From positions 5,146,001 through 5,210,000 of the forward strand of contig NZ_CP108054.1 in NCBI RefSeq assembly GCF_036173125.1: 64,000 nt of DNA, written 5' to 3'. The number at the start of each line of letters is the position of its first letter. Position 1 is the stretch's first letter. Below the pieces are notes generated by a model. It was not told the origin of the DNA. It searched no databases and worked only from the letters and a program-made list of their open reading frames with translations. The translations under genes were made by a program, and so were the position numbers. Of this stretch, positions 1 through 64,000 are shown one piece after another. The stretch comes from Streptomyces sp. NBC_00286 (GTDB lineage Bacteria > Actinomycetota > Actinomycetes > Streptomycetales > Streptomycetaceae).

Positions 1-1246
1 GGGCGTCCGCGACCACCGCCGTCGTGCCGCCGCCGATGGGCCGGGCAGCACTGGGGGTGTACGACAGACCGCCGGTCTCCTGGAGGCTGTCACTGCGGGA
101 GATCACCTTGTCGGCGCCGGCGGAGGTGGCGACCTTGACGATCGACGGGTCGATCGCTCCATTCGCGGGCCAGGCGTAGTCCGTGCTCGGCGTTACATGG
201 AGGATCGACTCCACCGTGGTGGCGGCCACCTCTGTGGCGTCCTTGAGGTGGCTCAGCGACCCGGCGATCTTCGTGCCCTTGTGAGCCAACGACGCCAGAT
301 CTGGGTCGGCGAAGGGGAGGGCGACGACTTCCTTGCCCTCGACCGCCTTCTCCAGCTCGGCGAGCCACTGCTTGGCGACCTCCTTGTGGGTGCCCGCTGT
401 GGTGGTGTCGGTGCCGGTCCGGATCTCGTAGCCGCCCACCATCGCGACCACGGAGGCCAAGAGGTCCGGATCGATCACCCACGTGACGTCCAGCTCCTTG
501 CCGAGCGTGACGAGCTGCTGCAGCCGACCGCCGGGCGCGAGCTCCGCGGCCAGGTCGTCGTCCTTGAAGACGGGAGTCTGCTGCTCGTTCGAACCCGTCT
601 CGGCCGTCATATGGGGGGTGGAGATCAGGGGCCAGAGGTACGTCGTCCTGCTCTTCCTCTCCGCAGCGTCAGGCTGCCAGGGCAGGAAGGTCCGCTCGAT
701 ACCGAGAATCCGCTCGTACGGCTGGGCGGCGGTCTCCCCGGTGAGCGTGACCCCGAGCTGGTAGACGCCGTCGGCACCGAGTTCCAGCTCGTCCACAGGG
801 ACGGAGAGGCTGAAGCCTTGCGGGACGCCCGGCGCCAGCTTGGCGAAATCCTGCACGTATGAGCCGTCGACCTCGGTGCCCGCATAAGGGTTGTTCTTCG
901 CGGCCGTGTCGATCGACGAGCGGCCGTTCATCGTCGGTCCCACGCGCAGACCGAGCTGGGCGTCCGTGACCGACTGCTTGCCGTTGTTCGTGATCCGGCC
1001 CGAGACGGTGAGCGTGTCGCCGTCCGAGGGAACGCTCGGGCTGAGTGAGTGCAGGGAGATGTCAACCGTTTTGGAGCCCGTGGCGGCGGCCACGGCGGTG
1101 CGCTCGGCGGCGTCCGCGGACGGCGAGGCGGGCAGCTGGAGAAGGCCGGCCAGCAGAGGCGCTCCGGCGAGCAGTACTCCGGTGCGCCGCAGCCACCGGC
1201 GGGCAGGTGAGGCACTCGTCCCCTGGAAGTCTGCCGCCTGGGCCAC
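1..1246 (-). CDS. DUF6049-family secreted/membrane protein (partial, C-terminus outside window)
   Basis: The frame is open from a GTG at 1246 to the left edge, so about 415 residues are visible and the C-terminus is missing. The N-terminus is a signal sequence: arginine-rich start (RRWLRRTG), hydrophobic stretch (VLLAGAPLLAGLLQ), then an Ala/Ser-rich cleavage region. The mature part begins VDISLHSLSPSVPSDG and reads as a beta-sandwich, NEW3-like segment (LTVSGRITNNGKQSV). A purine-rich stretch precedes the GTG. In Streptomyces this product is normally encoded beside the lipid II flippase gene murJ and divergently from the CCA-adding enzyme, which matches the neighbour here. Its molecular role is not known; a cell-envelope role is inferred from location and secretion. 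Confidence 0.8.
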   Translation of the reverse strand, partial: MAQAADFQGTSASPARRWLRRTGVLLAGAPLLAGLLQLPASPSADAAERTAVAAATGSKTVDISLHSLSPSVPSDGDTLTVSGRITNNGKQSVTDAQLGLRVGPTMNGRSSIDTAAKNNPYAGTEVDGSYVQDFAKLAPGVPQGFSLSVPVDELELGADGVYQLGVTLTGETAAQPYERILGIERTFLPWQPDAAERKSRTTYLWPLISTPHMTAETGSNEQQTPVFKDDDLAAELAPGGRLQQLVTLGKELDVTWVIDPDLLASVVAMVGGYEIRTGTDTTTAGTHKEVAKQWLAELEKAVEGKEVVALPFADPDLASLAHKGTKIAGSLSHLKDATEVAATTVESILHVTPSTDYAWPANGAIDPSIVKVATSAGADKVISRSDSLQETGGLSYTPSAARPIGGGTTAVVADA

Positions 1247-1477
1247 GCGCTCGTCCGTCCCTCGTCGTCGTCAGTGGTCGTCGGAATGTGCGTCCACGCA
1301 TGGTAACGATGCGCGCTGAGGGGAAGTGCCGCGGTCCGCCCCACAAGATCGGGGGGCCGGGCCGGGCTGTCGCCTATGTGCACGTATTGAGGGAGGCGCC
1401 CCAACTGGGATCGGGTAAGCGCCTGCACACTTAATGGAGGCGCTCACCGTCGCCCGCGCCACGTACCCTTTTCTGTT

Positions 1478-2944
1478 GTGCCGAACGCCAACGAAGACAA
1501 TCCCAACGCCCTGAGCCAGGTGCAGCACCGCGCGGTGAGTGAACTGCTGCGAGTGTCCCCCGTCGCCGACGATCTCGCCCGCCGTTTCCAGGAGGCCGGG
1601 TTCTCCCTCGCCCTGGTCGGCGGCTCGGTCCGGGACGCCCTGTTGGGCAGGCTCGGAAACGACCTGGACTTCACGACCGACGCCCGTCCCGAGGACGTAC
1701 TGAAGATCGTGCGGCCCTGGGCGGACGCCGTATGGGAGGTCGGGATCGCCTTCGGGACGGTCGGGGCGCAGAAGGAAGCCCGTGTCGGGGACGCTGTTCA
1801 GCGTTTCGACATCGAGGTGACGACGTACCGCTCGGAGGCGTACGACCGGACCTCGCGCAAGCCCGAGGTCTCGTACGGCGACTCCATCGAGGAAGACCTG
1901 GTGCGCCGCGACTTCACGGTCAACGCGATGGCTGTGGCTCTTCCGGAGAAGGAGTTCATCGACCCGCACGACGGGCTGCGGGACCTGGCAGAGCGTGTGC
2001 TGCGTACCCCGGGTACTCCCGAGGCGTCCTTCTCCGACGATCCGCTACGGATGATGCGGGCCGCCCGCTTCGCCGCGCAGCTCGACTTCGAGGTGGCACC
2101 GGAGGTTGTCGCCGCGATGAAGGCCATGGCCGAGCGCATCGAGATCGTCTCCGCCGAGCGCGCCCGGGACGAGCTGAACAAGCTGATCCTCTCCGCGCAT
2201 CCACGCAAGGGACTGACGCTGCTCGTCGACACCGGTCTCGCCGCGCATGTGCTGCCCGAGCTGCCCGCGCTGCGTCTGGAGCGTGACGAGCACCACCGGC
2301 ACAAGGACGTCTACGACCACTCGCTGATCGTCCTCGAGCAGGCGATTGAGCTGGAGGAGGACGGTCCCGACCTCACCCTCCGACTCGCCGCGCTCCTGCA
2401 TGACATCGGCAAGCCGCGCACGCGCCGCTTCGAGAAGGACGGCCGGGTCTCGTTCCACCACCACGAGGTGGTGGGCGCCAAGATGACCAAGAAGCGCATG
2501 ACGGCCCTCAAGTACTCCAACGATCTCGTGAAGGACGTCTCGCGACTAGTCGAGCTGCACCTGCGTTTCCACGGCTACGGCACCGGGGAGTGGACGGACT
2601 CGGCGGTCCGCCGTTACGTACGGGACGCAGGCCCGCTCCTCGACCGCCTCCACAAGCTGACCCGCTCCGACTGCACCACGCGCAACAAGCGCAAGGCCGC
2701 GGCGCTCTCCCGCGCGTACGACGGCCTGGAGGAGCGCATCGCCCAGCTCCAGGAGCAGGAGGAACTGGACGCCATCCGGCCCGACCTCGACGGCAACCAG
2801 ATCATGGAGGTCCTCGGTGTCGGCCCCGGCCCAGTCATCGGCCAGGCGTACAAGTTCCTGCTGGAGCTGCGCCTGGAGAACGGGCCGATGGAGCACGATG
2901 CGGCGGTGTCGGCCCTCAAGGAGTGGTGGGCCGCGCAGAGCTGA
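1478..2944 (+). CDS. cca: CCA tRNA nucleotidyltransferase
   Basis: 488 residues. The N-terminal class II nucleotidyltransferase head shows GGSVRD at residue 48 and the metal-binding DLD at residues 62-64 followed by FTTDA. An HD domain follows (LLHDIGKPRTR, His308-Asp309). The enzyme adds or repairs the 3'-CCA end of tRNAs in the cytoplasm without a nucleic acid template. The start is a GTG; the upstream gene is divergent, so the 231-bp gap holds both promoters. The family was long annotated as poly(A) polymerase (pcnA), but the S. coelicolor orthologue was reported to act as a CCA enzyme. The product is followed by two parS palindromes. Confidence 0.95.
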   Translation: MPNANEDNPNALSQVQHRAVSELLRVSPVADDLARRFQEAGFSLALVGGSVRDALLGRLGNDLDFTTDARPEDVLKIVRPWADAVWEVGIAFGTVGAQKEARVGDAVQRFDIEVTTYRSEAYDRTSRKPEVSYGDSIEEDLVRRDFTVNAMAVALPEKEFIDPHDGLRDLAERVLRTPGTPEASFSDDPLRMMRAARFAAQLDFEVAPEVVAAMKAMAERIEIVSAERARDELNKLILSAHPRKGLTLLVDTGLAAHVLPELPALRLERDEHHRHKDVYDHSLIVLEQAIELEEDGPDLTLRLAALLHDIGKPRTRRFEKDGRVSFHHHEVVGAKMTKKRMTALKYSNDLVKDVSRLVELHLRFHGYGTGEWTDSAVRRYVRDAGPLLDRLHKLTRSDCTTRNKRKAAALSRAYDGLEERIAQLQEQEELDAIRPDLDGNQIMEVLGVGPGPVIGQAYKFLLELRLENGPMEHDAAVSALKEWWAAQS

Positions 2945-2955
2945 GTCGTGAAACG

Positions 2956-2983
2956 GGGCCATGTTTCACGTGAAACATGGCCC
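2956..2983. other. parS: parS site (perfect) inside a 28-bp perfect palindrome
   Basis: The 14-bp ParB site GTTTCACGTGAAAC lies at 2963-2976 and is extended on both sides by GGGCCAT/ATGGCCC into a perfect 28-bp palindrome. It sits between the convergent cca gene and the small anchored-protein gene, so its transcript could fold into a terminator-like hairpin. ParB binding is known for this consensus; the terminator role is inferred. Confidence 0.93.
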
Positions 2984-3006
2984 GACACGACTGGATCCGG
3001 ATACGC

Positions 3007-3042
3007 CGAGGGCCGTTGTTTCACGTGAAACAACGGCCCTCG
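3007..3042. other. parS: parS site (perfect) inside a 36-bp perfect palindrome
   Basis: GTTTCACGTGAAAC at 3018-3031 is flanked by 11-nt arms CGAGGGCCGTT and AACGGCCCTCG, giving a perfect 36-bp palindrome. It is 55 bp from the previous site in the same convergent gap, 17 bp past the stop of the minus-strand gene. A dual role as ParB site and bidirectional terminator is plausible. Confidence 0.93.
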
Positions 3043-3058
3043 CGCGTCAGATGAGCTT

Positions 3059-3550
3059 CTACTTGGCGGGGTACTCCGACAGGCAGAGGGTGAACTCGCT
3101 GCTGCTACCGGTCTCGGTGTACTGGGCGTACTTGGTGCGGTCGCAGCTGGAGTCGTCGGTCTTCTTTTGCTCGACCTTGTACGCGGCCTTGGAGTCGCCG
3201 CAGTCCACGACCTCGAGCTCCGGATCGGTGGTGCTATTCGGGTTGCCGACGCTCATGCAGTCGCCGACCTCGGCGGTGGCGGCGTCGTCCCGGCTCGCGA
3301 TGAAGCCGATGCCCGCCGCGATGACGGCGGCAACGACGACCGCGATGCGCAGGTAGAACTTGACTCCGCGCTTCCGCTGCTGGGGCGGGACCGGGGCGTA
3401 CGGCGCGTTCGGCTGCTGCGGGTAGCCGGGCTGGCCGGGAAACTGAGGCTGGCCCTGAGGTGCCGTCTGGCCCTGGGCGAACGGATTCTGGCCCTGAGGC
3501 GGCTGCCCCTGAGCGTACGGGTTCTGGCCTTGGGGCGGCGGAGTGGTCAC
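3059..3550 (-). CDS. LppU/SCO3897-family membrane-anchored protein
   Basis: 163 residues from a GTG at 3550 that follows a G-rich ribosome-binding stretch; a longer frame to 3655 exists but lacks such a site. The N-terminal third is Gln/Pro/Gly-rich with repeats of the type NPYAQGQ and NPFAQGQ, then a basic stop (RKRGVK) and one membrane segment (FYLRIAVVVAAVIAAGIGF). The outside domain has four cysteines (GDCMS, VDCGDS, SSCDR, LCLSE), enough for two disulfides. This architecture, with a disordered inside arm, one helix and a small Cys-rich outer domain, recurs in actinobacterial proteins of unknown function. Substrate and partners are unknown. Confidence 0.75.
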   Translation of the reverse strand: MTTPPPQGQNPYAQGQPPQGQNPFAQGQTAPQGQPQFPGQPGYPQQPNAPYAPVPPQQRKRGVKFYLRIAVVVAAVIAAGIGFIASRDDAATAEVGDCMSVGNPNSTTDPELEVVDCGDSKAAYKVEQKKTDDSSCDRTKYAQYTETGSSSEFTLCLSEYPAK

Positions 3551-3651
3551 TTGTGGGTCCCCCTGGAACGTTGGGAGCGCGAAGCGCGAAATAAGACCCA
3601 CGTAAGTTATCGGCCCCCACTGGCAACTCAGTGCACCGGAGACGCTCTGTG

Positions 3652-4932
3652 TCACTGATGTGACACTCGACGCCGTTCAAAGCGGGCCATAGACGCAGCA
3701 ACTGCCGCGTAGACAACGGCCACTGTGACCACCAGGTGGACTGAGCGGCCGTCAGGAGGCAGCATCAGGGCGGCCACCCCGGCGGCGCCGACGAACGCGA
3801 CGTTGAACAGCACGTCGTACACGGAGAAGATCCGGCCGCGGAAGCCGTCGTCGACGGACGACTGGACCACGGTGTCGGTGGCGATCTTCGCGCCCTGGGT
3901 GGTGAGGCCGAGGACGAAGGCTGAGATCAGTACGGGCACTTCGGTGAACGACAGACCGAGCGCGGGTTCCAGGACCGCGGCTGAACCGGCGCAGACGACG
4001 ATCCAGCCGCCCGGCCCGAGCCGCCCGGCCGCCGTCGGGGTCACCACCGCCGCCACGAAGAAGCCGGCCCCGGAGATCCCCACGGCAAGGCCCAGGAGGG
4101 CGAGTCCGTCGTCGTCCGAGCCGGACGACCAGGCGTACCGGCAGAGCATCAGCACCATGACCGTCAGGGCGCCGAAACAGAACCGCATCAGCGTCATCGC
4201 GGTCAGCGCCCAGGCGGCCTCACGGCGTGCGGGCTCGGCCAGATGGCGCACACCGGCCACCAGGCCACGTGCCGTACCCGCCAGGGCCGCCTTCAGATGC
4301 GGCTGCACCAACTCCTGGTCGGGACCCAGCAGTTCTCGCGCCATACGCAGCGAGGCGAGTGCCGCGCACAGATAGAGCGCCGCTCCGACGAGGACGACCG
4401 CGGCGTCGGAGTCCGAGATGACGAGACGTACGACGAAGGCGATGCCGCCGCCCGCGGTCGCGGCGAGCGTCCCGGCCGTGGGCGACAGGGAGTTGGCCAT
4501 CACCAGGCGCTCGGAGTCGACGACACGCGGCAGCGCGGCGGACAGACCCGCCAGGACGAAGCGGTTGACCGCGGTGACGCTCAGCGCGGAGGCGTAGAAG
4601 AGCCAGTCCGGGACACCGCTCACGATCAGCACGGCCGTCAGAGAGGCCAGCAACGCCCGCAGGAGGTTCCCGTACAGAAAAACCTGCCGACGTCGCCAGC
4701 GGTCCAGCAGCACGCCCGCGAAGGGGCCGACGAGCGAGTACGGGAGGAGGAGCACCGCCATCGCCGAGGCGATCGCAGCAGGCGAGGTCTGCCGCTCCGG
4801 CGAGAAGACGACGTACGTGGCGAGCGCGACCTGGTAGACACCGTCGGCGCCCTGGGACAGCAGCCGTACGGCGAGCAGGCGCCGGAAGTTCCGGACGCGC
4901 AGGAGTACGCGCAGGTCACGTACGACAGCCAT
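3652..4932 (-). CDS. MFS transporter
   Basis: 426 residues with about 12 hydrophobic segments and no catalytic motif. It opens MAVVRDLRVLLRVRNFRRLL, the N-terminal arginine-rich cap usual in MFS exporters of the enterobactin-exporter type. The start at 4932 was chosen because GAGG lies about 9 nt upstream; an in-frame ATG at 4989 would overlap the ino1 terminator. The inter-repeat loop carries LLDRWRRRQVF, the MFS motif-A-like sequence between helices 2 and 3. It follows ino1 on the same strand but a strong hairpin separates them, so it is probably its own unit. Substrate is not predictable; multidrug or siderophore export is a guess. Confidence 0.85.
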   Translation of the reverse strand: MAVVRDLRVLLRVRNFRRLLAVRLLSQGADGVYQVALATYVVFSPERQTSPAAIASAMAVLLLPYSLVGPFAGVLLDRWRRRQVFLYGNLLRALLASLTAVLIVSGVPDWLFYASALSVTAVNRFVLAGLSAALPRVVDSERLVMANSLSPTAGTLAATAGGGIAFVVRLVISDSDAAVVLVGAALYLCAALASLRMARELLGPDQELVQPHLKAALAGTARGLVAGVRHLAEPARREAAWALTAMTLMRFCFGALTVMVLMLCRYAWSSGSDDDGLALLGLAVGISGAGFFVAAVVTPTAAGRLGPGGWIVVCAGSAAVLEPALGLSFTEVPVLISAFVLGLTTQGAKIATDTVVQSSVDDGFRGRIFSVYDVLFNVAFVGAAGVAALMLPPDGRSVHLVVTVAVVYAAVAASMARFERRRVSHQ

Positions 4933-4954
4933 GGGGCACAGCCTCACATACGAG

Positions 4955-4987
4955 GAGGGTCCCCGGGCGTACGCCCCGGAGACCCTC
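4955..4987 (-). terminator. Terminator hairpin after ino1
   Basis: GAGGGTC (4955-4961) pairs with GACCCTC (4981-4987), and the GC-rich inner arms (CCGGGCGT/ACGCCCCGG) extend the stem. It lies 22 bp past the ino1 stop on the minus strand. Confidence 0.75.
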
Positions 4988-5009
4988 AACAGTCGTCTGA
5001 GCGAAGCTC

Positions 5010-6092
5010 TTAGCGCTCGACCTCGCCCTTGATGAACTTCTCGACGTTGTCCCGGGCCTCGTCGTCGAAGTACTGGACCGGCGGGGACTTCATGAAGTAG
5101 CTCGACGCCGAGAGGATCGGGCCGCCGATGCCGCGGTCCTTGGCGATCTTCGCGGCGCGCAGGGCGTCGATGATGACACCCGCGGAGTTCGGGGAGTCCC
5201 AGACCTCGAGCTTGTACTCCAGGTTCAGCGGGACGTCACCGAAAGCGCGGCCCTCGAGACGGACGTACGCCCACTTGCGGTCGTCCAGCCAGGCCACGTA
5301 GTCGGACGGGCCGATGTGGACGTTGTCCGCGCCCATGTCGCGGTCGCGGATCTGGGAGGTGACGGCCTGGGTCTTGGAGATCTTCTTCGACTCCAGGCGG
5401 TCCCGCTCGAGCATGTTCTTGAAGTCCATGTTGCCGCCGACGTTCAGCTGCATCGTGCGGTCCAGGACGACGCCCCGGTCCTCGAACAGCTTCGCCATGA
5501 CGCGGTGCGTGATCGTCGCGCCGACCTGCGACTTGATGTCGTCGCCCACGATCGGGACGCCGGCCTCGGTGAACTTGTCCGCCCACTCCTTCGTGCCGGC
5601 GATGAAGACCGGAAGGGCGTTGACGAAGGCGACCTTGGCGTCGATGGCGCACTGGGCGTAGAACTTCGCCGCGTCCTCGGAGCCCACCGGGAGGTAGCAG
5701 ACGAGGACATCGACCCGCTGGTCCTTGAGGACCTTGACGACGTCGACCGGGGCCTCGGCCGACTCCTCGATGGTCTCGCGGTAGTACCTGCCGAGCCCGT
5801 CCAGTGTGTGGCCGCGCTGCACGGGCACACCGGAGTTCGGGACGTCGCAGATCTTGATGGTGTTGTTCTCGCTGGCACCGATGGCGTCCGCGAGGTCGAG
5901 GCCTACCTTCTTCGCGTCGACGTCGAAGGCGGCCACGAACTCGATGTCACGGACGTGGTAGTCGCCGAACTGGACGTGCATCAGACCCGGCACCTTGCCC
6001 GCCGGGTCGGCGTCCTTGTAGTACTCGACGCCCTGGACCAGCGAGGCGGCGCAGTTGCCCACGCCGACGATGGCTACGCGAACCGAACCCAT
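5010..6092 (-). CDS. ino1: myo-inositol-1-phosphate synthase
   Basis: 360 residues, the short actinobacterial type. It opens with the NAD-binding glycine motif [16 protein letters not shown] and continues with the family signatures [25 protein letters not shown] and [15 protein letters not shown], and near the end [10 protein letters not shown]. The enzyme cyclises glucose-6-phosphate to inositol-1-phosphate, feeding phosphatidylinositol and mycothiol synthesis in actinobacteria. The start has GGGAG 8 nt upstream. It lies 45 bp downstream of a padR-type gene on the same strand, so the two are probably one operon controlled through the dyad at 6871. Confidence 0.95.
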
Positions 6093-6137
6093 TCCGGTTG
6101 CTCCCTGTGTGTTCTCGGTGAAAGTCCTGAGCGGACT

Positions 6138-6821
6138 TCACGTGTCGGTGTCGTCGGACGGATCCGGCCGGGAGGTGTCCCCGTGCCGGGGCAGGCCGCC
6201 CGACTCTCCAGATGTGCTGTCGTGCTGAGCGGAGCCGTCCGCGGCGGGACGCCGCTGGTCCCGTCCGGCCCGCTCGCTCTCGATGAGCTCGTTCAGCCAG
6301 CGCACTTCGCGCTCCACGGACTCCATCCCGTGCCGCTGGAGCTCAAGGGTGTAGTCGTCGAGGCGCTCCCGGGTGCGTGCCAGGGAGGCGCGCATCTTCT
6401 CCAGGCGCTCCTCGAGACGACTGCGGCGGCCTTCGAGGACCCGCATACGTACATCCCGCGACGTCTGTCCGAAGAAGGCGAAGCGAGCGGCGAAGTGCTC
6501 GTCCTCGTACGCGTCGGGACCCGTCTGCGAGAGCAGCTCCTCGAAGTGCTCCTTACCTTCCGCCGTCAACCGATAGACGATTTTGGCGCGGCGCCCTGCG
6601 AGTGGAGCGGCAGGTGCTTCATCGCGGGCACCCCCCGATTCCTCGATCAACCAGCCGTTCGCGACCAGCGTCTTGAGGCAGGGGTAGAGCGTCCCGTAGC
6701 TGAACGCACGGAACACCCCCAGTGAGGTATTGAGACGTTTACGCAGCTCATAGCCGTGCATCGGGGACTCGCGGAGCAGGCCGAGTACGGCGAACTCGAG
6801 GATCCCGGAGCGCCGGCTCAT
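6138..6821 (-). CDS. PadR-family transcriptional regulator
   Basis: 227 residues. The N-terminal winged helix is typical PadR: ILEFAVLGLLRESPMHGYELRKRL, then YGTLYPCLKTL and a wing ending RLTAEGKEHFEELL. A C-terminal helical region with many charged residues (RSRLEERLEKMRASLARTRERLDDY) would form the dimer coiled coil, and the last 50 residues look disordered. It is the first gene of the probable padR-ino1 unit, and a perfect inverted repeat lies 50 bp upstream, which fits autoregulation and control of inositol synthesis. The inducer is unknown. Confidence 0.9.
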   Translation of the reverse strand: MSRRSGILEFAVLGLLRESPMHGYELRKRLNTSLGVFRAFSYGTLYPCLKTLVANGWLIEESGGARDEAPAAPLAGRRAKIVYRLTAEGKEHFEELLSQTGPDAYEDEHFAARFAFFGQTSRDVRMRVLEGRRSRLEERLEKMRASLARTRERLDDYTLELQRHGMESVEREVRWLNELIESERAGRDQRRPAADGSAQHDSTSGESGGLPRHGDTSRPDPSDDTDT

Positions 6822-7195
6822 GGTCGCCTCCTCTCAGCAGAGTCTTGCCGTGACGGTCGTTATGCCGAGCTGATGTATCGACTCGATACATCAGCACGAT
6901 AGAACGGCCATCCGTACGCGACAAGAGGGAGCACGGTGAACGGCGTCACATCACCGATTCGTGGGAAGCAAGTTGCCTGTTTTGGGGTGACCTTCGGCCC
7001 TCAGGGGGTTTTGCCGGTGCGTAGTCTGTGCGCCATGCACATCACCGGGAACCAAGTGACGTTTGGGGACGTCCTCGTCCTCGGTGCGGTACGGGTGAAT
7101 GACAGAACGACCGCATCCGTACTTCGGGGGGACCGGGAAACCAGCCGCCGTTTCCAGGCGCGCAAAGGTGCGCCTGCCCGAGGAGTAACCGTTCG
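6822..7195. other. 374-bp divergent gap between padR and the PBP gene
   Basis: It holds the promoter of padR-ino1 with its dyad at 6871 and the promoter and leader of the penicillin-binding protein gene. I see no coding sequence and no convincing -35/-10 pair on the plus strand. Confidence 0.5.
6871..6893. promoter_or_regulatory. Perfect 23-bp inverted repeat, probable PadR operator
   Basis: The arms are TGATGTATCGA and TCGATACATCA around a single C. The outer ATGT and ACAT half-elements are those recognised by many PadR proteins, though the spacing (11) is longer than the common 8. It lies 50 bp upstream of padR and 303 bp upstream of the penicillin-binding protein gene. Confidence 0.7.
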
Positions 7196-9904
7196 ATGAG
7201 CGAGCACCGTCGCAAACCGCCGCAGCCGCAAGGCGGCGGACGTGCCGCGGCCCGACGCGGCCTTACCAGCTCGTCCTCCGGTCGCCGCGCGGCACCGCGA
7301 GGCGCCACCGGGTCTCCTTCCGCCTCCTACGGCTCGGGAGGCGAGGAACGGCCGTACGGTGGCCGCGCAGAGGCCCGAAGGGCCGCCCAGAGAAGTACGA
7401 GCGGCGGTGGCCGGCGCAGAGCGGCCGACGGCGCGGGACGCGGCGGCCACGGTGGTGGCGGCCGCGGAGGCGGTCCCGTCGGGCCGAACGGGCCCGGGCG
7501 TGGCAGGGGCCGCGGGGCCGAGCCGCCCAGGAAGCGCCTCATCGACTATCCGCGCGCGGGCAAGTACGGCGCTGCGCGCTGGGTGCCCTCGTGGAGGCTT
7601 GTCTCTGGGCTGTGCATCGGCTTCCTCGGCAGCCTGGTGGCCGTTGCGGGCATCGGGTACGCCATGGTGAGCGTTCCGAACGTCGCCGAGGCCGCGACGG
7701 CGCAGAACAACGTCTACTACTGGTCTGACGGCACCGAGATGGTCGCCACGGGTGGTGAGACGAACCGCCAGATCATCAACCTCTCGCAGATTCCCAAGGC
7801 GATGCAGAACGCCGTCATCTCCCAGGAGAACAAGACCTTCTACGACGACAGCGGCATCGACCCGAAGGGCATCACCCGCGCCGTACTCACCATGGCCCGG
7901 GGCGGTGAGACGCAGGGCGGTTCCACGATCACCCAGCAGTACGTGAAGAACGCGATGCTGAATGACCAGTCGCAGACGCTCTCGCGGAAGTTCAAAGAGA
8001 TCTTCGTCTCTGTCAAGGTGGGTACCACCGAACCCAAGGACACGATCCTCGAGGGCTACCTGAACACCGGTTACTACGGTCGCGGAGCCTACGGAATTCA
8101 GGCAGCGGCACGTGCTTACTTCAACAAGGATGCCGTCGACCTGAATGCGGGCGAATGCGCCTTCCTGTCGGCGACCCTCAAGGGCGCCACCTACTACGAT
8201 CCAGCGGGTTCGACCTCCATCGACCCGGCCGCCACGCCCGACGCTAACAAGAAGCGGGCCCTCGGGCAGATGCAGGACACGCTCAGCAAGATGGTCGAGT
8301 ACGGTCACCTGTCGGCAACGGAGCGAGCGAAGTACACGAAGCTCCCCAAGACCGAGAACCCGCGGTCGAATGCCCAGCTGAGCGGGCAGACCGGCTACCT
8401 CGTCGACCTCGCCAAGTCGTACATCGTCAACAACAGCGAGAAGACCGGGATCACGGCCGACAGGCTTCAGCAAGGCGGACTCGAGATCCACACGACCTTC
8501 GACAAGAAGATGGTCAACCAGCTCGAAGACGCGGTGAAGAAGGTCCAGAAGGAGAACATCAAGCCGAAGGAGCGTCCCGACACGGACACGCACGTCCAGT
8601 TCGGCGGCGCCTCGGTGGACCCGAAGGACGGCGCGATCAAGGCCATCTACGGTGGCGAGGACGCGACGAAGCACTTCACCAACAACGCTGACCAGACCGG
8701 CGCCCAGGTCGGGTCGACGTTCAAGCCGTTCGTGTTGGCGTCCGCGATGCAGTGGGGTGCGCGCAACCCCGATGGCGACCCGATCCAGGCGCAGGACGAG
8801 CGGACGATCGTCTCGCCCGAGAGCTTCTACAGCGGCAAGAACAAGCTCAAGATCGAGGACTACGACGGCACCGTCTGGCAGGACAACAAGGGCAAGGTGT
8901 GGCTGCAGAGGAACGACGGCGATGAGTCGTACAACGCCCCGAGCTACCGGATCGACCTCCGTGAAGCGATGAGAGTCTCGGCGAACTCCGCCTATGTGCA
9001 GCTCGGCATGGACGTAGGACTGGACAAGGTCAAGGAGGCAGCGGTCAGCGCGGGCGTCCTGGAGGGCAGTCTGGCCAGCGCGAACTACCCGTCCTTCTCG
9101 CTCGGCACATCCGACCCCAGCGCGATCCGTATGGCAGGCGCGTACGCCACCTTCGCGGCCAGCGGCCAGCAGAACGATCCATACTCGGTCAAGGAGATCG
9201 AAGACAAGGACGGAACGGTATTCAGGCACGCGGACGTCGCCAATCCTGAAACGGCCTTCACCTCCCAGGTCGCCGACAACGTGACCGACGTTCTGAAGAC
9301 TGTCGTGGAAGACGGCACTGGTACCGCGGCGGCGCTCGGTGACCGTGAGGTGGCGGGCAAGACCGGTACCACCGACGGCAACAAGTCCGCCTGGTTCGTC
9401 GGCTACACCCCGCAGCTCTCGACCGCGATCTCCATGTACCGCATGGATGACGACGAGAACAGCAAGAAGCGCGAGTTCCTGGAGATGTTCGGGACGGGTG
9501 GCCAGAAGAAGATCCACGGTGCCTCGTTCCCGGCCGAGATCTGGCACGACTACATGGATGACGCGCTCAAGGGCAAGCCCGCGAAGGAGTTCCCGACGCC
9601 CGAGCCCATCGGTGAGGTCGTCAACGACATCCCGGTTCCGACTCCGACGCCCTCCGCCCCTGAGCCCGAGCCCGAGGATGACACCCCGACGCCGAGCCCG
9701 ACGCCCAGCGAGCCGACGACGAGTCCCACGCCCTCGCCGAGCAACACCTGCGAACCCTTCGACTTCGAGTGCAACAACACCGGCGGAGAGGACAACGGTG
9801 GTGCTGACAACGGCGGAGTTGACGGAGGTGTCAGCGCTTCACCGACGGAGTCCGATCCGCCCGGGAACAACGGCGATAACAACAATGGGGGCATCTTCGG
9901 GTAG
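7196..9904 (+). CDS. Class A penicillin-binding protein (transglycosylase/transpeptidase)
   Basis: 902 residues. A long Arg/Gly-rich cytoplasmic tail (about 1-130) is followed by one membrane helix (LVSGLCIGFLGSLVAVAGIG). The GT51 glycosyltransferase domain has the catalytic Glu211 in QENKTFYDD and GGSTITQQ at about 240. The transpeptidase domain has all three motifs: S507-T-F-K510, S595-A-N and K722-T-G-T. The tail after about residue 800 is Pro/Thr/Ser-rich, then a Gly/Asn-rich end. It polymerises and crosslinks peptidoglycan outside the membrane. No neighbour overlaps it. The length and motif set are normal for Streptomyces PBPs; the very basic Gly-rich N-terminal tail is longer than in most. 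Confidence 0.95.
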   Translation: MSEHRRKPPQPQGGGRAAARRGLTSSSSGRRAAPRGATGSPSASYGSGGEERPYGGRAEARRAAQRSTSGGGRRRAADGAGRGGHGGGGRGGGPVGPNGPGRGRGRGAEPPRKRLIDYPRAGKYGAARWVPSWRLVSGLCIGFLGSLVAVAGIGYAMVSVPNVAEAATAQNNVYYWSDGTEMVATGGETNRQIINLSQIPKAMQNAVISQENKTFYDDSGIDPKGITRAVLTMARGGETQGGSTITQQYVKNAMLNDQSQTLSRKFKEIFVSVKVGTTEPKDTILEGYLNTGYYGRGAYGIQAAARAYFNKDAVDLNAGECAFLSATLKGATYYDPAGSTSIDPAATPDANKKRALGQMQDTLSKMVEYGHLSATERAKYTKLPKTENPRSNAQLSGQTGYLVDLAKSYIVNNSEKTGITADRLQQGGLEIHTTFDKKMVNQLEDAVKKVQKENIKPKERPDTDTHVQFGGASVDPKDGAIKAIYGGEDATKHFTNNADQTGAQVGSTFKPFVLASAMQWGARNPDGDPIQAQDERTIVSPESFYSGKNKLKIEDYDGTVWQDNKGKVWLQRNDGDESYNAPSYRIDLREAMRVSANSAYVQLGMDVGLDKVKEAAVSAGVLEGSLASANYPSFSLGTSDPSAIRMAGAYATFAASGQQNDPYSVKEIEDKDGTVFRHADVANPETAFTSQVADNVTDVLKTVVEDGTGTAAALGDREVAGKTGTTDGNKSAWFVGYTPQLSTAISMYRMDDDENSKKREFLEMFGTGGQKKIHGASFPAEIWHDYMDDALKGKPAKEFPTPEPIGEVVNDIPVPTPTPSAPEPEPEDDTPTPSPTPSEPTTSPTPSPSNTCEPFDFECNNTGGEDNGGADNGGVDGGVSASPTESDPPGNNGDNNNGGIFG

Positions 9905-9930
9905 GACACGCAGTAGCCGTCACTGTGTGT

Positions 9931-9944
9931 GTTTCACGTGAAAC
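9931..9944. other. parS: parS site (perfect)
   Basis: GTTTCACGTGAAAC, 26 bp after the PBP stop codon. It pairs with the next site 19 bp away (start to start). Confidence 0.93.
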
Positions 9945-9949
9945 ACGCT

Positions 9950-9963
9950 GTTTCACGTGAAAC
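9950..9963. other. parS: parS site (perfect), second of a tandem pair
   Basis: GTTTCACGTGAAAC starting 19 bp after the previous copy, so the two centres are nearly two helical turns apart on the same DNA face. It overlaps the left arm of the following terminator by two bases. Confidence 0.93.
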
Positions 9964-10000
9964 AAGGGCCGCCGCACCGACAGGGTGCGGCGGCCCTTGT
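9962..10000 (+). terminator. Strong terminator hairpin after the PBP gene
   Basis: The 17-nt arms ACAAGGGCCGCCGCACC (9962-9978) and GGTGCGGCGGCCCTTGT (9984-10000) are perfect complements around a 5-nt loop. There is no T-run, as is common in Streptomyces. Confidence 0.85.
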
Positions 10001-10108
10001 TGTAGCGGCCGCTTGTCGTAGACGGGGGCAGCGCCTTCAGCCATGCGACCGGCCACAGCGACTCGACGACCCAGCACACTCTCAGCTACGTACGGCAGGA
10101 TGGTCAGC

Positions 10109-11614
10109 ATGCCCAGCGCAGAGACGAAGCGAGCCAGCTCGTACGAGCCGGACACGGTACGGCCGACCAAGGAGGACGCGGTCGCCGCAACCGGCAGCGA
10201 GCTGATCGGTGGCCCCATCGGACGCCGCGCGCTGCTCGGCACGTCTTGGTGGACCCCTGTACGTGTCATCGCGCTCGTCGCGATCGGCATGTTCGCCCTT
10301 GGCATGGTGCAGAAGCTGCCGTGCTACGACGGCGCCTGGTTCTTCGGGGCCAGCTCGCAGTACACGCACGCGTGCTACTCAGACATCCCGCATCTCTACC
10401 AGGGCCGCGGCTTCGCCGAGGGGCTCGTGCCGTACTTCGACAAGCTCAGCGGCGATATGGAGTACCTCGAATACCCGGTCCTGACCGGCGTGTTCATGGA
10501 GGTCGCCTCCTGGCTGACACCGGGCAGCGGCAGCATCCAGGAACAGGCAAAGGTCTACTGGATGGTCAACTGCGGGATGCTGATGGCGTGTGCGGCGATC
10601 ATCGCCGTCTGCGTCACCCGCACCCACCGCCGGCGGCCCTGGGACGGTCTGCTGGTCGCCCTCGCACCCGCCTTCGCGCTCACGGCCACCGTCAACTGGG
10701 ACCTGCTGGCCGTCGCCCTGACTGCCGCCGCGATGCTGATGTGGGCGCGGAACCGCCCGTTCGCCTTCGGCGTCCTCCTGGGGCTTGCCACCGCCGCCAA
10801 GCTCTATCCTTTCCTGATCCTCGGGCCACTGCTCGTGCTGTGCTGGCGCGCGGGCCGGTGGCGGGAGTTCGGCACCGCGTTGCGCGGGGCGGGGGGCGCC
10901 TGGCTGGTCGTGAACCTCCCCGTGATGCTGCTCGCCCCCGAGGGCTGGTCGAAGTTCTACACATTCAGCCAGGAGCGCGGCGTCGACTTCGGTTCGTTCT
11001 GGCTCGTCCTGTCCCATCGCATGGACAGCCCGCCCACCACGGACACCGTCAACACGCTCGCCCTAGTGCTGATGCTGGTCTCCTGCCTGGGTGTGGCGGG
11101 ACTCGCGCTGACCGCCCCGCGCAGGCCGCGCTTCGCCCAACTCGCCTTTCTGATCGTCGCGGCCTTCATCCTCACCAACAAGGTCTATTCACCCCAGTAC
11201 GTGCTGTGGCTGATCCCCCTCGCCGCGCTGGCCCGCCCCAAATGGCGGGACTTCCTGATCTGGCAGGCGTGCGAGGTCGCCTACTTCCTAGGGATCTGGA
11301 TGTACCTCGCGTACACGACCAGCGGAGACGCCCACAAGGGACTGCCGACCGACGGCTATCACGTCGCCATCGTCATCCACCTGTTGGGGACGCTCTACCT
11401 GTGTGCGGTCGTCGTACGCGACATCCTCATGCCGGAACAGGACGTGGTACGCCGGGCCGGGGACGACGACCCGACGGGTGGCGTACTGGATGGCGCGGAG
11501 GACCGCTTCGTACTGGGAGCCGCGGCCCATCCGCCGCAGCATGCAGCGCACTTCGACAGGCCGCAGGTGGAGTGGGGTCACCACGGGCCGTCGGCCGGCG
11601 GCGGTTCGCCCTGA
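10109..11614 (+). CDS. GT87/DUF2029-type polytopic glycosyltransferase-like membrane protein
   Basis: 501 residues with about ten membrane helices. After a 50-residue cytoplasmic arm come the first helix (VRVIALVAIGMFALGMV) and an outside loop CYDGAWFFGASSQYTHACYSDIP, then LEYPVLTGVFMEVASWL. The GT87 family transfers sugars from polyprenyl-phosphate donors to envelope glycans in actinobacteria. The position in the large first loop that would hold a catalytic acid is rich in Asp (YSDIPHL, YFDKLSGDMEYLEYP). The start at 10109 has AGGA 8 nt upstream; an ATG at 10100 is in frame but overlaps that site. The acceptor is unknown. The neighbouring femX and racemase-like genes also point to the cell wall. 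Confidence 0.8.
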   Translation: MPSAETKRASSYEPDTVRPTKEDAVAATGSELIGGPIGRRALLGTSWWTPVRVIALVAIGMFALGMVQKLPCYDGAWFFGASSQYTHACYSDIPHLYQGRGFAEGLVPYFDKLSGDMEYLEYPVLTGVFMEVASWLTPGSGSIQEQAKVYWMVNCGMLMACAAIIAVCVTRTHRRRPWDGLLVALAPAFALTATVNWDLLAVALTAAAMLMWARNRPFAFGVLLGLATAAKLYPFLILGPLLVLCWRAGRWREFGTALRGAGGAWLVVNLPVMLLAPEGWSKFYTFSQERGVDFGSFWLVLSHRMDSPPTTDTVNTLALVLMLVSCLGVAGLALTAPRRPRFAQLAFLIVAAFILTNKVYSPQYVLWLIPLAALARPKWRDFLIWQACEVAYFLGIWMYLAYTTSGDAHKGLPTDGYHVAIVIHLLGTLYLCAVVVRDILMPEQDVVRRAGDDDPTGGVLDGAEDRFVLGAAAHPPQHAAHFDRPQVEWGHHGPSAGGGSP

Positions 11615-11642
11615 GCGAACAGGGTGTAGGGGAACCACAGAG

Positions 11643-11673
11643 AAGGCCGTACACGGATTCCGTGTACGGCCTT
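11643..11673. terminator. Bidirectional terminator between convergent genes
   Basis: AAGGCCGTACACGGA (11643-11657) and TCCGTGTACGGCCTT (11659-11673) are a perfect 15-nt dyad in the 78-bp gap between the GT87-like gene and the racemase-like gene, with a short T-run on the plus side. Confidence 0.85.
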
Positions 11674-11692
11674 TCCACTGAGGTTCGGGTGG

Positions 11693-12724
11693 TCAGCGCT
11701 CGACGACCCGGTCGAACTGCGTGGTGGTGTGGCGCAGATGGGCAACGAGTTCCTCGCCGACTTTCGGTTCCGGGGCGTCCGAGGGCACGAACAGGATCGA
11801 GACCTGCATGTGCGGAGGTTCCGCGAACCAGCGCTGCTTGCCGCCCCAGACGAACGGCGAGAGGTTCCGGTTGACCGTGGCGAGGCCTGCCCGGGCGACG
11901 CCCTTGGCGCGCGGCATGACGCCGTGCAGGGCCTTAGGGGCCTCCAGGCCCACCCCGTGCGACGTACCGCCCGCCACGACCACCAGCCAGCCGTCAGAGG
12001 CGGCCTTCTGCTGGCGATAGCCGAAGCGGTCGCCCTTGGCGACGGGAGTGACGTCCAGGACGGCTCCGCGGTACTCGGTCGCCTCGTGGTCTCCCAGCCA
12101 CAGCCGCGTACCGATGCGGGCGCGGAAGCGGGTCCGCGGGAACTGCTGCTGCAGCCGGGCGAGTTCCTCGGCCTTGAGGTGGCTGACGAACATGGTGTGC
12201 AGCGGCAGCCGGGCCGCGCGCAGCCGGTCCATCCAGCCGATGACCTCCTCGACGGCGTCCGAGCCGTCGGTGCGGTCCAGCGGCAGATGGATCGCGAAGC
12301 CCTCCAGCCGTACGTTCTCTATGGCGGCGTGGAGTTGGGGCAGGTCGTGCTCGTTCACACCGTGCCGTTTCATCGAGGACATGACCTCGATGACGACGCG
12401 GGCGCCCACGAGGCCGTAGACCCCGTCGATCGACGACACGGAGCGGATCACGCGATCGGGCAGCGGCACGGGTTCCTCGCCCCGCCGGAACGGCGTCAGC
12501 ACCAGCAGGTCACCGCCGAACCAGTCCTTGACCCGGGCGGCTTCGTACGTTGTGCCGACGGCGAGGATGTCCGAGCCCAGCCGAGTGGCCTCGTCCGCCA
12601 GCCGCTCATGGCCGAAGCCGTAGCCATTGCCCTTGCACACAGGGACGAGTCCGGGGAACTGCTCGGACACCTGCTTGTGGTGCGCCCGCCAGCGTGCGGT
12701 GTCGACGTAGAGCGTGAGCGCCAT
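11693..12724 (-). CDS. Alanine racemase-like PLP protein
   Basis: 343 residues. The N-terminal barrel starts LTLYVDTARWRAHHKQV and has VPVCKGNGYGFGH, where the lysine is the PLP site of alanine racemase-fold proteins (usual form AVVKANAYGHG). SRIGTRLWLGDHEA-like and GTSHGVGLEAPKAL segments follow. It is shorter than true alanine racemases (about 370-390), and the C-terminal part with the second catalytic Tyr is not clearly recognisable, so the substrate may differ. It begins 65 bp after the femX stop on the same strand, which suggests a joint role in lipid II side-chain building. Calling it a racemase is family inference. Confidence 0.75.
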   Translation of the reverse strand: MALTLYVDTARWRAHHKQVSEQFPGLVPVCKGNGYGFGHERLADEATRLGSDILAVGTTYEAARVKDWFGGDLLVLTPFRRGEEPVPLPDRVIRSVSSIDGVYGLVGARVVIEVMSSMKRHGVNEHDLPQLHAAIENVRLEGFAIHLPLDRTDGSDAVEEVIGWMDRLRAARLPLHTMFVSHLKAEELARLQQQFPRTRFRARIGTRLWLGDHEATEYRGAVLDVTPVAKGDRFGYRQQKAASDGWLVVVAGGTSHGVGLEAPKALHGVMPRAKGVARAGLATVNRNLSPFVWGGKQRWFAEPPHMQVSILFVPSDAPEPKVGEELVAHLRHTTTQFDRVVER

Positions 12725-12789
12725 GGCCGGACCTGGAACCTTTCTCGTGGCTGCGGTGTATCAGAGGTATGAAGGCAAATTCTGATGCG

Positions 12790-13911
12790 TCAGCGGCGCG
12801 ACATGTAGATGTCGAGCGCCTTGTGGAGCAGCTTGTTGAGCGGGAAGTCCCACTCGCCGAGGTATTCGGCGGCCTGGCCGCCCGTGCCCACCTTGAACTG
12901 GATGAGGCCGAAGAGGTGGTCGGTCTCATCGAGCGAGTCGGAGATGCCCCGCAGGTCATAGACCGTGGCACCGAGCGCGTAGGCGTCGCGCAGCATGCGC
13001 CACTGCATCGCGTTCGAGGGCCGGACCTCACGCCCGATGTTGTCCGAGGCGCCGTACGAGTACCAGACATGCCCGCCCACGACCAGCATCGTCGCGGCGG
13101 ACAGGTTCACACCGTTGTGCCGGGCGAAGTACAGCCGCATGCGGTTGGGGTCCTCGTTGTTGAGGGCCGTCCACATGCGCTGGAAGTACGAGAGCGGGCG
13201 GGGCCGGAAGTGGTCGCGTACGGCCGTGATCTCGTAGAGACGCTGCCACTCCTCAAGGTCCTGGTAACCGCCCTGGACGACCTCGACGCCCGCCTTCTCG
13301 GCCTTCTTGATGTTGCGCCGCCACAGCTGGTTGAAGCCCTTGTGGACGTCCTCCAACGACCGGTTGGCCAGCGGCACTTGAAAGACATAGCGGGGTTGTA
13401 CGTCGCCGAAGCCGGCCCCGCCGTCCTCGCCCTGCTGCCAGCCCATGCGACGCAGCCGGTCGGCGACCTCGAAGGCGCGCGGCTCGATGAAGTCGGCCTC
13501 GATGTCGCGCAGCCGCTTCACATCCGGATCCTGGATGCCCTTCTTGATCGAAGCGGCCTCCCAGCGCCGGATGATGACCGGCGGGCCCATCTTCACGGAG
13601 AAGGCGCCCTGCTGCTTGAGATGCGCGAGCATCGGATCCAGCCACTCGGTCAGATTTGGCGCGAACCAGTTGATGACCGGGCCCTCGGGCAGATAGGCGA
13701 GGTAGCGCTTGATCTTGGGCAGCTGCCGGTACAGCACAAGGCCCGCCCCGACCATCTCGCCTGTCCTGTCGTCGAACCATCCGAGATTCTCGGCGCGCCA
13801 CTCCGCCTTGACGTCTGCCCAGGCCGGGACCTGCATGTGGCTCGCCGCGGGCAGGCTCTGGATGTACGCCAGATGCTGCTCTCGACTGATGGTCCTCAGG
13901 GTCAGGCTCAT
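12790..13911 (-). CDS. femX: FemX-type lipid II peptide-bridge aminoacyltransferase
   Basis: 373 residues of the FemABX family, two GNAT-like subdomains: the first through KRYLAYLPEGPVINW, the second with AGVEVVQGGYQDLEEW, YFARHNGVNLSAATMLVVGGHVWYSYG and NAMQWRMLRDAYALG. The enzyme attaches the first glycine to the LL-diaminopimelate side chain of lipid II, using glycyl-tRNA, at the inner face of the membrane. In S. coelicolor the orthologue femX is essential unless the vancomycin-resistance gene vanK is expressed. No coiled-coil insertion is evident, so it is the short (FemX) rather than the FemA/B form. It is the first gene of a two-gene unit with the racemase-like gene. Confidence 0.9.
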   Translation of the reverse strand: MSLTLRTISREQHLAYIQSLPAASHMQVPAWADVKAEWRAENLGWFDDRTGEMVGAGLVLYRQLPKIKRYLAYLPEGPVINWFAPNLTEWLDPMLAHLKQQGAFSVKMGPPVIIRRWEAASIKKGIQDPDVKRLRDIEADFIEPRAFEVADRLRRMGWQQGEDGGAGFGDVQPRYVFQVPLANRSLEDVHKGFNQLWRRNIKKAEKAGVEVVQGGYQDLEEWQRLYEITAVRDHFRPRPLSYFQRMWTALNNEDPNRMRLYFARHNGVNLSAATMLVVGGHVWYSYGASDNIGREVRPSNAMQWRMLRDAYALGATVYDLRGISDSLDETDHLFGLIQFKVGTGGQAAEYLGEWDFPLNKLLHKALDIYMSRR

Positions 13912-14135
13912 ACGGGGCGCTCCTCGGGCTGGTGTGTCCCCATGGGTACAGGGGCTCCGGCTCTCGCGCCGAAGCCTACTGCGCCCTGCGAGCGCCCCGT
14001 CTGGCCGTACGGAACCTGGGCCCCGACCGATACGCGGCCGGAGCGTCTTGAGGTGTTATCCGGCTGTAGGACCGGGTGTTGGGAAGGTCGTGGGCCTGTG
14101 GTCGCCGCGCCAGTCCGGACGCGCCGGGGAGTCGC

Positions 14136-14438
14136 TCAGCCGAAAAGGCCCCCATGTGCCATGCCGAGGAAGAAGCCGACCCCCGCCGCACCGAGACCCA
14201 GCACCAGCCCGAAGCGCTGCCGTGTCGTCTCGGAGACGAACTGCCCGCTTGCCCCGGTGATGATTCCCACCAGACCCGTCCATGAGCTGACCAGATGGAG
14301 GTCGTCGAACAGCCCCGTGGTGAAGGCCGTCGCCCCGAGCACCAGCGTCACGGCCAGCAGCGTGTCCTGGAGCGGGTGGGGCTTGTGGTCGGTGGCGAAC
14401 AGGGATCCGGCGATGTTGGGTCGCAATGTCTGTGCCAT
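14136..14438 (-). CDS. Small membrane protein of unknown function
   Basis: 100 residues, with AGGAGG 6 nt before the ATG at 14438. There are three hydrophobic stretches: TLLAVTLVLGATAFTTGLF, WTGLVGIITGASGQF and FGLVLGLGAAGVGFFLGM. It begins MAQTLRPNIAGSLFATDHKPHPLQD. It is conserved in position between femX and rpsF in Streptomyces as far as I recall. No motif suggests a function. Confidence 0.7.
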   Translation of the reverse strand: MAQTLRPNIAGSLFATDHKPHPLQDTLLAVTLVLGATAFTTGLFDDLHLVSSWTGLVGIITGASGQFVSETTRQRFGLVLGLGAAGVGFFLGMAHGGLFG

Positions 14439-14591
14439 AGGGCACCTCCTGCGGAAAGCGGCGCATCGTAGCGCCTTGCACACCCGATGTGTACAGATTG
14501 GCGGCCTCCACCCCCGGATTTCAACCGGAAGCCGGTGTCCGGGTAGTCTGTACCGTCTGCACCGGTGTCTGTCCAGGCCATGACGCGGCTC

Positions 14592-14611
14592 CCACTCAGT
14601 TCACTGAGTGG
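14592..14611. promoter_or_regulatory. Inverted repeat in the upstream region of rpsF
   Basis: CCACTCAG and CTGAGTGG flank a 4-nt loop, about 100 nt before the rpsF start. It is either a leader-RNA hairpin or an operator. S6-S18 operons in several bacteria carry autogenous leader RNAs, but I could not match the known motif here. Confidence 0.4.
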
Positions 14612-14713
14612 CGGGTCCGATTGTCAGTGGTGGCCGATACCGTTGCGTACGCATCACAACCCTCCTGCCACGGAACGACCGTGGCCGCCGAGTCCAAAGG
14701 AGGTGGGTTCCAC

Positions 14714-15004
14714 ATGCGTCACTACGAGGTGATGGTCATCCTCGACCCCGATCTCGAGGAGCGCGCTGTCTCCCCGCTGATCGAGAACTTCCTCTCCGTT
14801 GTCCGTGAGGGCAACGGAAAGGTGGAGAAGGTCGACACCTGGGGCCGTCGTCGTCTCGCGTACGAGATCAAGAAGAAGCCCGAGGGCATCTACTCGGTCA
14901 TCGACCTGCAGGCCGAGCCTGCGGTCGTCAAGGAGCTCGACCGCCAGATGAACCTGAACGAGTCGGTCCTCCGGACCAAGGTCCTTCGCCCCGAGATGCA
15001 CTGA
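14714..15004 (+). CDS. rpsF: 30S ribosomal protein S6
   Basis: 96 residues, full family length. It opens [17 protein letters not shown] and has [18 protein letters not shown], the S6 signature. AAGGAGG lies 9 nt before the ATG, which fixes the start; longer upstream reading frames are not needed. The protein binds 16S rRNA as a heterodimer with S18, encoded three genes on. It is the first gene of the rpsF-ssb-rpsR-rplI unit. Confidence 0.97.
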
Positions 15005-15082
15005 GCTCTCCCGCTCAGTTGATCTCGGGCATCGAGTAGCAGCACAAGCAGCCAGCAGCAAACCCGCCGAGAGGTTCCCCCA

Positions 15083-15676
15083 ATGGCAGGCGAGACCGTC
15101 ATCACGGTCGTCGGCAATCTTGTCGACGACCCCGAGCTGCGCTTCACCCCTTCCGGTGCGGCGGTCGCGAAGTTCCGTGTCGCGTCCACTCCCCGCACCT
15201 TCGACCGTCAGACCAATGAATGGAAGGACGGCGAGAGCCTGTTCCTGACGTGCTCGGTCTGGCGTCAGGCGGCGGAGAACGTCGCCGAGTCGCTCCAGCG
15301 AGGCATGCGCGTCATCGTGCAGGGTCGGCTGAAGCAGCGGTCCTACGAGGACCGTGAGGGCGTCAAGCGCACGGTCTACGAACTCGACGTCGACGAGGTC
15401 GGCGCGAGCCTGCGCAACGCCACGGCCAAGGTCACCAAGACCACCGGCCGAGGCGGCCAGGGTGGTTACAGCGGCGGTGGCGGAGGCGGCCAGCAGGGCG
15501 GCGGCTGGGGCTCAGGCCCCGGTGGCGGTCAGCAGCAGGGCGGCGGCGCTCCCGCCGACGATCCCTGGGCGACCGGTGCGCCGGCCGGCGGCGGCCAGCA
15601 GGGTGGCGGCGGTGGCGGCTGGGGCGGAAGCTCCGGCGGCTCCGGCGGCGGCTACTCGGACGAGCCCCCCTTCTAA
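15083..15676 (+). CDS. ssb: Single-stranded DNA-binding protein
   Basis: 197 residues. An N-terminal OB fold ([21 protein letters not shown] to about residue 115) is followed by a long Gly/Gln-rich linker and the acidic partner-binding tip DEPPF at the C-terminus. It coats single-stranded DNA in replication, repair and recombination. Its place between rpsF and rpsR is the usual actinobacterial order. The glycine linker is encoded by GGC-rich repeats (15465-15650) that make this stretch highly repetitive and prone to length change. Confidence 0.97.
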
Positions 15677-15721
15677 GGGCGGGTTCGCACCCACACTTCT
15701 TGATCACACAGGAGATACACC

Positions 15722-15958
15722 ATGGCGAAGCCGCCTGTGCGCAAGCCGAAGAAGAAGGTCTGCGCTTTCTGCAAGGACAAGGTCACGTACGTGGACTACA
15801 AGGACACGAACATGCTGCGGAAGTTCATTTCCGACCGCGGCAAGATCCGTGCCCGCCGCGTGACCGGCAACTGCACGCAGCATCAGCGTGACGTCGCCAC
15901 GGCCGTCAAGAACAGCCGTGAGATGGCGCTGCTGCCCTACACCTCCACCGCGCGATAA
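15722..15958 (+). CDS. rpsR: 30S ribosomal protein S18
   Basis: 78 residues, [20 protein letters not shown]... with the S18 core [17 protein letters not shown]. The pair CAFC and the later NC give three cysteines, as in the zinc-binding (C+) form of S18; Streptomyces also has C- paralogues expressed under zinc limitation. The start has GGAGA 8-12 nt upstream. It sits 45 bp after ssb. Confidence 0.97.
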
Positions 15959-15976
15959 GGGAAGGGTGACCGACAC

Positions 15977-16423
15977 ATGAAGATCATCCTCACCCACGAG
16001 GTCTCCGGCCTCGGCGCCGCGGGCGACGTCGTTGACGTCAAGGACGGTTACGCTCGCAACTACCTGATCCCGCGGAATTTCGCGATCCGCTGGACCAAGG
16101 GCGGCGAGAAGGACGTCGAGCAGATCCGTCGTGCTCGCAAGATCCATGAGATCCAGACCATCGAGCAGGCCAACGAGATCAAGGCCCGCCTCGAAGGCGT
16201 CAAGGTCCGCCTGGCCGTCCGCTCCGGCGACGCCGGTCGGCTCTTCGGTTCTGTCACCCCGGCCGACATCGCCTCGGCGATCAAGGCTTCCGGTGGCCCC
16301 GAGGTCGACAAGCGCCGTATCGAGCTGGGCTCGCCGATCAAGACGCTGGGCGCTCACGAGACGTCCGTGCGTCTGCACCCCGAGGTTGCCGCCAAGGTCA
16401 ACATCGAGGTCGTCGCTGCCTGA
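15977..16423 (+). CDS. rplI: 50S ribosomal protein L9
   Basis: 148 residues, the usual length. The N-terminal domain begins [33 protein letters not shown], the L9 signature, then a long connecting helix and a C-terminal domain with [13 protein letters not shown]. It binds 23S rRNA near the L1 stalk. It is the last gene of the ribosomal/ssb unit and is followed at once by a hairpin terminator. Confidence 0.97.
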
Positions 16424-16444
16424 GTGCTGCGATCGCTGAAGCAG

Positions 16445-16478
16445 TGTGGGGCCGTGCCTTTCGGGGTGCGGCCCCACA
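16445..16478 (+). terminator. Terminator after rplI
   Basis: TGTGGGGCCG (16445-16454) pairs with CGGCCCCACA (16469-16478), 22 bp after the rplI stop. Confidence 0.8.
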
Positions 16479-16553
16479 TGCTTGCCCGTCGACTGTTGGC
16501 TGGTGGGTCCCTTGGCGGCTGACGTGTCGGTGGCGGGGAGGCATGGAGAGCAT

Positions 16554-16567
16554 GTTTCACGTGAAAC
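16554..16567. other. parS: parS site (perfect)
   Basis: GTTTCACGTGAAAC in the convergent gap between rplI and the MATE gene; the next copy starts 44 bp further. Confidence 0.93.
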
Positions 16568-16597
16568 GGCGTGCATCAGTCCTCGAGTTGGTCCGCC

Positions 16598-16611
16598 GTT
16601 TCACGTGAAAC
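16598..16611. other. parS: parS site (perfect)
   Basis: GTTTCACGTGAAAC, second of a pair in the rplI/MATE convergent gap, about 50 bp past the MATE stop codon. Confidence 0.93.
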
Positions 16612-16662
16612 CGAGCGAGCTTGGGGGCGATTCTGCTTCACCTGGTGCTGGATCGGCTTTTC

Positions 16663-18006
16663 TCAGCGCGTGGCGCCAGTGACGATCCAGCGACCCGAGC
16701 GGGAGCGCAGCCACAAGGTCAGCATTCGCAGAGCCATCATCAGGGTCATCGCTCCCCACAGCGCTGTCAGGCCGCCGCCGAGAACAGGTACGAGCAGGGC
16801 GACGGGAGTGAAGATGGCGAGTGTCACGAGCATCGCCCGTGCCAAGTACGGGCCGTCCCCGGCGCCCATCAGAACGCCGTCGAGGACGTAGACGATGCCG
16901 CAGATCGGCTGGGACAGGGCCACCACGACGAGAGCGGGCAGCGCCGCGTCCTTGACCATCGAGTCACTGGTAAACAGCGGGACGAAGAGCGGCCGGGTGA
17001 CGATCACCAGCACACCGAGTACGACGCCGACCGCGATGCCCCACTGCACCATGCGGCGGCAGGCCTCACGGGCGCGTTGGGCGTCACCGGCGCCTAGGTA
17101 GCGACCGATGATCGCCTGACCGGCGATGGCGATCGCGTCCAGGGCGAAGGCGAGCAGACTCCACAGCCCCAGGATGATCTGGTGCGCGGCGATGTCCGCG
17201 TCGCCAAGTCGCGCCGCCACGCCGGTGGCGATCAACAGGATGGCCCGCAGCGAGAGTGTACGGATCAGCAGAGGCGCTCCGGCCTGGGCGCAGGCGCGTA
17301 TCCCGGCGGCATCCGGCCGCAGCGAGGCACCGTGCTTACGTGCTCCACGAACGACGACGGCGAGATACACCGCGGCCATACCGCACTGGGCGATGACAGT
17401 GCCCCAGGCAGAGCCGGCGATGCCGAGGTCCGCGCCGTAGACGAGGCCGACGTTGAGGGCACCGTTGGCGATGAAGCCCGCGATGGCGACGTACAGCGGT
17501 GTCTTGGTGTCCTGCAGTCCGCGCAGGACTCCAGTGGCGGCGAGAACGACGAGCATCGCGGGGATGCCGAGCGCCGAGATCCGCAGATACGTGGTGGCGT
17601 AGGGGGCGGCGGTGTCCGAGGCGCCGAAGAGCTCCACCATGGCGGGGGCCATCGGCACGACGATGGCGATGATGGCTGCCCCCAGCAGGAGCGCGAGCCA
17701 GATGCCGTCCATGCCCTGACGGATCGCTGCTTGCAGATCGCCCGCGCCGACCCGGCGCGCGACGGCGGCTGTGGTGGCGTACGCCAGGAACACGAAGATG
17801 CTGACGGCTGTGGTGAGGAGGGCGGAGGCGACACCGAGACCGGCGAGTTGCGGAGTGCCGAGATGGCCGACGATGGCGCTGTCGGCCATGAGGAAGAGGG
17901 GCTCGACGACAAGTGCGCCGAAGGCCGGGACGGCCAGTGAGACGATCTCTCGGTCGTGCCGGCGCCGGGCAGCCTTGGGCTCCGCTGAGGCCTGTGTCAT
18001 GCACAT
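16663..18006 (-). CDS. MATE-family (DinF-like) multidrug/Na+ antiporter
   Basis: 447 residues with twelve hydrophobic segments. It begins IVSLAVPAFGALVVEPLFLMADSAIVGHLG, the MATE/DinF signature, and the second half repeats it (LSLRAILLIATGVAARLGDADIAAHQI). It exports drugs or metabolites in exchange for cations across the plasma membrane. GGAAG lies 9 nt before the ATG at 18006; a second ATG at 18000 is also possible. It is transcribed away from dnaB, so the 450-bp gap at 18007-18459 carries both promoters. Confidence 0.9.
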   Translation of the reverse strand: MCMTQASAEPKAARRRHDREIVSLAVPAFGALVVEPLFLMADSAIVGHLGTPQLAGLGVASALLTTAVSIFVFLAYATTAAVARRVGAGDLQAAIRQGMDGIWLALLLGAAIIAIVVPMAPAMVELFGASDTAAPYATTYLRISALGIPAMLVVLAATGVLRGLQDTKTPLYVAIAGFIANGALNVGLVYGADLGIAGSAWGTVIAQCGMAAVYLAVVVRGARKHGASLRPDAAGIRACAQAGAPLLIRTLSLRAILLIATGVAARLGDADIAAHQIILGLWSLLAFALDAIAIAGQAIIGRYLGAGDAQRAREACRRMVQWGIAVGVVLGVLVIVTRPLFVPLFTSDSMVKDAALPALVVVALSQPICGIVYVLDGVLMGAGDGPYLARAMLVTLAIFTPVALLVPVLGGGLTALWGAMTLMMALRMLTLWLRSRSGRWIVTGATR

Positions 18007-18459
18007 CAATCTAATCTTCCACAGGTAAGAGATGCAATGCTTGATAGGCCCTTACGTCTCTTCTTGTGTGAAGTGCCGTTGCGGGGCGTTCGTAACGATC
18101 TTGATTCTGCTGTGGAAGTTTTTCTTCTGCACAGCCGGTGGACGGGATATTTGCAGGTCATGGCTTGTTTGGAGGAGGAGGCCAAGGCTTGTTCACAGGT
18201 CTGTCCACCGGGTCGTGCACAGGTTTTGCGAGGTTCTCCACAGCATCCGGGCGGTCGTCCACATGGCCTGTGGATAACCAGATTGGCGGACGGTGCCCGC
18301 AGGCCTAACGTGGTCCGGCGCCCTGCTCCTCTTCCGTCCTCGGAAACCTCGCAAAAGCGACGGGTGAGAACCGGAGTTGGGCCTCTCATTTGTCAGTGCC
18401 GTGCCGTAGAAAGATGAGGCACGGCTAGGTCCGCTCGGCGGACGGGAGGAGGTGGCTCG
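18007..18459. promoter_or_regulatory. Divergent gap upstream of dnaB with a DnaA-box group
   Basis: No gene is visible. Three DnaA-box-like 9-mers fall within 44 bp: TTCTCCACA at 18234-18242, TCGTCCACA at 18255-18263 and, on the minus strand, a perfect TTATCCACA at 18269-18277. Weaker matches include TTGTTCACA at 18189. The Streptomyces consensus is TTGTCCACA with variation at the first three bases. The gap also holds the promoters of the MATE gene and dnaB. Confidence 0.6.
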
Positions 18460-19932
18460 GTGAGTATTTCCGAGCCCTTGGACGATCCGTGGGCCGACAG
18501 CGGTCCCAGTGATCGTCTGCCCGCCTCCCGTCGGCGTGATGGTGGCAGGGGGCGCGACGAGCAACACGATCGTGGACGGGACAACGGCGTCTGGGACGGC
18601 GGAGGTTCGTCCTTCGAGCGTGTGCCGCCCCAGGATCTGGACGCTGAGCAGTCCGTCCTCGGCGGCATGCTGCTGTCCAAGGACGCCATTGCCGATGTCG
18701 TCGAGTTGCTCAAGGGCCATGACTTCTACCGGCCGGCGCACGAGACCATCTACAGCGCGATCCTCGACCTCTACGCGAAGGGCGAGCCGGCCGACCCGAT
18801 CACGATCGCCGCCGAGCTCACCAAGCGCGGTGAGATCAGTAAGGTCGGCGGCGTCTCGTATCTGCACGGCCTCGTTCAGACGGTGCCGACGGCGGCCAAC
18901 GCCGAGTACTACGCGGAGATCGTCCACGAACGTGCGGTGCTGCGCCGCCTCGTGGAGGCTGGTACGCGCATCACGCAGATGGGGTACGCGGCCGACGGTG
19001 ACGTCGACGAGATCGTCAACAGCGCCCAGGCAGAGATCTACGCGGTGACCGAGCAGCGCACCACGGAGGACTATCTGCCGCTCGGCGACATCATGGAGGG
19101 TGCGCTCGACGAGATCGAGGCGATCGGTTCGCGTTCGGGGGAGATGACCGGTGTGCCGACTGGCTTCACCGATCTCGACCAGCTCACGAATGGTCTGCAC
19201 CCCGGCCAGATGATCATCATCGCCGCGCGACCTGCCATGGGTAAGTCCACGCTGGCGCTGGACTTCGCGCGGACGTGCTCGATCAAGCACAACATGCCGA
19301 GTGTGATCTTTTCGCTGGAAATGGGCCGCAATGAGATCGCGATGCGTCTGCTGTCGGCGGAGGCGCGGGTGGCTCTGCATCACATGCGTTCGGGCACTAT
19401 GACGGACGAGGACTGGACCCGTCTCGCGCGCCGGATGCCGGATGTTTCGGCCGCTCCCCTCTACATCGACGACTCCCCGAACCTGTCGATGATGGAGATC
19501 CGCGCCAAGTGCCGTCGACTCAAGCAGCGCAGCGACCTGAAGCTCGTGGTCATCGACTATCTGCAGCTGATGCAGTCGGGCGGTTCCAAGCGGGCCGAGA
19601 GCCGCCAGCAGGAGGTCTCCGACATGTCGCGGAATCTGAAGCTTCTGGCCAAGGAGCTGGAGCTTCCGGTCATCGCGCTGTCGCAGCTGAACCGTGGCCC
19701 CGAGCAGCGTACGGACAAGAAGCCCATGGTCTCCGACCTGCGTGAATCCGGGTCGATCGAGCAGGACGCGGACATGGTGATCCTGCTGCACCGCGAGGAT
19801 GCGTACGAGAAGGAGTCGCCGCGCGCCGGTGAGGCGGACATCATCGTCGGCAAGCACCGTAACGGTCCGACGGCGACGATCACGGTCGCCTTCCAGGGCC
19901 ACTACTCGCGCTTTGTGGATATGCAGGCCTGA
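18460..19932 (+). CDS. dnaB: Replicative DNA helicase DnaB
   Basis: 490 residues. A disordered, charged N-terminus (1-45) precedes the DnaB N-terminal domain (VPPQDLDAEQSVLGGMLLSKDAIADV), and the RecA-like ATPase has Walker A ARPAMGKST at about residue 258-266, VVIDYLQLMQ as Walker B, and the conserved ESGSIEQDADMVILLHRE. It unwinds DNA ahead of the fork as a hexamer. The start is a GTG with GGAGGAGG 8 nt upstream. No intein interrupts it. The upstream gap carries DnaA-box-like sequences, so expression may be tied to DnaA. Confidence 0.97.
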   Translation: MSISEPLDDPWADSGPSDRLPASRRRDGGRGRDEQHDRGRDNGVWDGGGSSFERVPPQDLDAEQSVLGGMLLSKDAIADVVELLKGHDFYRPAHETIYSAILDLYAKGEPADPITIAAELTKRGEISKVGGVSYLHGLVQTVPTAANAEYYAEIVHERAVLRRLVEAGTRITQMGYAADGDVDEIVNSAQAEIYAVTEQRTTEDYLPLGDIMEGALDEIEAIGSRSGEMTGVPTGFTDLDQLTNGLHPGQMIIIAARPAMGKSTLALDFARTCSIKHNMPSVIFSLEMGRNEIAMRLLSAEARVALHHMRSGTMTDEDWTRLARRMPDVSAAPLYIDDSPNLSMMEIRAKCRRLKQRSDLKLVVIDYLQLMQSGGSKRAESRQQEVSDMSRNLKLLAKELELPVIALSQLNRGPEQRTDKKPMVSDLRESGSIEQDADMVILLHREDAYEKESPRAGEADIIVGKHRNGPTATITVAFQGHYSRFVDMQA

Positions 19933-20024
19933 GTCTTCAGCTGTTGTCGCTGCGTCTTGCTTTCGGTCCGGTCGTGCTCCTGTCGGCGCTCGACGCCGGG
20001 CCTCCGACCAGGTGGACTGGGCTC

Positions 20025-21410
20025 ATGACGACATCTCAGGAAGAGCTGCTGCTCGGAACGCGCCGGGCCCTGCTGCACCGTATTGCCACCGCTCAGGCCG
20101 AGGGCCGGGCGCCGTCGATGGTGGCGGTGGTCGTGCGGGGCGGGGAGGCGGTGTGGCACGGGGCGCGTACCTCGGTGGACGGGCATGGGCCGGACGAGAA
20201 CGTGCAGTACCGGATCGGGTCGATCACCAAGACGTTCACCGCGGTGCTGATGATGCGGTTGCGGGACGAGGGAGTACTGGGCCTCGGTGATCCGCTGGAG
20301 AAGTATCTGCCGGGCACCGGAGCGGGGGAGGCGACGATCGCCGAACTGCTCGCGCATACGGGTGGGTTGGCGGCCGAGTCGCCCGCGCCCTGGTGGGAGC
20401 GTACGCCGGGCTCGCTGCGCCCGGAGCTCGCCGATGTGCTGGGCGAACAGCCGCACCGGCATCCCGTGGGGCGGCGGCACCATTACTCGAACCCCGGTTA
20501 TACGTTGCTGGGCGCGTTGGTCGAGGAGCTGAGGGGCGCGCCTTGGGAGGAGGTCCTGCGGCGTGAGGTCCTCGAGCCCTTGGGACTGCACCGTACGAGC
20601 AGCCGCCCACAGGCACCGCACGCGGGCGGCTGGGCCGTGCATCCCTGGGCGGATGTGATGCTGCCGGAGCCTGCTGAGGACCTTGGGCGGATGGCGCCGG
20701 CCGGTCAGCTCTGGTCGACCACAGGCGATCTGGCGCGCTTCGCCGCCTTCCTGGCCGAGGGGGACGATCGTGTGCTGAGTGCACGGTCGGTGCAGGAGAT
20801 GCGTACGCCCGCGGCGCCGCCTGAGGCCGATGAGGTGGCGGCCGGCGCGGCCTATGGCCTCGGCATGCAGATTCTGCACCGGGACGGGCGGATCCTTGTG
20901 GGGCATTCGGGATCCCTGCCGGGCTTCCTCGCCGGTCTTGTGATCAGCGTCGAGGACGATCTGGCCTCGGTCGTGCTCGCCAACTGCACCTCGGGCCCGT
21001 TGGTGATGACGGTTGCCGCGGACCTCGTGCGAATCGTCGCCGAGGCCGAACCCCGGGGCCCCGAGCCGTGGCGGCCGTTGCCGGAAGTCGACGCATCCGT
21101 ACTGGAGTTGGCGGGGCCGTGGTACTGGGGCACGCAGGCCTCCGCACTGCGTCTCACCGCCGATGGAGGCGTCTCGCTCGGACCCCTGTCCGGCAATGGC
21201 CGTCGCTCGCGCTTCCGGGCCAATGGCGACGGGACGTGGACGGGGCTCGACGGCTACTACGCGGGGGAACTTCTGCGGGCCGTGCGGCGCCCCGACGGAT
21301 CGGTGAGTCATCTGGACCTGGGGTCGTTCGTCTTCACGCGGCAGCCGTACGACGAGGGGGCGCCGGTGCCGGGCGGGGTGGATCCGGAGGGGTGGCGCGG
21401 GATTCGGTAG
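20025..21410 (+). CDS. Serine beta-lactamase-fold hydrolase (class C/esterase type)
   Basis: 461 residues. The catalytic SxxK is in GSITKTFTAVLMMRL, the YxN motif in HHYSNPGYTLLGALVEEL, and a C-terminal HxG in GHSGSLPG. No signal peptide is visible, so it is probably cytoplasmic and more likely an esterase or peptidase than a secreted beta-lactamase. The start at 20025 has AGGTGG about 9 nt upstream. The C-terminal 120 residues form an extra beta-rich domain, as in the DUF-tailed members of this family. Substrate unknown. Confidence 0.85.
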   Translation: MTTSQEELLLGTRRALLHRIATAQAEGRAPSMVAVVVRGGEAVWHGARTSVDGHGPDENVQYRIGSITKTFTAVLMMRLRDEGVLGLGDPLEKYLPGTGAGEATIAELLAHTGGLAAESPAPWWERTPGSLRPELADVLGEQPHRHPVGRRHHYSNPGYTLLGALVEELRGAPWEEVLRREVLEPLGLHRTSSRPQAPHAGGWAVHPWADVMLPEPAEDLGRMAPAGQLWSTTGDLARFAAFLAEGDDRVLSARSVQEMRTPAAPPEADEVAAGAAYGLGMQILHRDGRILVGHSGSLPGFLAGLVISVEDDLASVVLANCTSGPLVMTVAADLVRIVAEAEPRGPEPWRPLPEVDASVLELAGPWYWGTQASALRLTADGGVSLGPLSGNGRRSRFRANGDGTWTGLDGYYAGELLRAVRRPDGSVSHLDLGSFVFTRQPYDEGAPVPGGVDPEGWRGIR

Positions 21411-21477
21411 CCGCGGCATCGGACGAGCAGCGTGGTGCGCGACAAGGGCGTCCCGACCGAGAGCGTTCCACACGGGG

Positions 21478-21505
21478 GCGTCGTGTTTCACGTGAAACAC
21501 GACGC
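21478..21505. other. parS: parS site (perfect) inside a 28-bp palindrome
   Basis: GTTTCACGTGAAAC at 21485-21498, extended by GCGTCGT/ACGACGC to a perfect 28-bp dyad between the convergent hydrolase and GNAT genes, a position expected for a bidirectional terminator. Confidence 0.93.
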
Positions 21506-21528
21506 GGCGGCAGGATGCATATACCGCT

Positions 21529-21981
21529 TCAGAGAGGAAGCTTGAACCCCACATGGGAGGCCGTGAACCCGAGCCGTTCGTAGAACCGGTGGGCGTCGGT
21601 GCGGGTGGCGTCGGAGGTCAGTTGGACCAACTGGCAGCCCTCGCGCCGGGATTGGTCGATGGCCCATTCGATGAGCTGGGAGCCCAGGCCGCTGCCGCGC
21701 TCGTCGGCGTGAACGCGAACGCCTTCGATGATCGAGCGGGTCGCTCCTTTACGGGACAGGCCAGGAACGATCGTGAGCTGGAGAGTGCCGACGACGCGGC
21801 CTTCGCGTTCGGCGACGACTAAGTGCTGGTTCGGGTCACCGCTCAGGCGTTTCAGCGCGGTCAGGTACGGAGCCAGGTCGTCCGGTGACTCGCGCTGGGC
21901 ACCCAGCGGGTCGTCGGCAAGCATGGCGACGATGACCGGGATGTCGTCCGCATCAGCGGGTCGTATCTCAAGGTCTCCCAT
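21529..21981 (-). CDS. GNAT-family N-acetyltransferase
   Basis: 150 residues, a single GNAT domain: LEIRPADADDIPVIVAMLADD at the start, acetyl-CoA loop region VRVHADERGSGLGSQLIEWA, and FYERLGFTASHVGFKL at the end. It would transfer an acetyl group from acetyl-CoA to an amine; the substrate cannot be read from the sequence. Confidence 0.9.
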   Translation of the reverse strand: MGDLEIRPADADDIPVIVAMLADDPLGAQRESPDDLAPYLTALKRLSGDPNQHLVVAEREGRVVGTLQLTIVPGLSRKGATRSIIEGVRVHADERGSGLGSQLIEWAIDQSRREGCQLVQLTSDATRTDAHRFYERLGFTASHVGFKLPL

Positions 21982-22087
21982 GGGGGCAGCCTATGTGGGC
22001 ACGTCCTGCGCAGACGTGTCCGAGGCGGGCGTGGGCATGGCCGTCCACCACGGGTCCGCTGCCCAGGCGGTCTCTTACAGGGGCGAC

Positions 22088-22954
22088 TCAGCCCGCCGCC
22101 ACTGTCACTGGAGCGAACCTGCGCGTCCAGTCGCCGGGGAGGTCCGGGATGCCGTACGTCATTACCGTGTTGAAGCTGACAGAGGCAAGGCCGTGTGCCT
22201 TGACCCACGCCAGCAGTTCCTCGTGCCGTACGTCGATATCGGTGCGCAGTACCCGGGAGGTGTGGGCTGCCAGCGAGGCGATAAGCGCCTTCGCCGTCTC
22301 CGTGTCCTGGGCGATCAGCGGACCGACGACATGGTTGTCGAGATTGGGCCAGGCGGCCGCGTACCCGGTGATCTGCCCGTCTTCCTCGGCGACGCGAAGT
22401 TGGTCGGCGAAGGCCGGCAGTCGCGTGATCATGTGCGTGCGGTCGGTGCCGAAGACCTCTTGGTCGAGCCGGAGGATTGCGGGAAGATCCTCGGCCGTGG
22501 CCGTGCGCGTGGTGGCCTCCGGCTCCGGACCGCCGAGCGTGAAATGTCCGCGGACCATCTCGGCTCGGCCAGTGGTCTTGAAGCCCAACTCCTCGTAGAG
22601 CGGGCGGCCGTACGGCGTCGCATGCAGGGTCAGCGCGGTGGTGCCCTGTTCAGCGACAACATGACGCATCAGGCGGCGGCCGACGCCTTGCCGTGCGTGT
22701 CGTTGGGCGACCAGCACCATGCCGATCGCGGCCAGCTCGGGACGCTCCCGCGGTCCGTAGGAGGTCACGACGCAGGCACTGACGAGACCGCCGTCCGGGT
22801 CGTCGATGCCGTAACCCCTGCCCGCCGCCAGGAGCAGACCCCACTTGTGCTCTTCACGGGGCCAGCCCACGTCCTCGGACAAGTCGGCGCAGGCGGCGAG
22901 GTCACGGGGCGTCAGACGGCGGATGGGCAGGTCGGCAAGGGAAGGACTCGGCAC
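22088..22954 (-). CDS. Tandem GNAT-domain acetyltransferase
   Basis: 288 residues from a GTG at 22954. The N-terminal GNAT domain begins IRRLTPRDLAACADLSEDVGW and has the acetyl-CoA loop VAQRHARQGVGRRLMRHV; the C-terminal half is a second, degenerate GNAT-like domain (Acetyltransf_18 type) ending VMTYGIPDLPGDWTRRF. The start codon follows the stop of the upstream membrane-protein gene by 5 nt, so the two are translationally coupled or co-transcribed. No ribosome site is obvious, which makes the exact start uncertain. Substrate unknown. Confidence 0.8.
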   Translation of the reverse strand: MPSPSLADLPIRRLTPRDLAACADLSEDVGWPREEHKWGLLLAAGRGYGIDDPDGGLVSACVVTSYGPRERPELAAIGMVLVAQRHARQGVGRRLMRHVVAEQGTTALTLHATPYGRPLYEELGFKTTGRAEMVRGHFTLGGPEPEATTRTATAEDLPAILRLDQEVFGTDRTHMITRLPAFADQLRVAEEDGQITGYAAAWPNLDNHVVGPLIAQDTETAKALIASLAAHTSRVLRTDIDVRHEELLAWVKAHGLASVSFNTVMTYGIPDLPGDWTRRFAPVTVAAG

Positions 22955-22959
22955 GTTGG

Positions 22960-23496
22960 TCAGGCTGTCTGACGGGCGCGCTCGGCGTCCACCGATTTCC
23001 GGGCAGCCATACGTAGTTTTTGACCACGCCGAGTCAGTCCCCAGGGCTTGAGGACCGAGATCACCGTCATGAAGACATAGGCGGACAGCGACACGATCGG
23101 CCCGGCCAGTACCTCGCTGACGTCGGGCAGGGGGCCTCCCGCTGAGACGGCGGCGACCGCGGAGTTGACCCCAGGGCGCAGCGCGAACAACGTGGCGGTC
23201 ATCGTGGCCAGAGTCAGCCAGAACTTCGTGTAGACCCATCGGTGCTTCGCCAGACCCCACGGAGTGCCCAGAGCCAGCACCAGACCGCTGAGGAACGTAA
23301 GGAACGCGAGGGGGAGCAGGAGCCAGTCGGCGAAGAGCTTCATGGCGCGGACGGAAGCCTCCACGGTCACTGCGGAACCGGTGGTGGTCGCGGTGATTCC
23401 GAGCGCGAGCAGGCCGAGCGTGAGCCCGAGCCAGCATGCTGAGGCGGCTACATGGACAACGAGGGTGGCCCGGCGTGCGGGGCGGGTTAGTTTCAC
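22960..23496 (-). CDS. Integral membrane protein, DUF2269-like
   Basis: 178 residues from the GTG inside the parS palindrome (MKLTRPARR...); a GTG at 23505 is the alternative. Four membrane helices: VVHVAASACWLGLTLGLLAL, LFADWLLLPLAFLTFLSGLV, VYTKFWLTLATMTATLFAL and AGPIVSLSAYVFMTVISVL. His, Trp and Lys in the loops are like those of DUF2269 proteins. It precedes the tandem GNAT gene by 5 nt. The function is not known. No Shine-Dalgarno sequence is clear for either start. Confidence 0.7.
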   Translation of the reverse strand: MKLTRPARRATLVVHVAASACWLGLTLGLLALGITATTTGSAVTVEASVRAMKLFADWLLLPLAFLTFLSGLVLALGTPWGLAKHRWVYTKFWLTLATMTATLFALRPGVNSAVAAVSAGGPLPDVSEVLAGPIVSLSAYVFMTVISVLKPWGLTRRGQKLRMAARKSVDAERARQTA

Positions 23497-23503
23497 GTGA
23501 AAC
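23490..23503. other. parS: parS site (perfect) overlapping a start codon
   Basis: GTTTCACGTGAAAC. Its right half on the minus strand supplies the GTG AAA that opens the downstream membrane-protein gene. Confidence 0.93.
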
Positions 23504-24119
23504 ACCGTGCCGGGCGCGAGCGTCGAGGACGTCTGACAGCGGGAGTAACTCCACGTACTAGCCTCGGCGTACAAAGCGGGACTTCATCTCTTCGATCCGT
23601 CAATGCGGATCAGCATCTGACGGGTTTGACCACGCACTCCTCTGTGGGGCGCGTGATCTGGTGGATGCCTATCAACTGGTCCGGCATTCCCGGTAATTGA
23701 AGGAATTGATGGTTCGCCCCGCGCAATTCTGGGCGCAAGGAACTGGGGACTTGTGCGGCGGACCGGGACCGGTAGGGTCGACTCCGGTTCCGGTGTGATG
23801 TGTGCGCGTCTCGCGTGCAGATCCCGCAGGGAACGAGCGCAGGTCAATGCAGCCTAACGGGACGGAGAGATCGAAGACCCGCATTCTCCGTAATGCGGCC
23901 AGGGTGTTGGTGAAGGGTGGGACGCTGCCATGGCGGTACTGCGGCCATTGTCACACTCTTGCCTTACTTGTCCGTAGAGGGCGGGATTTCGGGTTTGAAT
24001 GTGCCCGAATTGGCCAGCGGGACAGAACGGAAAAACAAGCCGTCTGCGGGGGAAAGCAGGCATCTTCCGATCGAGGAAGTGCGCAGACCGACCGAAAGAT
24101 GTTCGAGGCGAGGCACACC
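23504..24119. other. 616-bp non-coding gap upstream of the flavohaemoglobin gene
   Basis: It carries the promoters of the divergent membrane-protein gene and the flavohaemoglobin-like gene. A short dyad (GATCCG/CGGATC near 23594-23611) is present. Codon usage through 23700-24100 is not like coding DNA. I see nothing else to annotate. Confidence 0.45.
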
Positions 24120-25595
24120 ATGGACGCTCCGACCACCACGTCGGCCGACAACGGCACTTCAGGGGGCAGCGGCGAGGGCGGCTGGTTCACGCCGCGCAGG
24201 CAGCCGGAGCCGCCCGCGGGCGGCGAGCAGGAGACGACCGAGGGCAGCCGCCTGGCCGCGTTGCGCCCCGTGGGCAGGCCCGCGACGGACCACGGCGAGG
24301 CAGCGCAGAAACGAATAACTCCCCTCGCGGAAGCCGCTCCAGCCGACGCCGGTGCCACCGAAGCCAGAGCCGGCACCTCCAACGCCTCCCCTGCCGAGCC
24401 CCCCGGCGAGCCCCGCACTCCAGCCCAGCCAGACCCTCAACCCCGCGTCCCCGAACAGAGGTCAGCCCCCTCCCGCCCTGCATCCCCCGACGCAGTCCGT
24501 GTCCGACGCACCATGGCCGAGGTGGCCCCCATTGCCGACAAGGTCACCTCGTACTTCTACGCCCTGCTCTTCGTGCGCTACCCCGATCTGCGCCCGCTGT
24601 TCCCGGCCGCGATGGACACCCAGCGGGACCGGCTGCTCAAGGCGCTGCTGACCGCGGCCGAACACATCGACAACACCGAGGTCCTGGTCGCGTATCTGCA
24701 GAACCTCGGTCGCGGACACCGCAAGTACGGCACCCGTCCTGAGCACTACCCGGCTGTCGGTGAGTGCCTCATCGGCTCCCTGAGCCGGTACGCCTCGGCG
24801 GTCTGGGACGAGGAGACCGAGGCGGCGTGGATCCGGACGTATACGACGATCTCGCAGGTCATGATCGATGCCGCGGCCGCGGACGAGTTGCTGGCTCCGG
24901 CCTGGTGGCACGCCGAGGTCGTCTCGCACGACCTCAGAACCCCCGACGTCGCCGTCATCACCGTCCGCCCCGACCAGCCGTACCCCTTCCTCGCCGGGCA
25001 GTACACCAGCCTGGAGACTCCCTGGTGGCCGCGGATCTGGCGGCACTACTCCTTCGCCTCGGCAGCCCGCTCCGACGGCCTGCTGTCCTTCCATGTGAAG
25101 GCGGTCCCGGCAGGCTGGGTCTCCAATGCGCTCGTGCACCATGCCCGGCCCGGCGACATCATCCGGCTCGGCCCGCCGGCCGGCTCGATGACCGTCGATC
25201 ACACCACCGACAGCGGGCTGCTCTGCTTGGGCGGCGGCACCGGGATCGCCCCGATCAAAGCACTCGTCGAGGACGTCGCCGAGCATGGCGAGCGGCGTCC
25301 GGTCGAAGTTTTCTACGGTGCCCGAACCGATCACGACCTGTATGACATCGACACGATGCTGCGGCTCCAGCAGATCCACCCCTGGCTCGCGGTCCGCCCG
25401 GTCGTCGACCAGCAGGCGCATGTCCAGCTCCCCGACGCCATACGGGAGTACGGGCCCTGGAACGAGTTCGACGCATATCTCTCGGGCCCGCCCGGCATGA
25501 TCCGCAGCGGTGTGCACACGCTGAGAGACATCGGAATCCCGTCCGAGCGGATACGCCACGACTCGGTCGAGGAACTCGTCGCGGCCGTGGACTGA
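24120..25595 (+). CDS. Flavohaemoglobin-like protein (globin plus FAD/NAD reductase)
   Basis: 491 residues. A Pro/Ala/Gln-rich, apparently disordered segment (about 1-125) precedes a globin domain (TMAEVAPIADKVTSYFYALLF, proximal-type His in NLGRGHRKYG), then an FAD domain (RHYSFASAAR) and an NAD-binding domain (CLGGGTGIAPIKAL). This is the layout of Hmp nitric-oxide dioxygenase, which oxidises NO to nitrate with NADPH in the cytoplasm. The 120-residue leader is unusual for Hmp. The start at 24120 follows GAGGCGAGG by 6 nt; an ATG at 24099 lacks a good site. Whether it detoxifies NO or acts as a general reductase is inference. Confidence 0.85.
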   Translation: MDAPTTTSADNGTSGGSGEGGWFTPRRQPEPPAGGEQETTEGSRLAALRPVGRPATDHGEAAQKRITPLAEAAPADAGATEARAGTSNASPAEPPGEPRTPAQPDPQPRVPEQRSAPSRPASPDAVRVRRTMAEVAPIADKVTSYFYALLFVRYPDLRPLFPAAMDTQRDRLLKALLTAAEHIDNTEVLVAYLQNLGRGHRKYGTRPEHYPAVGECLIGSLSRYASAVWDEETEAAWIRTYTTISQVMIDAAAADELLAPAWWHAEVVSHDLRTPDVAVITVRPDQPYPFLAGQYTSLETPWWPRIWRHYSFASAARSDGLLSFHVKAVPAGWVSNALVHHARPGDIIRLGPPAGSMTVDHTTDSGLLCLGGGTGIAPIKALVEDVAEHGERRPVEVFYGARTDHDLYDIDTMLRLQQIHPWLAVRPVVDQQAHVQLPDAIREYGPWNEFDAYLSGPPGMIRSGVHTLRDIGIPSERIRHDSVEELVAAVD

Positions 25596-25618
25596 CCCGC
25601 TGCCTGAGTAGCGGGGTG

Positions 25619-26101
25619 TCAGCCCAGGTCAGGCGCCTGCAGTGCCCGTACGCCCTCGATGTTGCCGTCCAGATAGTGCCGCAGCGACAGCGGTACGAGA
25701 TGGACGGAGGCGATCCCGACACGGGTGAAGGGAATGCGTACGATCTCGTACTCGCCGCTGGGCTCGTCGATCTCGGGGCCATGGCGCTGGGCGGGGTCCA
25801 TCGACTCCAGCCGGCACACGAAGAAGTGCTGGACTTTCACGCCAGTGGTGCTGGCGTCCGCACCGATGTGCTCGACAGTGTCGACGAAGCAGGGCACCAC
25901 GTCGGTGATCTTGGCGCCGAGCTCTTCGTGGACTTCACGGTGGAGCGCGTCGACGACGGATGTGTCCTCCGGCTCGACCCCGCCGCCGGGCGTCAGCCAG
26001 TAGGGATCCACGCCGGGCTTGGTGCGCTTGATCAGGATCAGGTCATCGCCGTCCAGCAGGACGGCGCGGGCGGTGCGCTTGACCACGGGTCGGACGGTCA
26101 T
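25619..26101 (-). CDS. NUDIX hydrolase
   Basis: 160 residues. The Nudix box is intact: GGGVEPEDTSVVDALHREVHEELG. The N-terminus is KRTARAVLLDGDDLILIKRTKPG. It would hydrolyse a nucleoside diphosphate linked to another moiety; substrate class is not evident. It is convergent with the flavohaemoglobin gene (23-bp gap) and is preceded by a near-consensus parS in the gap to the LysR gene. Confidence 0.9.
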   Translation of the reverse strand: MTVRPVVKRTARAVLLDGDDLILIKRTKPGVDPYWLTPGGGVEPEDTSVVDALHREVHEELGAKITDVVPCFVDTVEHIGADASTTGVKVQHFFVCRLESMDPAQRHGPEIDEPSGEYEIVRIPFTRVGIASVHLVPLSLRHYLDGNIEGVRALQAPDLG

Positions 26102-26122
26102 GGAAGGAATGTGGCCCGGCTG

Positions 26123-26136
26123 GTTCCACGTGAAAC
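26123..26136. other. parS: Near-consensus parS site (one mismatch)
   Basis: GTTCCACGTGAAAC; read on the minus strand it is GTTTCACGTGGAAC, the same variant as at 33273. It lies in the 42-bp gap between the LysR gene and the NUDIX gene. Confidence 0.75.
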
Positions 26137-26143
26137 ATCGCCC

Positions 26144-27049
26144 TCAGGACCAGTCAGTGGCGGCCTCCAGCAACCATTCGTGCGCCCGCGCGATATGCGG
26201 CATGGCGAGCGTGCCGGTGCGTACCACCAGGAAGTACGTACGCAGCGGGGGCACCGCGGGCTCGAGCAGTGCCACCACGTCGCCGGACTCCAGCGCCGAT
26301 GCGCACAGATAGCGGGGCAACACCGCGAGCCCCGCGCCGGTGATCGCGCAGGCTAGGACCGCGCGCAGGTCTGGGACGATGATCGTGCCCGACGCTGCAG
26401 GGCGGGAGTCGAAGACGGCGGCCCAGTAGCGGGCGACGAACGGCAGCGACTCGTGCACCTCCACCACGGGGAAGTTCTCCAGCGCGGGCGCGCCCTCGCA
26501 GAGCAGCTTGTCGGAGCCGATACGGGCCTCCCAGCGCGGCGAGGCGACCAGGACGTGCTCCTCGTCGCAGAGCGGAGTCGCCGTGAGCAGGGCGCCGCGG
26601 GGACGGGCCGTACTGATGGCCAGATCGTGGTGTCCGGCGGCGAGCCCTTCCAATGTCTCCTCCGCATTGCCGAAGGAGGCCCGCAAAGCGAGGCCCTGGC
26701 CGTCGTCTCCGGTCAGCTCGGTCAACGCGGGCAGGGCGCGCTCGGCGGTGAACTCCGGTGGCCCGGCCAGGTGAAGGGTGCGTACGGACGAGGCTTCGTC
26801 GACTCCGGTCTCGGCGATCTCCACAAGAGCGTCCAGATGCGGGGCGGCCTTGTGGGCGAGTTCGTCGCCGATGGTCGTAGGGGTCACGCCGCGGGCCTGG
26901 CGCAGAAAGAGAGGCCGTCCCAGTTGACGTTCGAGGGTGCGGATTTGGGAGGTGACGGCCGGCTGCGAGAGGCCGAGCAGCGCGGCGGCGCGGGTGAAGG
27001 AGCCGGCCCGGTGCACGGTCACGAAGGTCCGTAGCAAGGCCAGATCCAT
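26144..27049 (-). CDS. LysR-family transcriptional regulator
   Basis: 301 residues, usual length. The N-terminal winged helix is clear (LALLRTFVTVHRAGSFTRAAALLGLSQPAVTSQI, then LERQLGRPLF), followed by a type 2 periplasmic-binding fold for effector sensing. It is the only regulator here; a possible LysR box (CTAT-N10-ATAG) lies at 27090. No divergent target gene is adjacent, since the next gene upstream is transcribed in the same direction, so its target is unclear. Confidence 0.92.
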   Translation of the reverse strand: MDLALLRTFVTVHRAGSFTRAAALLGLSQPAVTSQIRTLERQLGRPLFLRQARGVTPTTIGDELAHKAAPHLDALVEIAETGVDEASSVRTLHLAGPPEFTAERALPALTELTGDDGQGLALRASFGNAEETLEGLAAGHHDLAISTARPRGALLTATPLCDEEHVLVASPRWEARIGSDKLLCEGAPALENFPVVEVHESLPFVARYWAAVFDSRPAASGTIIVPDLRAVLACAITGAGLAVLPRYLCASALESGDVVALLEPAVPPLRTYFLVVRTGTLAMPHIARAHEWLLEAATDWS

Positions 27050-27089
27050 GGTGTGTTGCCCCTCTCTCCAGCCCCACGGCAGCGCTCAA

Positions 27090-27107
27090 CTATAAATAAG
27101 TCGATAG
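27090..27107. promoter_or_regulatory. Possible LysR-type operator
   Basis: The AT-rich imperfect dyad CTAT-N10-ATAG, with the T-N11-A pattern of LysR boxes, lies 41 bp upstream of the LysR start. It is only 18 bp, so chance is possible. Confidence 0.4.
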
Positions 27108-27185
27108 GTCTCTGTCGCTACTGTGATTGGACACTGACACAGAGTCAACTAGCCTTGTTCGCGCGGTTCTTCGCGCGCAGAACCG

Positions 27186-27224
27186 GGACGGTCCGAGCCA
27201 CGAGGGGGGAGGCTCGGACCGTCC
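27186..27224 (-). terminator. Terminator after the PLP lyase gene
   Basis: GGACGGTCCGAGCC (27186-27199) and GGCTCGGACCGTCC (27211-27224) form a perfect 14-bp stem with an 11-nt loop, 43 bp after the minus-strand stop. Confidence 0.85.
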
Positions 27225-27266
27225 GCTGTCCACATCCGTGTTACTGACCGGTCGCTCCGGAGTCCT

Positions 27267-28409
27267 TCACCGCGCCGATTCGTCGAGGGCGCGCAGCACA
27301 TCCGCCACCAGGTCACCGGGATCCTCAGCGCCGACCGAGAACCGGATGAAGCCCTCCCCGACCGCGTCCCCGCCCCAGCGGCCGCGCCGCTCGGCCGTGG
27401 ACCGCACCCCGCCGAAGCTCGTGGCATCGTCCACCAGTCGCAGCGCCTCGAGGAAACGCTCGGCACGCGCGCGCGTGGGCAACGAAAACGACACCACACA
27501 CCCGTAGCGCCGCATCTGCTGTGAGGCGATCTTGTACGAGGGATCGTCGGGCAGCCCCGGATAGCGCAGCCCCGTCACCACCTCGTCCCGGCCGCGCAGC
27601 GCCTCGGCCAGTGCCAGGGCGGTCGCGTTCTGCCGGTCGACGCGCAGCTGGAGCGTGGCGATGGAGCGGTGTGCGAGCCAGGCCTCCATCGGCCCCGGAA
27701 TCGCTCCGGCGATCTTGCGCCAGCGCCGTACGGCGGTCATGGCCGAGGCGTCGCCACCGGTGACGTACCCCAGAAGGATGTCCCCGTGCCCGGTGAGCTG
27801 CTTGGTGCCGCTGGCCACCGCGAAGTCGGCGCCGAGCTCCAGTGGGCGTTGCCCGAGTGGGGTCGCGAGGGTGTTGTCGACAGCGACCAGGCAGCCACGC
27901 GCGCGTGCCGCCTCGGACAGCCGCCGGATGTCGCACACATCGAGCCCTGGGTTCGACGGGGTCTCGAGCCACAGCAGCTTCGCGCCGTCGAGAACCTCGA
28001 GCTGGGCGTCGCCGCTGGTCGACGCGGTGCGCACCTCGATGCCGTACGCCTCGAGCTGCGCGCGTATGAGCGGCAGCACCTGGTAACCGTCGCTGGGCAG
28101 CACGACCGCGTCGCCCGCGCGCAACTGCGAGAAGAGGACCGCCGAGATGGCCGCCATACCCGAGGCGAAGACAAGCGTTTCGACGCCGTCCTGTCCAGGC
28201 GCCTCCAGCTCGCCGATGGCGCGCTCAAGGTCGTTCCAGGTCGGGTTCTCGTCGCGGCCGTACGTGTACGGGCCCGTGGCCTCGCCCGGCAGGTGGTAGT
28301 GGGCGGCGAAGACCGGCCCCGGGAGAGCCGGTTCGTGCTTGACGGGGTCGGGCAGCCCGGCCCGCACCGCGCGCGTGCCGTCACCCACCCCAGTACCGAG
28401 ATCCGTCAT
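27267..28409 (-). CDS. Cystathionine gamma-lyase (Cys/Met metabolism PLP enzyme)
   Basis: 380 residues of the trans-sulphuration PLP family: YTYGRDENPTWNDLERAIGELE, VFASGMAAISAVLF, LVAVDNTLATPLGQRPLELGAD and the PLP lysine in VASGTKQLTGHGDILLG. It converts cystathionine to cysteine, 2-oxobutyrate and ammonia, or acts as a related gamma-synthase. It overlaps ptpA by 4 bp and appears to be the third gene of a holin-like/ptpA/lyase unit. Gamma-lyase is the usual annotation in Streptomyces; gamma-synthase cannot be excluded from sequence alone. Confidence 0.85.
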   Translation of the reverse strand: MTDLGTGVGDGTRAVRAGLPDPVKHEPALPGPVFAAHYHLPGEATGPYTYGRDENPTWNDLERAIGELEAPGQDGVETLVFASGMAAISAVLFSQLRAGDAVVLPSDGYQVLPLIRAQLEAYGIEVRTASTSGDAQLEVLDGAKLLWLETPSNPGLDVCDIRRLSEAARARGCLVAVDNTLATPLGQRPLELGADFAVASGTKQLTGHGDILLGYVTGGDASAMTAVRRWRKIAGAIPGPMEAWLAHRSIATLQLRVDRQNATALALAEALRGRDEVVTGLRYPGLPDDPSYKIASQQMRRYGCVVSFSLPTRARAERFLEALRLVDDATSFGGVRSTAERRGRWGGDAVGEGFIRFSVGAEDPGDLVADVLRALDESAR

Positions 28410-28945
28410 GCCGCCCGTCCCTCCACCTGCTCCTGAACCGCGGCGAGCAGTCCCACACTCGCCGCCTCCACCATCTCAAGGCACTCCTCGAAGCCGTCCA
28501 TGCCGCCGTAGTAGGGGTCCGGTACGTCGAGGTCGTGGCCTGCGGAATCAGAGGGGGCGTTCGAAGCACCGGGGACGTGGTCGGGCGACGGGCGGGCGTA
28601 CGAGCGCAGCAACCGGACCTTCTCCGCGTCCGCCGAGGTCGGCGCGAGGCGTCGCAGGGCCTCCAGATGGCCAGTGTCGAGCGCGATGACCAGGTCGAGC
28701 CAGGCGAACCACGACGCCCGGAACTGGCGGGCAGTGTGGTCGCAGTCGTAGCCGCTCGCCTCCAGAACGGAGACTGTACGCGGGTCGGCGCCGTCACCCT
28801 CGTGCCAGCCGCTGGTGCCGGCGCTGTCCACCTCGACCAGTCCGTCGAGCCCGGCCTCCGCCACACGCGCGCGGAAGACGGATTCGGCCATCGGAGAGCG
28901 GCAGATGTTGCCGGTGCAGACAAAGCACACGCGATAGGGCATCAC
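28406..28945 (-). CDS. ptpA: Low-molecular-weight protein tyrosine phosphatase
   Basis: 179 residues. The P-loop CTGNICRSP follows MPYRVCFV at the N-terminus, and the acid loop VPDPYYGGMDGFEECLEMVE gives the catalytic Asp. The S. coelicolor orthologue PtpA dephosphorylates protein tyrosine and influences pigmented-antibiotic production. It starts 6 bp after the membrane-protein stop and overlaps the PLP lyase by 4 bp, so the three are likely one transcript. Confidence 0.93.
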   Translation of the reverse strand: MMPYRVCFVCTGNICRSPMAESVFRARVAEAGLDGLVEVDSAGTSGWHEGDGADPRTVSVLEASGYDCDHTARQFRASWFAWLDLVIALDTGHLEALRRLAPTSADAEKVRLLRSYARPSPDHVPGASNAPSDSAGHDLDVPDPYYGGMDGFEECLEMVEAASVGLLAAVQEQVEGRAA

Positions 28946-28951
28946 GATCGC

Positions 28952-29329
28952 TCAGTCCTTGTCGGGGAGGACGACATTCAGCGCCCAGGAGATGATGGAG
29001 ATGATCAGGCCGCCCAGGACGGCGGTCCAGAATCCCTCGACATGGAAGCTCAGGTCGAGTTTGTCCGCGAGCCATGAGGTGAGCAGCAGCATCAGGGCGT
29101 TGATCACCAGGGTGATCAGACCGAGCGTGAGGATGAACAGCGGGAAGGTCAGCACCTTCACGATGGGCTTGACCAGGAAGTTCACCACGCCGAAGATCAG
29201 CGCCACAAGGAGCAGAGTGCCGATCTCCTTGCCCGTGCTGTCGCCGGTCAGGGTGATTTTGTCGAGAAGCCAAACGGCGACGGCGAGAGCGCCCGCGTTG
29301 GCGATCGTCTTGACTACGAAATTCATCAT
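28952..29329 (-). CDS. Phage-holin-family (DUF360-like) membrane protein
   Basis: 125 residues with four hydrophobic helices: FVVKTIANAGALAVAVWLL, LLLVALIFGVVNFLVKPIVKVL, LFILTLGLITLVINALMLLL and AVLGGLIISIISWALNVVL. The mycobacterial 4-TM holin family is chromosomal and widespread in actinobacteria, so this is not by itself evidence of a prophage. It is the first gene of the ptpA unit. Role unknown. Confidence 0.8.
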   Translation of the reverse strand: MMNFVVKTIANAGALAVAVWLLDKITLTGDSTGKEIGTLLLVALIFGVVNFLVKPIVKVLTFPLFILTLGLITLVINALMLLLTSWLADKLDLSFHVEGFWTAVLGGLIISIISWALNVVLPDKD

Positions 29330-29377
29330 GTGTCTGATCGTGGCAGACGAGATCGGTAACGAGTGCGGACGAGGGCG

Positions 29378-29695
29378 ATGAAGGCATTCCGGCTGGACGA
29401 ACTGGAGGCGGAGCGCGCCGCCAACGACGGTGCGTATCTCCAGTTTCTACGCGAGAAGAACATGTCGGTCGGCCTGTACGCGCTGAACGCGGGCACGCAG
29501 GACCCGCAGCAGCCCCACCGCCAGGACGAGGTGTACTTCGTCGTCAGCGGCCGTGCCGCGATCACGGTGGGCATGGAGACGACGCAGGTGGCGCGCGGCA
29601 GCGTCGTCTATGTGCCCGCGGGGGTGGCCCACAAGTTCCACCACATCAGCGAGGATCTGCGGGTTCTGGTGGTCTTCTCTCCGCCCGAGAGCTGA
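29378..29695 (+). CDS. Cupin-domain protein
   Basis: 105 residues. The beta-barrel motif 1 is DPQQPHRQDEVYFVVSGRAAI and motif 2 is VYVPAGVAHKFHHIS, with His and Glu ligands in place for a metal. The start is uncertain: ATG 29378 and a GTG at 29363 are both in frame, and neither has an ideal ribosome-binding site. Substrate unknown. It is divergent from the holin-like gene. Confidence 0.8.
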   Translation: MKAFRLDELEAERAANDGAYLQFLREKNMSVGLYALNAGTQDPQQPHRQDEVYFVVSGRAAITVGMETTQVARGSVVYVPAGVAHKFHHISEDLRVLVVFSPPES

Positions 29696-29855
29696 GGTCC
29701 CGTCTCAGGGTTCCCTAGGGGAACGATCAGGGGAGGACAAGGGATGCCGAGCCTCCGCCGGCACCCCTGCCGCGCCTAGCATCGAAGGCAGGACATTCGA
29801 GACTCGTCGCCCCCTCAGCAGGGGGCGGCGGGCAGAGAGACAAGGAACAAGGGCG

Positions 29856-30068
29856 ATGCGTGAAATCTTCGCGGGGATGCCGTGGTGGGTGAAGTGGGTC
29901 GTGGTGCCGGTCATCGCTCTGGTCGTGTTCGGCGGAGTGATAGCGAGCGTCGTCGGGTTCGTGATCGGCCTGCTCTTCAAAGTGCTGGTGTTCGTGGCAC
30001 TGGTCGGCGGAGTCATGTACGTCGTACGGAAGTTCATGACGAGCTCCTCATCACGAAGCGACTGGTAG
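29856..30068 (+). CDS. Small DUF5326-like membrane protein
   Basis: 70 residues: MREIFAGMPWWVKWVVVPVIALVVFG at the start, then two closely spaced hydrophobic stretches and a Ser/Arg tail. The start has AAGG upstream. It is a standalone small inner-membrane protein; Streptomyces carry a similar gene just before ssgR. Function unknown. Confidence 0.65.
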   Translation: MREIFAGMPWWVKWVVVPVIALVVFGGVIASVVGFVIGLLFKVLVFVALVGGVMYVVRKFMTSSSSRSDW

Positions 30069-30138
30069 AGCGCCTGGTGGAGCAGGTCGTGCAGTAGGTC
30101 GGGTGTGGCGGAAGCGGGCGGCGGGGCTTCCGCAGGGG

Positions 30139-30159
30139 TTGCCGACAACCGGTCGGCAA
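30139..30159. promoter_or_regulatory. Hairpin between the small membrane gene and ssgR
   Basis: TTGCCGAC and GTCGGCAA pair around a 5-nt loop. It could end the upstream transcript (71 bp past the stop) or lie in the ssgR leader, 175 bp before its start. Confidence 0.4.
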
Positions 30160-30333
30160 TAACAGGAATCAACGATTCCCTCGGGGGAGGGAAGTTTCGG
30201 GCCAGGCCGTCCGCGAGCGGTGGCGGACGGTTAAAGTCCGGAATTCGACGCGGGGTTGATCCCCGCGGGCGGCGCACAGCCCCCTCCCGTGACACCCCGC
30301 ACGGGTGGCCCCCTCGCGCGTAGGGAGTGACCC

Positions 30334-31137
30334 TTGGCCACTACTGACACCGCATCCCCAGGACCGAACGCCCCCTCCACCGAGCCGAACCCCACGACAC
30401 TCATCGGATCCGTGCAGCGTGCGATGCGCCTCCTGGAATCCGCCGCCCAGCACGAACACGGGGCCCCCGCCAAGCAACTGGCCCGCGAGGCCCACCTCGC
30501 GCTGCCCACGGCGTACCACCTGCTGCGCACCCTGGCGCACGAAGGGTATCTACGCCGCGACAAGGGTCTGTTCTTCCTCGGTGAGGCGGCCGAGCGGCTC
30601 AGCAGCAGCGCCGCCCGGCAGAAACGTCGCAGCACGGTTGTCGAGGCGCTCGCGCAGTGGCGCGATTCGATCGGGGTGCCCGTGTACTACGCGGTCTACC
30701 GAGAGGGCGAGATCGACGTCCAGTGTGTCGCCGACACCCCGGCCAATCCGGCGGTCGAGGAATGGGCCGACTTCCGCGAGACCGGGCATGCCCACGCGAT
30801 CGGCCAGTGTCTGCTGTCCCAGCTCGACGAGGAGGCCCGTCGCGACCACCTCGACCGGTATCCCGTGCAGTCGATCACTCCGTACACAGTGCGTGACGAT
30901 CGCATCCTGTTGCGGCGCCTGGACGGGACCAAACGCATGCAGCCCGTGATCGAGCGTCAGGAATACGCGTTGGGAACGGTCTGCGCCGCGATTCCGATCA
31001 TCGCGGGCACCACAGTCGGCTCGATGGCCATCTCCCTGCCCGCCCACCAGGCGGACCGACTTCTGCCCGCGGCACGTCAGTTGCAGAGCGAGATCGGCAG
31101 GCTGCCAGGGACGCTCGCCCTCTCTATCAGCATCTGA
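30334..31137 (+). CDS. ssgR: IclR-family activator of ssgA
   Basis: 267 residues. The winged-helix region reads SVQRAMRLLESAAQHEHG, AREAHLALPTAYHLLRTLAHEGYLRR, and the C-terminal IclR effector domain ends TVGSMAISLPAHQADRLLPAARQLQSEIGRL. In S. coelicolor SsgR activates ssgA, and the two genes are adjacent in the same order here. The start is a TTG at 30334 with GGGAG 5 nt upstream; no earlier ATG or GTG fits as well. Loss of this protein in relatives causes a sporulation defect through ssgA. Confidence 0.92.
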   Translation: MATTDTASPGPNAPSTEPNPTTLIGSVQRAMRLLESAAQHEHGAPAKQLAREAHLALPTAYHLLRTLAHEGYLRRDKGLFFLGEAAERLSSSAARQKRRSTVVEALAQWRDSIGVPVYYAVYREGEIDVQCVADTPANPAVEEWADFRETGHAHAIGQCLLSQLDEEARRDHLDRYPVQSITPYTVRDDRILLRRLDGTKRMQPVIERQEYALGTVCAAIPIIAGTTVGSMAISLPAHQADRLLPAARQLQSEIGRLPGTLALSISI

Positions 31138-31236
31138 AAACTCACTCCTTGTGATCTGATGTGTACGTTCAGCAAGATGCCAGCAGTGTCAGGTGGATGG
31201 TTCCTGGCCAGTCGACGTCAGACGGCGGGGTAGGCG

Positions 31237-31677
31237 ATGCGCGAGTCAGTAGTGCAGGCAGAGATCATGATGAGCTTTCTCGTGTCGGAGGAGCTCTCCT
31301 TCCGCATTCCGGTGGAGCTTCGATACGAGACCTGTGATCCCTACGCCGTGCGGCTGACCTTCCACCTGCCCGGCGATGCTCCGGTGACCTGGGCGTTCGG
31401 CCGGGAGCTGCTGATCGACGGAGTGGGGCGACCGTGTGGGGTCGGTGATGTGCACATTGCGCCCGCCGGCTCCGAGGGATTCGGTGATGTGCTGATCCGG
31501 CTCCAAGTGGGCGCCGATCAGGCGCTGTTCCGCTGCGGTGCGGTGCCGCTCGTGGCGTTCCTCGACCGCACGGACAAGCTGGTGCCACTGGGCCAGGAGC
31601 ACTCCCTCGCCGACTTCGACACACATCTCGATGAGGCCCTGGACCGCATCCTGGCGGAGGAACAGAGCACGGGCTGA
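31237..31677 (+). CDS. ssgA: Sporulation cell-division activator SsgA
   Basis: 146 residues of the SsgA-like (SALP) family. Recognisable core: MSFLVSEELSFRIPVELRYE, FHLPGDAPVTWAFGRELL, DVLIRLQVGADQALFRCG, LVAFLDRTDKLVPLGQEH. It stimulates septation in aerial hyphae, acting with SsgB to place FtsZ rings. The cited start at 31237 gives a length close to that reported for S. griseus; an internal ATG pair at 31267/31270 gives 136/135 residues, the length described for S. coelicolor, so the start is ambiguous. It is 99 bp downstream of ssgR. Confidence 0.95.
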   Translation: MRESVVQAEIMMSFLVSEELSFRIPVELRYETCDPYAVRLTFHLPGDAPVTWAFGRELLIDGVGRPCGVGDVHIAPAGSEGFGDVLIRLQVGADQALFRCGAVPLVAFLDRTDKLVPLGQEHSLADFDTHLDEALDRILAEEQSTG

Positions 31678-31707
31678 ATCGTACGGTGCACAGGGTGCCG
31701 TAACGCT

Positions 31708-33138
31708 TCAGCGCTTGCGGCGGCGGCCCTTCCCCCCGAGTACCGGCGTCCTGACGCCCGCCTGTGCCTGCTCCGGCGGTCGTGCTGGCGTAGGCGTCTG
31801 CGCCTCAGACGCAGAGCCGGGGCGGTCCGCCGAGACCACGAGAGCGGCCAGGGCCGTAGTGACCGGCACGGAGGCGACCAGGCCGATCGAGCCGACGAGC
31901 GTGCGCACAATCTCCTCGGCGACCAGCTCACTGTTGGCCACCGTCCCCACACTGCTCTGCGCGATCGAGAACAGCAACAACAGGGGAAGCGCGGCGCCCG
32001 CATACGCGAGGACGAGCGTGTTGACCACGGACGCGATGTGGTCCCGGCCGATACGGATGCCCGCGCGGTACAGCCCGCGCCGGCCCATCGACGGATTGGC
32101 CGCGTGCAGCTCCCAGACCGCCGACGTCTGCGTCACCGTCACATCGTCGAGTACACCGAGCGAACCGATGATGACGCCCGCGAGCAGCAGACCGCTCATG
32201 TCGATGGTCGGATACAGACCATGGATCAGACCGGTGTTGTCGTCCGTATTGCCGGTGAGCGCGGACCAGCCGATGAACAGTGACCCGAGAATCCCGATCA
32301 GCAGGAGAGAGAGCAGGGTTCCGAGCACCGCGACCGATGTCCGGGCGGAGAGCCCATGGCAGGCGTAGAGCGCGATCAGCATGATCGCGCTGGCCCCGAC
32401 GACCGCCACTACCAGGGGATTCGAGCCCTGAAGTATCGCGGGCAGGATGAAGAACGTCAGAAGAAGGAAGCTGACGGCCAGCGAGATCAGCGCCATGACG
32501 CCGCGCATCCGACCCACCACGACCACGGCGAGCGCGAAGATCCCTGCAAGCAGGGCCATCGGAAGCCTACGGTTCACGTCGGTGACCGAGTACTGGAGGT
32601 CCCTGGGGGCGTCGGGCGCATACGCCACGATCACCTCCTGCCCCTGGCTCAGCTGCCGAGACGAGTCCGGCTGGACGATCTCCGTGAAGGTACGGCCCTT
32701 GTCCTTGCCGGTGTCGACCCGGACCGTCGCCTTCTTGCAGACGCCGTTCGCCTGCTGCTGAGCGGAGGACCCCTCGGCGGTCGAGGTGTCGCCGGTCGGC
32801 GTGCCACCCGAGGCGTTGACGGACTTGCAGTCCACCTCGTCGACCTTGGTCACCGTGGCCTGCTGGGTCTGCCGGTCGAAACCGACGCCGGTGCGTTCGT
32901 GGGGTGGGGCACCGCCTGGCCACAGCACGCCTAGGCCCACGATGACCGCCGTGGCGAAGGGAATCAGCACTGCGGCGATGACCTTGCGCAGGTGTTTGGA
33001 GACGGGGGCTGGAGGGCCATGGCCATGGCTGTGCGCATGGTTGTGGCCATGACCGTCACCGGAGCCGTGGTTGTCGCCGGGGCCGGGCCCGTGAGGCGGT
33101 TCGGACGGGGGAAGCGGGGGTTGATGCGTTGTAGTCAC
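31708..33138 (-). CDS. YibE/F-family integral membrane protein
   Basis: 476 residues from a GTG at 33138; an ATG at 33171 is in frame but has no ribosome-binding site. After a His-rich cytoplasmic N-terminus (HGHGHNHAHSHGHG) comes one helix, an outside domain with CKSVNASGGTPTGDT and GKDKGRTFTEIVQPD, then about seven helices. Large loops have GLIHGLYPTIDMSGLLLAGVIIGSLGVLDDVTVTQTSAVWE, the YibE/F signature. The His-rich head could bind metal; function is not known. It is convergent with ssgA (30-bp gap). Confidence 0.8.
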   Translation of the reverse strand: MTTTHQPPLPPSEPPHGPGPGDNHGSGDGHGHNHAHSHGHGPPAPVSKHLRKVIAAVLIPFATAVIVGLGVLWPGGAPPHERTGVGFDRQTQQATVTKVDEVDCKSVNASGGTPTGDTSTAEGSSAQQQANGVCKKATVRVDTGKDKGRTFTEIVQPDSSRQLSQGQEVIVAYAPDAPRDLQYSVTDVNRRLPMALLAGIFALAVVVVGRMRGVMALISLAVSFLLLTFFILPAILQGSNPLVVAVVGASAIMLIALYACHGLSARTSVAVLGTLLSLLLIGILGSLFIGWSALTGNTDDNTGLIHGLYPTIDMSGLLLAGVIIGSLGVLDDVTVTQTSAVWELHAANPSMGRRGLYRAGIRIGRDHIASVVNTLVLAYAGAALPLLLLFSIAQSSVGTVANSELVAEEIVRTLVGSIGLVASVPVTTALAALVVSADRPGSASEAQTPTPARPPEQAQAGVRTPVLGGKGRRRKR

Positions 33139-33218
33139 CGACCGATCATCGCAAGAACGGAAGGGGCCCACTGTTCAGCGCGCCCAATATGACGCTAGCG
33201 TGGAGGGACCTTTTGCAC

Positions 33219-35162
<1,944 letters not shown>

Positions 35163-35198
35163 ACCTGGTCCGGGCACGGTGGCGGCAGACCGCTCCGG

Positions 35199-35234
35199 GC
35201 TCCGGCCCTCGACTTCGTGGTCGTGGGCCGGAGC
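35199..35234 (+). terminator. Terminator after thiC
   Basis: GCTCCGGCCC (35199-35208) pairs with GGGCCGGAGC (35225-35234), 36 bp past the thiC stop. Confidence 0.75.
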
Positions 35235-35307
35235 GACCGTGCGGCTTGTCTCTGGCCGGGAGTTCGGGGTCCCGGTTCGGCTGCCTCTGGTCTTGCCCTG
35301 GCCGTAC

Positions 35308-36168
35308 CTACTCCGGTTGATGCTCCGGGCCGCCGAAGTCCGGGCTTGAGAAGTCCGGGCTCGAGTAGGTGGGGCGGGGGCCTGCCGCGGGGCCGCCGTC
35401 GGGGCTGCTGAAGCCCGGGCGGTTGTAGCCGAGGTGGGGGATTCGGCTGGTCGGCTGCGGCGGTGTCGTACGGCCGAGGGCCGCTGAGCCCGGGTCGGCG
35501 AGTGCCTCTCGGAGGAACGGCATGATGCCGCGCTCCAGAAGGGCCTCGCGCCAGGCTTCCCTGGCCCGGGTCAGCTCCTCGCTGCCCTCACCCCGCGCGG
35601 CGGCCTGCAGCGAACTCTCTCCGTTGCGCAGGGCGGTGAGTAGCAGACCGACCGCGGCGATCAGGATCGCGGCCGCGGTCACCGCGCCGAAAACCCACCC
35701 GGTGTTGAGCAGGGTCTGGGCGAATGCCGGCTCCGGGTTGAGCATCTTCAGGAGGTAGCCGACGAGCAGGAAGATCGCCGAGGCGGTGCCGGCGAGGACG
35801 GGAGTGAGCACCGCGGCGACGGCGACGGCGCCCGCCCCGGAGGTCTCGGCGGCCTCCTCCACCGTGGCGGTGAGCCCTACCGCGCCCGTGCCTGGGTCCG
35901 TGGAGCTGGATTCCTCGTGGACGCGTGGAGTGGGCGCCGGCTGGCGCAGTTCCTCGCGGACCTTCACGTAGTGCTGATATTCGGTCGCCGCGGCCGCCGT
36001 GATGAGAGCGGATGCGTTGAGCGCCATGGTGCGCAGTTGTTCAGGGTTGAGGCGCTGGCCGACAGCGGCGAGTTCCGGACGGTTGGGTGCGGAGCGCAGC
36101 GCCTCATCGAGGATCCGCTCGTACTCTTGGCGGTCCTCGCTCAGCAGGTGCTGCGGAACGCTGTTCAT
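35308..36168 (-). CDS. Membrane protein of unknown function
   Basis: 286 residues. The N-terminal 90 residues look cytoplasmic (NSVPQHLLSEDRQEYERILDEALRS). Two hydrophobic stretches follow: GAVAVAAVLTPVLAGTASAIFLLVGYLL and WVFGAVTAAAILIAAVGLLL. The C-terminus is Pro/Ser/Gly-rich with repeated SSPDF. The start at 36168 follows GGGGGA; an ATG two codons earlier is too close to that site. No family is recognised. Confidence 0.75.
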   Translation of the reverse strand: MNSVPQHLLSEDRQEYERILDEALRSAPNRPELAAVGQRLNPEQLRTMALNASALITAAAATEYQHYVKVREELRQPAPTPRVHEESSSTDPGTGAVGLTATVEEAAETSGAGAVAVAAVLTPVLAGTASAIFLLVGYLLKMLNPEPAFAQTLLNTGWVFGAVTAAAILIAAVGLLLTALRNGESSLQAAARGEGSEELTRAREAWREALLERGIMPFLREALADPGSAALGRTTPPQPTSRIPHLGYNRPGFSSPDGGPAAGPRPTYSSPDFSSPDFGGPEHQPE

Positions 36169-36357
36169 GTGCATCCCCCGATGCTCCGTAGGGCTTGGGG
36201 CTCGGCATGCTGACGAGCCGTCGGGCAGAAACGGAGGGGAGCCTGCTACGGATAAGCCGATGGTAGAGCGGAGACGGCACGAGGTGACAGGGGGTTTCCA
36301 GAAATTGCCCCTAGGTACGCCCCGTACTGGATGGAAGAACGCCTGCCCGGAAAGGGG

Positions 36358-37482
36358 TCAGCTATCCAGGGGCAGTTGCTGGACCAGTAGCTTTCCGGCC
36401 ATGGTCACGCCGCCGTCCATGGCGATGGCCAGCCCGTCCGCGTACACATGCGGTCCTTCGACCACCGGGCCCGCGGAATCGTCGTCGTCCTCCGAGCCGA
36501 CCTCGCCGAGAAGATACGGAATGGGGCTGTGACCGTGGACGATTCGGGAGCCGCCGTACATGTCGAGGAGTTCGCGCACGGCCTGCGCGCCCCCGTCGTC
36601 GCGGAAGGCGAAGCGCTTGGTGAACTTGCGGAAGAGGTCCCAGCATTCATCTGCGTCGTTGCGCGTGAGGGCTTCGCGGACGGTGTCGTTGACGGCCTCG
36701 ATGGAGTCGCCGTAGTCGAGATAGGCGGTGGTGTCGGAGTGCACGAGCAGGTGATCGTCCGCCAGCTCCATCGCGTCGAGACGGGCCATCCACTGCAGAT
36801 GGTGATCTTCGAGGCGTTCCATGTCGGTCTTCTGGCCGCCGTTGAGCAGCCAGGCGGCCTGGAAAGTAGCCGTACCGGCACCGGAGTTGACGGGGGTGTC
36901 GCCGAATCGCTTGGCGCCGAGGAGCAGCAGTTCGTGATTGCCCATCAGCGCCTTGCAGTAGCCGCCGGCCGCGGCGGCCTCGGCGGACAGCCGCATCACG
37001 AGGTCGATGACGCCGATGCCGTCGGGCCCTCGGTCGGTGAAGTCTCCGAGGAACCACAGCCGTGCGGTGCCCGCCGACCAATTTCCGTCGATGTCGATGA
37101 GGCCCTTCTCGCGCAGGGCGGCAACGAGTTCGTCGAGGTAGCCGTGTACGTCGCCGACGACGTACAGCGGGCCCGGCCCGGCGGTGGACTGCGGGACGGT
37201 CGCGGCTTCGGGGCTGACCGGCACCTGAAGGGTGTCACCGCGGTTGATGACGGGCAGATCGCGCTGCGTCGGCGTGTAGCCCTCGGCGTCCTCTACCGGT
37301 CTGGTGCCCTCACCGGGAAGCATCTGCTGCACATGAGGCACCAGTTGCGGACGAGGTCCGGGCTGGGCGTACGGGCCGGAGGGCTGCGCATACGGATCGG
37401 CTTCGTGGACGTACGCGGGCACGCGGAAGTCGCGCACCGTCGGCGTTCGCACCTCGGGTCCCTGACCGGCCCCCTGAGTCAT
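36358..37482 (-). CDS. Metallophosphoesterase
   Basis: 374 residues. All phosphoesterase motifs appear: GDVHGYLDEL, GDFTDRGPDGIG, GNHELLLL, then HSDTTAYL and GHSPIPYL. A Pro/Gln-rich, apparently disordered N-terminus (1-100) precedes it. The type resembles protein-phosphatase-like (PPP) enzymes that act on phospho-Ser/Thr or dinucleotides. GGAGGGG lies 3-6 nt before the ATG at 37482; an ATG at 37500 is also in frame. Substrate unknown. Confidence 0.85.
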   Translation of the reverse strand: MTQGAGQGPEVRTPTVRDFRVPAYVHEADPYAQPSGPYAQPGPRPQLVPHVQQMLPGEGTRPVEDAEGYTPTQRDLPVINRGDTLQVPVSPEAATVPQSTAGPGPLYVVGDVHGYLDELVAALREKGLIDIDGNWSAGTARLWFLGDFTDRGPDGIGVIDLVMRLSAEAAAAGGYCKALMGNHELLLLGAKRFGDTPVNSGAGTATFQAAWLLNGGQKTDMERLEDHHLQWMARLDAMELADDHLLVHSDTTAYLDYGDSIEAVNDTVREALTRNDADECWDLFRKFTKRFAFRDDGGAQAVRELLDMYGGSRIVHGHSPIPYLLGEVGSEDDDDSAGPVVEGPHVYADGLAIAMDGGVTMAGKLLVQQLPLDS

Positions 37483-37685
37483 CGACCCCTCCACCACCAT
37501 CGCGCCGCATCTGCACCGCATTGGACTGCCTGGTCGCAGCGGCCCGCGGTGTCGTGCGCCCATCATAGGAATGCGGATCGCGCCATGTGATGACCCAGGG
37601 GTGGTGAATCGGGGCAGGACCGCAGTTCACCGTGGTTTTCTCCCGAATTGGGAGGGGCGTTCTCACCGGATGTCACCGCCTGAGG

Positions 37686-38798
37686 TCATCTCTCCTCCGG
37701 TGATCGGGGCGGGCTGACGGTCGTACGCGGCGGCCGTCGATCGGAGGAGGACCGCACGATCAACTCCGTGGGTATCACTTGCTGGACCGGTTGGTCCGAT
37801 TCGACCCCTTCGATGGCGTCGATGAGGAGCTGGACCACGGCCGTGCCGATGTGGCGCGGCTTGAGTGAAAGGGTGGTGAGGGGAGGCTCGGTGTTGGCGT
37901 ATACGGCGGACTCGCTGCAGCACACGAGCAGCAGATCCTCCGGTACGCGCAGACCGTAGCGGCGGGCGGCCGCGAGGAGGTCGGTGCCGTTCGGGTCGAA
38001 GAGCCCGTACACGGCGTCGGGCCGGTCGGGGCGGGCGAGCAGTCGGTCGGCGGCGGCGGACCCTGCGCAGGGATCGTGCGCGGGGTAGGCCTCGTACACC
38101 GGATCCTGGCCGACGCGCTCGCACCAGTGCAGGTACGCGGTCGTCGACAGATGCGTGTAGGTATCGGTCGAGGTCCCGGTGAGCAGGCCGATCCGGCGGG
38201 CGCCCGCGTCGGCCAGGTGGTCGAGGATGCCGAGGACCGCGGCCTCGTGGTCGTTGTCCACCCAGGCGGTCACCGGCAGCGAGCCGGCGGGGCGGCCGTC
38301 GGAGACCACCGGTAAACCCTGCCGGACCAGTTCGCTGACGACGGGGTCCTGGTCGGAGGGGTCGATGACCACGGTTCCGTCCAGGGCCACGTTCGACCAC
38401 ACGTCGTGGCGCGAGGTGGCGGGGAGGATGACCAGGGCGTAGCCCCGGGCGAGCGCTGCCGAGGTGGCGGCTCTGGCCATCTCCGCGAAGTACGCGAACT
38501 CCGTGAAGGTGAAAGGTTCATCCCCGTAGGTCGTGACGGTCAGGCCGATGAGGCCGGACTTTCCGGTACGGAGCGTGCGGGCCGCGGCGGAGGGGCGATA
38601 GCCCAGCCGGTCGGCGACCTCGCGGACATGGCGTCGGGTGGCGTCCGGGAGCCGGCCCTTGCCGTTGAGTGCGTCGGACACGGTCGTGATGGAGACCCCG
38701 GCGGCGGCGGCCACGTCTCTGATGCCTGCCCGGCCCGGCCGGCTGCTTCGACGGGAGGTCTCCGCCCGGCTCACCTGGTGCTTCCCTGCTGCTGTCAT
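37686..38798 (-). CDS. LacI/GalR-family transcriptional regulator
   Basis: 370 residues. The HTH lies at about residues 23-70 (IRDVAAAAGVSITTVSDALNGKGRLPDATRRHVREVADRLGYRP, with the LacI hinge region AARTLRTGKSGLIGLTV) and is followed by a periplasmic-binding-like effector domain. The start at 38798 was preferred over one at 39029. No sugar genes flank it, so the effector is not inferable. The adjacent gap may hold its operator, but I could not define one. Confidence 0.9.
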   Translation of the reverse strand: MTAAGKHQVSRAETSRRSSRPGRAGIRDVAAAAGVSITTVSDALNGKGRLPDATRRHVREVADRLGYRPSAAARTLRTGKSGLIGLTVTTYGDEPFTFTEFAYFAEMARAATSAALARGYALVILPATSRHDVWSNVALDGTVVIDPSDQDPVVSELVRQGLPVVSDGRPAGSLPVTAWVDNDHEAAVLGILDHLADAGARRIGLLTGTSTDTYTHLSTTAYLHWCERVGQDPVYEAYPAHDPCAGSAAADRLLARPDRPDAVYGLFDPNGTDLLAAARRYGLRVPEDLLLVCCSESAVYANTEPPLTTLSLKPRHIGTAVVQLLIDAIEGVESDQPVQQVIPTELIVRSSSDRRPPRTTVSPPRSPEER

Positions 38799-39193
38799 GG
38801 CGAGCCGATAGTAGGGCTCATGCGGTGGGGTAGTGCGGACGCATATGCACTCGTTGACAGGCACGTTTCTGCAAGGTCGACCACACTCAATTGGCTTGGA
38901 ACGGAAGGTAGTTGAGCGATTCAATGACAGTACGTCACTTGTCGGGGCGTATGAGCCTGCCGAAGGGGTCATGTTTCGAAGAGGTCTCAACTCACCTGCA
39001 CGGGGGATGCGCGCCACGGCGTGAGCCACCGGCGCTTGAACCGGACAGCGGCGCGCCCCCCTCTTCGTACGCCTCCGTGGGCCGACGCCCGACGGGCCGT
39101 CTATGTGGTCGGTCCTGAGCCATACGCAGCGGCGCCGAATCCTCTTAAGGTGAGGAGTATTGGAAGCCGGTGGTGGTCATGAGGAGGACTGCG
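38799..39193. other. 395-bp divergent gap between the LacI gene and hisC
   Basis: It is the promoter region of both genes. A TTGACA at 38854-38859 lacks a matching -10. No parS or DnaA box was seen, and no coding or RNA gene. Confidence 0.4.
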
Positions 39194-40273
39194 GTGAGCG
39201 AGACGAGCCCCAAGCTGCGTGCCGTGCTGGAGGGTATCCCCACGTACAAGCCGGGCAAGCCCGCCGCGGCAGCCGGGCGGGTGGCGTACAAGCTGTCCTC
39301 CAACGAGAACCCGTATCCGCCGCTGCCCGGGGTGATGGAGACCGTGGCCGCGGCGGCGGGGTCCTTCAACCGGTACCCGGATATGGCGTGCACGGGGCTG
39401 ATGAGTGAGCTGGCGGACCGGTTCGCGGTGCCGCTCACGCATCTGTCCACCGGAACGGGCTCGGTCGGCGTCGCCCAGCAGCTGGTGCAGGCCACGAGCG
39501 GTCCCGGTGACGAGGTCATATACGCCTGGCGGTCCTTCGAGGCGTACCCGATCATCACGCAGATCAGCGGGGCGACGTCGGTGCAGGTGCCGCTGACGCC
39601 GGGGGATGTGCACGACCTCGACGCGATGGCGCACGCGGTCACCGAACGGACGCGGCTGATCTTCGTCTGCAACCCCAACAACCCCACCGGAACCGTGGTG
39701 CGCCGGTCCGAGCTGGAGCGCTTCCTCGACCGGGTGCCGAGCGACGTCCTGGTGGTCCTCGACGAGGCGTACCGGGAGTTCATCCGCGACCCCCAGGTGC
39801 CGGACGGTGTCGAGATCTACCGCGAGCGGCCGAACGTCTGCGTACTGCGTACGTTCTCCAAGGCGTACGGACTCGCCGGGCTTCGGGTCGGCTTCGCGAT
39901 CGCCCATGAGCCGGTGGCGGCGGCACTGCGCAAGACCGCCGTGCCCTTCGGTGTGAGCCAGCTCGCGCAGGACGCGGCGGTCGCCTCGCTGCGCGCCGAG
40001 GACGCGCTCCTCGGCCGGGTGGGCTCGCTGGTGTGCGAGCGCACGCGCGTCGTCGAGGCCTTGCGGGGGCAGGGCTGGACAGTGCCCGAGACGCAGGCGA
40101 ACTTCGTCTGGCTGCGGCTCGGCGAGCGCACGGTCGACTTCGCGGCGGCCTGTGAGCAGGCCGGAGTCGTTGTGCGGCCGTTCCCGGGGGAGGGCGTGCG
40201 CGTGACGATCGGCGAGACCGAGGCGAACGACATCTTCCTGAAGACGACGGAGGGGTTCCGCAAGGAGCTCTAG
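39194..40273 (+). CDS. hisC: HisC-type aminotransferase
   Basis: 359 residues, fold type I PLP enzyme. Signatures: [35 protein letters not shown] and the PLP lysine in [18 protein letters not shown]. It is the enzyme class for histidinol-phosphate aminotransferase. The usual his-operon genes are not beside it, and Streptomyces have more than one paralogue, so an aromatic amino acid or related role is possible. The GTG at 39194 follows AGGAGG by 7 nt and was chosen over an ATG at 39179. Confidence 0.85.
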
Positions 40274-40434
40274 CCTCTGGCGGTCGGCAGGGTTCCGTCG
40301 TGGACGGGGCTCTGCCGGTGGTCTGCGTCCCCTATCTTCCGTGTCACTACGCTCTGACCTGCGCCTTCGTGGCAGGGCCCGGATGGTCCATGCTTAGGGA
40401 CCCCCCACCCCTCACGCTCCGAACAGCCATGCGT

Positions 40435-40440
40435 CATAAT
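40435..40440 (+). promoter_or_regulatory. Probable -10 element of the cyd promoter
   Basis: CATAAT lies 11 bp upstream of the Rex operator, so transcription would start within or beside it. The -35 is weak and cannot be fixed from the sequence. Confidence 0.4.
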
Positions 40441-40450
40441 TGCTTGTGAA

Positions 40451-40466
40451 TGTGAACGCGTTCACA
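40451..40466. promoter_or_regulatory. Rex operator upstream of cydA
   Basis: The perfect 16-bp palindrome TGTGAACGCGTTCACA matches the Rex consensus TGTGAAC-N2-GTTCACA. Its left neighbour TTGTGAA adds an overlapping half-site. Rex senses the NADH/NAD+ ratio and in S. coelicolor represses cydABCD; the site here is just downstream of the probable -10, as needed for repression. Confidence 0.92.
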
Positions 40467-40550
40467 AGCATGCCCGGTTGATCCCGTGATGTGTGTGACA
40501 AGCGGGTCAAACTGCCGCTGTGACCACGGCGACGTAAGGAGACTGACGAC

Positions 40551-42059
40551 GTGGACTTGGCTCTGGCGCCGGAGACCCTGGCGCGATGGCAGTTCGGCAT
40601 CACCACCGTCTACCACTTCCTCTTCGTGCCTCTGACCATCTCGCTCGCCGCGCTCACCGCCGGGCTGGAGACCGCCTGGGTGCGTACGGGAAACGAGAAG
40701 TACCTCAGGGCGACGAAGTTCTGGGGGAAGCTCTTCCTGATCAACATCGCGATGGGTGTCGTGACAGGCATAGTGCAGGAGTTCCAGTTCGGCATGAACT
40801 GGTCCGACTACTCGCGCTTCGTCGGTGACGTCTTCGGTGCCCCGCTCGCCTTCGAGGCGCTGATCGCGTTCTTCTTCGAGTCCACGTTCATCGGTCTGTG
40901 GATCTTCGGCTGGGACAAGCTGCCGAAGAAGATCCACCTCGCGTGCATGTGGATGGTCTCGATCGGCACGATCCTGTCGGCGTACTTCATCCTCGCCGCC
41001 AACTCCTGGATGCAGCACCCCGTCGGCTACCGGATCAACGAACAGCGGGGCCGTGCCGAACTCACCGACTTCTGGTTGGTCCTGACTCAGAACACCGCGC
41101 TCGCCCAGGCCTTCCACACTCTCTCCGCGGCCTTCCTCACCGGTGGCGCCTTCATGGTCGGCATCGCCGCCTTCCATCTGACCCGCAAGAAGCACATCCC
41201 CGTGATGAAGACCTCGCTGCGGCTCGGCCTGGTCACCGTGGTCATCGGCGGCATGTTCACCGCGATCAGCGGAGATGTCCTCGGCAAGATCATGTACGAG
41301 CAGCAGCCGATGAAGATGGCGGCGGCCGAGGCACTGTGGGACGGCGAGGCGCCCGCGCCCTTCTCGGTCTTCGCCTACGGGGACGTCGACAAGGGCCACA
41401 ACAAGGTGGCCGTCGAGATTCCGGGACTGCTGTCCTTCCTCGCCAAGGACGACTTCAGTTCGTACGTCCCCGGCATCAACGACGTCAACAAGGCCGAACA
41501 GGAGCGATACGGCCCGGGCGACTACCGCCCCAACATCCCGGTCGCGTACTGGGGCTTCCGCTGGATGATCGGCTTCGGTATGACGTCCTTGACCATCGGT
41601 CTGGTCGGGCTCTGGCTGACACGGAAGAAGTTCTTGCTGCCACAGCACCTGCGCATAGGGGACGACGAGGTGCCGCATCTCGTGCTGCTGCCCAAGAAGG
41701 CACTCGGCCCGACGCTCACCAAGTGGTACTGGCGCATCGCGATCCTGACCCTGGGCTTCCCGCTGATCGCCAACTCCTGGGGCTGGATCTTCACCGAGAT
41801 GGGCCGCCAGCCGTGGGTCGTGTACGGCGTACTGCAAACCCGCGACGCGGTCTCCCCCGGCGTATCCCAGGGCGAGATCCTCACCTCGATGATCGTCTTC
41901 ACGACTCTCTACGCGATCCTCGCCGTCATCGAGGTGAAGCTGCTCGTGAAGTACGTCAAGGCCGGACCGCCCGAACTCACCGAGGCCGACCTCAATCCGC
42001 CCACCAAGATCGGCGGCGACTCCCGTGACGCCGACAAGCCGATGGCCTTCTCCTACTAG
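40551..42059 (+). CDS. cydA: Cytochrome bd ubiquinol/menaquinol oxidase subunit I
   Basis: 502 residues, about nine helices. GTG start with AAGGAG 9-10 nt upstream. The N-terminus has RWQFGITTVYHFLFVPLTISLAALTAG with a haem-ligand His. GWIFTEMGRQPWVVYG is the conserved quinol-site GRQPW motif. The long insertion of E. coli CydA is absent, so it is the short-Q-loop form. Together with CydB it reduces oxygen to water in low-oxygen conditions. Rex control is likely from the operator upstream. Confidence 0.96.
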   Translation: MDLALAPETLARWQFGITTVYHFLFVPLTISLAALTAGLETAWVRTGNEKYLRATKFWGKLFLINIAMGVVTGIVQEFQFGMNWSDYSRFVGDVFGAPLAFEALIAFFFESTFIGLWIFGWDKLPKKIHLACMWMVSIGTILSAYFILAANSWMQHPVGYRINEQRGRAELTDFWLVLTQNTALAQAFHTLSAAFLTGGAFMVGIAAFHLTRKKHIPVMKTSLRLGLVTVVIGGMFTAISGDVLGKIMYEQQPMKMAAAEALWDGEAPAPFSVFAYGDVDKGHNKVAVEIPGLLSFLAKDDFSSYVPGINDVNKAEQERYGPGDYRPNIPVAYWGFRWMIGFGMTSLTIGLVGLWLTRKKFLLPQHLRIGDDEVPHLVLLPKKALGPTLTKWYWRIAILTLGFPLIANSWGWIFTEMGRQPWVVYGVLQTRDAVSPGVSQGEILTSMIVFTTLYAILAVIEVKLLVKYVKAGPPELTEADLNPPTKIGGDSRDADKPMAFSY

Positions 42060-42079
42060 GCCCAGGGAGCTGCAGAGTC

Positions 42080-43084
<1,005 letters not shown>

Positions 43085-43112
43085 GCTCGCTCGCCACTGA
43101 ATCCAGGGGCAT

Positions 43113-43126
43113 GTTTCACGTGAAAC
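43113..43126. other. parS: parS site (perfect)
   Basis: GTTTCACGTGAAAC, first of three within 87 bp between cydB and cydCD. Confidence 0.93.
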
Positions 43127-43142
43127 GTGCCTGTCGAGGAGA

Positions 43143-43168
43143 AGGTGTGTTTCACGTGAAACACACCT
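43143..43168. other. parS: parS site (perfect) within a 26-bp palindrome
   Basis: GTTTCACGTGAAAC at 43149-43162 is extended by AGGTGT/ACACCT into a perfect 26-bp palindrome. Confidence 0.93.
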
Positions 43169-43185
43169 GCTTGACCCGAGGGTGT

Positions 43186-43199
43186 GTTTCACGTGAAAC
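43186..43199. other. parS: parS site (perfect) containing the cydCD start codon
   Basis: GTTTCACGTGAAAC. The GTG at 43193-43195 is the probable start of cydCD. Confidence 0.93.
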
Positions 43200-46100
43200 C
43201 GATCGACCCGCGACTGCTCCGGTACGCCCGCGCCACTCGCCTCTTCCTGGTGGCGGTCGTAGTGCTGGGCGTTGCCGGGGCGGCGTTGGTCATTGCCCAG
43301 GCCATGCTCATCGCCGAGATAGTGGTCGGGGCCTTCCAGCACGGGCTGGAGGTCGCCGAACTCCGTACCCCACTCCTGCTGTTGGTGGCGGTCGCAGGTG
43401 GTCGGGCGCTCGTCTCATGGCTTACGGAACTCGCCGCGCACCGGGCTGGTGCGGCGGTCAAGTCGGAGCTGCGGGGGCGGCTGCTTGAGCGTGCTGGCGC
43501 GCTAGGACCGGGTTGGCTGGGCGGGCAGCGGACGGGGTCGCTGGTCGCGCTCGCCACCCGCGGAGTCGATGCGCTCGACGACTATTTCTCGCGCTACCTC
43601 CCGCAGTTGGGGCTCGCGGTGGTCGTGCCCGTGGCGGTGCTGGCGCGGATCGTCACGGAGGACTGGGTGTCGGCGGCGATCATCGCCGGCACGCTGCCCC
43701 TCATCCCCGTCTTCATGGTGCTCATCGGCTGGGCCACGCAGTCCCGGATGGATCGTCAATGGCGGCTGCTGTCACGGCTGTCGGGGCACTTCCTGGACGT
43801 GGTCGCCGGTCTGCCGACGCTCAAAGTGTTCGGGCGGGCGAAGGCACAGGCCGAGTCGATCCGGCGGATCACCGGCGACTACCGGCGGGCGACCATGCGG
43901 ACCCTGCGGATCGCCTTCATCTCGTCCTTCGCGCTGGAACTGCTGGCCACGATCTCGGTCGCCCTGGTCGCGGTGACCATCGGGATGCGGCTCGTCCATG
44001 GCGAGATGGATCTGTACGTGGGGCTGGTCATCCTCGTTCTCGCGCCCGAGGCGTACCTGCCGCTGCGGCAGGTGGGGGCGCAGTACCACGCGGCGGCGGA
44101 AGGGCTGGCCGCCGCCGAGGAGATCTTCTCTGTGCTGGAGACGCCGGTGCCGGACTCCGGGACCGCGGTCGTGCCCGCCTCCGGCGGGATTCGCTTCGAG
44201 GGGGTGACGGTCCGGTACCCGGAGCGGTCGTCCGATGCCGTGTCGGATGTGTCGTTCACGGTCGAACCTGGCGAGACGGTGGCGCTCGTCGGGCCCAGTG
44301 GCATGGGCAAGTCGACGCTGCTGAATGCGCTGCTGGGGTTCGTGAAGCCGACCGCGGGCCGGGTGCGGATCGGGGGAGTCGATCTGGCCGAGGCCGACTT
44401 GGCCACGTGGCGTTCGCAGGTGGCCTGGGTGCCGCAGCGGCCCCATCTGTACGCGGGGGCCATCGCCGAGAACGTACGGCTGGCGCGTCCGGACGCGGAC
44501 GATGCCGAAGTGACCAGGGCGCTGGGTGACGCTGGCGCGCTCGAGTTCGTGGACGCGCTGCCCGACGGGATACGGACCGAACTGGGCGAGGACGGAGCCG
44601 GGCTCTCCGCGGGACAGCGGCAACGGCTCGCGCTGGCCCGGGCGTTTCTCGCGGACCGGCCCGTGCTGCTGCTCGACGAGCCGACGGCTTCGCTGGACGG
44701 GGAGACCGAGGGCGAGGTGGTAGAAGCCGTCCGGCGCTTGGCGGTGGGGCGGACGGTGCTGCTCGTGGTGCATCGGCCGGCGTTGCTGCGGGTGGCGGAT
44801 CGGGTGGTGCGGCTGGAGTCCGCAGTGCCAGACGCGGGAGCCGGACCTACACACACCGGCGGTACGGAGGCGCGCCGCACCGGAGCGGTGGCAGTCTCCA
44901 CGGTCGACCAGGACGAACCGCCGCTCACCACTGAGGACCGGGGTGGCGTCCTCGGCCGCGTCCGCGCCATGGCCGGACCCAGGCGCGGCCGGCTCGCGCT
45001 CGCTCTTGTGCTCGGCAGCCTCGCGCTCGGCAGTGCCGTGGGGCTGATGGCCACCTCTGGGTGGCTGATCTCGCGGGCCTCTCAGCAGCCTCCCGTGCTG
45101 TATCTGATGGTCGCCGTCACGGCCACGCGGGCGTTCGGGATCGGGCGGGCCGTGTTCCGGTACGCCGAGCGGCTGGTGTCGCACGATGCCGTGCTGCGGA
45201 TGCTGGCCGACACCCGCGTCGCCGTGTACCGGCGGCTCGAGCGGCTCGCTCCCGCCGGGCTGCGGACCACCCGGCGTGGTGACCTGCTTTCTCGGCTGGT
45301 CGCCGACGTCGACGCGCTGCAGGACTACTGGCTGCGCTGGCTGCTGCCCGCATCGGCAGCGGTCGTCGTGTCGGCCGCATCCGTGGGATTCACGGCCTGG
45401 CTACTGCCCGAGGCCGGTGCCGCCCTCGCCCTCGGACTGCTTGCCGCCGGAGCCGGCGTCCCACTGGTGACCGGTGCCGTCGCGCGCCGCGCCGAGCGCA
45501 GGCTGGCCCCCGCCCGCGGCGTCCTGGCTACCCGCGTTGCCGATCTCCTCACGGGGACGGCCGAGTTGACGGTCGCCGGGGCGCTGCCCGCACGCACCGC
45601 CGAAGCGCGGCGGGCCGATGCCGCGCTGACCCGCATCGCGTCGCGCACCGCGACCGCCACCGCGCTCGGCGACGGCCTCATCGCGCTCGTCTCCGGACTC
45701 ACCGTGGCGGCCACCGCGCTCGTCGGCGCCCAAGCGGTCGCCGACGGACGCCTCAGCGGAGTGCTGATGGCCGTCGTCGTCCTCACCCCGCTCGCCGCGT
45801 TCGAGGCCGTCCTGAGCCTGCCGCTCGCGGTCCAGTACCGGCAGCGGGTGCGCAAGAGCGCGGAGCGCGTGTACGAGGTCCTGGACGCCCCCGATCCCGT
45901 ACGCGAACCGGAGAGGCCGCGAGAGGCACCGGCGTCGCCGTTCCCGCTCGTCCTCCAGGAACTGTCCGCCCGCCACCACGGGCAGGACCGGGACGCGCTG
46001 GCCGGGCTCGACCTGACGCTCGCCCAAGGGCAGAGGATCGCCGTCGTCGGGCAGTCCGGGTCCGGCAAGACGACCCTCGCGCAGGTGCTGCTGCGGTTGC

Positions 46101-46690
46101 TGGACGCGGGCGCGGGGACGTACACACTGGGCGGCATGGACGCGTACGACCTGGGCGGTGACGACGTACGACGCCTGGTCGGGCTGTGTGCGCAGGACGC
46201 GCACCTCTTCGACAGCTCGGTGCGCGAGAATCTGCTGCTTGCCCGGAAGGACGCGACCGAGGAAGACCTGCGTGACGCACTCGGGCGGGCCCGGCTGCTC
46301 GACTGGGCCGACGGTCTGCCGGAGGGGCTCGACACCCTGATCGGCGAGCACGGGGCGCGGCTGTCCGGTGGGCAGCGGCAGCGGCTGGCGCTGGCCCGTG
46401 CACTGCTCGCCGACTTCCCGGTCCTCGTCCTCGACGAGCCAGCGGAGCACCTCGACCTTCCGACGGCCGACGCGCTGACCGCAGATCTGCTCGCCGCGAC
46501 CGAGGGCAGTACGACACTGCTGATCACCCACCGGCTGGCGGGTCTGGAGGCCGTGGACGAGGTGATCGTGCTGGCGGACGGGCGTGTGGTGCAGCGGGGC
46601 CCGTACGAGGAACTGGCCGCCGTGGACGGTCCGCTGCGGGAGATGCGGGAGCGGGAGGAGGCATCGGAGCTGCTGGTGGCGGTTCGTTGA
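43193..46690 (+). CDS. cydCD: Fused CydD-CydC ABC transporter for cytochrome bd assembly
   Basis: 1165 residues in one chain: membrane domain and ATPase (CydD-like), then a second membrane domain and ATPase (CydC-like). Walker A motifs are GPSGMGKST at about residue 367 and GQSGSGKTT at about 952; Walker B/signature segments LSAGQRQRLALARAFL and LSGGQRQRLALARALL are both present. In bacteria CydDC exports thiols and haem-related factors to the periplasmic side, which is needed for bd oxidase. The start at 43193 lies inside a parS site and follows GAGGG by 10 nt; an in-frame GTG at 43184 has only 1 nt of spacing. Confidence 0.94.
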   Translation: MKPIDPRLLRYARATRLFLVAVVVLGVAGAALVIAQAMLIAEIVVGAFQHGLEVAELRTPLLLLVAVAGGRALVSWLTELAAHRAGAAVKSELRGRLLERAGALGPGWLGGQRTGSLVALATRGVDALDDYFSRYLPQLGLAVVVPVAVLARIVTEDWVSAAIIAGTLPLIPVFMVLIGWATQSRMDRQWRLLSRLSGHFLDVVAGLPTLKVFGRAKAQAESIRRITGDYRRATMRTLRIAFISSFALELLATISVALVAVTIGMRLVHGEMDLYVGLVILVLAPEAYLPLRQVGAQYHAAAEGLAAAEEIFSVLETPVPDSGTAVVPASGGIRFEGVTVRYPERSSDAVSDVSFTVEPGETVALVGPSGMGKSTLLNALLGFVKPTAGRVRIGGVDLAEADLATWRSQVAWVPQRPHLYAGAIAENVRLARPDADDAEVTRALGDAGALEFVDALPDGIRTELGEDGAGLSAGQRQRLALARAFLADRPVLLLDEPTASLDGETEGEVVEAVRRLAVGRTVLLVVHRPALLRVADRVVRLESAVPDAGAGPTHTGGTEARRTGAVAVSTVDQDEPPLTTEDRGGVLGRVRAMAGPRRGRLALALVLGSLALGSAVGLMATSGWLISRASQQPPVLYLMVAVTATRAFGIGRAVFRYAERLVSHDAVLRMLADTRVAVYRRLERLAPAGLRTTRRGDLLSRLVADVDALQDYWLRWLLPASAAVVVSAASVGFTAWLLPEAGAALALGLLAAGAGVPLVTGAVARRAERRLAPARGVLATRVADLLTGTAELTVAGALPARTAEARRADAALTRIASRTATATALGDGLIALVSGLTVAATALVGAQAVADGRLSGVLMAVVVLTPLAAFEAVLSLPLAVQYRQRVRKSAERVYEVLDAPDPVREPERPREAPASPFPLVLQELSARHHGQDRDALAGLDLTLAQGQRIAVVGQSGSGKTTLAQVLLRLLDAGAGTYTLGGMDAYDLGGDDVRRLVGLCAQDAHLFDSSVRENLLLARKDATEEDLRDALGRARLLDWADGLPEGLDTLIGEHGARLSGGQRQRLALARALLADFPVLVLDEPAEHLDLPTADALTADLLAATEGSTTLLITHRLAGLEAVDEVIVLADGRVVQRGPYEELAAVDGPLREMREREEASELLVAVR

Positions 46691-46852
46691 GGCGGTGCAG
46701 CCGCCGTACGTACCGCCCCGCTGACGGGCCACTCAAGTGCCATGAACCAGGCCGCTGTTCGGAGCAGCTGAGTGGTCCGTCCGTGGCATTCGGTCCCTCA
46801 GGTGTACGACTTGAACAGGACCGCGGCTCCGGCGCGGGACACGATCCGTTGC

Positions 46853-47902
46853 ATGCGCCCATCTCGCCGCCATCCCCTGCTCCTACCGGCGCTGCTGTGC
46901 GCGCTGGCCCTTCTGGCAGCCGGGCCCACGGCGGCCAAGGGCGACTCCGGTGATCCGGAGGGCCTCAGCACCGAGGTGGTACGGCTCTTCGAAGAGGCGT
47001 CCGCTGCGACGCGGCGGTACGAGGCAGGGCGCAGGGAGGCCGAGGTGCAGCGGGCCCGGGCGCAGCGGCTGGAGCGGCTTCTCGCGCGGGAGCGGCGGAA
47101 CATCGCCGTACTGCACGGGGACCTCGGCCGGATCGCGCGCGAGCAGTACCGCAACGGCGGGGGGCTTCCGTACACCGTGCAGTTGTTGCTCGCGGACAGC
47201 CCTGAGGAGTTGATGCGTGGTCAGCGTGCCGTGTGGCAGGCGGACCTGGCGGTCAACCACGCCGTCACCAAGAGCCGCCGCGCCGAGGCACGGCTCGCCG
47301 CCGACGAGGCGAAGGCCGCAAAGGCCTGGCTGGCGCTGGAACGGCGGAATACACGGCTCGCCGAGATGAAGCAGAGGATCGAGCAGAAGCTCGAGGCGGC
47401 GCAGTCGACGCTTCAAGGGCAGGCGGACGCCTCGGTCGCGGCGGGTGCGTGCCGGGGCGCCGTCCGGCTCGACCAGCCGGAGACGGGCCTCACGACGCAG
47501 TGGGTCGCGCCATTGGAGACGTACGAACTCTCCGCGGGCTTCGGCAGCGGTGGTGAGCACTGGGCGAGCCGGCACACGGGGCAGGACTTCGCGGTGGACA
47601 TCGGCACGCCGGTGCGGTCGGTGGGTGAGGGGCGCGTGGTCAAGGTTTCGTGCGGCGGCCCGTTCGGCATCGAGGCCGTGGTGCGGCACGCCGGGGGCTA
47701 CTACACGCAGTACGCGCACCTCGCGACGGTCGCCGTCGACCAGGGGGAGCGGGTGGCAACCGGGCAGTGGATCGGCCAGTCGGGCACCAGCGGCAACTCG
47801 ACCGGCCCGCATCTCCACTTCGAGGTGCGCCTGACGCCGTATCACGGCTCGGGTGTCGACCCGGTGGGGTGGCTGGCCGAGCGCGGGGTGCAGCTCTACT
47901 AA
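46853..47902 (+). CDS. Secreted M23-family metallopeptidase
   Basis: 349 residues. Signal peptide: RPSRRHP, then LLLPALLCALALLAAGP and an AKG cleavage region. A long alpha-helical, probably coiled-coil segment (about 40-210, many Arg/Glu) precedes the LytM domain with HTGQDFAVDIGTPVRSVG (His and Asp ligands) and HLHFEV. Such proteins cut peptidoglycan crosslinks or, when degenerate, activate amidases (EnvC/NlpD); here the metal ligands look intact. An in-frame GTG at 46772 gives an unlikely longer N-terminus. Confidence 0.9.
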   Translation: MRPSRRHPLLLPALLCALALLAAGPTAAKGDSGDPEGLSTEVVRLFEEASAATRRYEAGRREAEVQRARAQRLERLLARERRNIAVLHGDLGRIAREQYRNGGGLPYTVQLLLADSPEELMRGQRAVWQADLAVNHAVTKSRRAEARLAADEAKAAKAWLALERRNTRLAEMKQRIEQKLEAAQSTLQGQADASVAAGACRGAVRLDQPETGLTTQWVAPLETYELSAGFGSGGEHWASRHTGQDFAVDIGTPVRSVGEGRVVKVSCGGPFGIEAVVRHAGGYYTQYAHLATVAVDQGERVATGQWIGQSGTSGNSTGPHLHFEVRLTPYHGSGVDPVGWLAERGVQLY

Positions 47903-47925
47903 GAGCGAGAGCCGGCATCTCTCGA

Positions 47926-48792
47926 CTAGGAGAGACCCAGCATCCGCTCGATCACTACGGCCACCCCATCCTCGTTGTTGGCGACCGTGCGTCCGGAGGC
48001 CGCGGCGATCACGTCGGGATGTGCGTTGCCCATCGCGTACGACGTGCCTGCCCAGGTGAGCATTTCCACGTCGTTCGGCATGTCCCCGAAGGCGACGACC
48101 TCCTCGTGCGAGATGCCGCGCTCGGCGCAGCACAGCGCGAGCGTGCTGGCCTTGGAGACGCCGGGGCCGCTGATCTCCAGCAGGGCGCTGGGGCTGGAAC
48201 GGGTCACGCCCGCACGGTCGGCGATGGCCAGGCGGGCGGTCATCAGGAAGTCGTCGGGGTCGATCTCGTGGTGGTACGCGAGAATCTTGAGTACCGGTTC
48301 GTCGGCGCCGGGACCGTCCGGCGCCAGGAGTTTCTCAGCGGGCGCGAGGTTGTCCGGGATCTCCATGTGCAGCTTCGGGTACGACGGCTCCTGGTGGAAG
48401 CCGTATGTCTGCTCGATGGCGAACACCGTTCCTGGCGCGGCCTCGCGGAGCAGTCGTACGGCATCGAGTGCGTTGTCCCGTGCCAACTCGCGGATCTTGA
48501 CGAAGCGGTGGTTGCCGGCGCCGCCGTGCAGGTCGACCACGGCGGCGCCGTTCCCGCAGATGGCGAGGCCGTGACCGTGGACATGGTCGCTGACGACATC
48601 CATCCACCGGGCGGGGCGGCCGGTCACGAAGAAGACCTCGATGCCGGCCTCTTCGGCGGCGGCCAGAGCGGCGACCGTGCGCTGCGAGACGGAGTGGTCG
48701 TCGCGCAGCAGGGTGCCGTCCAGATCCGTTGCGATCAGCCGGGGTGGAACGGTGGGGGCCGGAGTCTGGGGCCGGCGGGTCGCTGAGGTCAC
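47926..48792 (-). CDS. HAD-superfamily Cof-type hydrolase
   Basis: 288 residues. [14 protein letters not shown] gives the catalytic aspartates, GNGAAVV and FGDMPNDVEML the later HAD motifs. The Cof cap domain lies between. It probably dephosphorylates a sugar phosphate or cofactor such as FMN or pyridoxal phosphate; not determined from sequence. A similar paralogue occurs at 54246. It is convergent with the M23 gene (23-bp gap). Confidence 0.9.
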   Translation of the reverse strand: MTSATRRPQTPAPTVPPRLIATDLDGTLLRDDHSVSQRTVAALAAAEEAGIEVFFVTGRPARWMDVVSDHVHGHGLAICGNGAAVVDLHGGAGNHRFVKIRELARDNALDAVRLLREAAPGTVFAIEQTYGFHQEPSYPKLHMEIPDNLAPAEKLLAPDGPGADEPVLKILAYHHEIDPDDFLMTARLAIADRAGVTRSSPSALLEISGPGVSKASTLALCCAERGISHEEVVAFGDMPNDVEMLTWAGTSYAMGNAHPDVIAAASGRTVANNEDGVAVVIERMLGLS

Positions 48793-48880
48793 GCCGCCAT
48801 TGTCCCGCAGATGCCCGCACGACCGTGCGACGGACCGCACTTACGGCCCACGCCGCCCAGCGGGCTGCCGATGCGGCAGG

Positions 48881-49456
48881 TCAGTGCCGCTCGGGAAACC
48901 GCAGGTAGCGTGGGGGAACGGCGGTCGTGAGCCAGACGCCGTTGGCGCTGACCCGGAAGATATGGCCGTCGCGGTGCATGGCGGCGGCGTCCATGGAGAG
49001 CACGACGGGGCGGCCGCGGCGGGCGCCGACGCGGGTCGCGGTCTCGCGATCCGGGGAGAGGTGCACGTCGTGCCGGTTCATGGGCCTCAGGCCCTCGGCA
49101 CGGATCGCGTCCAGGTTGCGGGCGACGGTCCCGTGGTAGAGGTACGCGGGTGGTGTCGCCGGGGGCAGACCGAGGTCCATCTCGATGGAGTGGCCCTGGC
49201 TGGCGCGGATCCGGATGCCCTCGATCGCGAAGCGCCGCTTGTCGTTGGTGGCCACCACGTGGTCGAGCTCGGCCCGCGTGAACCGGAAGCCGTGCGCTGC
49301 CGCCGCGGCCATCAGCGTCTCGATCTCGACCCAGCCGCCTTCGTCGAGGGTGAGCCCGATCCGGTCGGGTTGATGCCGCAGGTGTTTGGAGAGGTACTTC
49401 GACACCTTCACGGTGCGGCGTTCATCGATCTCGCCTTCGGTCTCGGATTCGTTCAT
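48881..49456 (-). CDS. kptA: RNA 2'-phosphotransferase (Tpt1/KptA)
   Basis: 191 residues. SKYLSKHLRHQPDRIGL, AYLYHGTVARNLDAIRAEGL, NRHDVHLSPDRETATRVG match the Tpt1 fold with its Arg-His-Arg-Arg substrate site. The enzyme moves a 2'-phosphate from RNA to NAD+. In eukaryotes it finishes tRNA splicing; in bacteria the substrate is unknown. ATG 49456 is chosen; a frame extends to 49492. Confidence 0.9.
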   Translation of the reverse strand: MNESETEGEIDERRTVKVSKYLSKHLRHQPDRIGLTLDEGGWVEIETLMAAAAAHGFRFTRAELDHVVATNDKRRFAIEGIRIRASQGHSIEMDLGLPPATPPAYLYHGTVARNLDAIRAEGLRPMNRHDVHLSPDRETATRVGARRGRPVVLSMDAAAMHRDGHIFRVSANGVWLTTAVPPRYLRFPERH

Positions 49457-49828
49457 GGCGCCAGGGTGCCTGGCGAGACGCTGATCACGCATTTTATTTG
49501 CGTGCGGAGGTTTGATCCACAGCCAAGTGCGTTATCCACAGGGCAAGTTGGTGTTACCTGTGGACAACTCTCCGTCGCTTTCCGTGTTTTCCTCAGCCCT
49601 CTCCTCACGGCGGTGGCTCCATCCGTCCGATCGGGCGCAGTGCCCTGGGGACGAAGCGGGCCATGAGGTGGGCCCCACGGGCCTCGGGAGTCACAGGCAC
49701 CACGGGACAACTGCCGTCGGTTGTTCGACCTCAGGGGGACCCTTACGGGCCCGTAATACCGGAGAGTGACACGGATACAGCTCCCTGGGGTGACGTCCTG
49801 CTGTGGCCTGCGCCACTACCTTCGAATC
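49457..49828. promoter_or_regulatory. Intergenic DnaA-box cluster upstream of kptA and the ABC genes
   Basis: Three boxes lie within 55 bp: TGATCCACA at 49513-49521 (one mismatch), a perfect TTATCCACA at 49532-49540 and, on the minus strand, a perfect TTGTCCACA at 49559-49567. The region also holds promoters for kptA and the ABC operon. No gene is visible. Confidence 0.75.
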
Positions 49829-50809
49829 GTGACTGTGATCGCGACCGAAAGCCTGAGCAAGCGGTTCCCGAGGGTAACCGCGCTTGACCGGCTCTCCGTG
49901 GACGTCGGGCCCGGTGTGACGGGACTCGTCGGAGCCAACGGAGCCGGCAAGTCCACACTGATCAAGATCCTGCTGGGTCTGTCCCCCGCCACCGAGGGCC
50001 GCGCCGAAGTGCTCGGCCTCGATGTCGCCACCAAGGGCGGCGACATCCGCGAGCGGGTCGGATACATGCCCGAGCACGACTGCCTGCCGCCAGATGTCTC
50101 GGCCACCGAGTTCGTCGTCCATATGGCGCGCATGTCCGGCCTGCCCCCGGCGGCGGCCCGCGAGCGCACCGCGGACACGCTGCGCCACGTCGGCCTCTAC
50201 GAGGAGCGCTACCGCCCCATCGGCGGCTATTCGACCGGCATGAAGCAGCGCGTGAAGCTCGCGCAGGCCCTCGTCCACGACCCCCAGCTGGTCTTCCTCG
50301 ACGAGCCGACCAACGGCCTCGACCCGGTCGGCCGCGACGAGATGCTCGGACTGATCCGCCGCATCCACACCGACTTCGGCATCTCGGTGCTGGTCACCTC
50401 GCATCTGCTGGGCGAGCTGGAGCGCACCTGCGACCACGTCGTCGTCATCGACGGCGGCAAGCTCCTGCGGGCCAGCTCCACCACGGACTTCACCCAGACC
50501 ACGACGACTTTGGCGATCGAGGTCACCGACACCGACGATCACCCGGACGGCACCCGCGCGGTGCGCGAGGTGCTGCACACGCGCGGGATCGACACCCACG
50601 ACGGCAGCGGACTGCCGGGCGCCGGTCACATCCTGCTGCTCACGGCGGACGGCGAGGAGACGTACGACCTCGTACGCGACATCGTCGCCGACCTCGGCCT
50701 CGGCCTGGTCCGTATGGAACAGCGCAGGCACCACATCTCGGAGGTCTTCAAGGACGCCGACGACGCGCGGGACGAAGAGCGGAAGGAGGCGGTCGGCCAT
50801 GGCGGTTGA
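49829..50809 (+). CDS. ABC transporter ATP-binding protein
   Basis: 326 residues. Walker A GANGAGKST, signature YSTGMKQRVKLAQAL and Walker B LVFLDEPTNGLDPVG. The GTG at 49829 (VTVIATESLSKRF) has no Shine-Dalgarno sequence nearby, so translation may start on a leaderless transcript. It overlaps the following permease by 11 bp. The four-gene cluster 49829-53342 has two ATPases and two permeases and is the type that exports peptides, drugs or lipids; no substrate evidence. Confidence 0.88.
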   Translation: MTVIATESLSKRFPRVTALDRLSVDVGPGVTGLVGANGAGKSTLIKILLGLSPATEGRAEVLGLDVATKGGDIRERVGYMPEHDCLPPDVSATEFVVHMARMSGLPPAAARERTADTLRHVGLYEERYRPIGGYSTGMKQRVKLAQALVHDPQLVFLDEPTNGLDPVGRDEMLGLIRRIHTDFGISVLVTSHLLGELERTCDHVVVIDGGKLLRASSTTDFTQTTTTLAIEVTDTDDHPDGTRAVREVLHTRGIDTHDGSGLPGAGHILLLTADGEETYDLVRDIVADLGLGLVRMEQRRHHISEVFKDADDARDEERKEAVGHGG

Positions 50810-51704
50810 GCAGAGCCCGGCCCGGACCGGGGAGCAGACCCGGATCCACAACATCGGCTACCGCAACTACGACGGCCCGCGCCTGGGCCGCGCCTACGCC
50901 CGCCGTTCGCTCTACTCGCAGTCCCTGCGCGGCGCGTACGGCCTCGGCCGCTCGGTGAAGTCCAAGGTGCTGCCGATGCTGCTCTTCGTGGTGATGTGCG
51001 TGCCCGCCGCCATCATGGTGGCCGTCGCCGTCGCCACCAAGGCGAAGGACCTGCCGGTCGACTACACGCAGTACGCGATCTTCCTTCAGGCGGTCATCGG
51101 CCTGTACGTGGCCTCGCAGGCACCGCAGTCCGTGTCGCGCGACCTGCGCTTCAAGACCGTGCCGCTGTACTTCTCGCGCCCCATCGAGACCGCCGACTAT
51201 GTGCGCGCCAAGTACGCGTCGCTGGCCTCTGCGATGTTCATCCTCACCGCCGCACCCCTGATCGTGCTCTATGTGGGCGCGCTACTGGCCAAGCTCGACT
51301 TCACCGACCAGACCAAGGGTTTCGCACAAGGGCTCGTCTCCGTGGCACTGCTCTCACTGCTCTTCGCCGGCATCGGCCTGGTCATCTCGGCGGTCACTCC
51401 GCGCCGCGGCTTCGGCATCGCGGCCGTCATCGCCACGCTGACCATCTCCTACGGGGCGGTGTCCACCGTCCAGGCCATCGCATTCGACCAGAACAGCACC
51501 GACGCGATCGCCTGGCTCGGCCTCTTCTCGCCCATCACGCTCATCGACGGAGTACAGACCGCCTTCCTCGGCGCCACATCCTCCTTCCCCGGAGAAGTGG
51601 GCCCCTCGAGCGGCGAGGGTGTCGTCTATCTCCTCGTCGTCCTGGGCCTCATCGCCGGCTGCTACGGCCTCCTGATGCGCCGCTACCGAAAGGTCGGACT
51701 GTGA
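50799..51704 (+). CDS. ABC transporter permease
   Basis: 301 residues, ABC2-membrane-type with about six helices. Cytoplasmic head: RIHNIGYRNYDGPRLGRAYARRSLYSQSLRGAYGLGRSVKSKVLP, then helices such as LLFVVMCVPAAIMVAVAV and LSLLFAGIGLVISAV. Overlaps the first ATPase gene by 11 bp and the next ATPase by 4 bp. Confidence 0.88.
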   Translation: MAVEQSPARTGEQTRIHNIGYRNYDGPRLGRAYARRSLYSQSLRGAYGLGRSVKSKVLPMLLFVVMCVPAAIMVAVAVATKAKDLPVDYTQYAIFLQAVIGLYVASQAPQSVSRDLRFKTVPLYFSRPIETADYVRAKYASLASAMFILTAAPLIVLYVGALLAKLDFTDQTKGFAQGLVSVALLSLLFAGIGLVISAVTPRRGFGIAAVIATLTISYGAVSTVQAIAFDQNSTDAIAWLGLFSPITLIDGVQTAFLGATSSFPGEVGPSSGEGVVYLLVVLGLIAGCYGLLMRRYRKVGL

Positions 51705-52612
51705 CTACGCTCAACATCGACCACGTATCACGCTGGTTCGGCAACGTGGTCGCCGTCAACGACATCACCATGACGATCGGCCCCGGCGTCACCGGCCTGC
51801 TCGGCCCGAACGGCGCGGGAAAGTCCACCCTAATCAACATGATGGGCGGCTTCCTCGCCCCCTCCACCGGCTCCGTCACACTCGACGGCCAGGCCGTCTG
51901 GCGCAACGAACAGATCTACCGGCAGATCGGCATCGTCCCCGAGCGCGAGGCGATGTACGACTTCCTCACCGGCCGCGAATTCGTCGTCGCCAACGCCGAG
52001 TTGCACGGCCTCGGCAAGAAGGCCGCCCAGAAGGCCCTCGCCACGGTCGAGATGGAGTACGCGCAGGACCGGAAGATCTCGACGTACTCCAAGGGCATGC
52101 GGCAGCGCGTGAAGATGGCCTCCGCGCTCGTCCACGAACCGTCCCTGCTGCTGCTCGACGAGCCCTTCAACGGCATGGACCCACGCCAGCGCATGCAGCT
52201 GATGGACCTGCTGCGCCGCATGGGTGACGAGGGCCGCACGGTGCTGTTCTCGTCGCACATCCTCGAAGAGGTCGAGCAACTCGCCTCGCACATCGAGGTG
52301 ATCGTCGCCGGACGGCACGCCGCGAGCGGCGACTTCCGGCGCATCCGGCGTCTGATGACCGACCGCCCGCACCGCTACCTCGTGCGCTCCAGCGACGACC
52401 GCGCGCTCGCGGCCGCGCTCATCGCGGACCCGTCGACCTCCGGTATCGAAGTGGACCTCAAGGAGGGCGCGTTGCGCATCCAGGCGGTCGACTTCGGGCG
52501 CTTCACGGCGCTGCTGCCGCGGGTGGCCAGGGACCACGGCATCCGCCTGCTGGCGGTCTCGCCCTCGGACGAGTCGCTCGAGTCCGTCTTCTCGTATCTC
52601 GTAGCGGCGTAG
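51701..52612 (+). CDS. ABC transporter ATP-binding protein
   Basis: 303 residues from a GTG at 51701 whose TGA-overlap (GTGA) with the permease stop is 4 bp. Walker A GPNGAGKST, signature YSKGMRQRVKMASAL and Walker B LLLLDEPFNGMDPRQ. It is the second ATPase of the four-gene cluster. A longer reading frame upstream runs through the permease gene and is a shadow. Confidence 0.9.
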   Translation: MTTLNIDHVSRWFGNVVAVNDITMTIGPGVTGLLGPNGAGKSTLINMMGGFLAPSTGSVTLDGQAVWRNEQIYRQIGIVPEREAMYDFLTGREFVVANAELHGLGKKAAQKALATVEMEYAQDRKISTYSKGMRQRVKMASALVHEPSLLLLDEPFNGMDPRQRMQLMDLLRRMGDEGRTVLFSSHILEEVEQLASHIEVIVAGRHAASGDFRRIRRLMTDRPHRYLVRSSDDRALAAALIADPSTSGIEVDLKEGALRIQAVDFGRFTALLPRVARDHGIRLLAVSPSDESLESVFSYLVAA

Positions 52613-52622
52613 GAGGCCGAAG

Positions 52623-53342
52623 ATGTACGACCCCACAGTCGCCCGGCTCACCTACCGTGGCCTGCTCGGCCGCCGCCGGGCCCTCATCCTGGGCGCGCTG
52701 CCCGTCCTGCTGATCGTGATCTCCGTGGCGGTCCGTGCCTTCACCGGCACCGACGACCAGGTGGCCGCCGACGTCCTCGGCGGGTTCGCGCTGGCCACCA
52801 TGGTGCCGATCATCGGTGTCATCGCCGGTACGGGCGCGATCGGCCCGGAGATCGACGATGGCTCGGTGGTGTATCTGCTCGCCAAGCCGATCAAGCGCCC
52901 CACGATCATCTTCACCAAGCTGATCGTCGCCATCGCCGTGACCATGGCGTTCTCCGCGATCCCGACGTTCCTCGCCGGGATGATCCTGAACGGCAACGGT
53001 CAGCAGATCGCCGTCGCGTACACCGTGGCCGCGCTGGTCGCCTCCATCGCGTACGCAGCACTCTTCCTGCTGCTCGGCACGGTCACTCGGCACGCGGTGG
53101 TCTTCGGGCTCGTCTACGCGCTCGTCTGGGAGGCCCTCTTCGGCTCCCTGGTGGCCGGGGCGCGCACGCTCAGCGTTCAGCAGTGGTCGCTCGCCGTGGC
53201 CCACGAGGTCACGGGCGGGGACCTCGTCACCTCCGATGTGGGTCTGGCGACGGGGACGGTGCTGCTGATCGCGGTGACCGTGGTCGCCACCTGGTTCGCG
53301 GGGCAGAAGCTGCGGACGCTGACGCTGGCCGGCGAGGAGTAG
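52623..53342 (+). CDS. ABC transporter permease
   Basis: 239 residues, about six helices, ABC2 type: ALILGALPVLLIVISVAVRAF, ALATMVPIIGVIAGTGAIGPEIDDGSVVYLLAKPI and VAIAVTMAFSAIPTFLAGM. It is last in the four-gene cluster, 10 bp after the second ATPase. Confidence 0.88.
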   Translation: MYDPTVARLTYRGLLGRRRALILGALPVLLIVISVAVRAFTGTDDQVAADVLGGFALATMVPIIGVIAGTGAIGPEIDDGSVVYLLAKPIKRPTIIFTKLIVAIAVTMAFSAIPTFLAGMILNGNGQQIAVAYTVAALVASIAYAALFLLLGTVTRHAVVFGLVYALVWEALFGSLVAGARTLSVQQWSLAVAHEVTGGDLVTSDVGLATGTVLLIAVTVVATWFAGQKLRTLTLAGEE

Positions 53343-53366
53343 GCGCTCCGGGGAGTCGAGGCGGCT

Positions 53367-53408
53367 CCACGCGCGCGTGCTCGCAGTTGGGGGTGCACGC
53401 GCGCGTGG
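53367..53408 (+). terminator. Terminator of the ABC cluster
   Basis: CCACGCGCGCGTGC (53367-53380) and GCACGCGCGCGTGG (53395-53408) form a 14-bp stem, followed by CCTCTTTTG. The stem plus T-run is the clearest intrinsic terminator in the window. Confidence 0.9.
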
Positions 53409-53489
53409 GGCCTCTTTTGATCTTGAGACCGGTTTTACGGGCGCAACGGCACACTTGTCCAAAGGGATGCACGGCAAGGAGGAACGGGG

Positions 53490-53726
53490 ATGGCAAGGCA
53501 GGCACCGCGAAGTGACGGTCAGGGGGAGTCCGAGGACACCTGGGACGACCTCGTCCTGGACGAGGACTTCATACGGTCCGCCGAGACGGCCGAGCCGTCG
53601 GCGCGCGCCCGTATGCTCGCGGCCCGCTGGCGCAAGGGAGGTCCCGAACCGCAGCCCTGGCGGTCCGACGAGCCGCCCGCGGGCTGGTTCTTCAGCAAGG
53701 CGCGGCGGCGCAGGTGGCGCCGCTAG
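53490..53726 (+). CDS. Small basic protein of unknown function
   Basis: 78 residues. AAGGAGG lies 9 nt before the ATG. Acidic mid-part (EDTWDDLVLDEDFIRSAE) and a very basic end (KARRRRWRR). No hydrophobic segment. The strong ribosome-binding site supports a real gene; function unknown. Confidence 0.75.
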   Translation: MARQAPRSDGQGESEDTWDDLVLDEDFIRSAETAEPSARARMLAARWRKGGPEPQPWRSDEPPAGWFFSKARRRRWRR

Positions 53727-54245
53727 GCGCTCCGCTGGAGAGGCGGTTCGAAGCTGCGGGTCCGTCGTGGCTGGTCGCTCGCCCACTCCCGACTCCGCTC
53801 GAGCGGGGGGGGGGGACCCCCATCGCGGCGGAGCCGCACATTGATACAGTCCCGCGCCCCTAAGGCGCGCGACACCGCACCGGACTTCACTAAGGCCGCT
53901 CAGCCGCTTCCGGGCCGCCCAGCCCAGTGGTGCCGTTTAATTCGGTGGCGCCCAACTCGGCGTACGGGCAGAGTAGTTATGTCCAGGTCGCCGGGTTCCT
54001 CCGGTGCCGCATTCTGGGAGAGGAGCGCGACGATGCCCATCAGTAGCAGTCCGTCGAGCTCCCGACAGGGCAGCCCGCAGCGCACTCCGGAGTAGCTACC
54101 TCTCCGTCGAGTGCGCCCCGCACGGGGAGCTGCCCGGGGCGGCCGCTTCGAGCGCGCATATCGCGCGGGCCGCCCCTCCCGACATTGCCGCAACGCTGCC
54201 GCCGAGATCTGCCCTACGCCAGGTCACAGCGGCAGCGTTGCGCGC
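53727..54245. repeat. Likely dispersed intergenic repeat with an 11-G tract
   Basis: 53791-53843 holds CTCCGCTCGAG, a G-run at 53805-53815, ACCCCC and GCGGCGGAGCCGCAC. This resembles a short imperfect-dyad element that recurs in Streptomyces genomes (from memory). Beyond it, a 20-codon frame at 54033-54095 has GAGAGGAG upstream but no known homologue. No clear gene elsewhere in this 519-bp gap. Confidence 0.5.
54033..54095 (+). CDS. Possible 20-residue small ORF
   Basis: MPISSSPSSSRQGSPQRTPE, with GAGAGGAG about 8 nt upstream. It is only 63 nt, so coding potential cannot be judged. Listed because the spacing to the ribosome-binding site is good. Confidence 0.25.
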   Translation: MPISSSPSSSRQGSPQRTPE

Positions 54246-55058
54246 TCAGCCCAGCAACCGCTCCAGTACCACCGCGATCCCGTCGTCCTCGTTGGACAAG
54301 GTCATCTCGTCGGCGACCGCTTTGAGTTCCTCATGGGCGTTGGCCATGGCCACGCCGTGCGCGGACCAGTCGAACATCGGGATGTCGTTGGGCATGTCGC
54401 CGAAGGCGATCGTGTCGGCCGCCTTGACGCCCAGACGGCGGGCCGCGAGCGAGAGGCCCGTGGCCTTGGAGAGACCGAGGGGGAGGAGCTCGACGATGCC
54501 CTCGCCCGCCATGGTGACGGACACCAGACCACCGACCGCCTGACGTGCCGCGTCCGCGAGTTCGTCGTCGGTCAGACGCGGGTGCTGGATGTACAGCTTC
54601 GTCAGCGGCTCGGCCCACAGTTCCGTGCGGTCGGTGAACGGGACGGACTGCAGCTGTCCCTGGACCTGGTAGCCCGGGCCGATCAGGACGTCGCCGTCGA
54701 GGCCGTCACGGCTCGCGGCCAGTGCCAGCGGACCGACCTCCGCCTCGATCTTGGCGAGCGCCAGGCCGGCCAGCTGCCGGTCGAGGGTCAGCGTGGTGAG
54801 CAGGCGGTGCGCCCCCGCGTCGTACACCTGCGCGCCCTGAGCGCACACCGCGATCCCGTCGTACCCGAGTTCGTCGAGGATGTGGCGGGTCCAGGGCGCC
54901 GCCCGCCCGGTGACGACGATGTGCGCGGCGCCCGCCGCGGTGGCCGCGGCGAGCGCCTCACGGGTGCGCTCCGAGACCATCTCGTCGGAGCGCAGCAGCG
55001 TTCCGTCGAGATCGGTCGCGACGAGCTTGTACGGGAAGGCGGGAGCGGAGTCGCTCAC
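54246..55058 (-). CDS. HAD-superfamily Cof-type hydrolase
   Basis: 270 residues. [21 protein letters not shown] and [13 protein letters not shown] are the HAD motifs, and [19 protein letters not shown] the later segment. The GTG at 55058 overlaps the serS stop by 4 bp, so it is translationally coupled to serS. It is a paralogue of the gene at 47926. Substrate unknown; sugar phosphate or cofactor phosphatase is the usual annotation. Confidence 0.92.
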
Positions 55059-56341
55059 TTGGCGGCCTTGGCGACCGGCTCCAGGATCTCCCGGCCACCC
55101 AGGAACGGCCGCAGCACCTCGGGCACGCGTACGGAGCCGTCGGCCTGCTGATGGTTCTCCAGGATCGCCACGATCGTGCGCGGTACGGCGCACAGCGTGC
55201 CGTTCAGCGTCGCGAGCGGCTTCACCGTCTTGCCGTCCCGCATACGGATCGCCAGGCGGCGCGACTGGAACTCCGTGCAGTCCGAAGTCGACGTCAGCTC
55301 GCGGTACTTGCCCTGGGTGGGGATCCACGCCTCGCAGTCGAACTTACGGGCTGCCGAGGACCCCAGGTCGGCCGAAGCCACGTCGATCACCCGGAACGGC
55401 AGCTCCAGCGAGGTCAGCCACTGCTTCTCCCAGTCCAGCAGGCGCTGGTGCTCGGCCGCCGAGTCCGCCGGGTCGACGTACGAGAACATCTCGACCTTGT
55501 CGAACTGGTGCACCCGGAAGATGCCGCGTGTGTCCTTGCCGTGCGAACCGGCCTCACGGCGGAAGCACGGCGAGAAGCCCGCGTAGCGCAGCGGGAGGCG
55601 GTCGCCGTCGATGATCTCGTCCATGTGGTACGCGGCGAGCGCCACCTCGGAGGTGCCGACCAGGTACAGGTCGTCATTGTCGAGGCGGTACACGTCCTGC
55701 GCGGCCTGGCCGAGGAAGCCCGTGCCGGCCATGGCCTGCGGGCGGACCAGCGCCGGAGTCAGCATCGGTGTGAAGCCGGCGGCCGTGGCCTGCGCCATCG
55801 CCGCGTTCACCAGCGCGAGCTCCAGGAGCGCGCCGATGCCGGTGAGGAAGTAGAAGCGCGAGCCGGAGACCTTGGCGCCGCGCTCGACGTCGATCGCCCC
55901 GAGCGTCGTGCCGAGCTCCAGGTGATCCTTCGGCTCGAAGCCCTCGGCCGCGAAGTCACGGATCGTGCCGTGCGTCTCCAGCGTGACGAAGTCCTCCTCG
56001 CCGCCGACCGGGACGTCGGGGTGCACGAGGTTGCCCAGCCGGAGCAGCAGCTCCTGGGTCTCGGCCGCTGCCTCGTCCTGCGCCGCGTCGGCCGCCTTGA
56101 CGTCGGCGGCGAGCTGACCCGCCTTCTTCAGGAGCTCGGCCTTCTCGTCGCCGGAAGCCTTGGGGATGAGCTTGCCGAGCGCCTTCTGCTCGGCGCGCAG
56201 CTCGTCGAAGCGGAGGCCGGACGACCTGCGCCGCTCGTCGGCGGAGAGTAGGGCGTCGACGAGCGCGACGTCCTCTCCACGGGCGCGCTGCGACGCACGC
56301 ACACGGTCGGGGTCCTCACGGAGCAGGCGAAGGTCAATCAC
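55055..56341 (-). CDS. serS: Seryl-tRNA synthetase
   Basis: 428 residues. A helical N-terminal arm ([18 protein letters not shown], then [20 protein letters not shown] coiled coil) binds tRNA-Ser; class II motif 2 is [27 protein letters not shown] and motif 3 lies near the C-terminus ([21 protein letters not shown]). It charges tRNA with serine. It overlaps a HAD phosphatase gene by 4 bp. The upstream gap carries DnaA boxes. Confidence 0.97.
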
Positions 56342-56904
56342 CCCTCAAGGCTACCGGTGCGGTGTTCGGGCCCACGACCCGGTATTCCGATCTGTCGCCG
56401 CTGACCGTTATGCGAGAGTTGATCATGTATGTCAATGAAAGAGGCTCAAATCCCCTGAATGGGGCAGTGACGGTTCCGTGCATTGACCTGATTTCCTTGC
56501 GGGGAACGGGACTTGGGTCGTGGGTTGTCCACAGGGGCCCGCGCTCCTCGGAGAGTTATCCACAGGCTGTGCGAAAGATCTGTGGACTTCGGAGATGACC
56601 GTTCCGAAAGCGGCATGCGGGGGCGAAAAACCCCCGAGTCTGACCCGCTCTCCATGCCCTTTCGGGTGGAAATGGTTCGCTCCAAAGGGTGGGTTGAGGG
56701 AAACGGGTAGACGAAGTCCTATCTGCCGTGCTGTGGGTCCAGTTGGGGATCGAAGGGCGATTTGTCGACTGCATCACGCCTCGTTGTCGACTTGTCCCCA
56801 GGTCGAGAACGGGCCCTGTGGATAACTTCTGTGGATGAAGATGAGCGGCTGGTAGGACCGGCTTGGACCGGGCACGAACCAGGCATGGACCCGGCTTGGA
56901 CCGG
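56342..56904. promoter_or_regulatory. Intergenic DnaA-box cluster between serS and pheA
   Basis: 563 bp with no gene. DnaA-box matches: perfect TTGTCCACA at 56525-56533, perfect TTATCCACA at 56556-56564, perfect TTATCCACA (minus) at 56817-56825 and TCATCCACA (minus) at 56830-56838. One-mismatch TTGTCCCCA at 56792-56800 and a weak AAGTCCACA (minus) at 56581. The density is far above chance in GC-rich DNA. Confidence 0.8.
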
Positions 56905-57837
56905 CTAGAAACGGCCGTCCTGGCAGCGCGCCAGCCAGTCCGAGGCCGCCGCGAACTCGCCGTCGGACGTCCCCGCTCCTGGAGTGCGTACGTCCTGGAG
57001 GTCGACCTCGGCCCGCGGATAGGACCCGAGGAACCGCACCTGCGGACACCTCCGCTTGAGGCCCATCAGCGCCTCGCCCACCCGGCGGTCCGCGATATGG
57101 CCCTCGGCGTCGATGGCGAAGCAGTAGTTGCCGATGCCCTCACCGGTCGGCCGGGACTGCAGCAGCATCAGGTTGACGCCGCGTACGGCGAACTCCTGGA
57201 GCAGTTCGAGCAGGGCGCCCGGGTGGTCGTCGCGCTGCCAGACGACCACGGACGTCTTGTCCGCGCCGGTCGGCGCCGCGGGCCGGGCGGGCTTGCCCAC
57301 CAGCACGAACCGGGTCTGCGCGTTCTCCGCGTCGTGGATCCCGGTCTCCAGCGGCACCAGGCCGTACTTCTGGGCCGCGAACTCACCCGCGAAGGCCGCG
57401 TCGTAGCGTCCCTCCTGCACCAGGCGCGCGCCGTCCGCGTTCGAGGCCGCCGACTCCCAGATCACGTCCGGGAGGTTGTTCTTCATCCAGATGCGCACCT
57501 GCGGCTGGGCGGCCGGGTGCGCGGTCACCGTCTTGATCTCCGAGAGCTTCGTGCCAGGCCTGACCAGCAGGGCGAAGGTGATCGAGAGCAGCACCTCGCG
57601 GTAGATCATCAGCGGTTCGCCGGCGACCAGTTCGTCGAGCGTCGTGGTGATGCCGCCTTCGACGGAGTTCTCGATCGGGACGAAAGCCGCCTCGGCCTCG
57701 CCGCCTCGGACCGCGTCGAGCGCGGCGGGTACGGACACCATCGGGACGAGTTCCCGGGTGGCGGTCTCCGGGAGTGTGCGCAGGGCGACTTCGGTGAAGG
57801 TGCCCTCGGGGCCGAGATACGCGTAGCTGGCTGGCAT
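56905..57837 (-). CDS. pheA: Prephenate dehydratase
   Basis: 310 residues. MPASYAYLGPEGTFTEVALR opens the dehydratase domain, VPIENSVEGGITTTLDELV follows, and a C-terminal ACT domain for phenylalanine feedback has DHPGALLELLQEFAVRGVNLMLLQSRPTG. It makes phenylpyruvate in phenylalanine synthesis. No chorismate mutase part is fused, as usual in actinobacteria. It is followed by a short gap and the Dyp peroxidase gene. Confidence 0.95.
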   Translation of the reverse strand: MPASYAYLGPEGTFTEVALRTLPETATRELVPMVSVPAALDAVRGGEAEAAFVPIENSVEGGITTTLDELVAGEPLMIYREVLLSITFALLVRPGTKLSEIKTVTAHPAAQPQVRIWMKNNLPDVIWESAASNADGARLVQEGRYDAAFAGEFAAQKYGLVPLETGIHDAENAQTRFVLVGKPARPAAPTGADKTSVVVWQRDDHPGALLELLQEFAVRGVNLMLLQSRPTGEGIGNYCFAIDAEGHIADRRVGEALMGLKRRCPQVRFLGSYPRAEVDLQDVRTPGAGTSDGEFAAASDWLARCQDGRF

Positions 57838-57906
57838 GGCCTCACCCTAATGCGCCGTGCGCAGCCGGGTTGACGCTTCCGCTCCCGGCCGCCCCAGGGG
57901 GCTTTC

Positions 57907-59160
57907 TCACCCCTCCAGCAACCGCTGCCCCACGTACTCCCCCTTCGCCGCCCCGCCCGGCACCGCGAACAGTCCGCTCGCCTCGTGCCGGATGAACGTC
58001 GACAGCGCGTCTCCCCGGTCGAGCTTGCGCTGCACCGGTACGAAGCCGCGCAGCGGGTCGGCCTGCCAGCAGACGAAGAGCAGACCCGCGTCCGGTACGC
58101 CGTCCTCGTCGAAGCCGTCGTGGAAGGAGAACGGCCGGCGCAGTATGGCGGCGCCGCCGTTCTGGTCGGGCCGCGTGATGCGTGCGTGCGCGTTGATCGG
58201 GATGATGAGCTTGCCGGAGGCGTCCGTCTTCTCCAGCTCGGGCTCCGTGGTCTCGGTGCCGCCGGTCAGCGGTGCCCCGTCCGATTTGCGCCGCCCGATG
58301 ACGTCCTCCTGGTCCTTGAGCGGGAGCTTCTCCCAGTCGTCGAGGAGCATGCGGATACGGCGTACGACGGCGTAGGAGCCCCCGGCCATCCATGCGGGCT
58401 CGCCCGCATCGGGTACGAAGATCCGCTGGTCGAAGTCTGCTTCGGACGGCTTCGGATTGCGTGTGCCGTCGATCTGTCCCATCAGGTTGCGGGCCGTCAT
58501 CGGCTGAGCGGTGGCGCCCGGCGAGCGGTTGAAGCCGTTCATCTGCCAGCGGACCCGGGCCGCCGAACCGGCGTCCTTCTGGATCGCGCGCAGGGCATGG
58601 AAGGCGACAAGAGCGTCGTTCGCGCCGATCTGCACCCACAGGTCGCCGTCGCTGCGCGCCTTGTCGAGCTGGTCCGAGGAGAAGTCGGGCAGCGGGTCGA
58701 GGGCGACGGGGCGCTGCTTCTCCAGTCCCGTACGGGAGAAGAAGCTGTGCCCGAAGCCGAAGGTGACGGTCAGGGACGAGGGGCCCGCGTCACGTGCGAC
58801 GGCCGTGTCCTCGCTGCCGGCCGCTTCGCCCGCCATCAGCCGCTGGGCCGTGGCGGACCAGCGGCGCAGCAGCGCGGCCGCCTCCCTGCGGCCCGTACTC
58901 CCCGCCAGATCGAAGGCGACGAGGTGGCCGCGTGCCTGGAGGGCGGTGGTGATGCCCGGCTGATGTTTCCCGTGAAACATCACCTCGTCCGCGCCGACCG
59001 AGCTGAGCGGCACGGCCTGATCTTCGGAGGGAGCCGCGACGTAACCGGCGGCCCCGCCCGCCGCACCGAGCGCGAGCCCCGTGGCACCGGCGGTACCGAG
59101 CAGCCGCCGCCGCGAAATGACCCCCTTGGGAGAGGTCTCCGGAGTGGATTGTTCAGCCAT
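57907..59160 (-). CDS. Tat-exported Dyp-type haem peroxidase (DtpA/EfeB class)
   Basis: 417 residues. N-terminal SRRRLLG twin-arginine motif with a Gly/Ala-rich hydrophobic stretch. GQIDGTRNP gives the GxxDG motif, and INAHARITRPD supplies a likely proximal His. It uses peroxide to oxidise substrates outside the membrane. In S. lividans the counterpart DtpA accepts copper from the Sco/PCuAC chaperones encoded here, which points to copper-dependent function. A degenerate parS lies inside the coding region at 58965. 8 bp after the CopCD gene. Confidence 0.9.
   Translation of the reverse strand: MAEQSTPETSPKGVISRRRLLGTAGATGLALGAAGGAAGYVAAPSEDQAVPLSSVGADEVMFHGKHQPGITTALQARGHLVAFDLAGSTGRREAAALLRRWSATAQRLMAGEAAGSEDTAVARDAGPSSLTVTFGFGHSFFSRTGLEKQRPVALDPLPDFSSDQLDKARSDGDLWVQIGANDALVAFHALRAIQKDAGSAARVRWQMNGFNRSPGATAQPMTARNLMGQIDGTRNPKPSEADFDQRIFVPDAGEPAWMAGGSYAVVRRIRMLLDDWEKLPLKDQEDVIGRRKSDGAPLTGGTETTEPELEKTDASGKLIIPINAHARITRPDQNGGAAILRRPFSFHDGFDEDGVPDAGLLFVCWQADPLRGFVPVQRKLDRGDALSTFIRHEASGLFAVPGGAAKGEYVGQRLLEG
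58965..58978. other. parS: Degenerate parS-like sequence inside the Dyp peroxidase gene
   Basis: GTTTCCCGTGAAAC, one mismatch. It is within coding sequence (MFHGKHQPG), so it may be a chance match or a codon-constrained site. Confidence 0.4.
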
Positions 59161-59168
59161 GGTGTCGT

Positions 59169-61067
59169 TCAGCCGATCTGCGCGTTCTTGTCGACGGTCA
59201 CCTGGTCGATGTCGGAGGTCCGGACGGTGACCTCGATGTTCCAGTTGCCCGTCATGGGGATCTGCACCCCGGTCGCCGTCCAGTGCCCGGTGGCGATGCG
59301 GTCGGGGACCACGGGCAGGGGCCCGATGTCCTTTTCCTCGAGGGTGAGGGCGACCTTGACCTCGGGGATGTCGAAGGCCCTGCCGTTGGGCCGCTCCACG
59401 TAGACATGCATGTCGTTGCCGCCGACACGAGCCGGGTCGAGTTCAAGCCGTGCGATGCCCTTGCCGTCCTGGCCGCCCGTGTCGAACGGCATCTCCAGGG
59501 ACAGTGCCGCGCTCTCCGGCTGCGAGGCGGCGGCGGTGGCGGCCTTGGCGTCCTCGACCGTGCGACCGGGTTCGGCGGAGGTCAGCGCGGTGGTCACGGC
59601 GAGCACGACCACGGCGACACCCGCCTCGGCGAGCACCGAGCGGCGTAGGCCCGAGCGTCGCGGGTCGGCGTCGCGGGCGCGCTTCTCGCGGGCGGTGGCC
59701 ACGGCGGCCCGCTGCCGGGCCAGTTGGGCCGCACGCTTGCGGTCGCCGCCACCCACCTGCGCGGCGGCCAGCTCCTTCTCGTCCGTACGCTCCTCCACCT
59801 CTTCCGGCTCTTCTGAGTCGTCGCCCTCCTGCATGGCTTCCGGTGCCGACGTCAGCCGGGCGGTCCAGCGCCGGGAGAGCCACGCGATGCCGACGAGTAC
59901 GGCCACCAGTCCGATCTTGACGAGCAGGAGCTGCCCGTACGACGTACCGGTGAGCGCCGACCAGGAGCCGAGCTGACGCCACGACTGGTAGATCCCGGTC
60001 GCGGCGAGGACGGCCACGCTGCCGAACGCGACGGTGGAGAAGCGGCGTACGGCGGACGCCTCGATGGACGGGGCGCGGTAGAGCGCTACCAGCAGTGCCG
60101 ACAGGCCGCCCAGCCAGGCGGCGACGGCCAGCAGATGCAGGACGTCGACGGGCATCGCGATCCCGGTCTGGATGCCGGTCGAGGCATGCTCGGCCAGCGC
60201 CCAGGTCGCGGCCAGACCCGCCGCCACCACGAACCCGCCGACGGCCAGCCCGAAGGTGAGGTCCTGCCTCTCCTTCTCGTCATCGCGCTTCTCAAAGGCC
60301 CCGAAGAGTACGGCGATGAACAGCGCGCCCGCGGCGAGCAGCAGCAGCCGCGAGACCAGCGCCGCACCCGTCTTGGTCTCCAGCACCTGGCTGAGCAGAC
60401 TCAGGTCGAAGATGTCCCCGACCTTCCCCGAGCCGGTGTACGAGCCGCGCAGCAGCAGCATGGCGAGCGTGGCCGCGGTGAGCGCGATCCACCCGGAGAC
60501 CACGAGGCGCTGCACCGGACGCACACCGGCGCCGCGCTGCCAGCAGGCGAGTACGAAGGCCGCACCGCCGACGAAGAGGGTGAATCCCGCGTACGCCACA
60601 TAGCGCGCGAAACCGTAGAGCCCGCCCACGACTCCGCCGCCCGCCTCCTGGTCGGACAGCGCGACGGAGGTCTTCGAGGGCGCGCCCACGGAGAAGGTGA
60701 AGGCCCCCGAGACGGGGTGGCTGTCCGCCGAAACGACCTGGTAGACGACGGTGAACGTGCCGTTGGGCAGGCCTTCGTGCAGATTCACGGCGTACGTGTT
60801 GCTGCCCAGCTCGGTGGTCTTGCCCTCGTCGACCTGCTTGCCCTTCGGATCCAGGACACGCACCGAGCCGTCGGACATCGCAACCTTCTCGGAGAAGGTC
60901 AGCGACACCTGGGAGGGCGCCTGCTCGACCACCGCTCCCTGCTGCGGGTCGCTCCCGGTCAGTGCGGCGTGCGCCGAGGCGGGCGCGGCCTGGGCGAACA
61001 GCGCGCCGGTGACGGCGAGGAGCAGCAACAACAGGATCCGTGCGCGGGGAGCGATGGCCTGCCTCAC
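59169..61067 (-). CDS. CopC-CopD fusion copper protein
   Basis: 632 residues. Signal sequence (RILLLLLLAVTGALFAQAAPASA), then CopC domain AHAALTGSDPQQGAVVEQAP with an N-terminal His ligand. Nine membrane helices of CopD type follow, from FARYVAYAGFTLFVGGAAFVLA to VAVLVGIAWLSRR. A cytoplasmic charged segment with EEPEEVEERTDEKE and RKRAAQLARQRAAVATAREKR comes next, then one helix and a C-terminal YtkA-like domain. The CopC head binds Cu in the extracytoplasmic space. Located between PCuAC and DtpA. Confidence 0.88.
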   Translation of the reverse strand: MRQAIAPRARILLLLLLAVTGALFAQAAPASAHAALTGSDPQQGAVVEQAPSQVSLTFSEKVAMSDGSVRVLDPKGKQVDEGKTTELGSNTYAVNLHEGLPNGTFTVVYQVVSADSHPVSGAFTFSVGAPSKTSVALSDQEAGGGVVGGLYGFARYVAYAGFTLFVGGAAFVLACWQRGAGVRPVQRLVVSGWIALTAATLAMLLLRGSYTGSGKVGDIFDLSLLSQVLETKTGAALVSRLLLLAAGALFIAVLFGAFEKRDDEKERQDLTFGLAVGGFVVAAGLAATWALAEHASTGIQTGIAMPVDVLHLLAVAAWLGGLSALLVALYRAPSIEASAVRRFSTVAFGSVAVLAATGIYQSWRQLGSWSALTGTSYGQLLLVKIGLVAVLVGIAWLSRRWTARLTSAPEAMQEGDDSEEPEEVEERTDEKELAAAQVGGGDRKRAAQLARQRAAVATAREKRARDADPRRSGLRRSVLAEAGVAVVVLAVTTALTSAEPGRTVEDAKAATAAASQPESAALSLEMPFDTGGQDGKGIARLELDPARVGGNDMHVYVERPNGRAFDIPEVKVALTLEEKDIGPLPVVPDRIATGHWTATGVQIPMTGNWNIEVTVRTSDIDQVTVDKNAQIG

Positions 61068-61080
61068 GGTGGTCCCTCCC

Positions 61081-61563
61081 TCAGTGGTGCGACGTCGACG
61101 AGGACTGCGCGGACGTCGGTTGGTACGTGGCGGACTTCACCGGCATCTCGACCGTGATCGGGTCGGTCTTGGTGAAGCGCAGCTTCACGGACACCGTCTC
61201 GCCCTCCTTGGGCCTGTGCTTCAGCTTCTCGAACATCAGGTGGTTGCCGCCGCTCTCGAGGACGAGCCGGCCGCCCGCGGGGATCTCCAGCGGGCCGGCC
61301 TCCTTCATCTGCTGGCCGGACGTCTGGTGAACGGTGACGTCCCCGGCGATGTCGCTGGTAGCGGAGACGAGGTCGTCGGAGCTGTCGCTCTCGTTGACGA
61401 CGGTCAGGTAACCGGCAGCCAGCGAGTCCGTGACCGGCTGGGGCATGTAGGCGACCCGGACCGACAGGTCGGGCGCCGCGTCGGCGCCGTCGGCCGAGCC
61501 GCCGCAGCCCGCGAGGGCGAGACAGCCCGCTATGACGAGGGTCGGCGCGACGGGACGCCTCAC
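61081..61563 (-). CDS. PCuAC-type copper chaperone lipoprotein
   Basis: 160 residues. Lipobox LALAGCGG after a short signal segment. The Cu site is the PCuAC pattern H-x6-M…HLM: HQTSGQQMKEAGPLEI, then ESGGNHLMFEKL. A His-rich end (TSHH). It carries Cu(I) to an oxidase or to Dyp peroxidase with Sco. GTG start overlaps the Sco stop by 3 bp. Confidence 0.9.
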   Translation of the reverse strand: MRRPVAPTLVIAGCLALAGCGGSADGADAAPDLSVRVAYMPQPVTDSLAAGYLTVVNESDSSDDLVSATSDIAGDVTVHQTSGQQMKEAGPLEIPAGGRLVLESGGNHLMFEKLKHRPKEGETVSVKLRFTKTDPITVEMPVKSATYQPTSAQSSSTSHH

Positions 61564-62213
61564 GGTGTCTGCCCCTTGATCAGCTTGGGCAGGTCCTTGG
61601 TGTAGTCGTCGACGGTGGCGTCCTCCCCGTACAGCACATAGCCGGCGTCGGTCTTCGGCGAGAACGCGACGACCTGGGTGCCGTGCTCCGAGACGACCTT
61701 GCCGCTCTTGTCCTTCGTGGGCGGGTTGATGGAGATGCCGAGTTGCCGGGCGCCCGCCTGGATGGTGGAGAAGGAGCCGGTCAGGCCCACGGCGGCGGGG
61801 TCGATGCCCTTGAGCCACTTGCCGAGCTCGGCGGGCGTGTCCCGCTCCGGGTCGGTGGTGACGAACACGATGCGGAGCTTGTCCTGCTCGGCCTTGGGCA
61901 GCTGCTTCTTGGCGACGGCGATGTTGTTCATCGTCAGCGGGCAGACGTCGGGGCAGTTGGTGTAGCCGAAGTAGATCAGCGTCGGCTGTCCCTTGGTCGC
62001 CTCGCGGAGGTCGTACGACTTGCCCTGCGTGTCGGTGAGGACGAGGTCCGGCTTCTCGAAGGGTTTGTCGAGGACCGTCGCGGCCTTCTCGGTGCCAGTC
62101 TCGGCGGACACCTCGGCGACGGGCGAGCTGCTGCTGTTGTCGCTGCTGCCGCAGGCGGTCAGGGTCAGTGCGGCCGTGGCGGCCAGGGCGGCGGCGAACG
62201 TCTTCTTGCGCAT
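61560..62213 (-). CDS. SCO1/SenC-family copper chaperone lipoprotein
   Basis: 217 residues. Lipobox LTACGSS. The Cu site is in YTNCPDVCPLTM (CxxxC) with the partner His in VSEHGTQVV. ATG at 62213. Sco delivers copper and can act as a thiol-disulphide reductase. It lies upstream of PCuAC in the same direction. Confidence 0.92.
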   Translation of the reverse strand: MRKKTFAAALAATAALTLTACGSSDNSSSSPVAEVSAETGTEKAATVLDKPFEKPDLVLTDTQGKSYDLREATKGQPTLIYFGYTNCPDVCPLTMNNIAVAKKQLPKAEQDKLRIVFVTTDPERDTPAELGKWLKGIDPAAVGLTGSFSTIQAGARQLGISINPPTKDKSGKVVSEHGTQVVAFSPKTDAGYVLYGEDATVDDYTKDLPKLIKGQTP

Positions 62214-62305
62214 AGAAAAAGGTCCCAGATGTGAGAGCTGCGGCCCGCACCGGGGTCGTACGGCGATGTACGACCCCGAGGGCACGCACCGGAGATGTCT
62301 TGGTT

Positions 62306-63055
62306 TCAGGCGTCGGAACGCCGGCGACCGGCCAGAACGCCGTACGCCACGCCCGCCGCGCCGACGACGATTCCCACGATGCCCAGAACGCGGGCCGTGG
62401 TGTCGCTGGTGTCGGAGGAAGAGGCGGCGGCGTCCCCAGTCGTCTCGTTGGAGGCGGCCTCAGCGTCTTCGCCCTCGCTGGATCCGCTGTCGGACGCCGA
62501 CGAACCGTGGTGGCCGTCCTCGGCGGCGGACAGCGCGAGCACCGGCGCCGGGCTCTCGGGCTCTTCCTGGCCCTCCTGCGGTACCTCGATCCAGCGCACG
62601 ACCTCCTTGTTGGAGTAGGTCTGGAGCGCCTTGAACACCAGCTCATCGGCGTTCTCGGGCAGTGCACCCATGGACACCGGGAACTGCTGGAAGTAGCCGG
62701 GCTCGATGCCCTTGCCGTCTGCGGTCCAGGTGACCTTGCTGACGGCCTCGTTGATCTTCTCGCCGTGCAGTTCGACGGGCTTGGCGAGCTTGGACTTGGT
62801 GACCTCGACCTTCCAGCCGTCGACGGGCGCCGGCATGACCGAGGCGAGCGGGTGCTCGGTCGGGAAGGTCACTTCGAGCTTGGTGGTCGAGGCGTTGTCG
62901 CGCTCGTTCGGCACCTTGAAGTTGACCGTCGCGTAGCCGCCCTTGGCGGCCGTGCCCTCCGGGTTCACGCTGACGTGCGCGAAGGCGGGGGCGGACAGAA
63001 CGAGGACGGCCGAGGCGGCGACGGCACCGGCGGCGGCGATACGGGAAGCCTTCAT
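62306..63055 (-). CDS. YcnI-family (DUF1775) copper-binding membrane-anchored protein
   Basis: 249 residues. Signal peptide (VAASAVLVLSAPAFA) leaves a mature N-terminus HVSVNPEG, the His that in YcnI proteins binds Cu(II). The YcnI domain continues to about residue 160 (GWKVEVTKSKLAKPVELHG), then a Ser/Glu/Asp-rich linker and one C-terminal helix (VLGIVGIVVGAAGVAYGVLAG). First of the copper set; a 92-bp gap separates it from the Sco gene. Confidence 0.88.
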   Translation of the reverse strand: MKASRIAAAGAVAASAVLVLSAPAFAHVSVNPEGTAAKGGYATVNFKVPNERDNASTTKLEVTFPTEHPLASVMPAPVDGWKVEVTKSKLAKPVELHGEKINEAVSKVTWTADGKGIEPGYFQQFPVSMGALPENADELVFKALQTYSNKEVVRWIEVPQEGQEEPESPAPVLALSAAEDGHHGSSASDSGSSEGEDAEAASNETTGDAAASSSDTSDTTARVLGIVGIVVGAAGVAYGVLAGRRRSDA

Positions 63056-63121
63056 GGCAGGGAGTACTCCACTTTCAGCAGTGGTTCGGTGAAAGAACGG
63101 GGTTGCGCACGCGAAAGGACG

Positions 63122-63137
63122 GGCACGCGCGCGTGCC
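63122..63137 (-). terminator. GC palindrome after the 63174 gene
   Basis: GGCACGCGCGCGTGCC is a perfect 16-bp palindrome, 36 bp past the minus-strand stop. It could be a short terminator hairpin. Confidence 0.45.
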
Positions 63138-63173
63138 GCATGACAGCACCCCCAGGAGTGGTGGTGCGTCGCG

Positions 63174-63986
63174 TCAGGCGGCGAGGACGAGGTCCGCGTC
63201 CGACGGCGGCCCGCGTCTGATCACCGAGTGCTGAAGAACGGTCGTACGGGGGACCGGCGGCCCGAGCTGCGTCGTGCGCGTTGTGCAGGGCGCCGCCTCG
63301 GGCGTACCCGGAAGCCCCGCCAGCAGGGCCCGTACGAGCGCCAGAGCCCGGCGCAGCGCGCGGGCCGGCCCCTCCCCGTGCGCCGACAGCCGCATCAGGC
63401 GCCGCAGCGCGAGGTCTCCGTGACGCAGCAGCCACCCGGCGGCGATGCCCGCGAGAACGTGCCCGAGGAGCATGGGCAGGGAGGGCAGCAGTGACGCCGA
63501 GGGGTCCGCGGCGGCCGTGATGGCGTCCGCGGAGTGGTGGTGCGCCGAGCTCCCCGCGCCGGTGCTCGCGGCCGCGTCGGGGTCGATCCCCGCGTCGGCG
63601 AGGATCCGCCGGGCTTGCGCCGGGCTGATCGCCGCGACGGACGTGCCGCACACGATCCGCGCGGCCCGCGCCACGAGCGAGGCGTCCGCGCTCCCGGGCG
63701 CCACAGCCGTGCCGTGCTGGCCGAGCGCGAAGAGGGTGTGCAGCGCGGTCTGGCCGACCACCAGCAGCGCGGCGATGCCCGGCAGCGAGCGCTCACGCCC
63801 GGCGAGCGGCGCCGCGACGGCGAAGACGGCGAGGAATCCGGTGCCCAGCGACCACAGCGGAATGCCCTCGCAGGAGGCGATCACGTGCCCGGCCCCGGCC
63901 AGCACGACGCAGACCGCGGCGAACGTCGCGGCCCTCGGAACCCGGAGATCACCTCCGGTGCGTGCGCGTAGTCGGGGGGCACTCAT
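63174..63986 (-). CDS. Membrane protein of unknown function
   Basis: 270 residues. Four or five hydrophobic stretches, for example FAAVCVVLAGAGHVIASCEGIPLWSLGTGFLAVFAV and LLPSLPMLLGHVLAGIAAGWLLRHG. Loop SAHHHSADAI is His-rich, and RIVCGTSVAAIS has a Cys, consistent with a copper link in this cluster but not proving it. The start at 63986 overlaps the end of a possible upstream frame (TGA at 63983-63985). Confidence 0.75.
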   Translation of the reverse strand: MSAPRLRARTGGDLRVPRAATFAAVCVVLAGAGHVIASCEGIPLWSLGTGFLAVFAVAAPLAGRERSLPGIAALLVVGQTALHTLFALGQHGTAVAPGSADASLVARAARIVCGTSVAAISPAQARRILADAGIDPDAAASTGAGSSAHHHSADAITAAADPSASLLPSLPMLLGHVLAGIAAGWLLRHGDLALRRLMRLSAHGEGPARALRRALALVRALLAGLPGTPEAAPCTTRTTQLGPPVPRTTVLQHSVIRRGPPSDADLVLAA

Positions 63987-64000
63987 TGCGGGCTCATCAT

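Follow-up and report, generated by a model that had tools for sequence, protein, structure and literature searches.

Streptomyces sp. NBC_00286 carries an oriC-proximal parS array in which a subset of sites, located at gene 3' ends, are probably composite parS/hairpin elements that end or protect transcripts. The long hairpins found at these gene ends are topped by parS, and therefore a single DNA element may act in chromosome segregation and also end or protect RNA. The window analysed here is a stretch of 64,000 nucleotides that starts at chromosomal position 5,146,001 and lies 18-82 kb to the right of oriC. A search of this window for the parS 14-mer with up to two mismatches returned 14 matches, 11 perfect and three with one mismatch, each exactly where an earlier sequence-only reading had placed it. 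That reading had also described most perfect copies as grouped and the 14-mer as rare by chance; nine of the 11 do fall in clusters of two or three (spacings of 55, 19, 44, 36 and 37 bp), and 100 dinucleotide-preserving shuffles averaged 0.08 matches, with 1 at most. The palindromic arms, the 3'-end context and the start-codon overlap described below lay beyond its account. The features of the window are as follows; parS sites and hairpins carry no strand.

1478..2944, plus strand: pcnA (CCA-adding enzyme / tRNA nucleotidyltransferase type), with parS hairpins at its 3' end
2956..2983: parS-topped hairpin, predicted at -20.9 kcal/mol as RNA; orthologous arms covary
2963..2976: perfect parS 3' of pcnA, on which a perfect 28-bp palindrome (2956-2983) is centred
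3007..3042: parS-topped hairpin, predicted at -30.1 kcal/mol as RNA; orthologous arms covary
3018..3031: the other perfect parS of the pair at the pcnA 3' end, on which a perfect 36-bp palindrome (3007-3042) is centred
9931..9944: perfect parS between penicillin-binding-protein and GT87 glycosyltransferase genes; junction occupied in 12/24 genomes
9950..9963: perfect parS, 19 bp from the 9931 copy; the two copies are also mutual inverted repeats
16554..16567: perfect parS between convergent genes, without palindromic arms
16598..16611: perfect parS between convergent genes, without palindromic arms
19944..21410, plus strand: serine beta-lactamase-family gene, its 3' end facing the 21485 parS hairpin
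21485..21498: perfect parS between convergent genes, on which a perfect 28-bp palindrome (21478-21505) is centred
21529..21981, minus strand: GNAT acetyltransferase gene, converging on the serine beta-lactamase-family gene at 19944..21410
23490..23503: perfect parS without palindromic arms; in 20/24 genomes the wider interval has a site with no more than one mismatch
26123..26136: one-mismatch parS (GTTCC half), intergenic; same place in 12/24 genomes, with one mismatch in 12/12
33273..33286: one-mismatch parS upstream of thiC; same place in 12/24 genomes, perfect in G011 alone
43113..43126: perfect parS between cydB and cydCD
43149..43162: perfect parS between cydB and cydCD, on which a perfect 26-bp palindrome is centred
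43184..46690, plus strand: cydCD-type ABC transporter gene
43186..43199: perfect parS overlapping the cydCD start; present in 22/23 orthologues of the fetched regions
43193..43195, plus strand: GTG in mid-parS, proposed true cydCD start codon
58965..58978: one-mismatch parS inside a DyP-peroxidase gene; same place in 12/24 genomes, perfect in G025 alone

The distribution of the 14-mer relative to oriC, a check named beforehand, was determined over the single 9.85-Mb contig. Allowing one mismatch, the search found 26 sites, of which 19 are perfect and 7 carry the mismatch, while the same pattern read backwards as a control gave no match genome-wide; the symmetric variant GTTCCACGTGGAAC was not found anywhere in this genome. 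All but one of the 26 sites fall within one 194-kb stretch (5,043,364-5,237,786), which excludes an equal frequency of the 14-mer far from oriC, and the outlying copy at 5,508,974 has one mismatch. The origin was located by nine one-mismatch DnaA-box matches clustered at 5,127,275-5,127,795, adjoining dnaA. The array had been described as origin-proximal, which is correct as to its nearness to oriC; oriC itself, however, lies outside the window and the array is one-sided, with 17/19 perfect sites and 22/26 overall to the right of oriC.

Streptomyces reportedly possess a chromosomal ParABS system with an oriC-proximal parS array, described by Jakimowicz in 2002. Identification of our sites as this centromere array is supported by the occurrence of the 14-16-bp palindrome GTTTCACGTGAAAC far above chance, by its clustering near oriC and by a cognate ParB with a neighbouring parA. 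A single ParB_N protein is encoded in the genome (5,135,397-5,136,497); it is homologous to Spo0J/ParB/Noc structures, contains the GERR motif and has parA directly upstream, and we infer that this single ParB would load the array in this strain. ParB binding to this consensus in Streptomyces, which the sequence-only reading took as established, is indeed covered by published ChIP-seq in S. venezuelae (PMC4852455). That account gives 16 parS in S. venezuelae and 23 plus 1 in S. coelicolor, and a survey of 20 genomes a mean of 22.8 predicted sites, 79.86% of them right of oriC (PMC8743542). The present array has in common with these the 14-bp core, a similar site number, the position and the one-sidedness; as a centromere array it is nothing out of the ordinary.

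The 14-mer was present in 31/31 same-genus genomes searched, at 8 to 36 copies per genome, and orthologous parS reappear at the same gene junctions across relatives. For comparison, regions of about 100 kb each were fetched from 24 same-genus genomes; seven of the 31 (G001, G007, G012, G015, G019, G026 and G030) were left out, apparently because their parB contig is too short for 100 kb, as judged from contig numbers and coordinates. Two of our own open reading frames, 3059-3655 and 22960-23574, were judged unreliable and omitted from the junction-conservation tables. A scan of viral contigs with a 1168-aa protein found no relative.

At certain gene 3' ends parS forms the centre of a longer palindrome: in the window at 2963/3018, 21485 and 43149, and just outside it at 64693 and 91773. 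The arms of the latter two resemble one another, and for this reason spread of the hairpin as a copied unit was considered a possibility. The longest parS-centred palindrome, found in a relative, measures 62 bp. Arm sequence differs between species while self-complementarity is kept. In the 24 regions, 77 of 100 perfect spacer-free palindromes with a half-length of at least 10 were centred on parS. At least seven extra pairs beyond the 14-mer were present in 47 of 338 sites with distinct flanks, compared with about one after shuffling of left and right arms.

Pairing at positions 8-19 was then counted for orthologous groups, using perfect sites only and omitting the three middle sites of triple pcnA ends; for the 21485 group no such filter was applied, yet all 20 sites are perfect. 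Pairs exceeded the shuffled expectation at the proximal pcnA site (548/816 vs 368, sd 11.9), at the distal pcnA site (632/768 vs 466, sd 9.7) and in the 21485 group (157/240 vs 103, sd 6.8). Three control parS groups from the same genomes showed no excess pairing (97/288 vs 99, 120/408 vs 120 and 134/324 vs 132). The pcnA statistics include 50 (L172-L221) of 80 named loci, of which the 40 with two or more perfect sites were aligned; in the other 30, among them the Streptomyces relative Streptacidiphilus L229, the pcnA end has no parS in the nearest 300 nt. In 41 sequences the arms covary, since cells changed on both sides numbered 97 vs 38 at the distal site and 126 vs 56 at the proximal site, values reached by 0/500 shuffles in either case. 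At the proximal site, a count of the pairs that show one double change or more gave no excess (13 vs 12.0 shuffled; reached by 143/500 shuffles).

The extended sites are nearly confined to gene 3' ends. By gene calls made from third-position GC and tblastn conservation rather than annotation, on which the 3'-end classes depend, 52 of the 55 sites with at least six extra pairs are located at 3' ends, corresponding to 52/198 sites at 3' ends vs 3/152 elsewhere. One extended site of our own genome lies away from a 3' end, a 34-bp palindrome at 5,043,364 in an apparently divergent gap between aspartyl-tRNA-synthetase-type and SpoIIE-type genes.

Extended parS also tends to exclude an ordinary hairpin from the same gap. 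Downstream of the pcnA stop, 62/74 genomes have a parS hairpin with a stem of at least 10, and a separate hairpin is present as well in 2/62, whereas 5 of the 12 genomes without a parS hairpin have a separate one, three of these being clean ordinary hairpins (Fisher p 0.0009, or 0.03 counting only the three clean ones). In the 21485 gap a separate hairpin was detected in 0/12 genomes with a parS hairpin vs 4/7 without (Fisher p 0.009), and in the -8512 gap, where parS never forms such a hairpin, a separate one is present in 24/24 genomes. Part of the exclusion must be put down to the limited space in short gaps, and related genomes do not count as independent. Some genomes have parS in the gap yet no hairpin (4/74 at pcnA, 3/19 at 21485 and 2/23 at 16554), ours being one of the two at 16554.

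Of the marks of a canonical intrinsic terminator, a stable GC-rich hairpin downstream of a stop codon is present, for the extended subset only. The next 8 nt contain on average 1.50 T, equal to the background of 1.50, compared with 2.64 for ordinary hairpins in nearby gaps; at least three T follow 11/50 parS hairpins, and a larger pcnA-only set of 83 hairpins gave a mean of 1.94 vs 1.28 for background. As they are without a clear U-tract, the parS hairpins are not canonical intrinsic terminators; a hairpin without a U-tract is the form of I-shaped (U-lacking) terminators. They are predicted to be slightly weaker than ordinary hairpins (median -27.2 vs -30.8 kcal/mol, p 0.002). A report on Streptomyces transcript ends (PMC8269248) describes U-lacking, I-shaped ends that are alike in having a stable GC-rich stem and a short loop just after the stop codon; here the apex is an invariant ParB site, and the transcript ends are putative. 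The bidirectional end positions of that report likewise have a symmetric hairpin, and several of ours lie between convergent genes, but here a protein-binding palindrome forms the centre of symmetry, and use in both directions is a possibility.

We weighed several explanations. In the one we prefer, the single ParB would load on the array to give an origin-proximal segregation complex; at a subset of gene 3' ends the invariant 14-bp site would be the apex of a long inverted repeat, which as RNA could form a GC-rich stem capped by an ACGT loop. This hairpin would end the transcripts that reach it from one or both neighbouring genes, or shield their 3' ends, so replacing the ordinary hairpin that often occurs near unextended parS. 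A narrower form, in which Rho terminates the transcripts and the hairpins shield their 3' ends from exonucleases without stopping RNA polymerase, appears unlikely. It fits the lack of a clear U-tract, and the U-less structured ends of S. clavuligerus may be either I-shaped terminators or Rho-terminated 3' ends (PMC8269248); nothing decisive speaks against it. It is unlikely that the arms act instead on DNA, as inverted repeats that aid ParB loading, cruciform extrusion or SMC/topoisomerase recruitment at particular sites. Exact centring on the ParB site, the lack of a clear U-tract and our site in an apparently divergent gap would suit such a role, but only 0-5 extra perfect pairs were counted for orthologous parS within parA, at the start of cydCD and in three gaps (-8512, -6356 and 16554), where arm pairing is at the shuffled level. 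The near-confinement to 3' ends and the tendency to exclude ordinary hairpins also argue against it, as do 85 sites of other actinobacteria (from 54 loci, at most 30 loci per search, taken from longer match lists), which together show no pairing excess (274/935 pairs vs 267 expected). At least six extra pairs do occur in 2/85 of these sites.

Mutational correction, in which replication hairpins formed by parS would template its flanks and give symmetric arms without selection, predicts arms of variable sequence as observed. It is improbable, being disfavoured by the control groups: three other intergenic parS places in the same genomes and the pooled actinobacterial sites have no symmetric-arm excess. 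That the arms reflect chance or base composition on a plain array is very improbable; the known ParABS system explains the array itself (PMC8743542, PMC4852455), but the arm-shuffled nulls, the slid-pair controls and the set of named genomes all argue against chance arms, which were likewise disfavoured by the control groups. We dropped an argument from strand asymmetry (G-U vs A-C mismatches, counts judged by eye), since a leaning in the same direction is seen in the control groups; these counts did not separate RNA-level from DNA-level selection.

Among the results listed by our literature searches there was no paper on parS fused with an RNA 3'-end hairpin, and in the available parts of the Streptomyces ParABS accounts (PMC4852455, PMC8743542) covarying palindromic arms, 3'-end hairpins and use as a translation start do not appear. 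A broader reading, possible but doubtful, is that parS in Streptomycetaceae is dual-function, acting as centromere and as RNA 3'-end hairpin (and at cydCD as the translation start), and therefore that ParB occupancy could modulate origin-proximal transcript ends, with transcription excluded from ParB loading sites. If so, segregation state would be coupled to the expression of origin-proximal genes through ParB occupancy. Because core and arms can be altered independently in laboratory strains, composite sites allow a clean test of the way in which RNA polymerase and a centromere complex share DNA.

To our knowledge, the reason for about 20 parS in streptomycetes, and for their locations, is not settled. 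For one part of the array, composite hairpins offer a concrete answer, in that a second job may hold some sites in place.

At the Rfam gathering threshold, Scr3920 RNA was the sole match in the window, and the one-mismatch parS upstream of thiC therefore lies outside any known riboswitch at that cutoff. At cydCD, we propose that the true start codon is the GTG in the centre of parS: in genome G016, which has no parS at this start, an ATG occupies the codon that matches the parS GTG (MKPVDPRLLRYA).

All 11 perfect and three one-mismatch copies of the parS 14-mer GTTTCACGTGAAAC that the sequence-only reading had counted in the window were recovered at the same positions, and its view that the 14-mer is rare by chance held, shuffling of the window giving a mean of 0.08 copies. 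The genome-wide count relative to oriC that it had proposed as a check was then clear: the whole 9.85-Mb single contig carries 19 perfect and seven one-mismatch sites, of which 25 of 26 fall within 5,043,364-5,237,786 and the remaining one sits alone at 5,508,974. An identical change, a GTTCC half-site, was shared by five of the seven one-mismatch sites (5,107,265; 5,111,755; 5,172,123; 5,179,273; 5,508,974), and no site in this genome carried it in both halves. The following genes are used as landmarks:

about 5,128-5,130 kb, minus strand: dnaA
5,135,397-5,136,497: ParB, the sole ParB_N protein, with a GERR motif and with parA immediately upstream

Nine DnaA-box matches, every one differing from the consensus at a single position, cluster at 5,127,275-5,127,795 and mark oriC. 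The window (5,146,001-5,210,000) thus spans 18 to 82 kb to the right of oriC, which itself lies outside, and 17 of the 19 perfect parS are on that side. Apart from the oriC cluster, two DnaA boxes spaced by 18 bp, one of them perfect and the other with one mismatch, were seen within parA, towards the 5' end of its reading frame (about 5,134,264; locus L020:8264-8290).

The identification of the 14-mers as parS was supported by the array near oriC, by the single ParB_N protein, which matches Spo0J, ParB and Noc structures, and by the occurrence of the 14-mer across the genus, in 31/31 genomes searched, with 8 to 36 copies apiece. For the closed chromosomes of 20 streptomycetes, PMC8743542 gives a mean of 22.8 predicted parS, with 79.86% located to the right of oriC, and PMC4852455 describes 16 palindromic parS in S. 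venezuelae with ParB ChIP-seq peaks nearly all on them. The parS array as such is already known and ordinary.

About 100 kb around parB was compared among 24 genomes, namely this one and 23 further Streptomyces (seven of the 31 being left out), and parS with at most one mismatch were assigned to places through neighbouring genes. All 24 genomes carry parS at the parA start, inside parA (at offsets varying by multiples of three only, as expected within a reading frame), in the -6356 gap (intergenic places being named by site coordinate) and at the pcnA 3' end. The -8512 and 16554 gaps were occupied in 22 genomes each, the 21485 gap and the 23490 interval in 20 each, and the 9931/9950 junction in 12. 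The window's three one-mismatch sites are each common to 12 of the 24, and two of these places (33273 and 58965) hold a perfect copy in one genome each. On the 9.0-Mb contig C1 of genome G010, the 27 perfect parS are scattered across two stretches, 0.1-2.4 and 8.1-8.4 Mb, so the array there is broken up by rearrangement or misassembly.

In several places the palindrome was found to extend past the 14-mer, with arm letters that vary among species.

Palindromic extension of parS in this genome (site: extra perfect base pairs beyond the 14-mer)
2963, pcnA 3' end: 7
3018, pcnA 3' end: 11
21485: 7
43149, cydB-cydCD gap: 6
64693, just outside the window: 15
91773, just outside the window: 17
5,043,364 (contig coordinate): 10

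At least seven extra pairs were present in 47 of 338 distinct-flank parS from the 24 genomes, against about one when arms were shuffled among sites, and 77 of the 100 perfect spacer-free palindromes with a half-length of at least 10 in these regions were centred on parS. Among the best 80 named pcnA matches of a scan, which may share species with the 24-genome set, a perfect parS lay no more than 300 nt from the end of pcnA in 44 of the 50 loci L172-L221, the longest perfect palindrome (62 bp) coming from Streptomyces dioscori; the other 30, mostly from other actinobacteria, had no parS within that distance. The pcnA 3' end of Streptomyces sp. DvalAA-14 (L220:11460-11605) has three copies of a symmetric variant, GTTCCACGTGGAAC, one of them the centre of a 46-bp perfect palindrome, and the ParB of this strain may have a relaxed or altered specificity. 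Separately, parS pairs 18-27 bp apart (9931-9963, and in other genomes) form mutual inverted repeats with a 14-bp stem and a loop of 4-13, a spacing found in 20 of the 62 cases where adjacent perfect parS lie no more than 150 bp apart.

Complementarity of the arms was scored at positions 8-19 from the parS centre, with expectations from shuffling. Complementary pairs exceeded expectation at the proximal pcnA parS (548/816 vs 368), the distal pcnA parS (632/768 vs 466) and the 21485 group (157/240 vs 103), whereas in these genomes three further groups of orthologous parS, in the -8512, -6356 and 16554 gaps, stayed at the shuffled level (97/288, 120/408 and 134/324, vs 99, 120 and 132). In alignments of 40 named sequences and the window, cells changed on both sides of a pair numbered 97 vs 38 in shuffles (distal) and 126 vs 56 (proximal), and offsetting the partner columns by 1-3 positions left 26-42 and 50-60, respectively. 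Distal pairs in which a double change occurred at least once numbered 13 vs 9.8, matched by 1 of 500 shuffles; by this weak measure the proximal site gave 13 vs 12.0, matched by 143 of 500. The distal consensus was predicted to fold into a stem of 15 pairs closed by an ACGT loop (-26.6 kcal/mol). No excess pairing was detected for 85 parS taken from other actinobacteria, at 54 loci (274/935 vs 267); two of these 85 sites had at least six extra pairs.

With a cut of at least six extra pairs, extended parS made up 52 of 198 sites near gene 3' ends vs 3 of 152 elsewhere. At the pcnA end a parS-centred hairpin was found in 62 of 74 genomes, two of which had a separate hairpin too, vs five of the 12 genomes without one; in the 21485 gap the corresponding numbers were none of 12 and four of seven (within-gap Fisher values 0.0009 and 0.009). 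On re-inspection three of the five separate pcnA hairpins were clean (L217, L219 and Kitasatospora L221), that of L197 being a C-run against a G-run and that of L220 itself centred on GTTCCACGTGGAAC; counting only the three clean ones gave p 0.03. Ordinary hairpins behave as if they were the alternative to parS hairpins, although this exclusion is the weaker line of evidence, because the genomes share ancestry and a second hairpin hardly fits into a short gap. In the -8512 gap no genome had a parS hairpin of at least 10 pairs and 24/24 had a separate one; the 16554 gap had a separate hairpin in 21 of 23 genomes, ours being among the two without, and the cydB-cydCD gap a parS hairpin in 8 of 23.

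Arms that are complementary rather than constant are the mark of a selected hairpin, and their location together with the substitution pattern points to RNA 3' ends. We propose that ParB would keep the parS core constant while the arms would be kept complementary, the extended copies being, on balance, probably the apices of hairpins that end or protect transcripts. A canonical intrinsic terminator is disfavoured by stems slightly weaker than those of ordinary hairpins and by the lack of a clear U-tract after parS hairpins (1.50 T in 8 nt vs a background of 1.50; 2.64 for ordinary hairpins nearby), a larger pcnA-only set giving 1.94 T vs 1.28. A missing U-tract is not unusual for the genus, since according to PMC8269248 there is no U-rich tract at 353 of the 535 highly structured transcript ends of S. 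clavuligerus. At odds with a 3'-end role, the extended site at 5,043,364 sits in an apparently divergent gap. A literature search, mostly outside subscription journals, returned no title or abstract opening on parS as a transcript-end hairpin among the matches listed, and the word "terminator" is absent from the available portions of PMC8743542, PMC7022226, PMC4852455 and PMC13245405. The composite parS hairpins would be a new variation on this known kind of array and are worth a bench test.

Some parS also overlap gene starts. Among the genomes with cydCD in the fetched region, parS covers its start in 22 of 23 orthologues, with an outer NTG (GTG 10, ATG 9, CTG 2, TTG 1) immediately preceded in most by a purine-rich stretch. 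The single orthologue without parS (G016) has an ATG at the position of the mid-parS GTG, followed by a similar peptide, and we infer that cydCD translation would start at the GTG within parS. In G010, parS remains with cydCD even though over 6 Mb of the contig separates this gene from parB. At a TrkA_N/ion-channel gene, a left-side parS (5,072,870; L026:4870-4883) covers the point where the longest ORF begins, in a register equal to that of the cydCD and parA starts. The window also contains an Rfam match to a Streptomyces RNA:

27103-27227: Scr3920 RNA (RF02828), 153 bits
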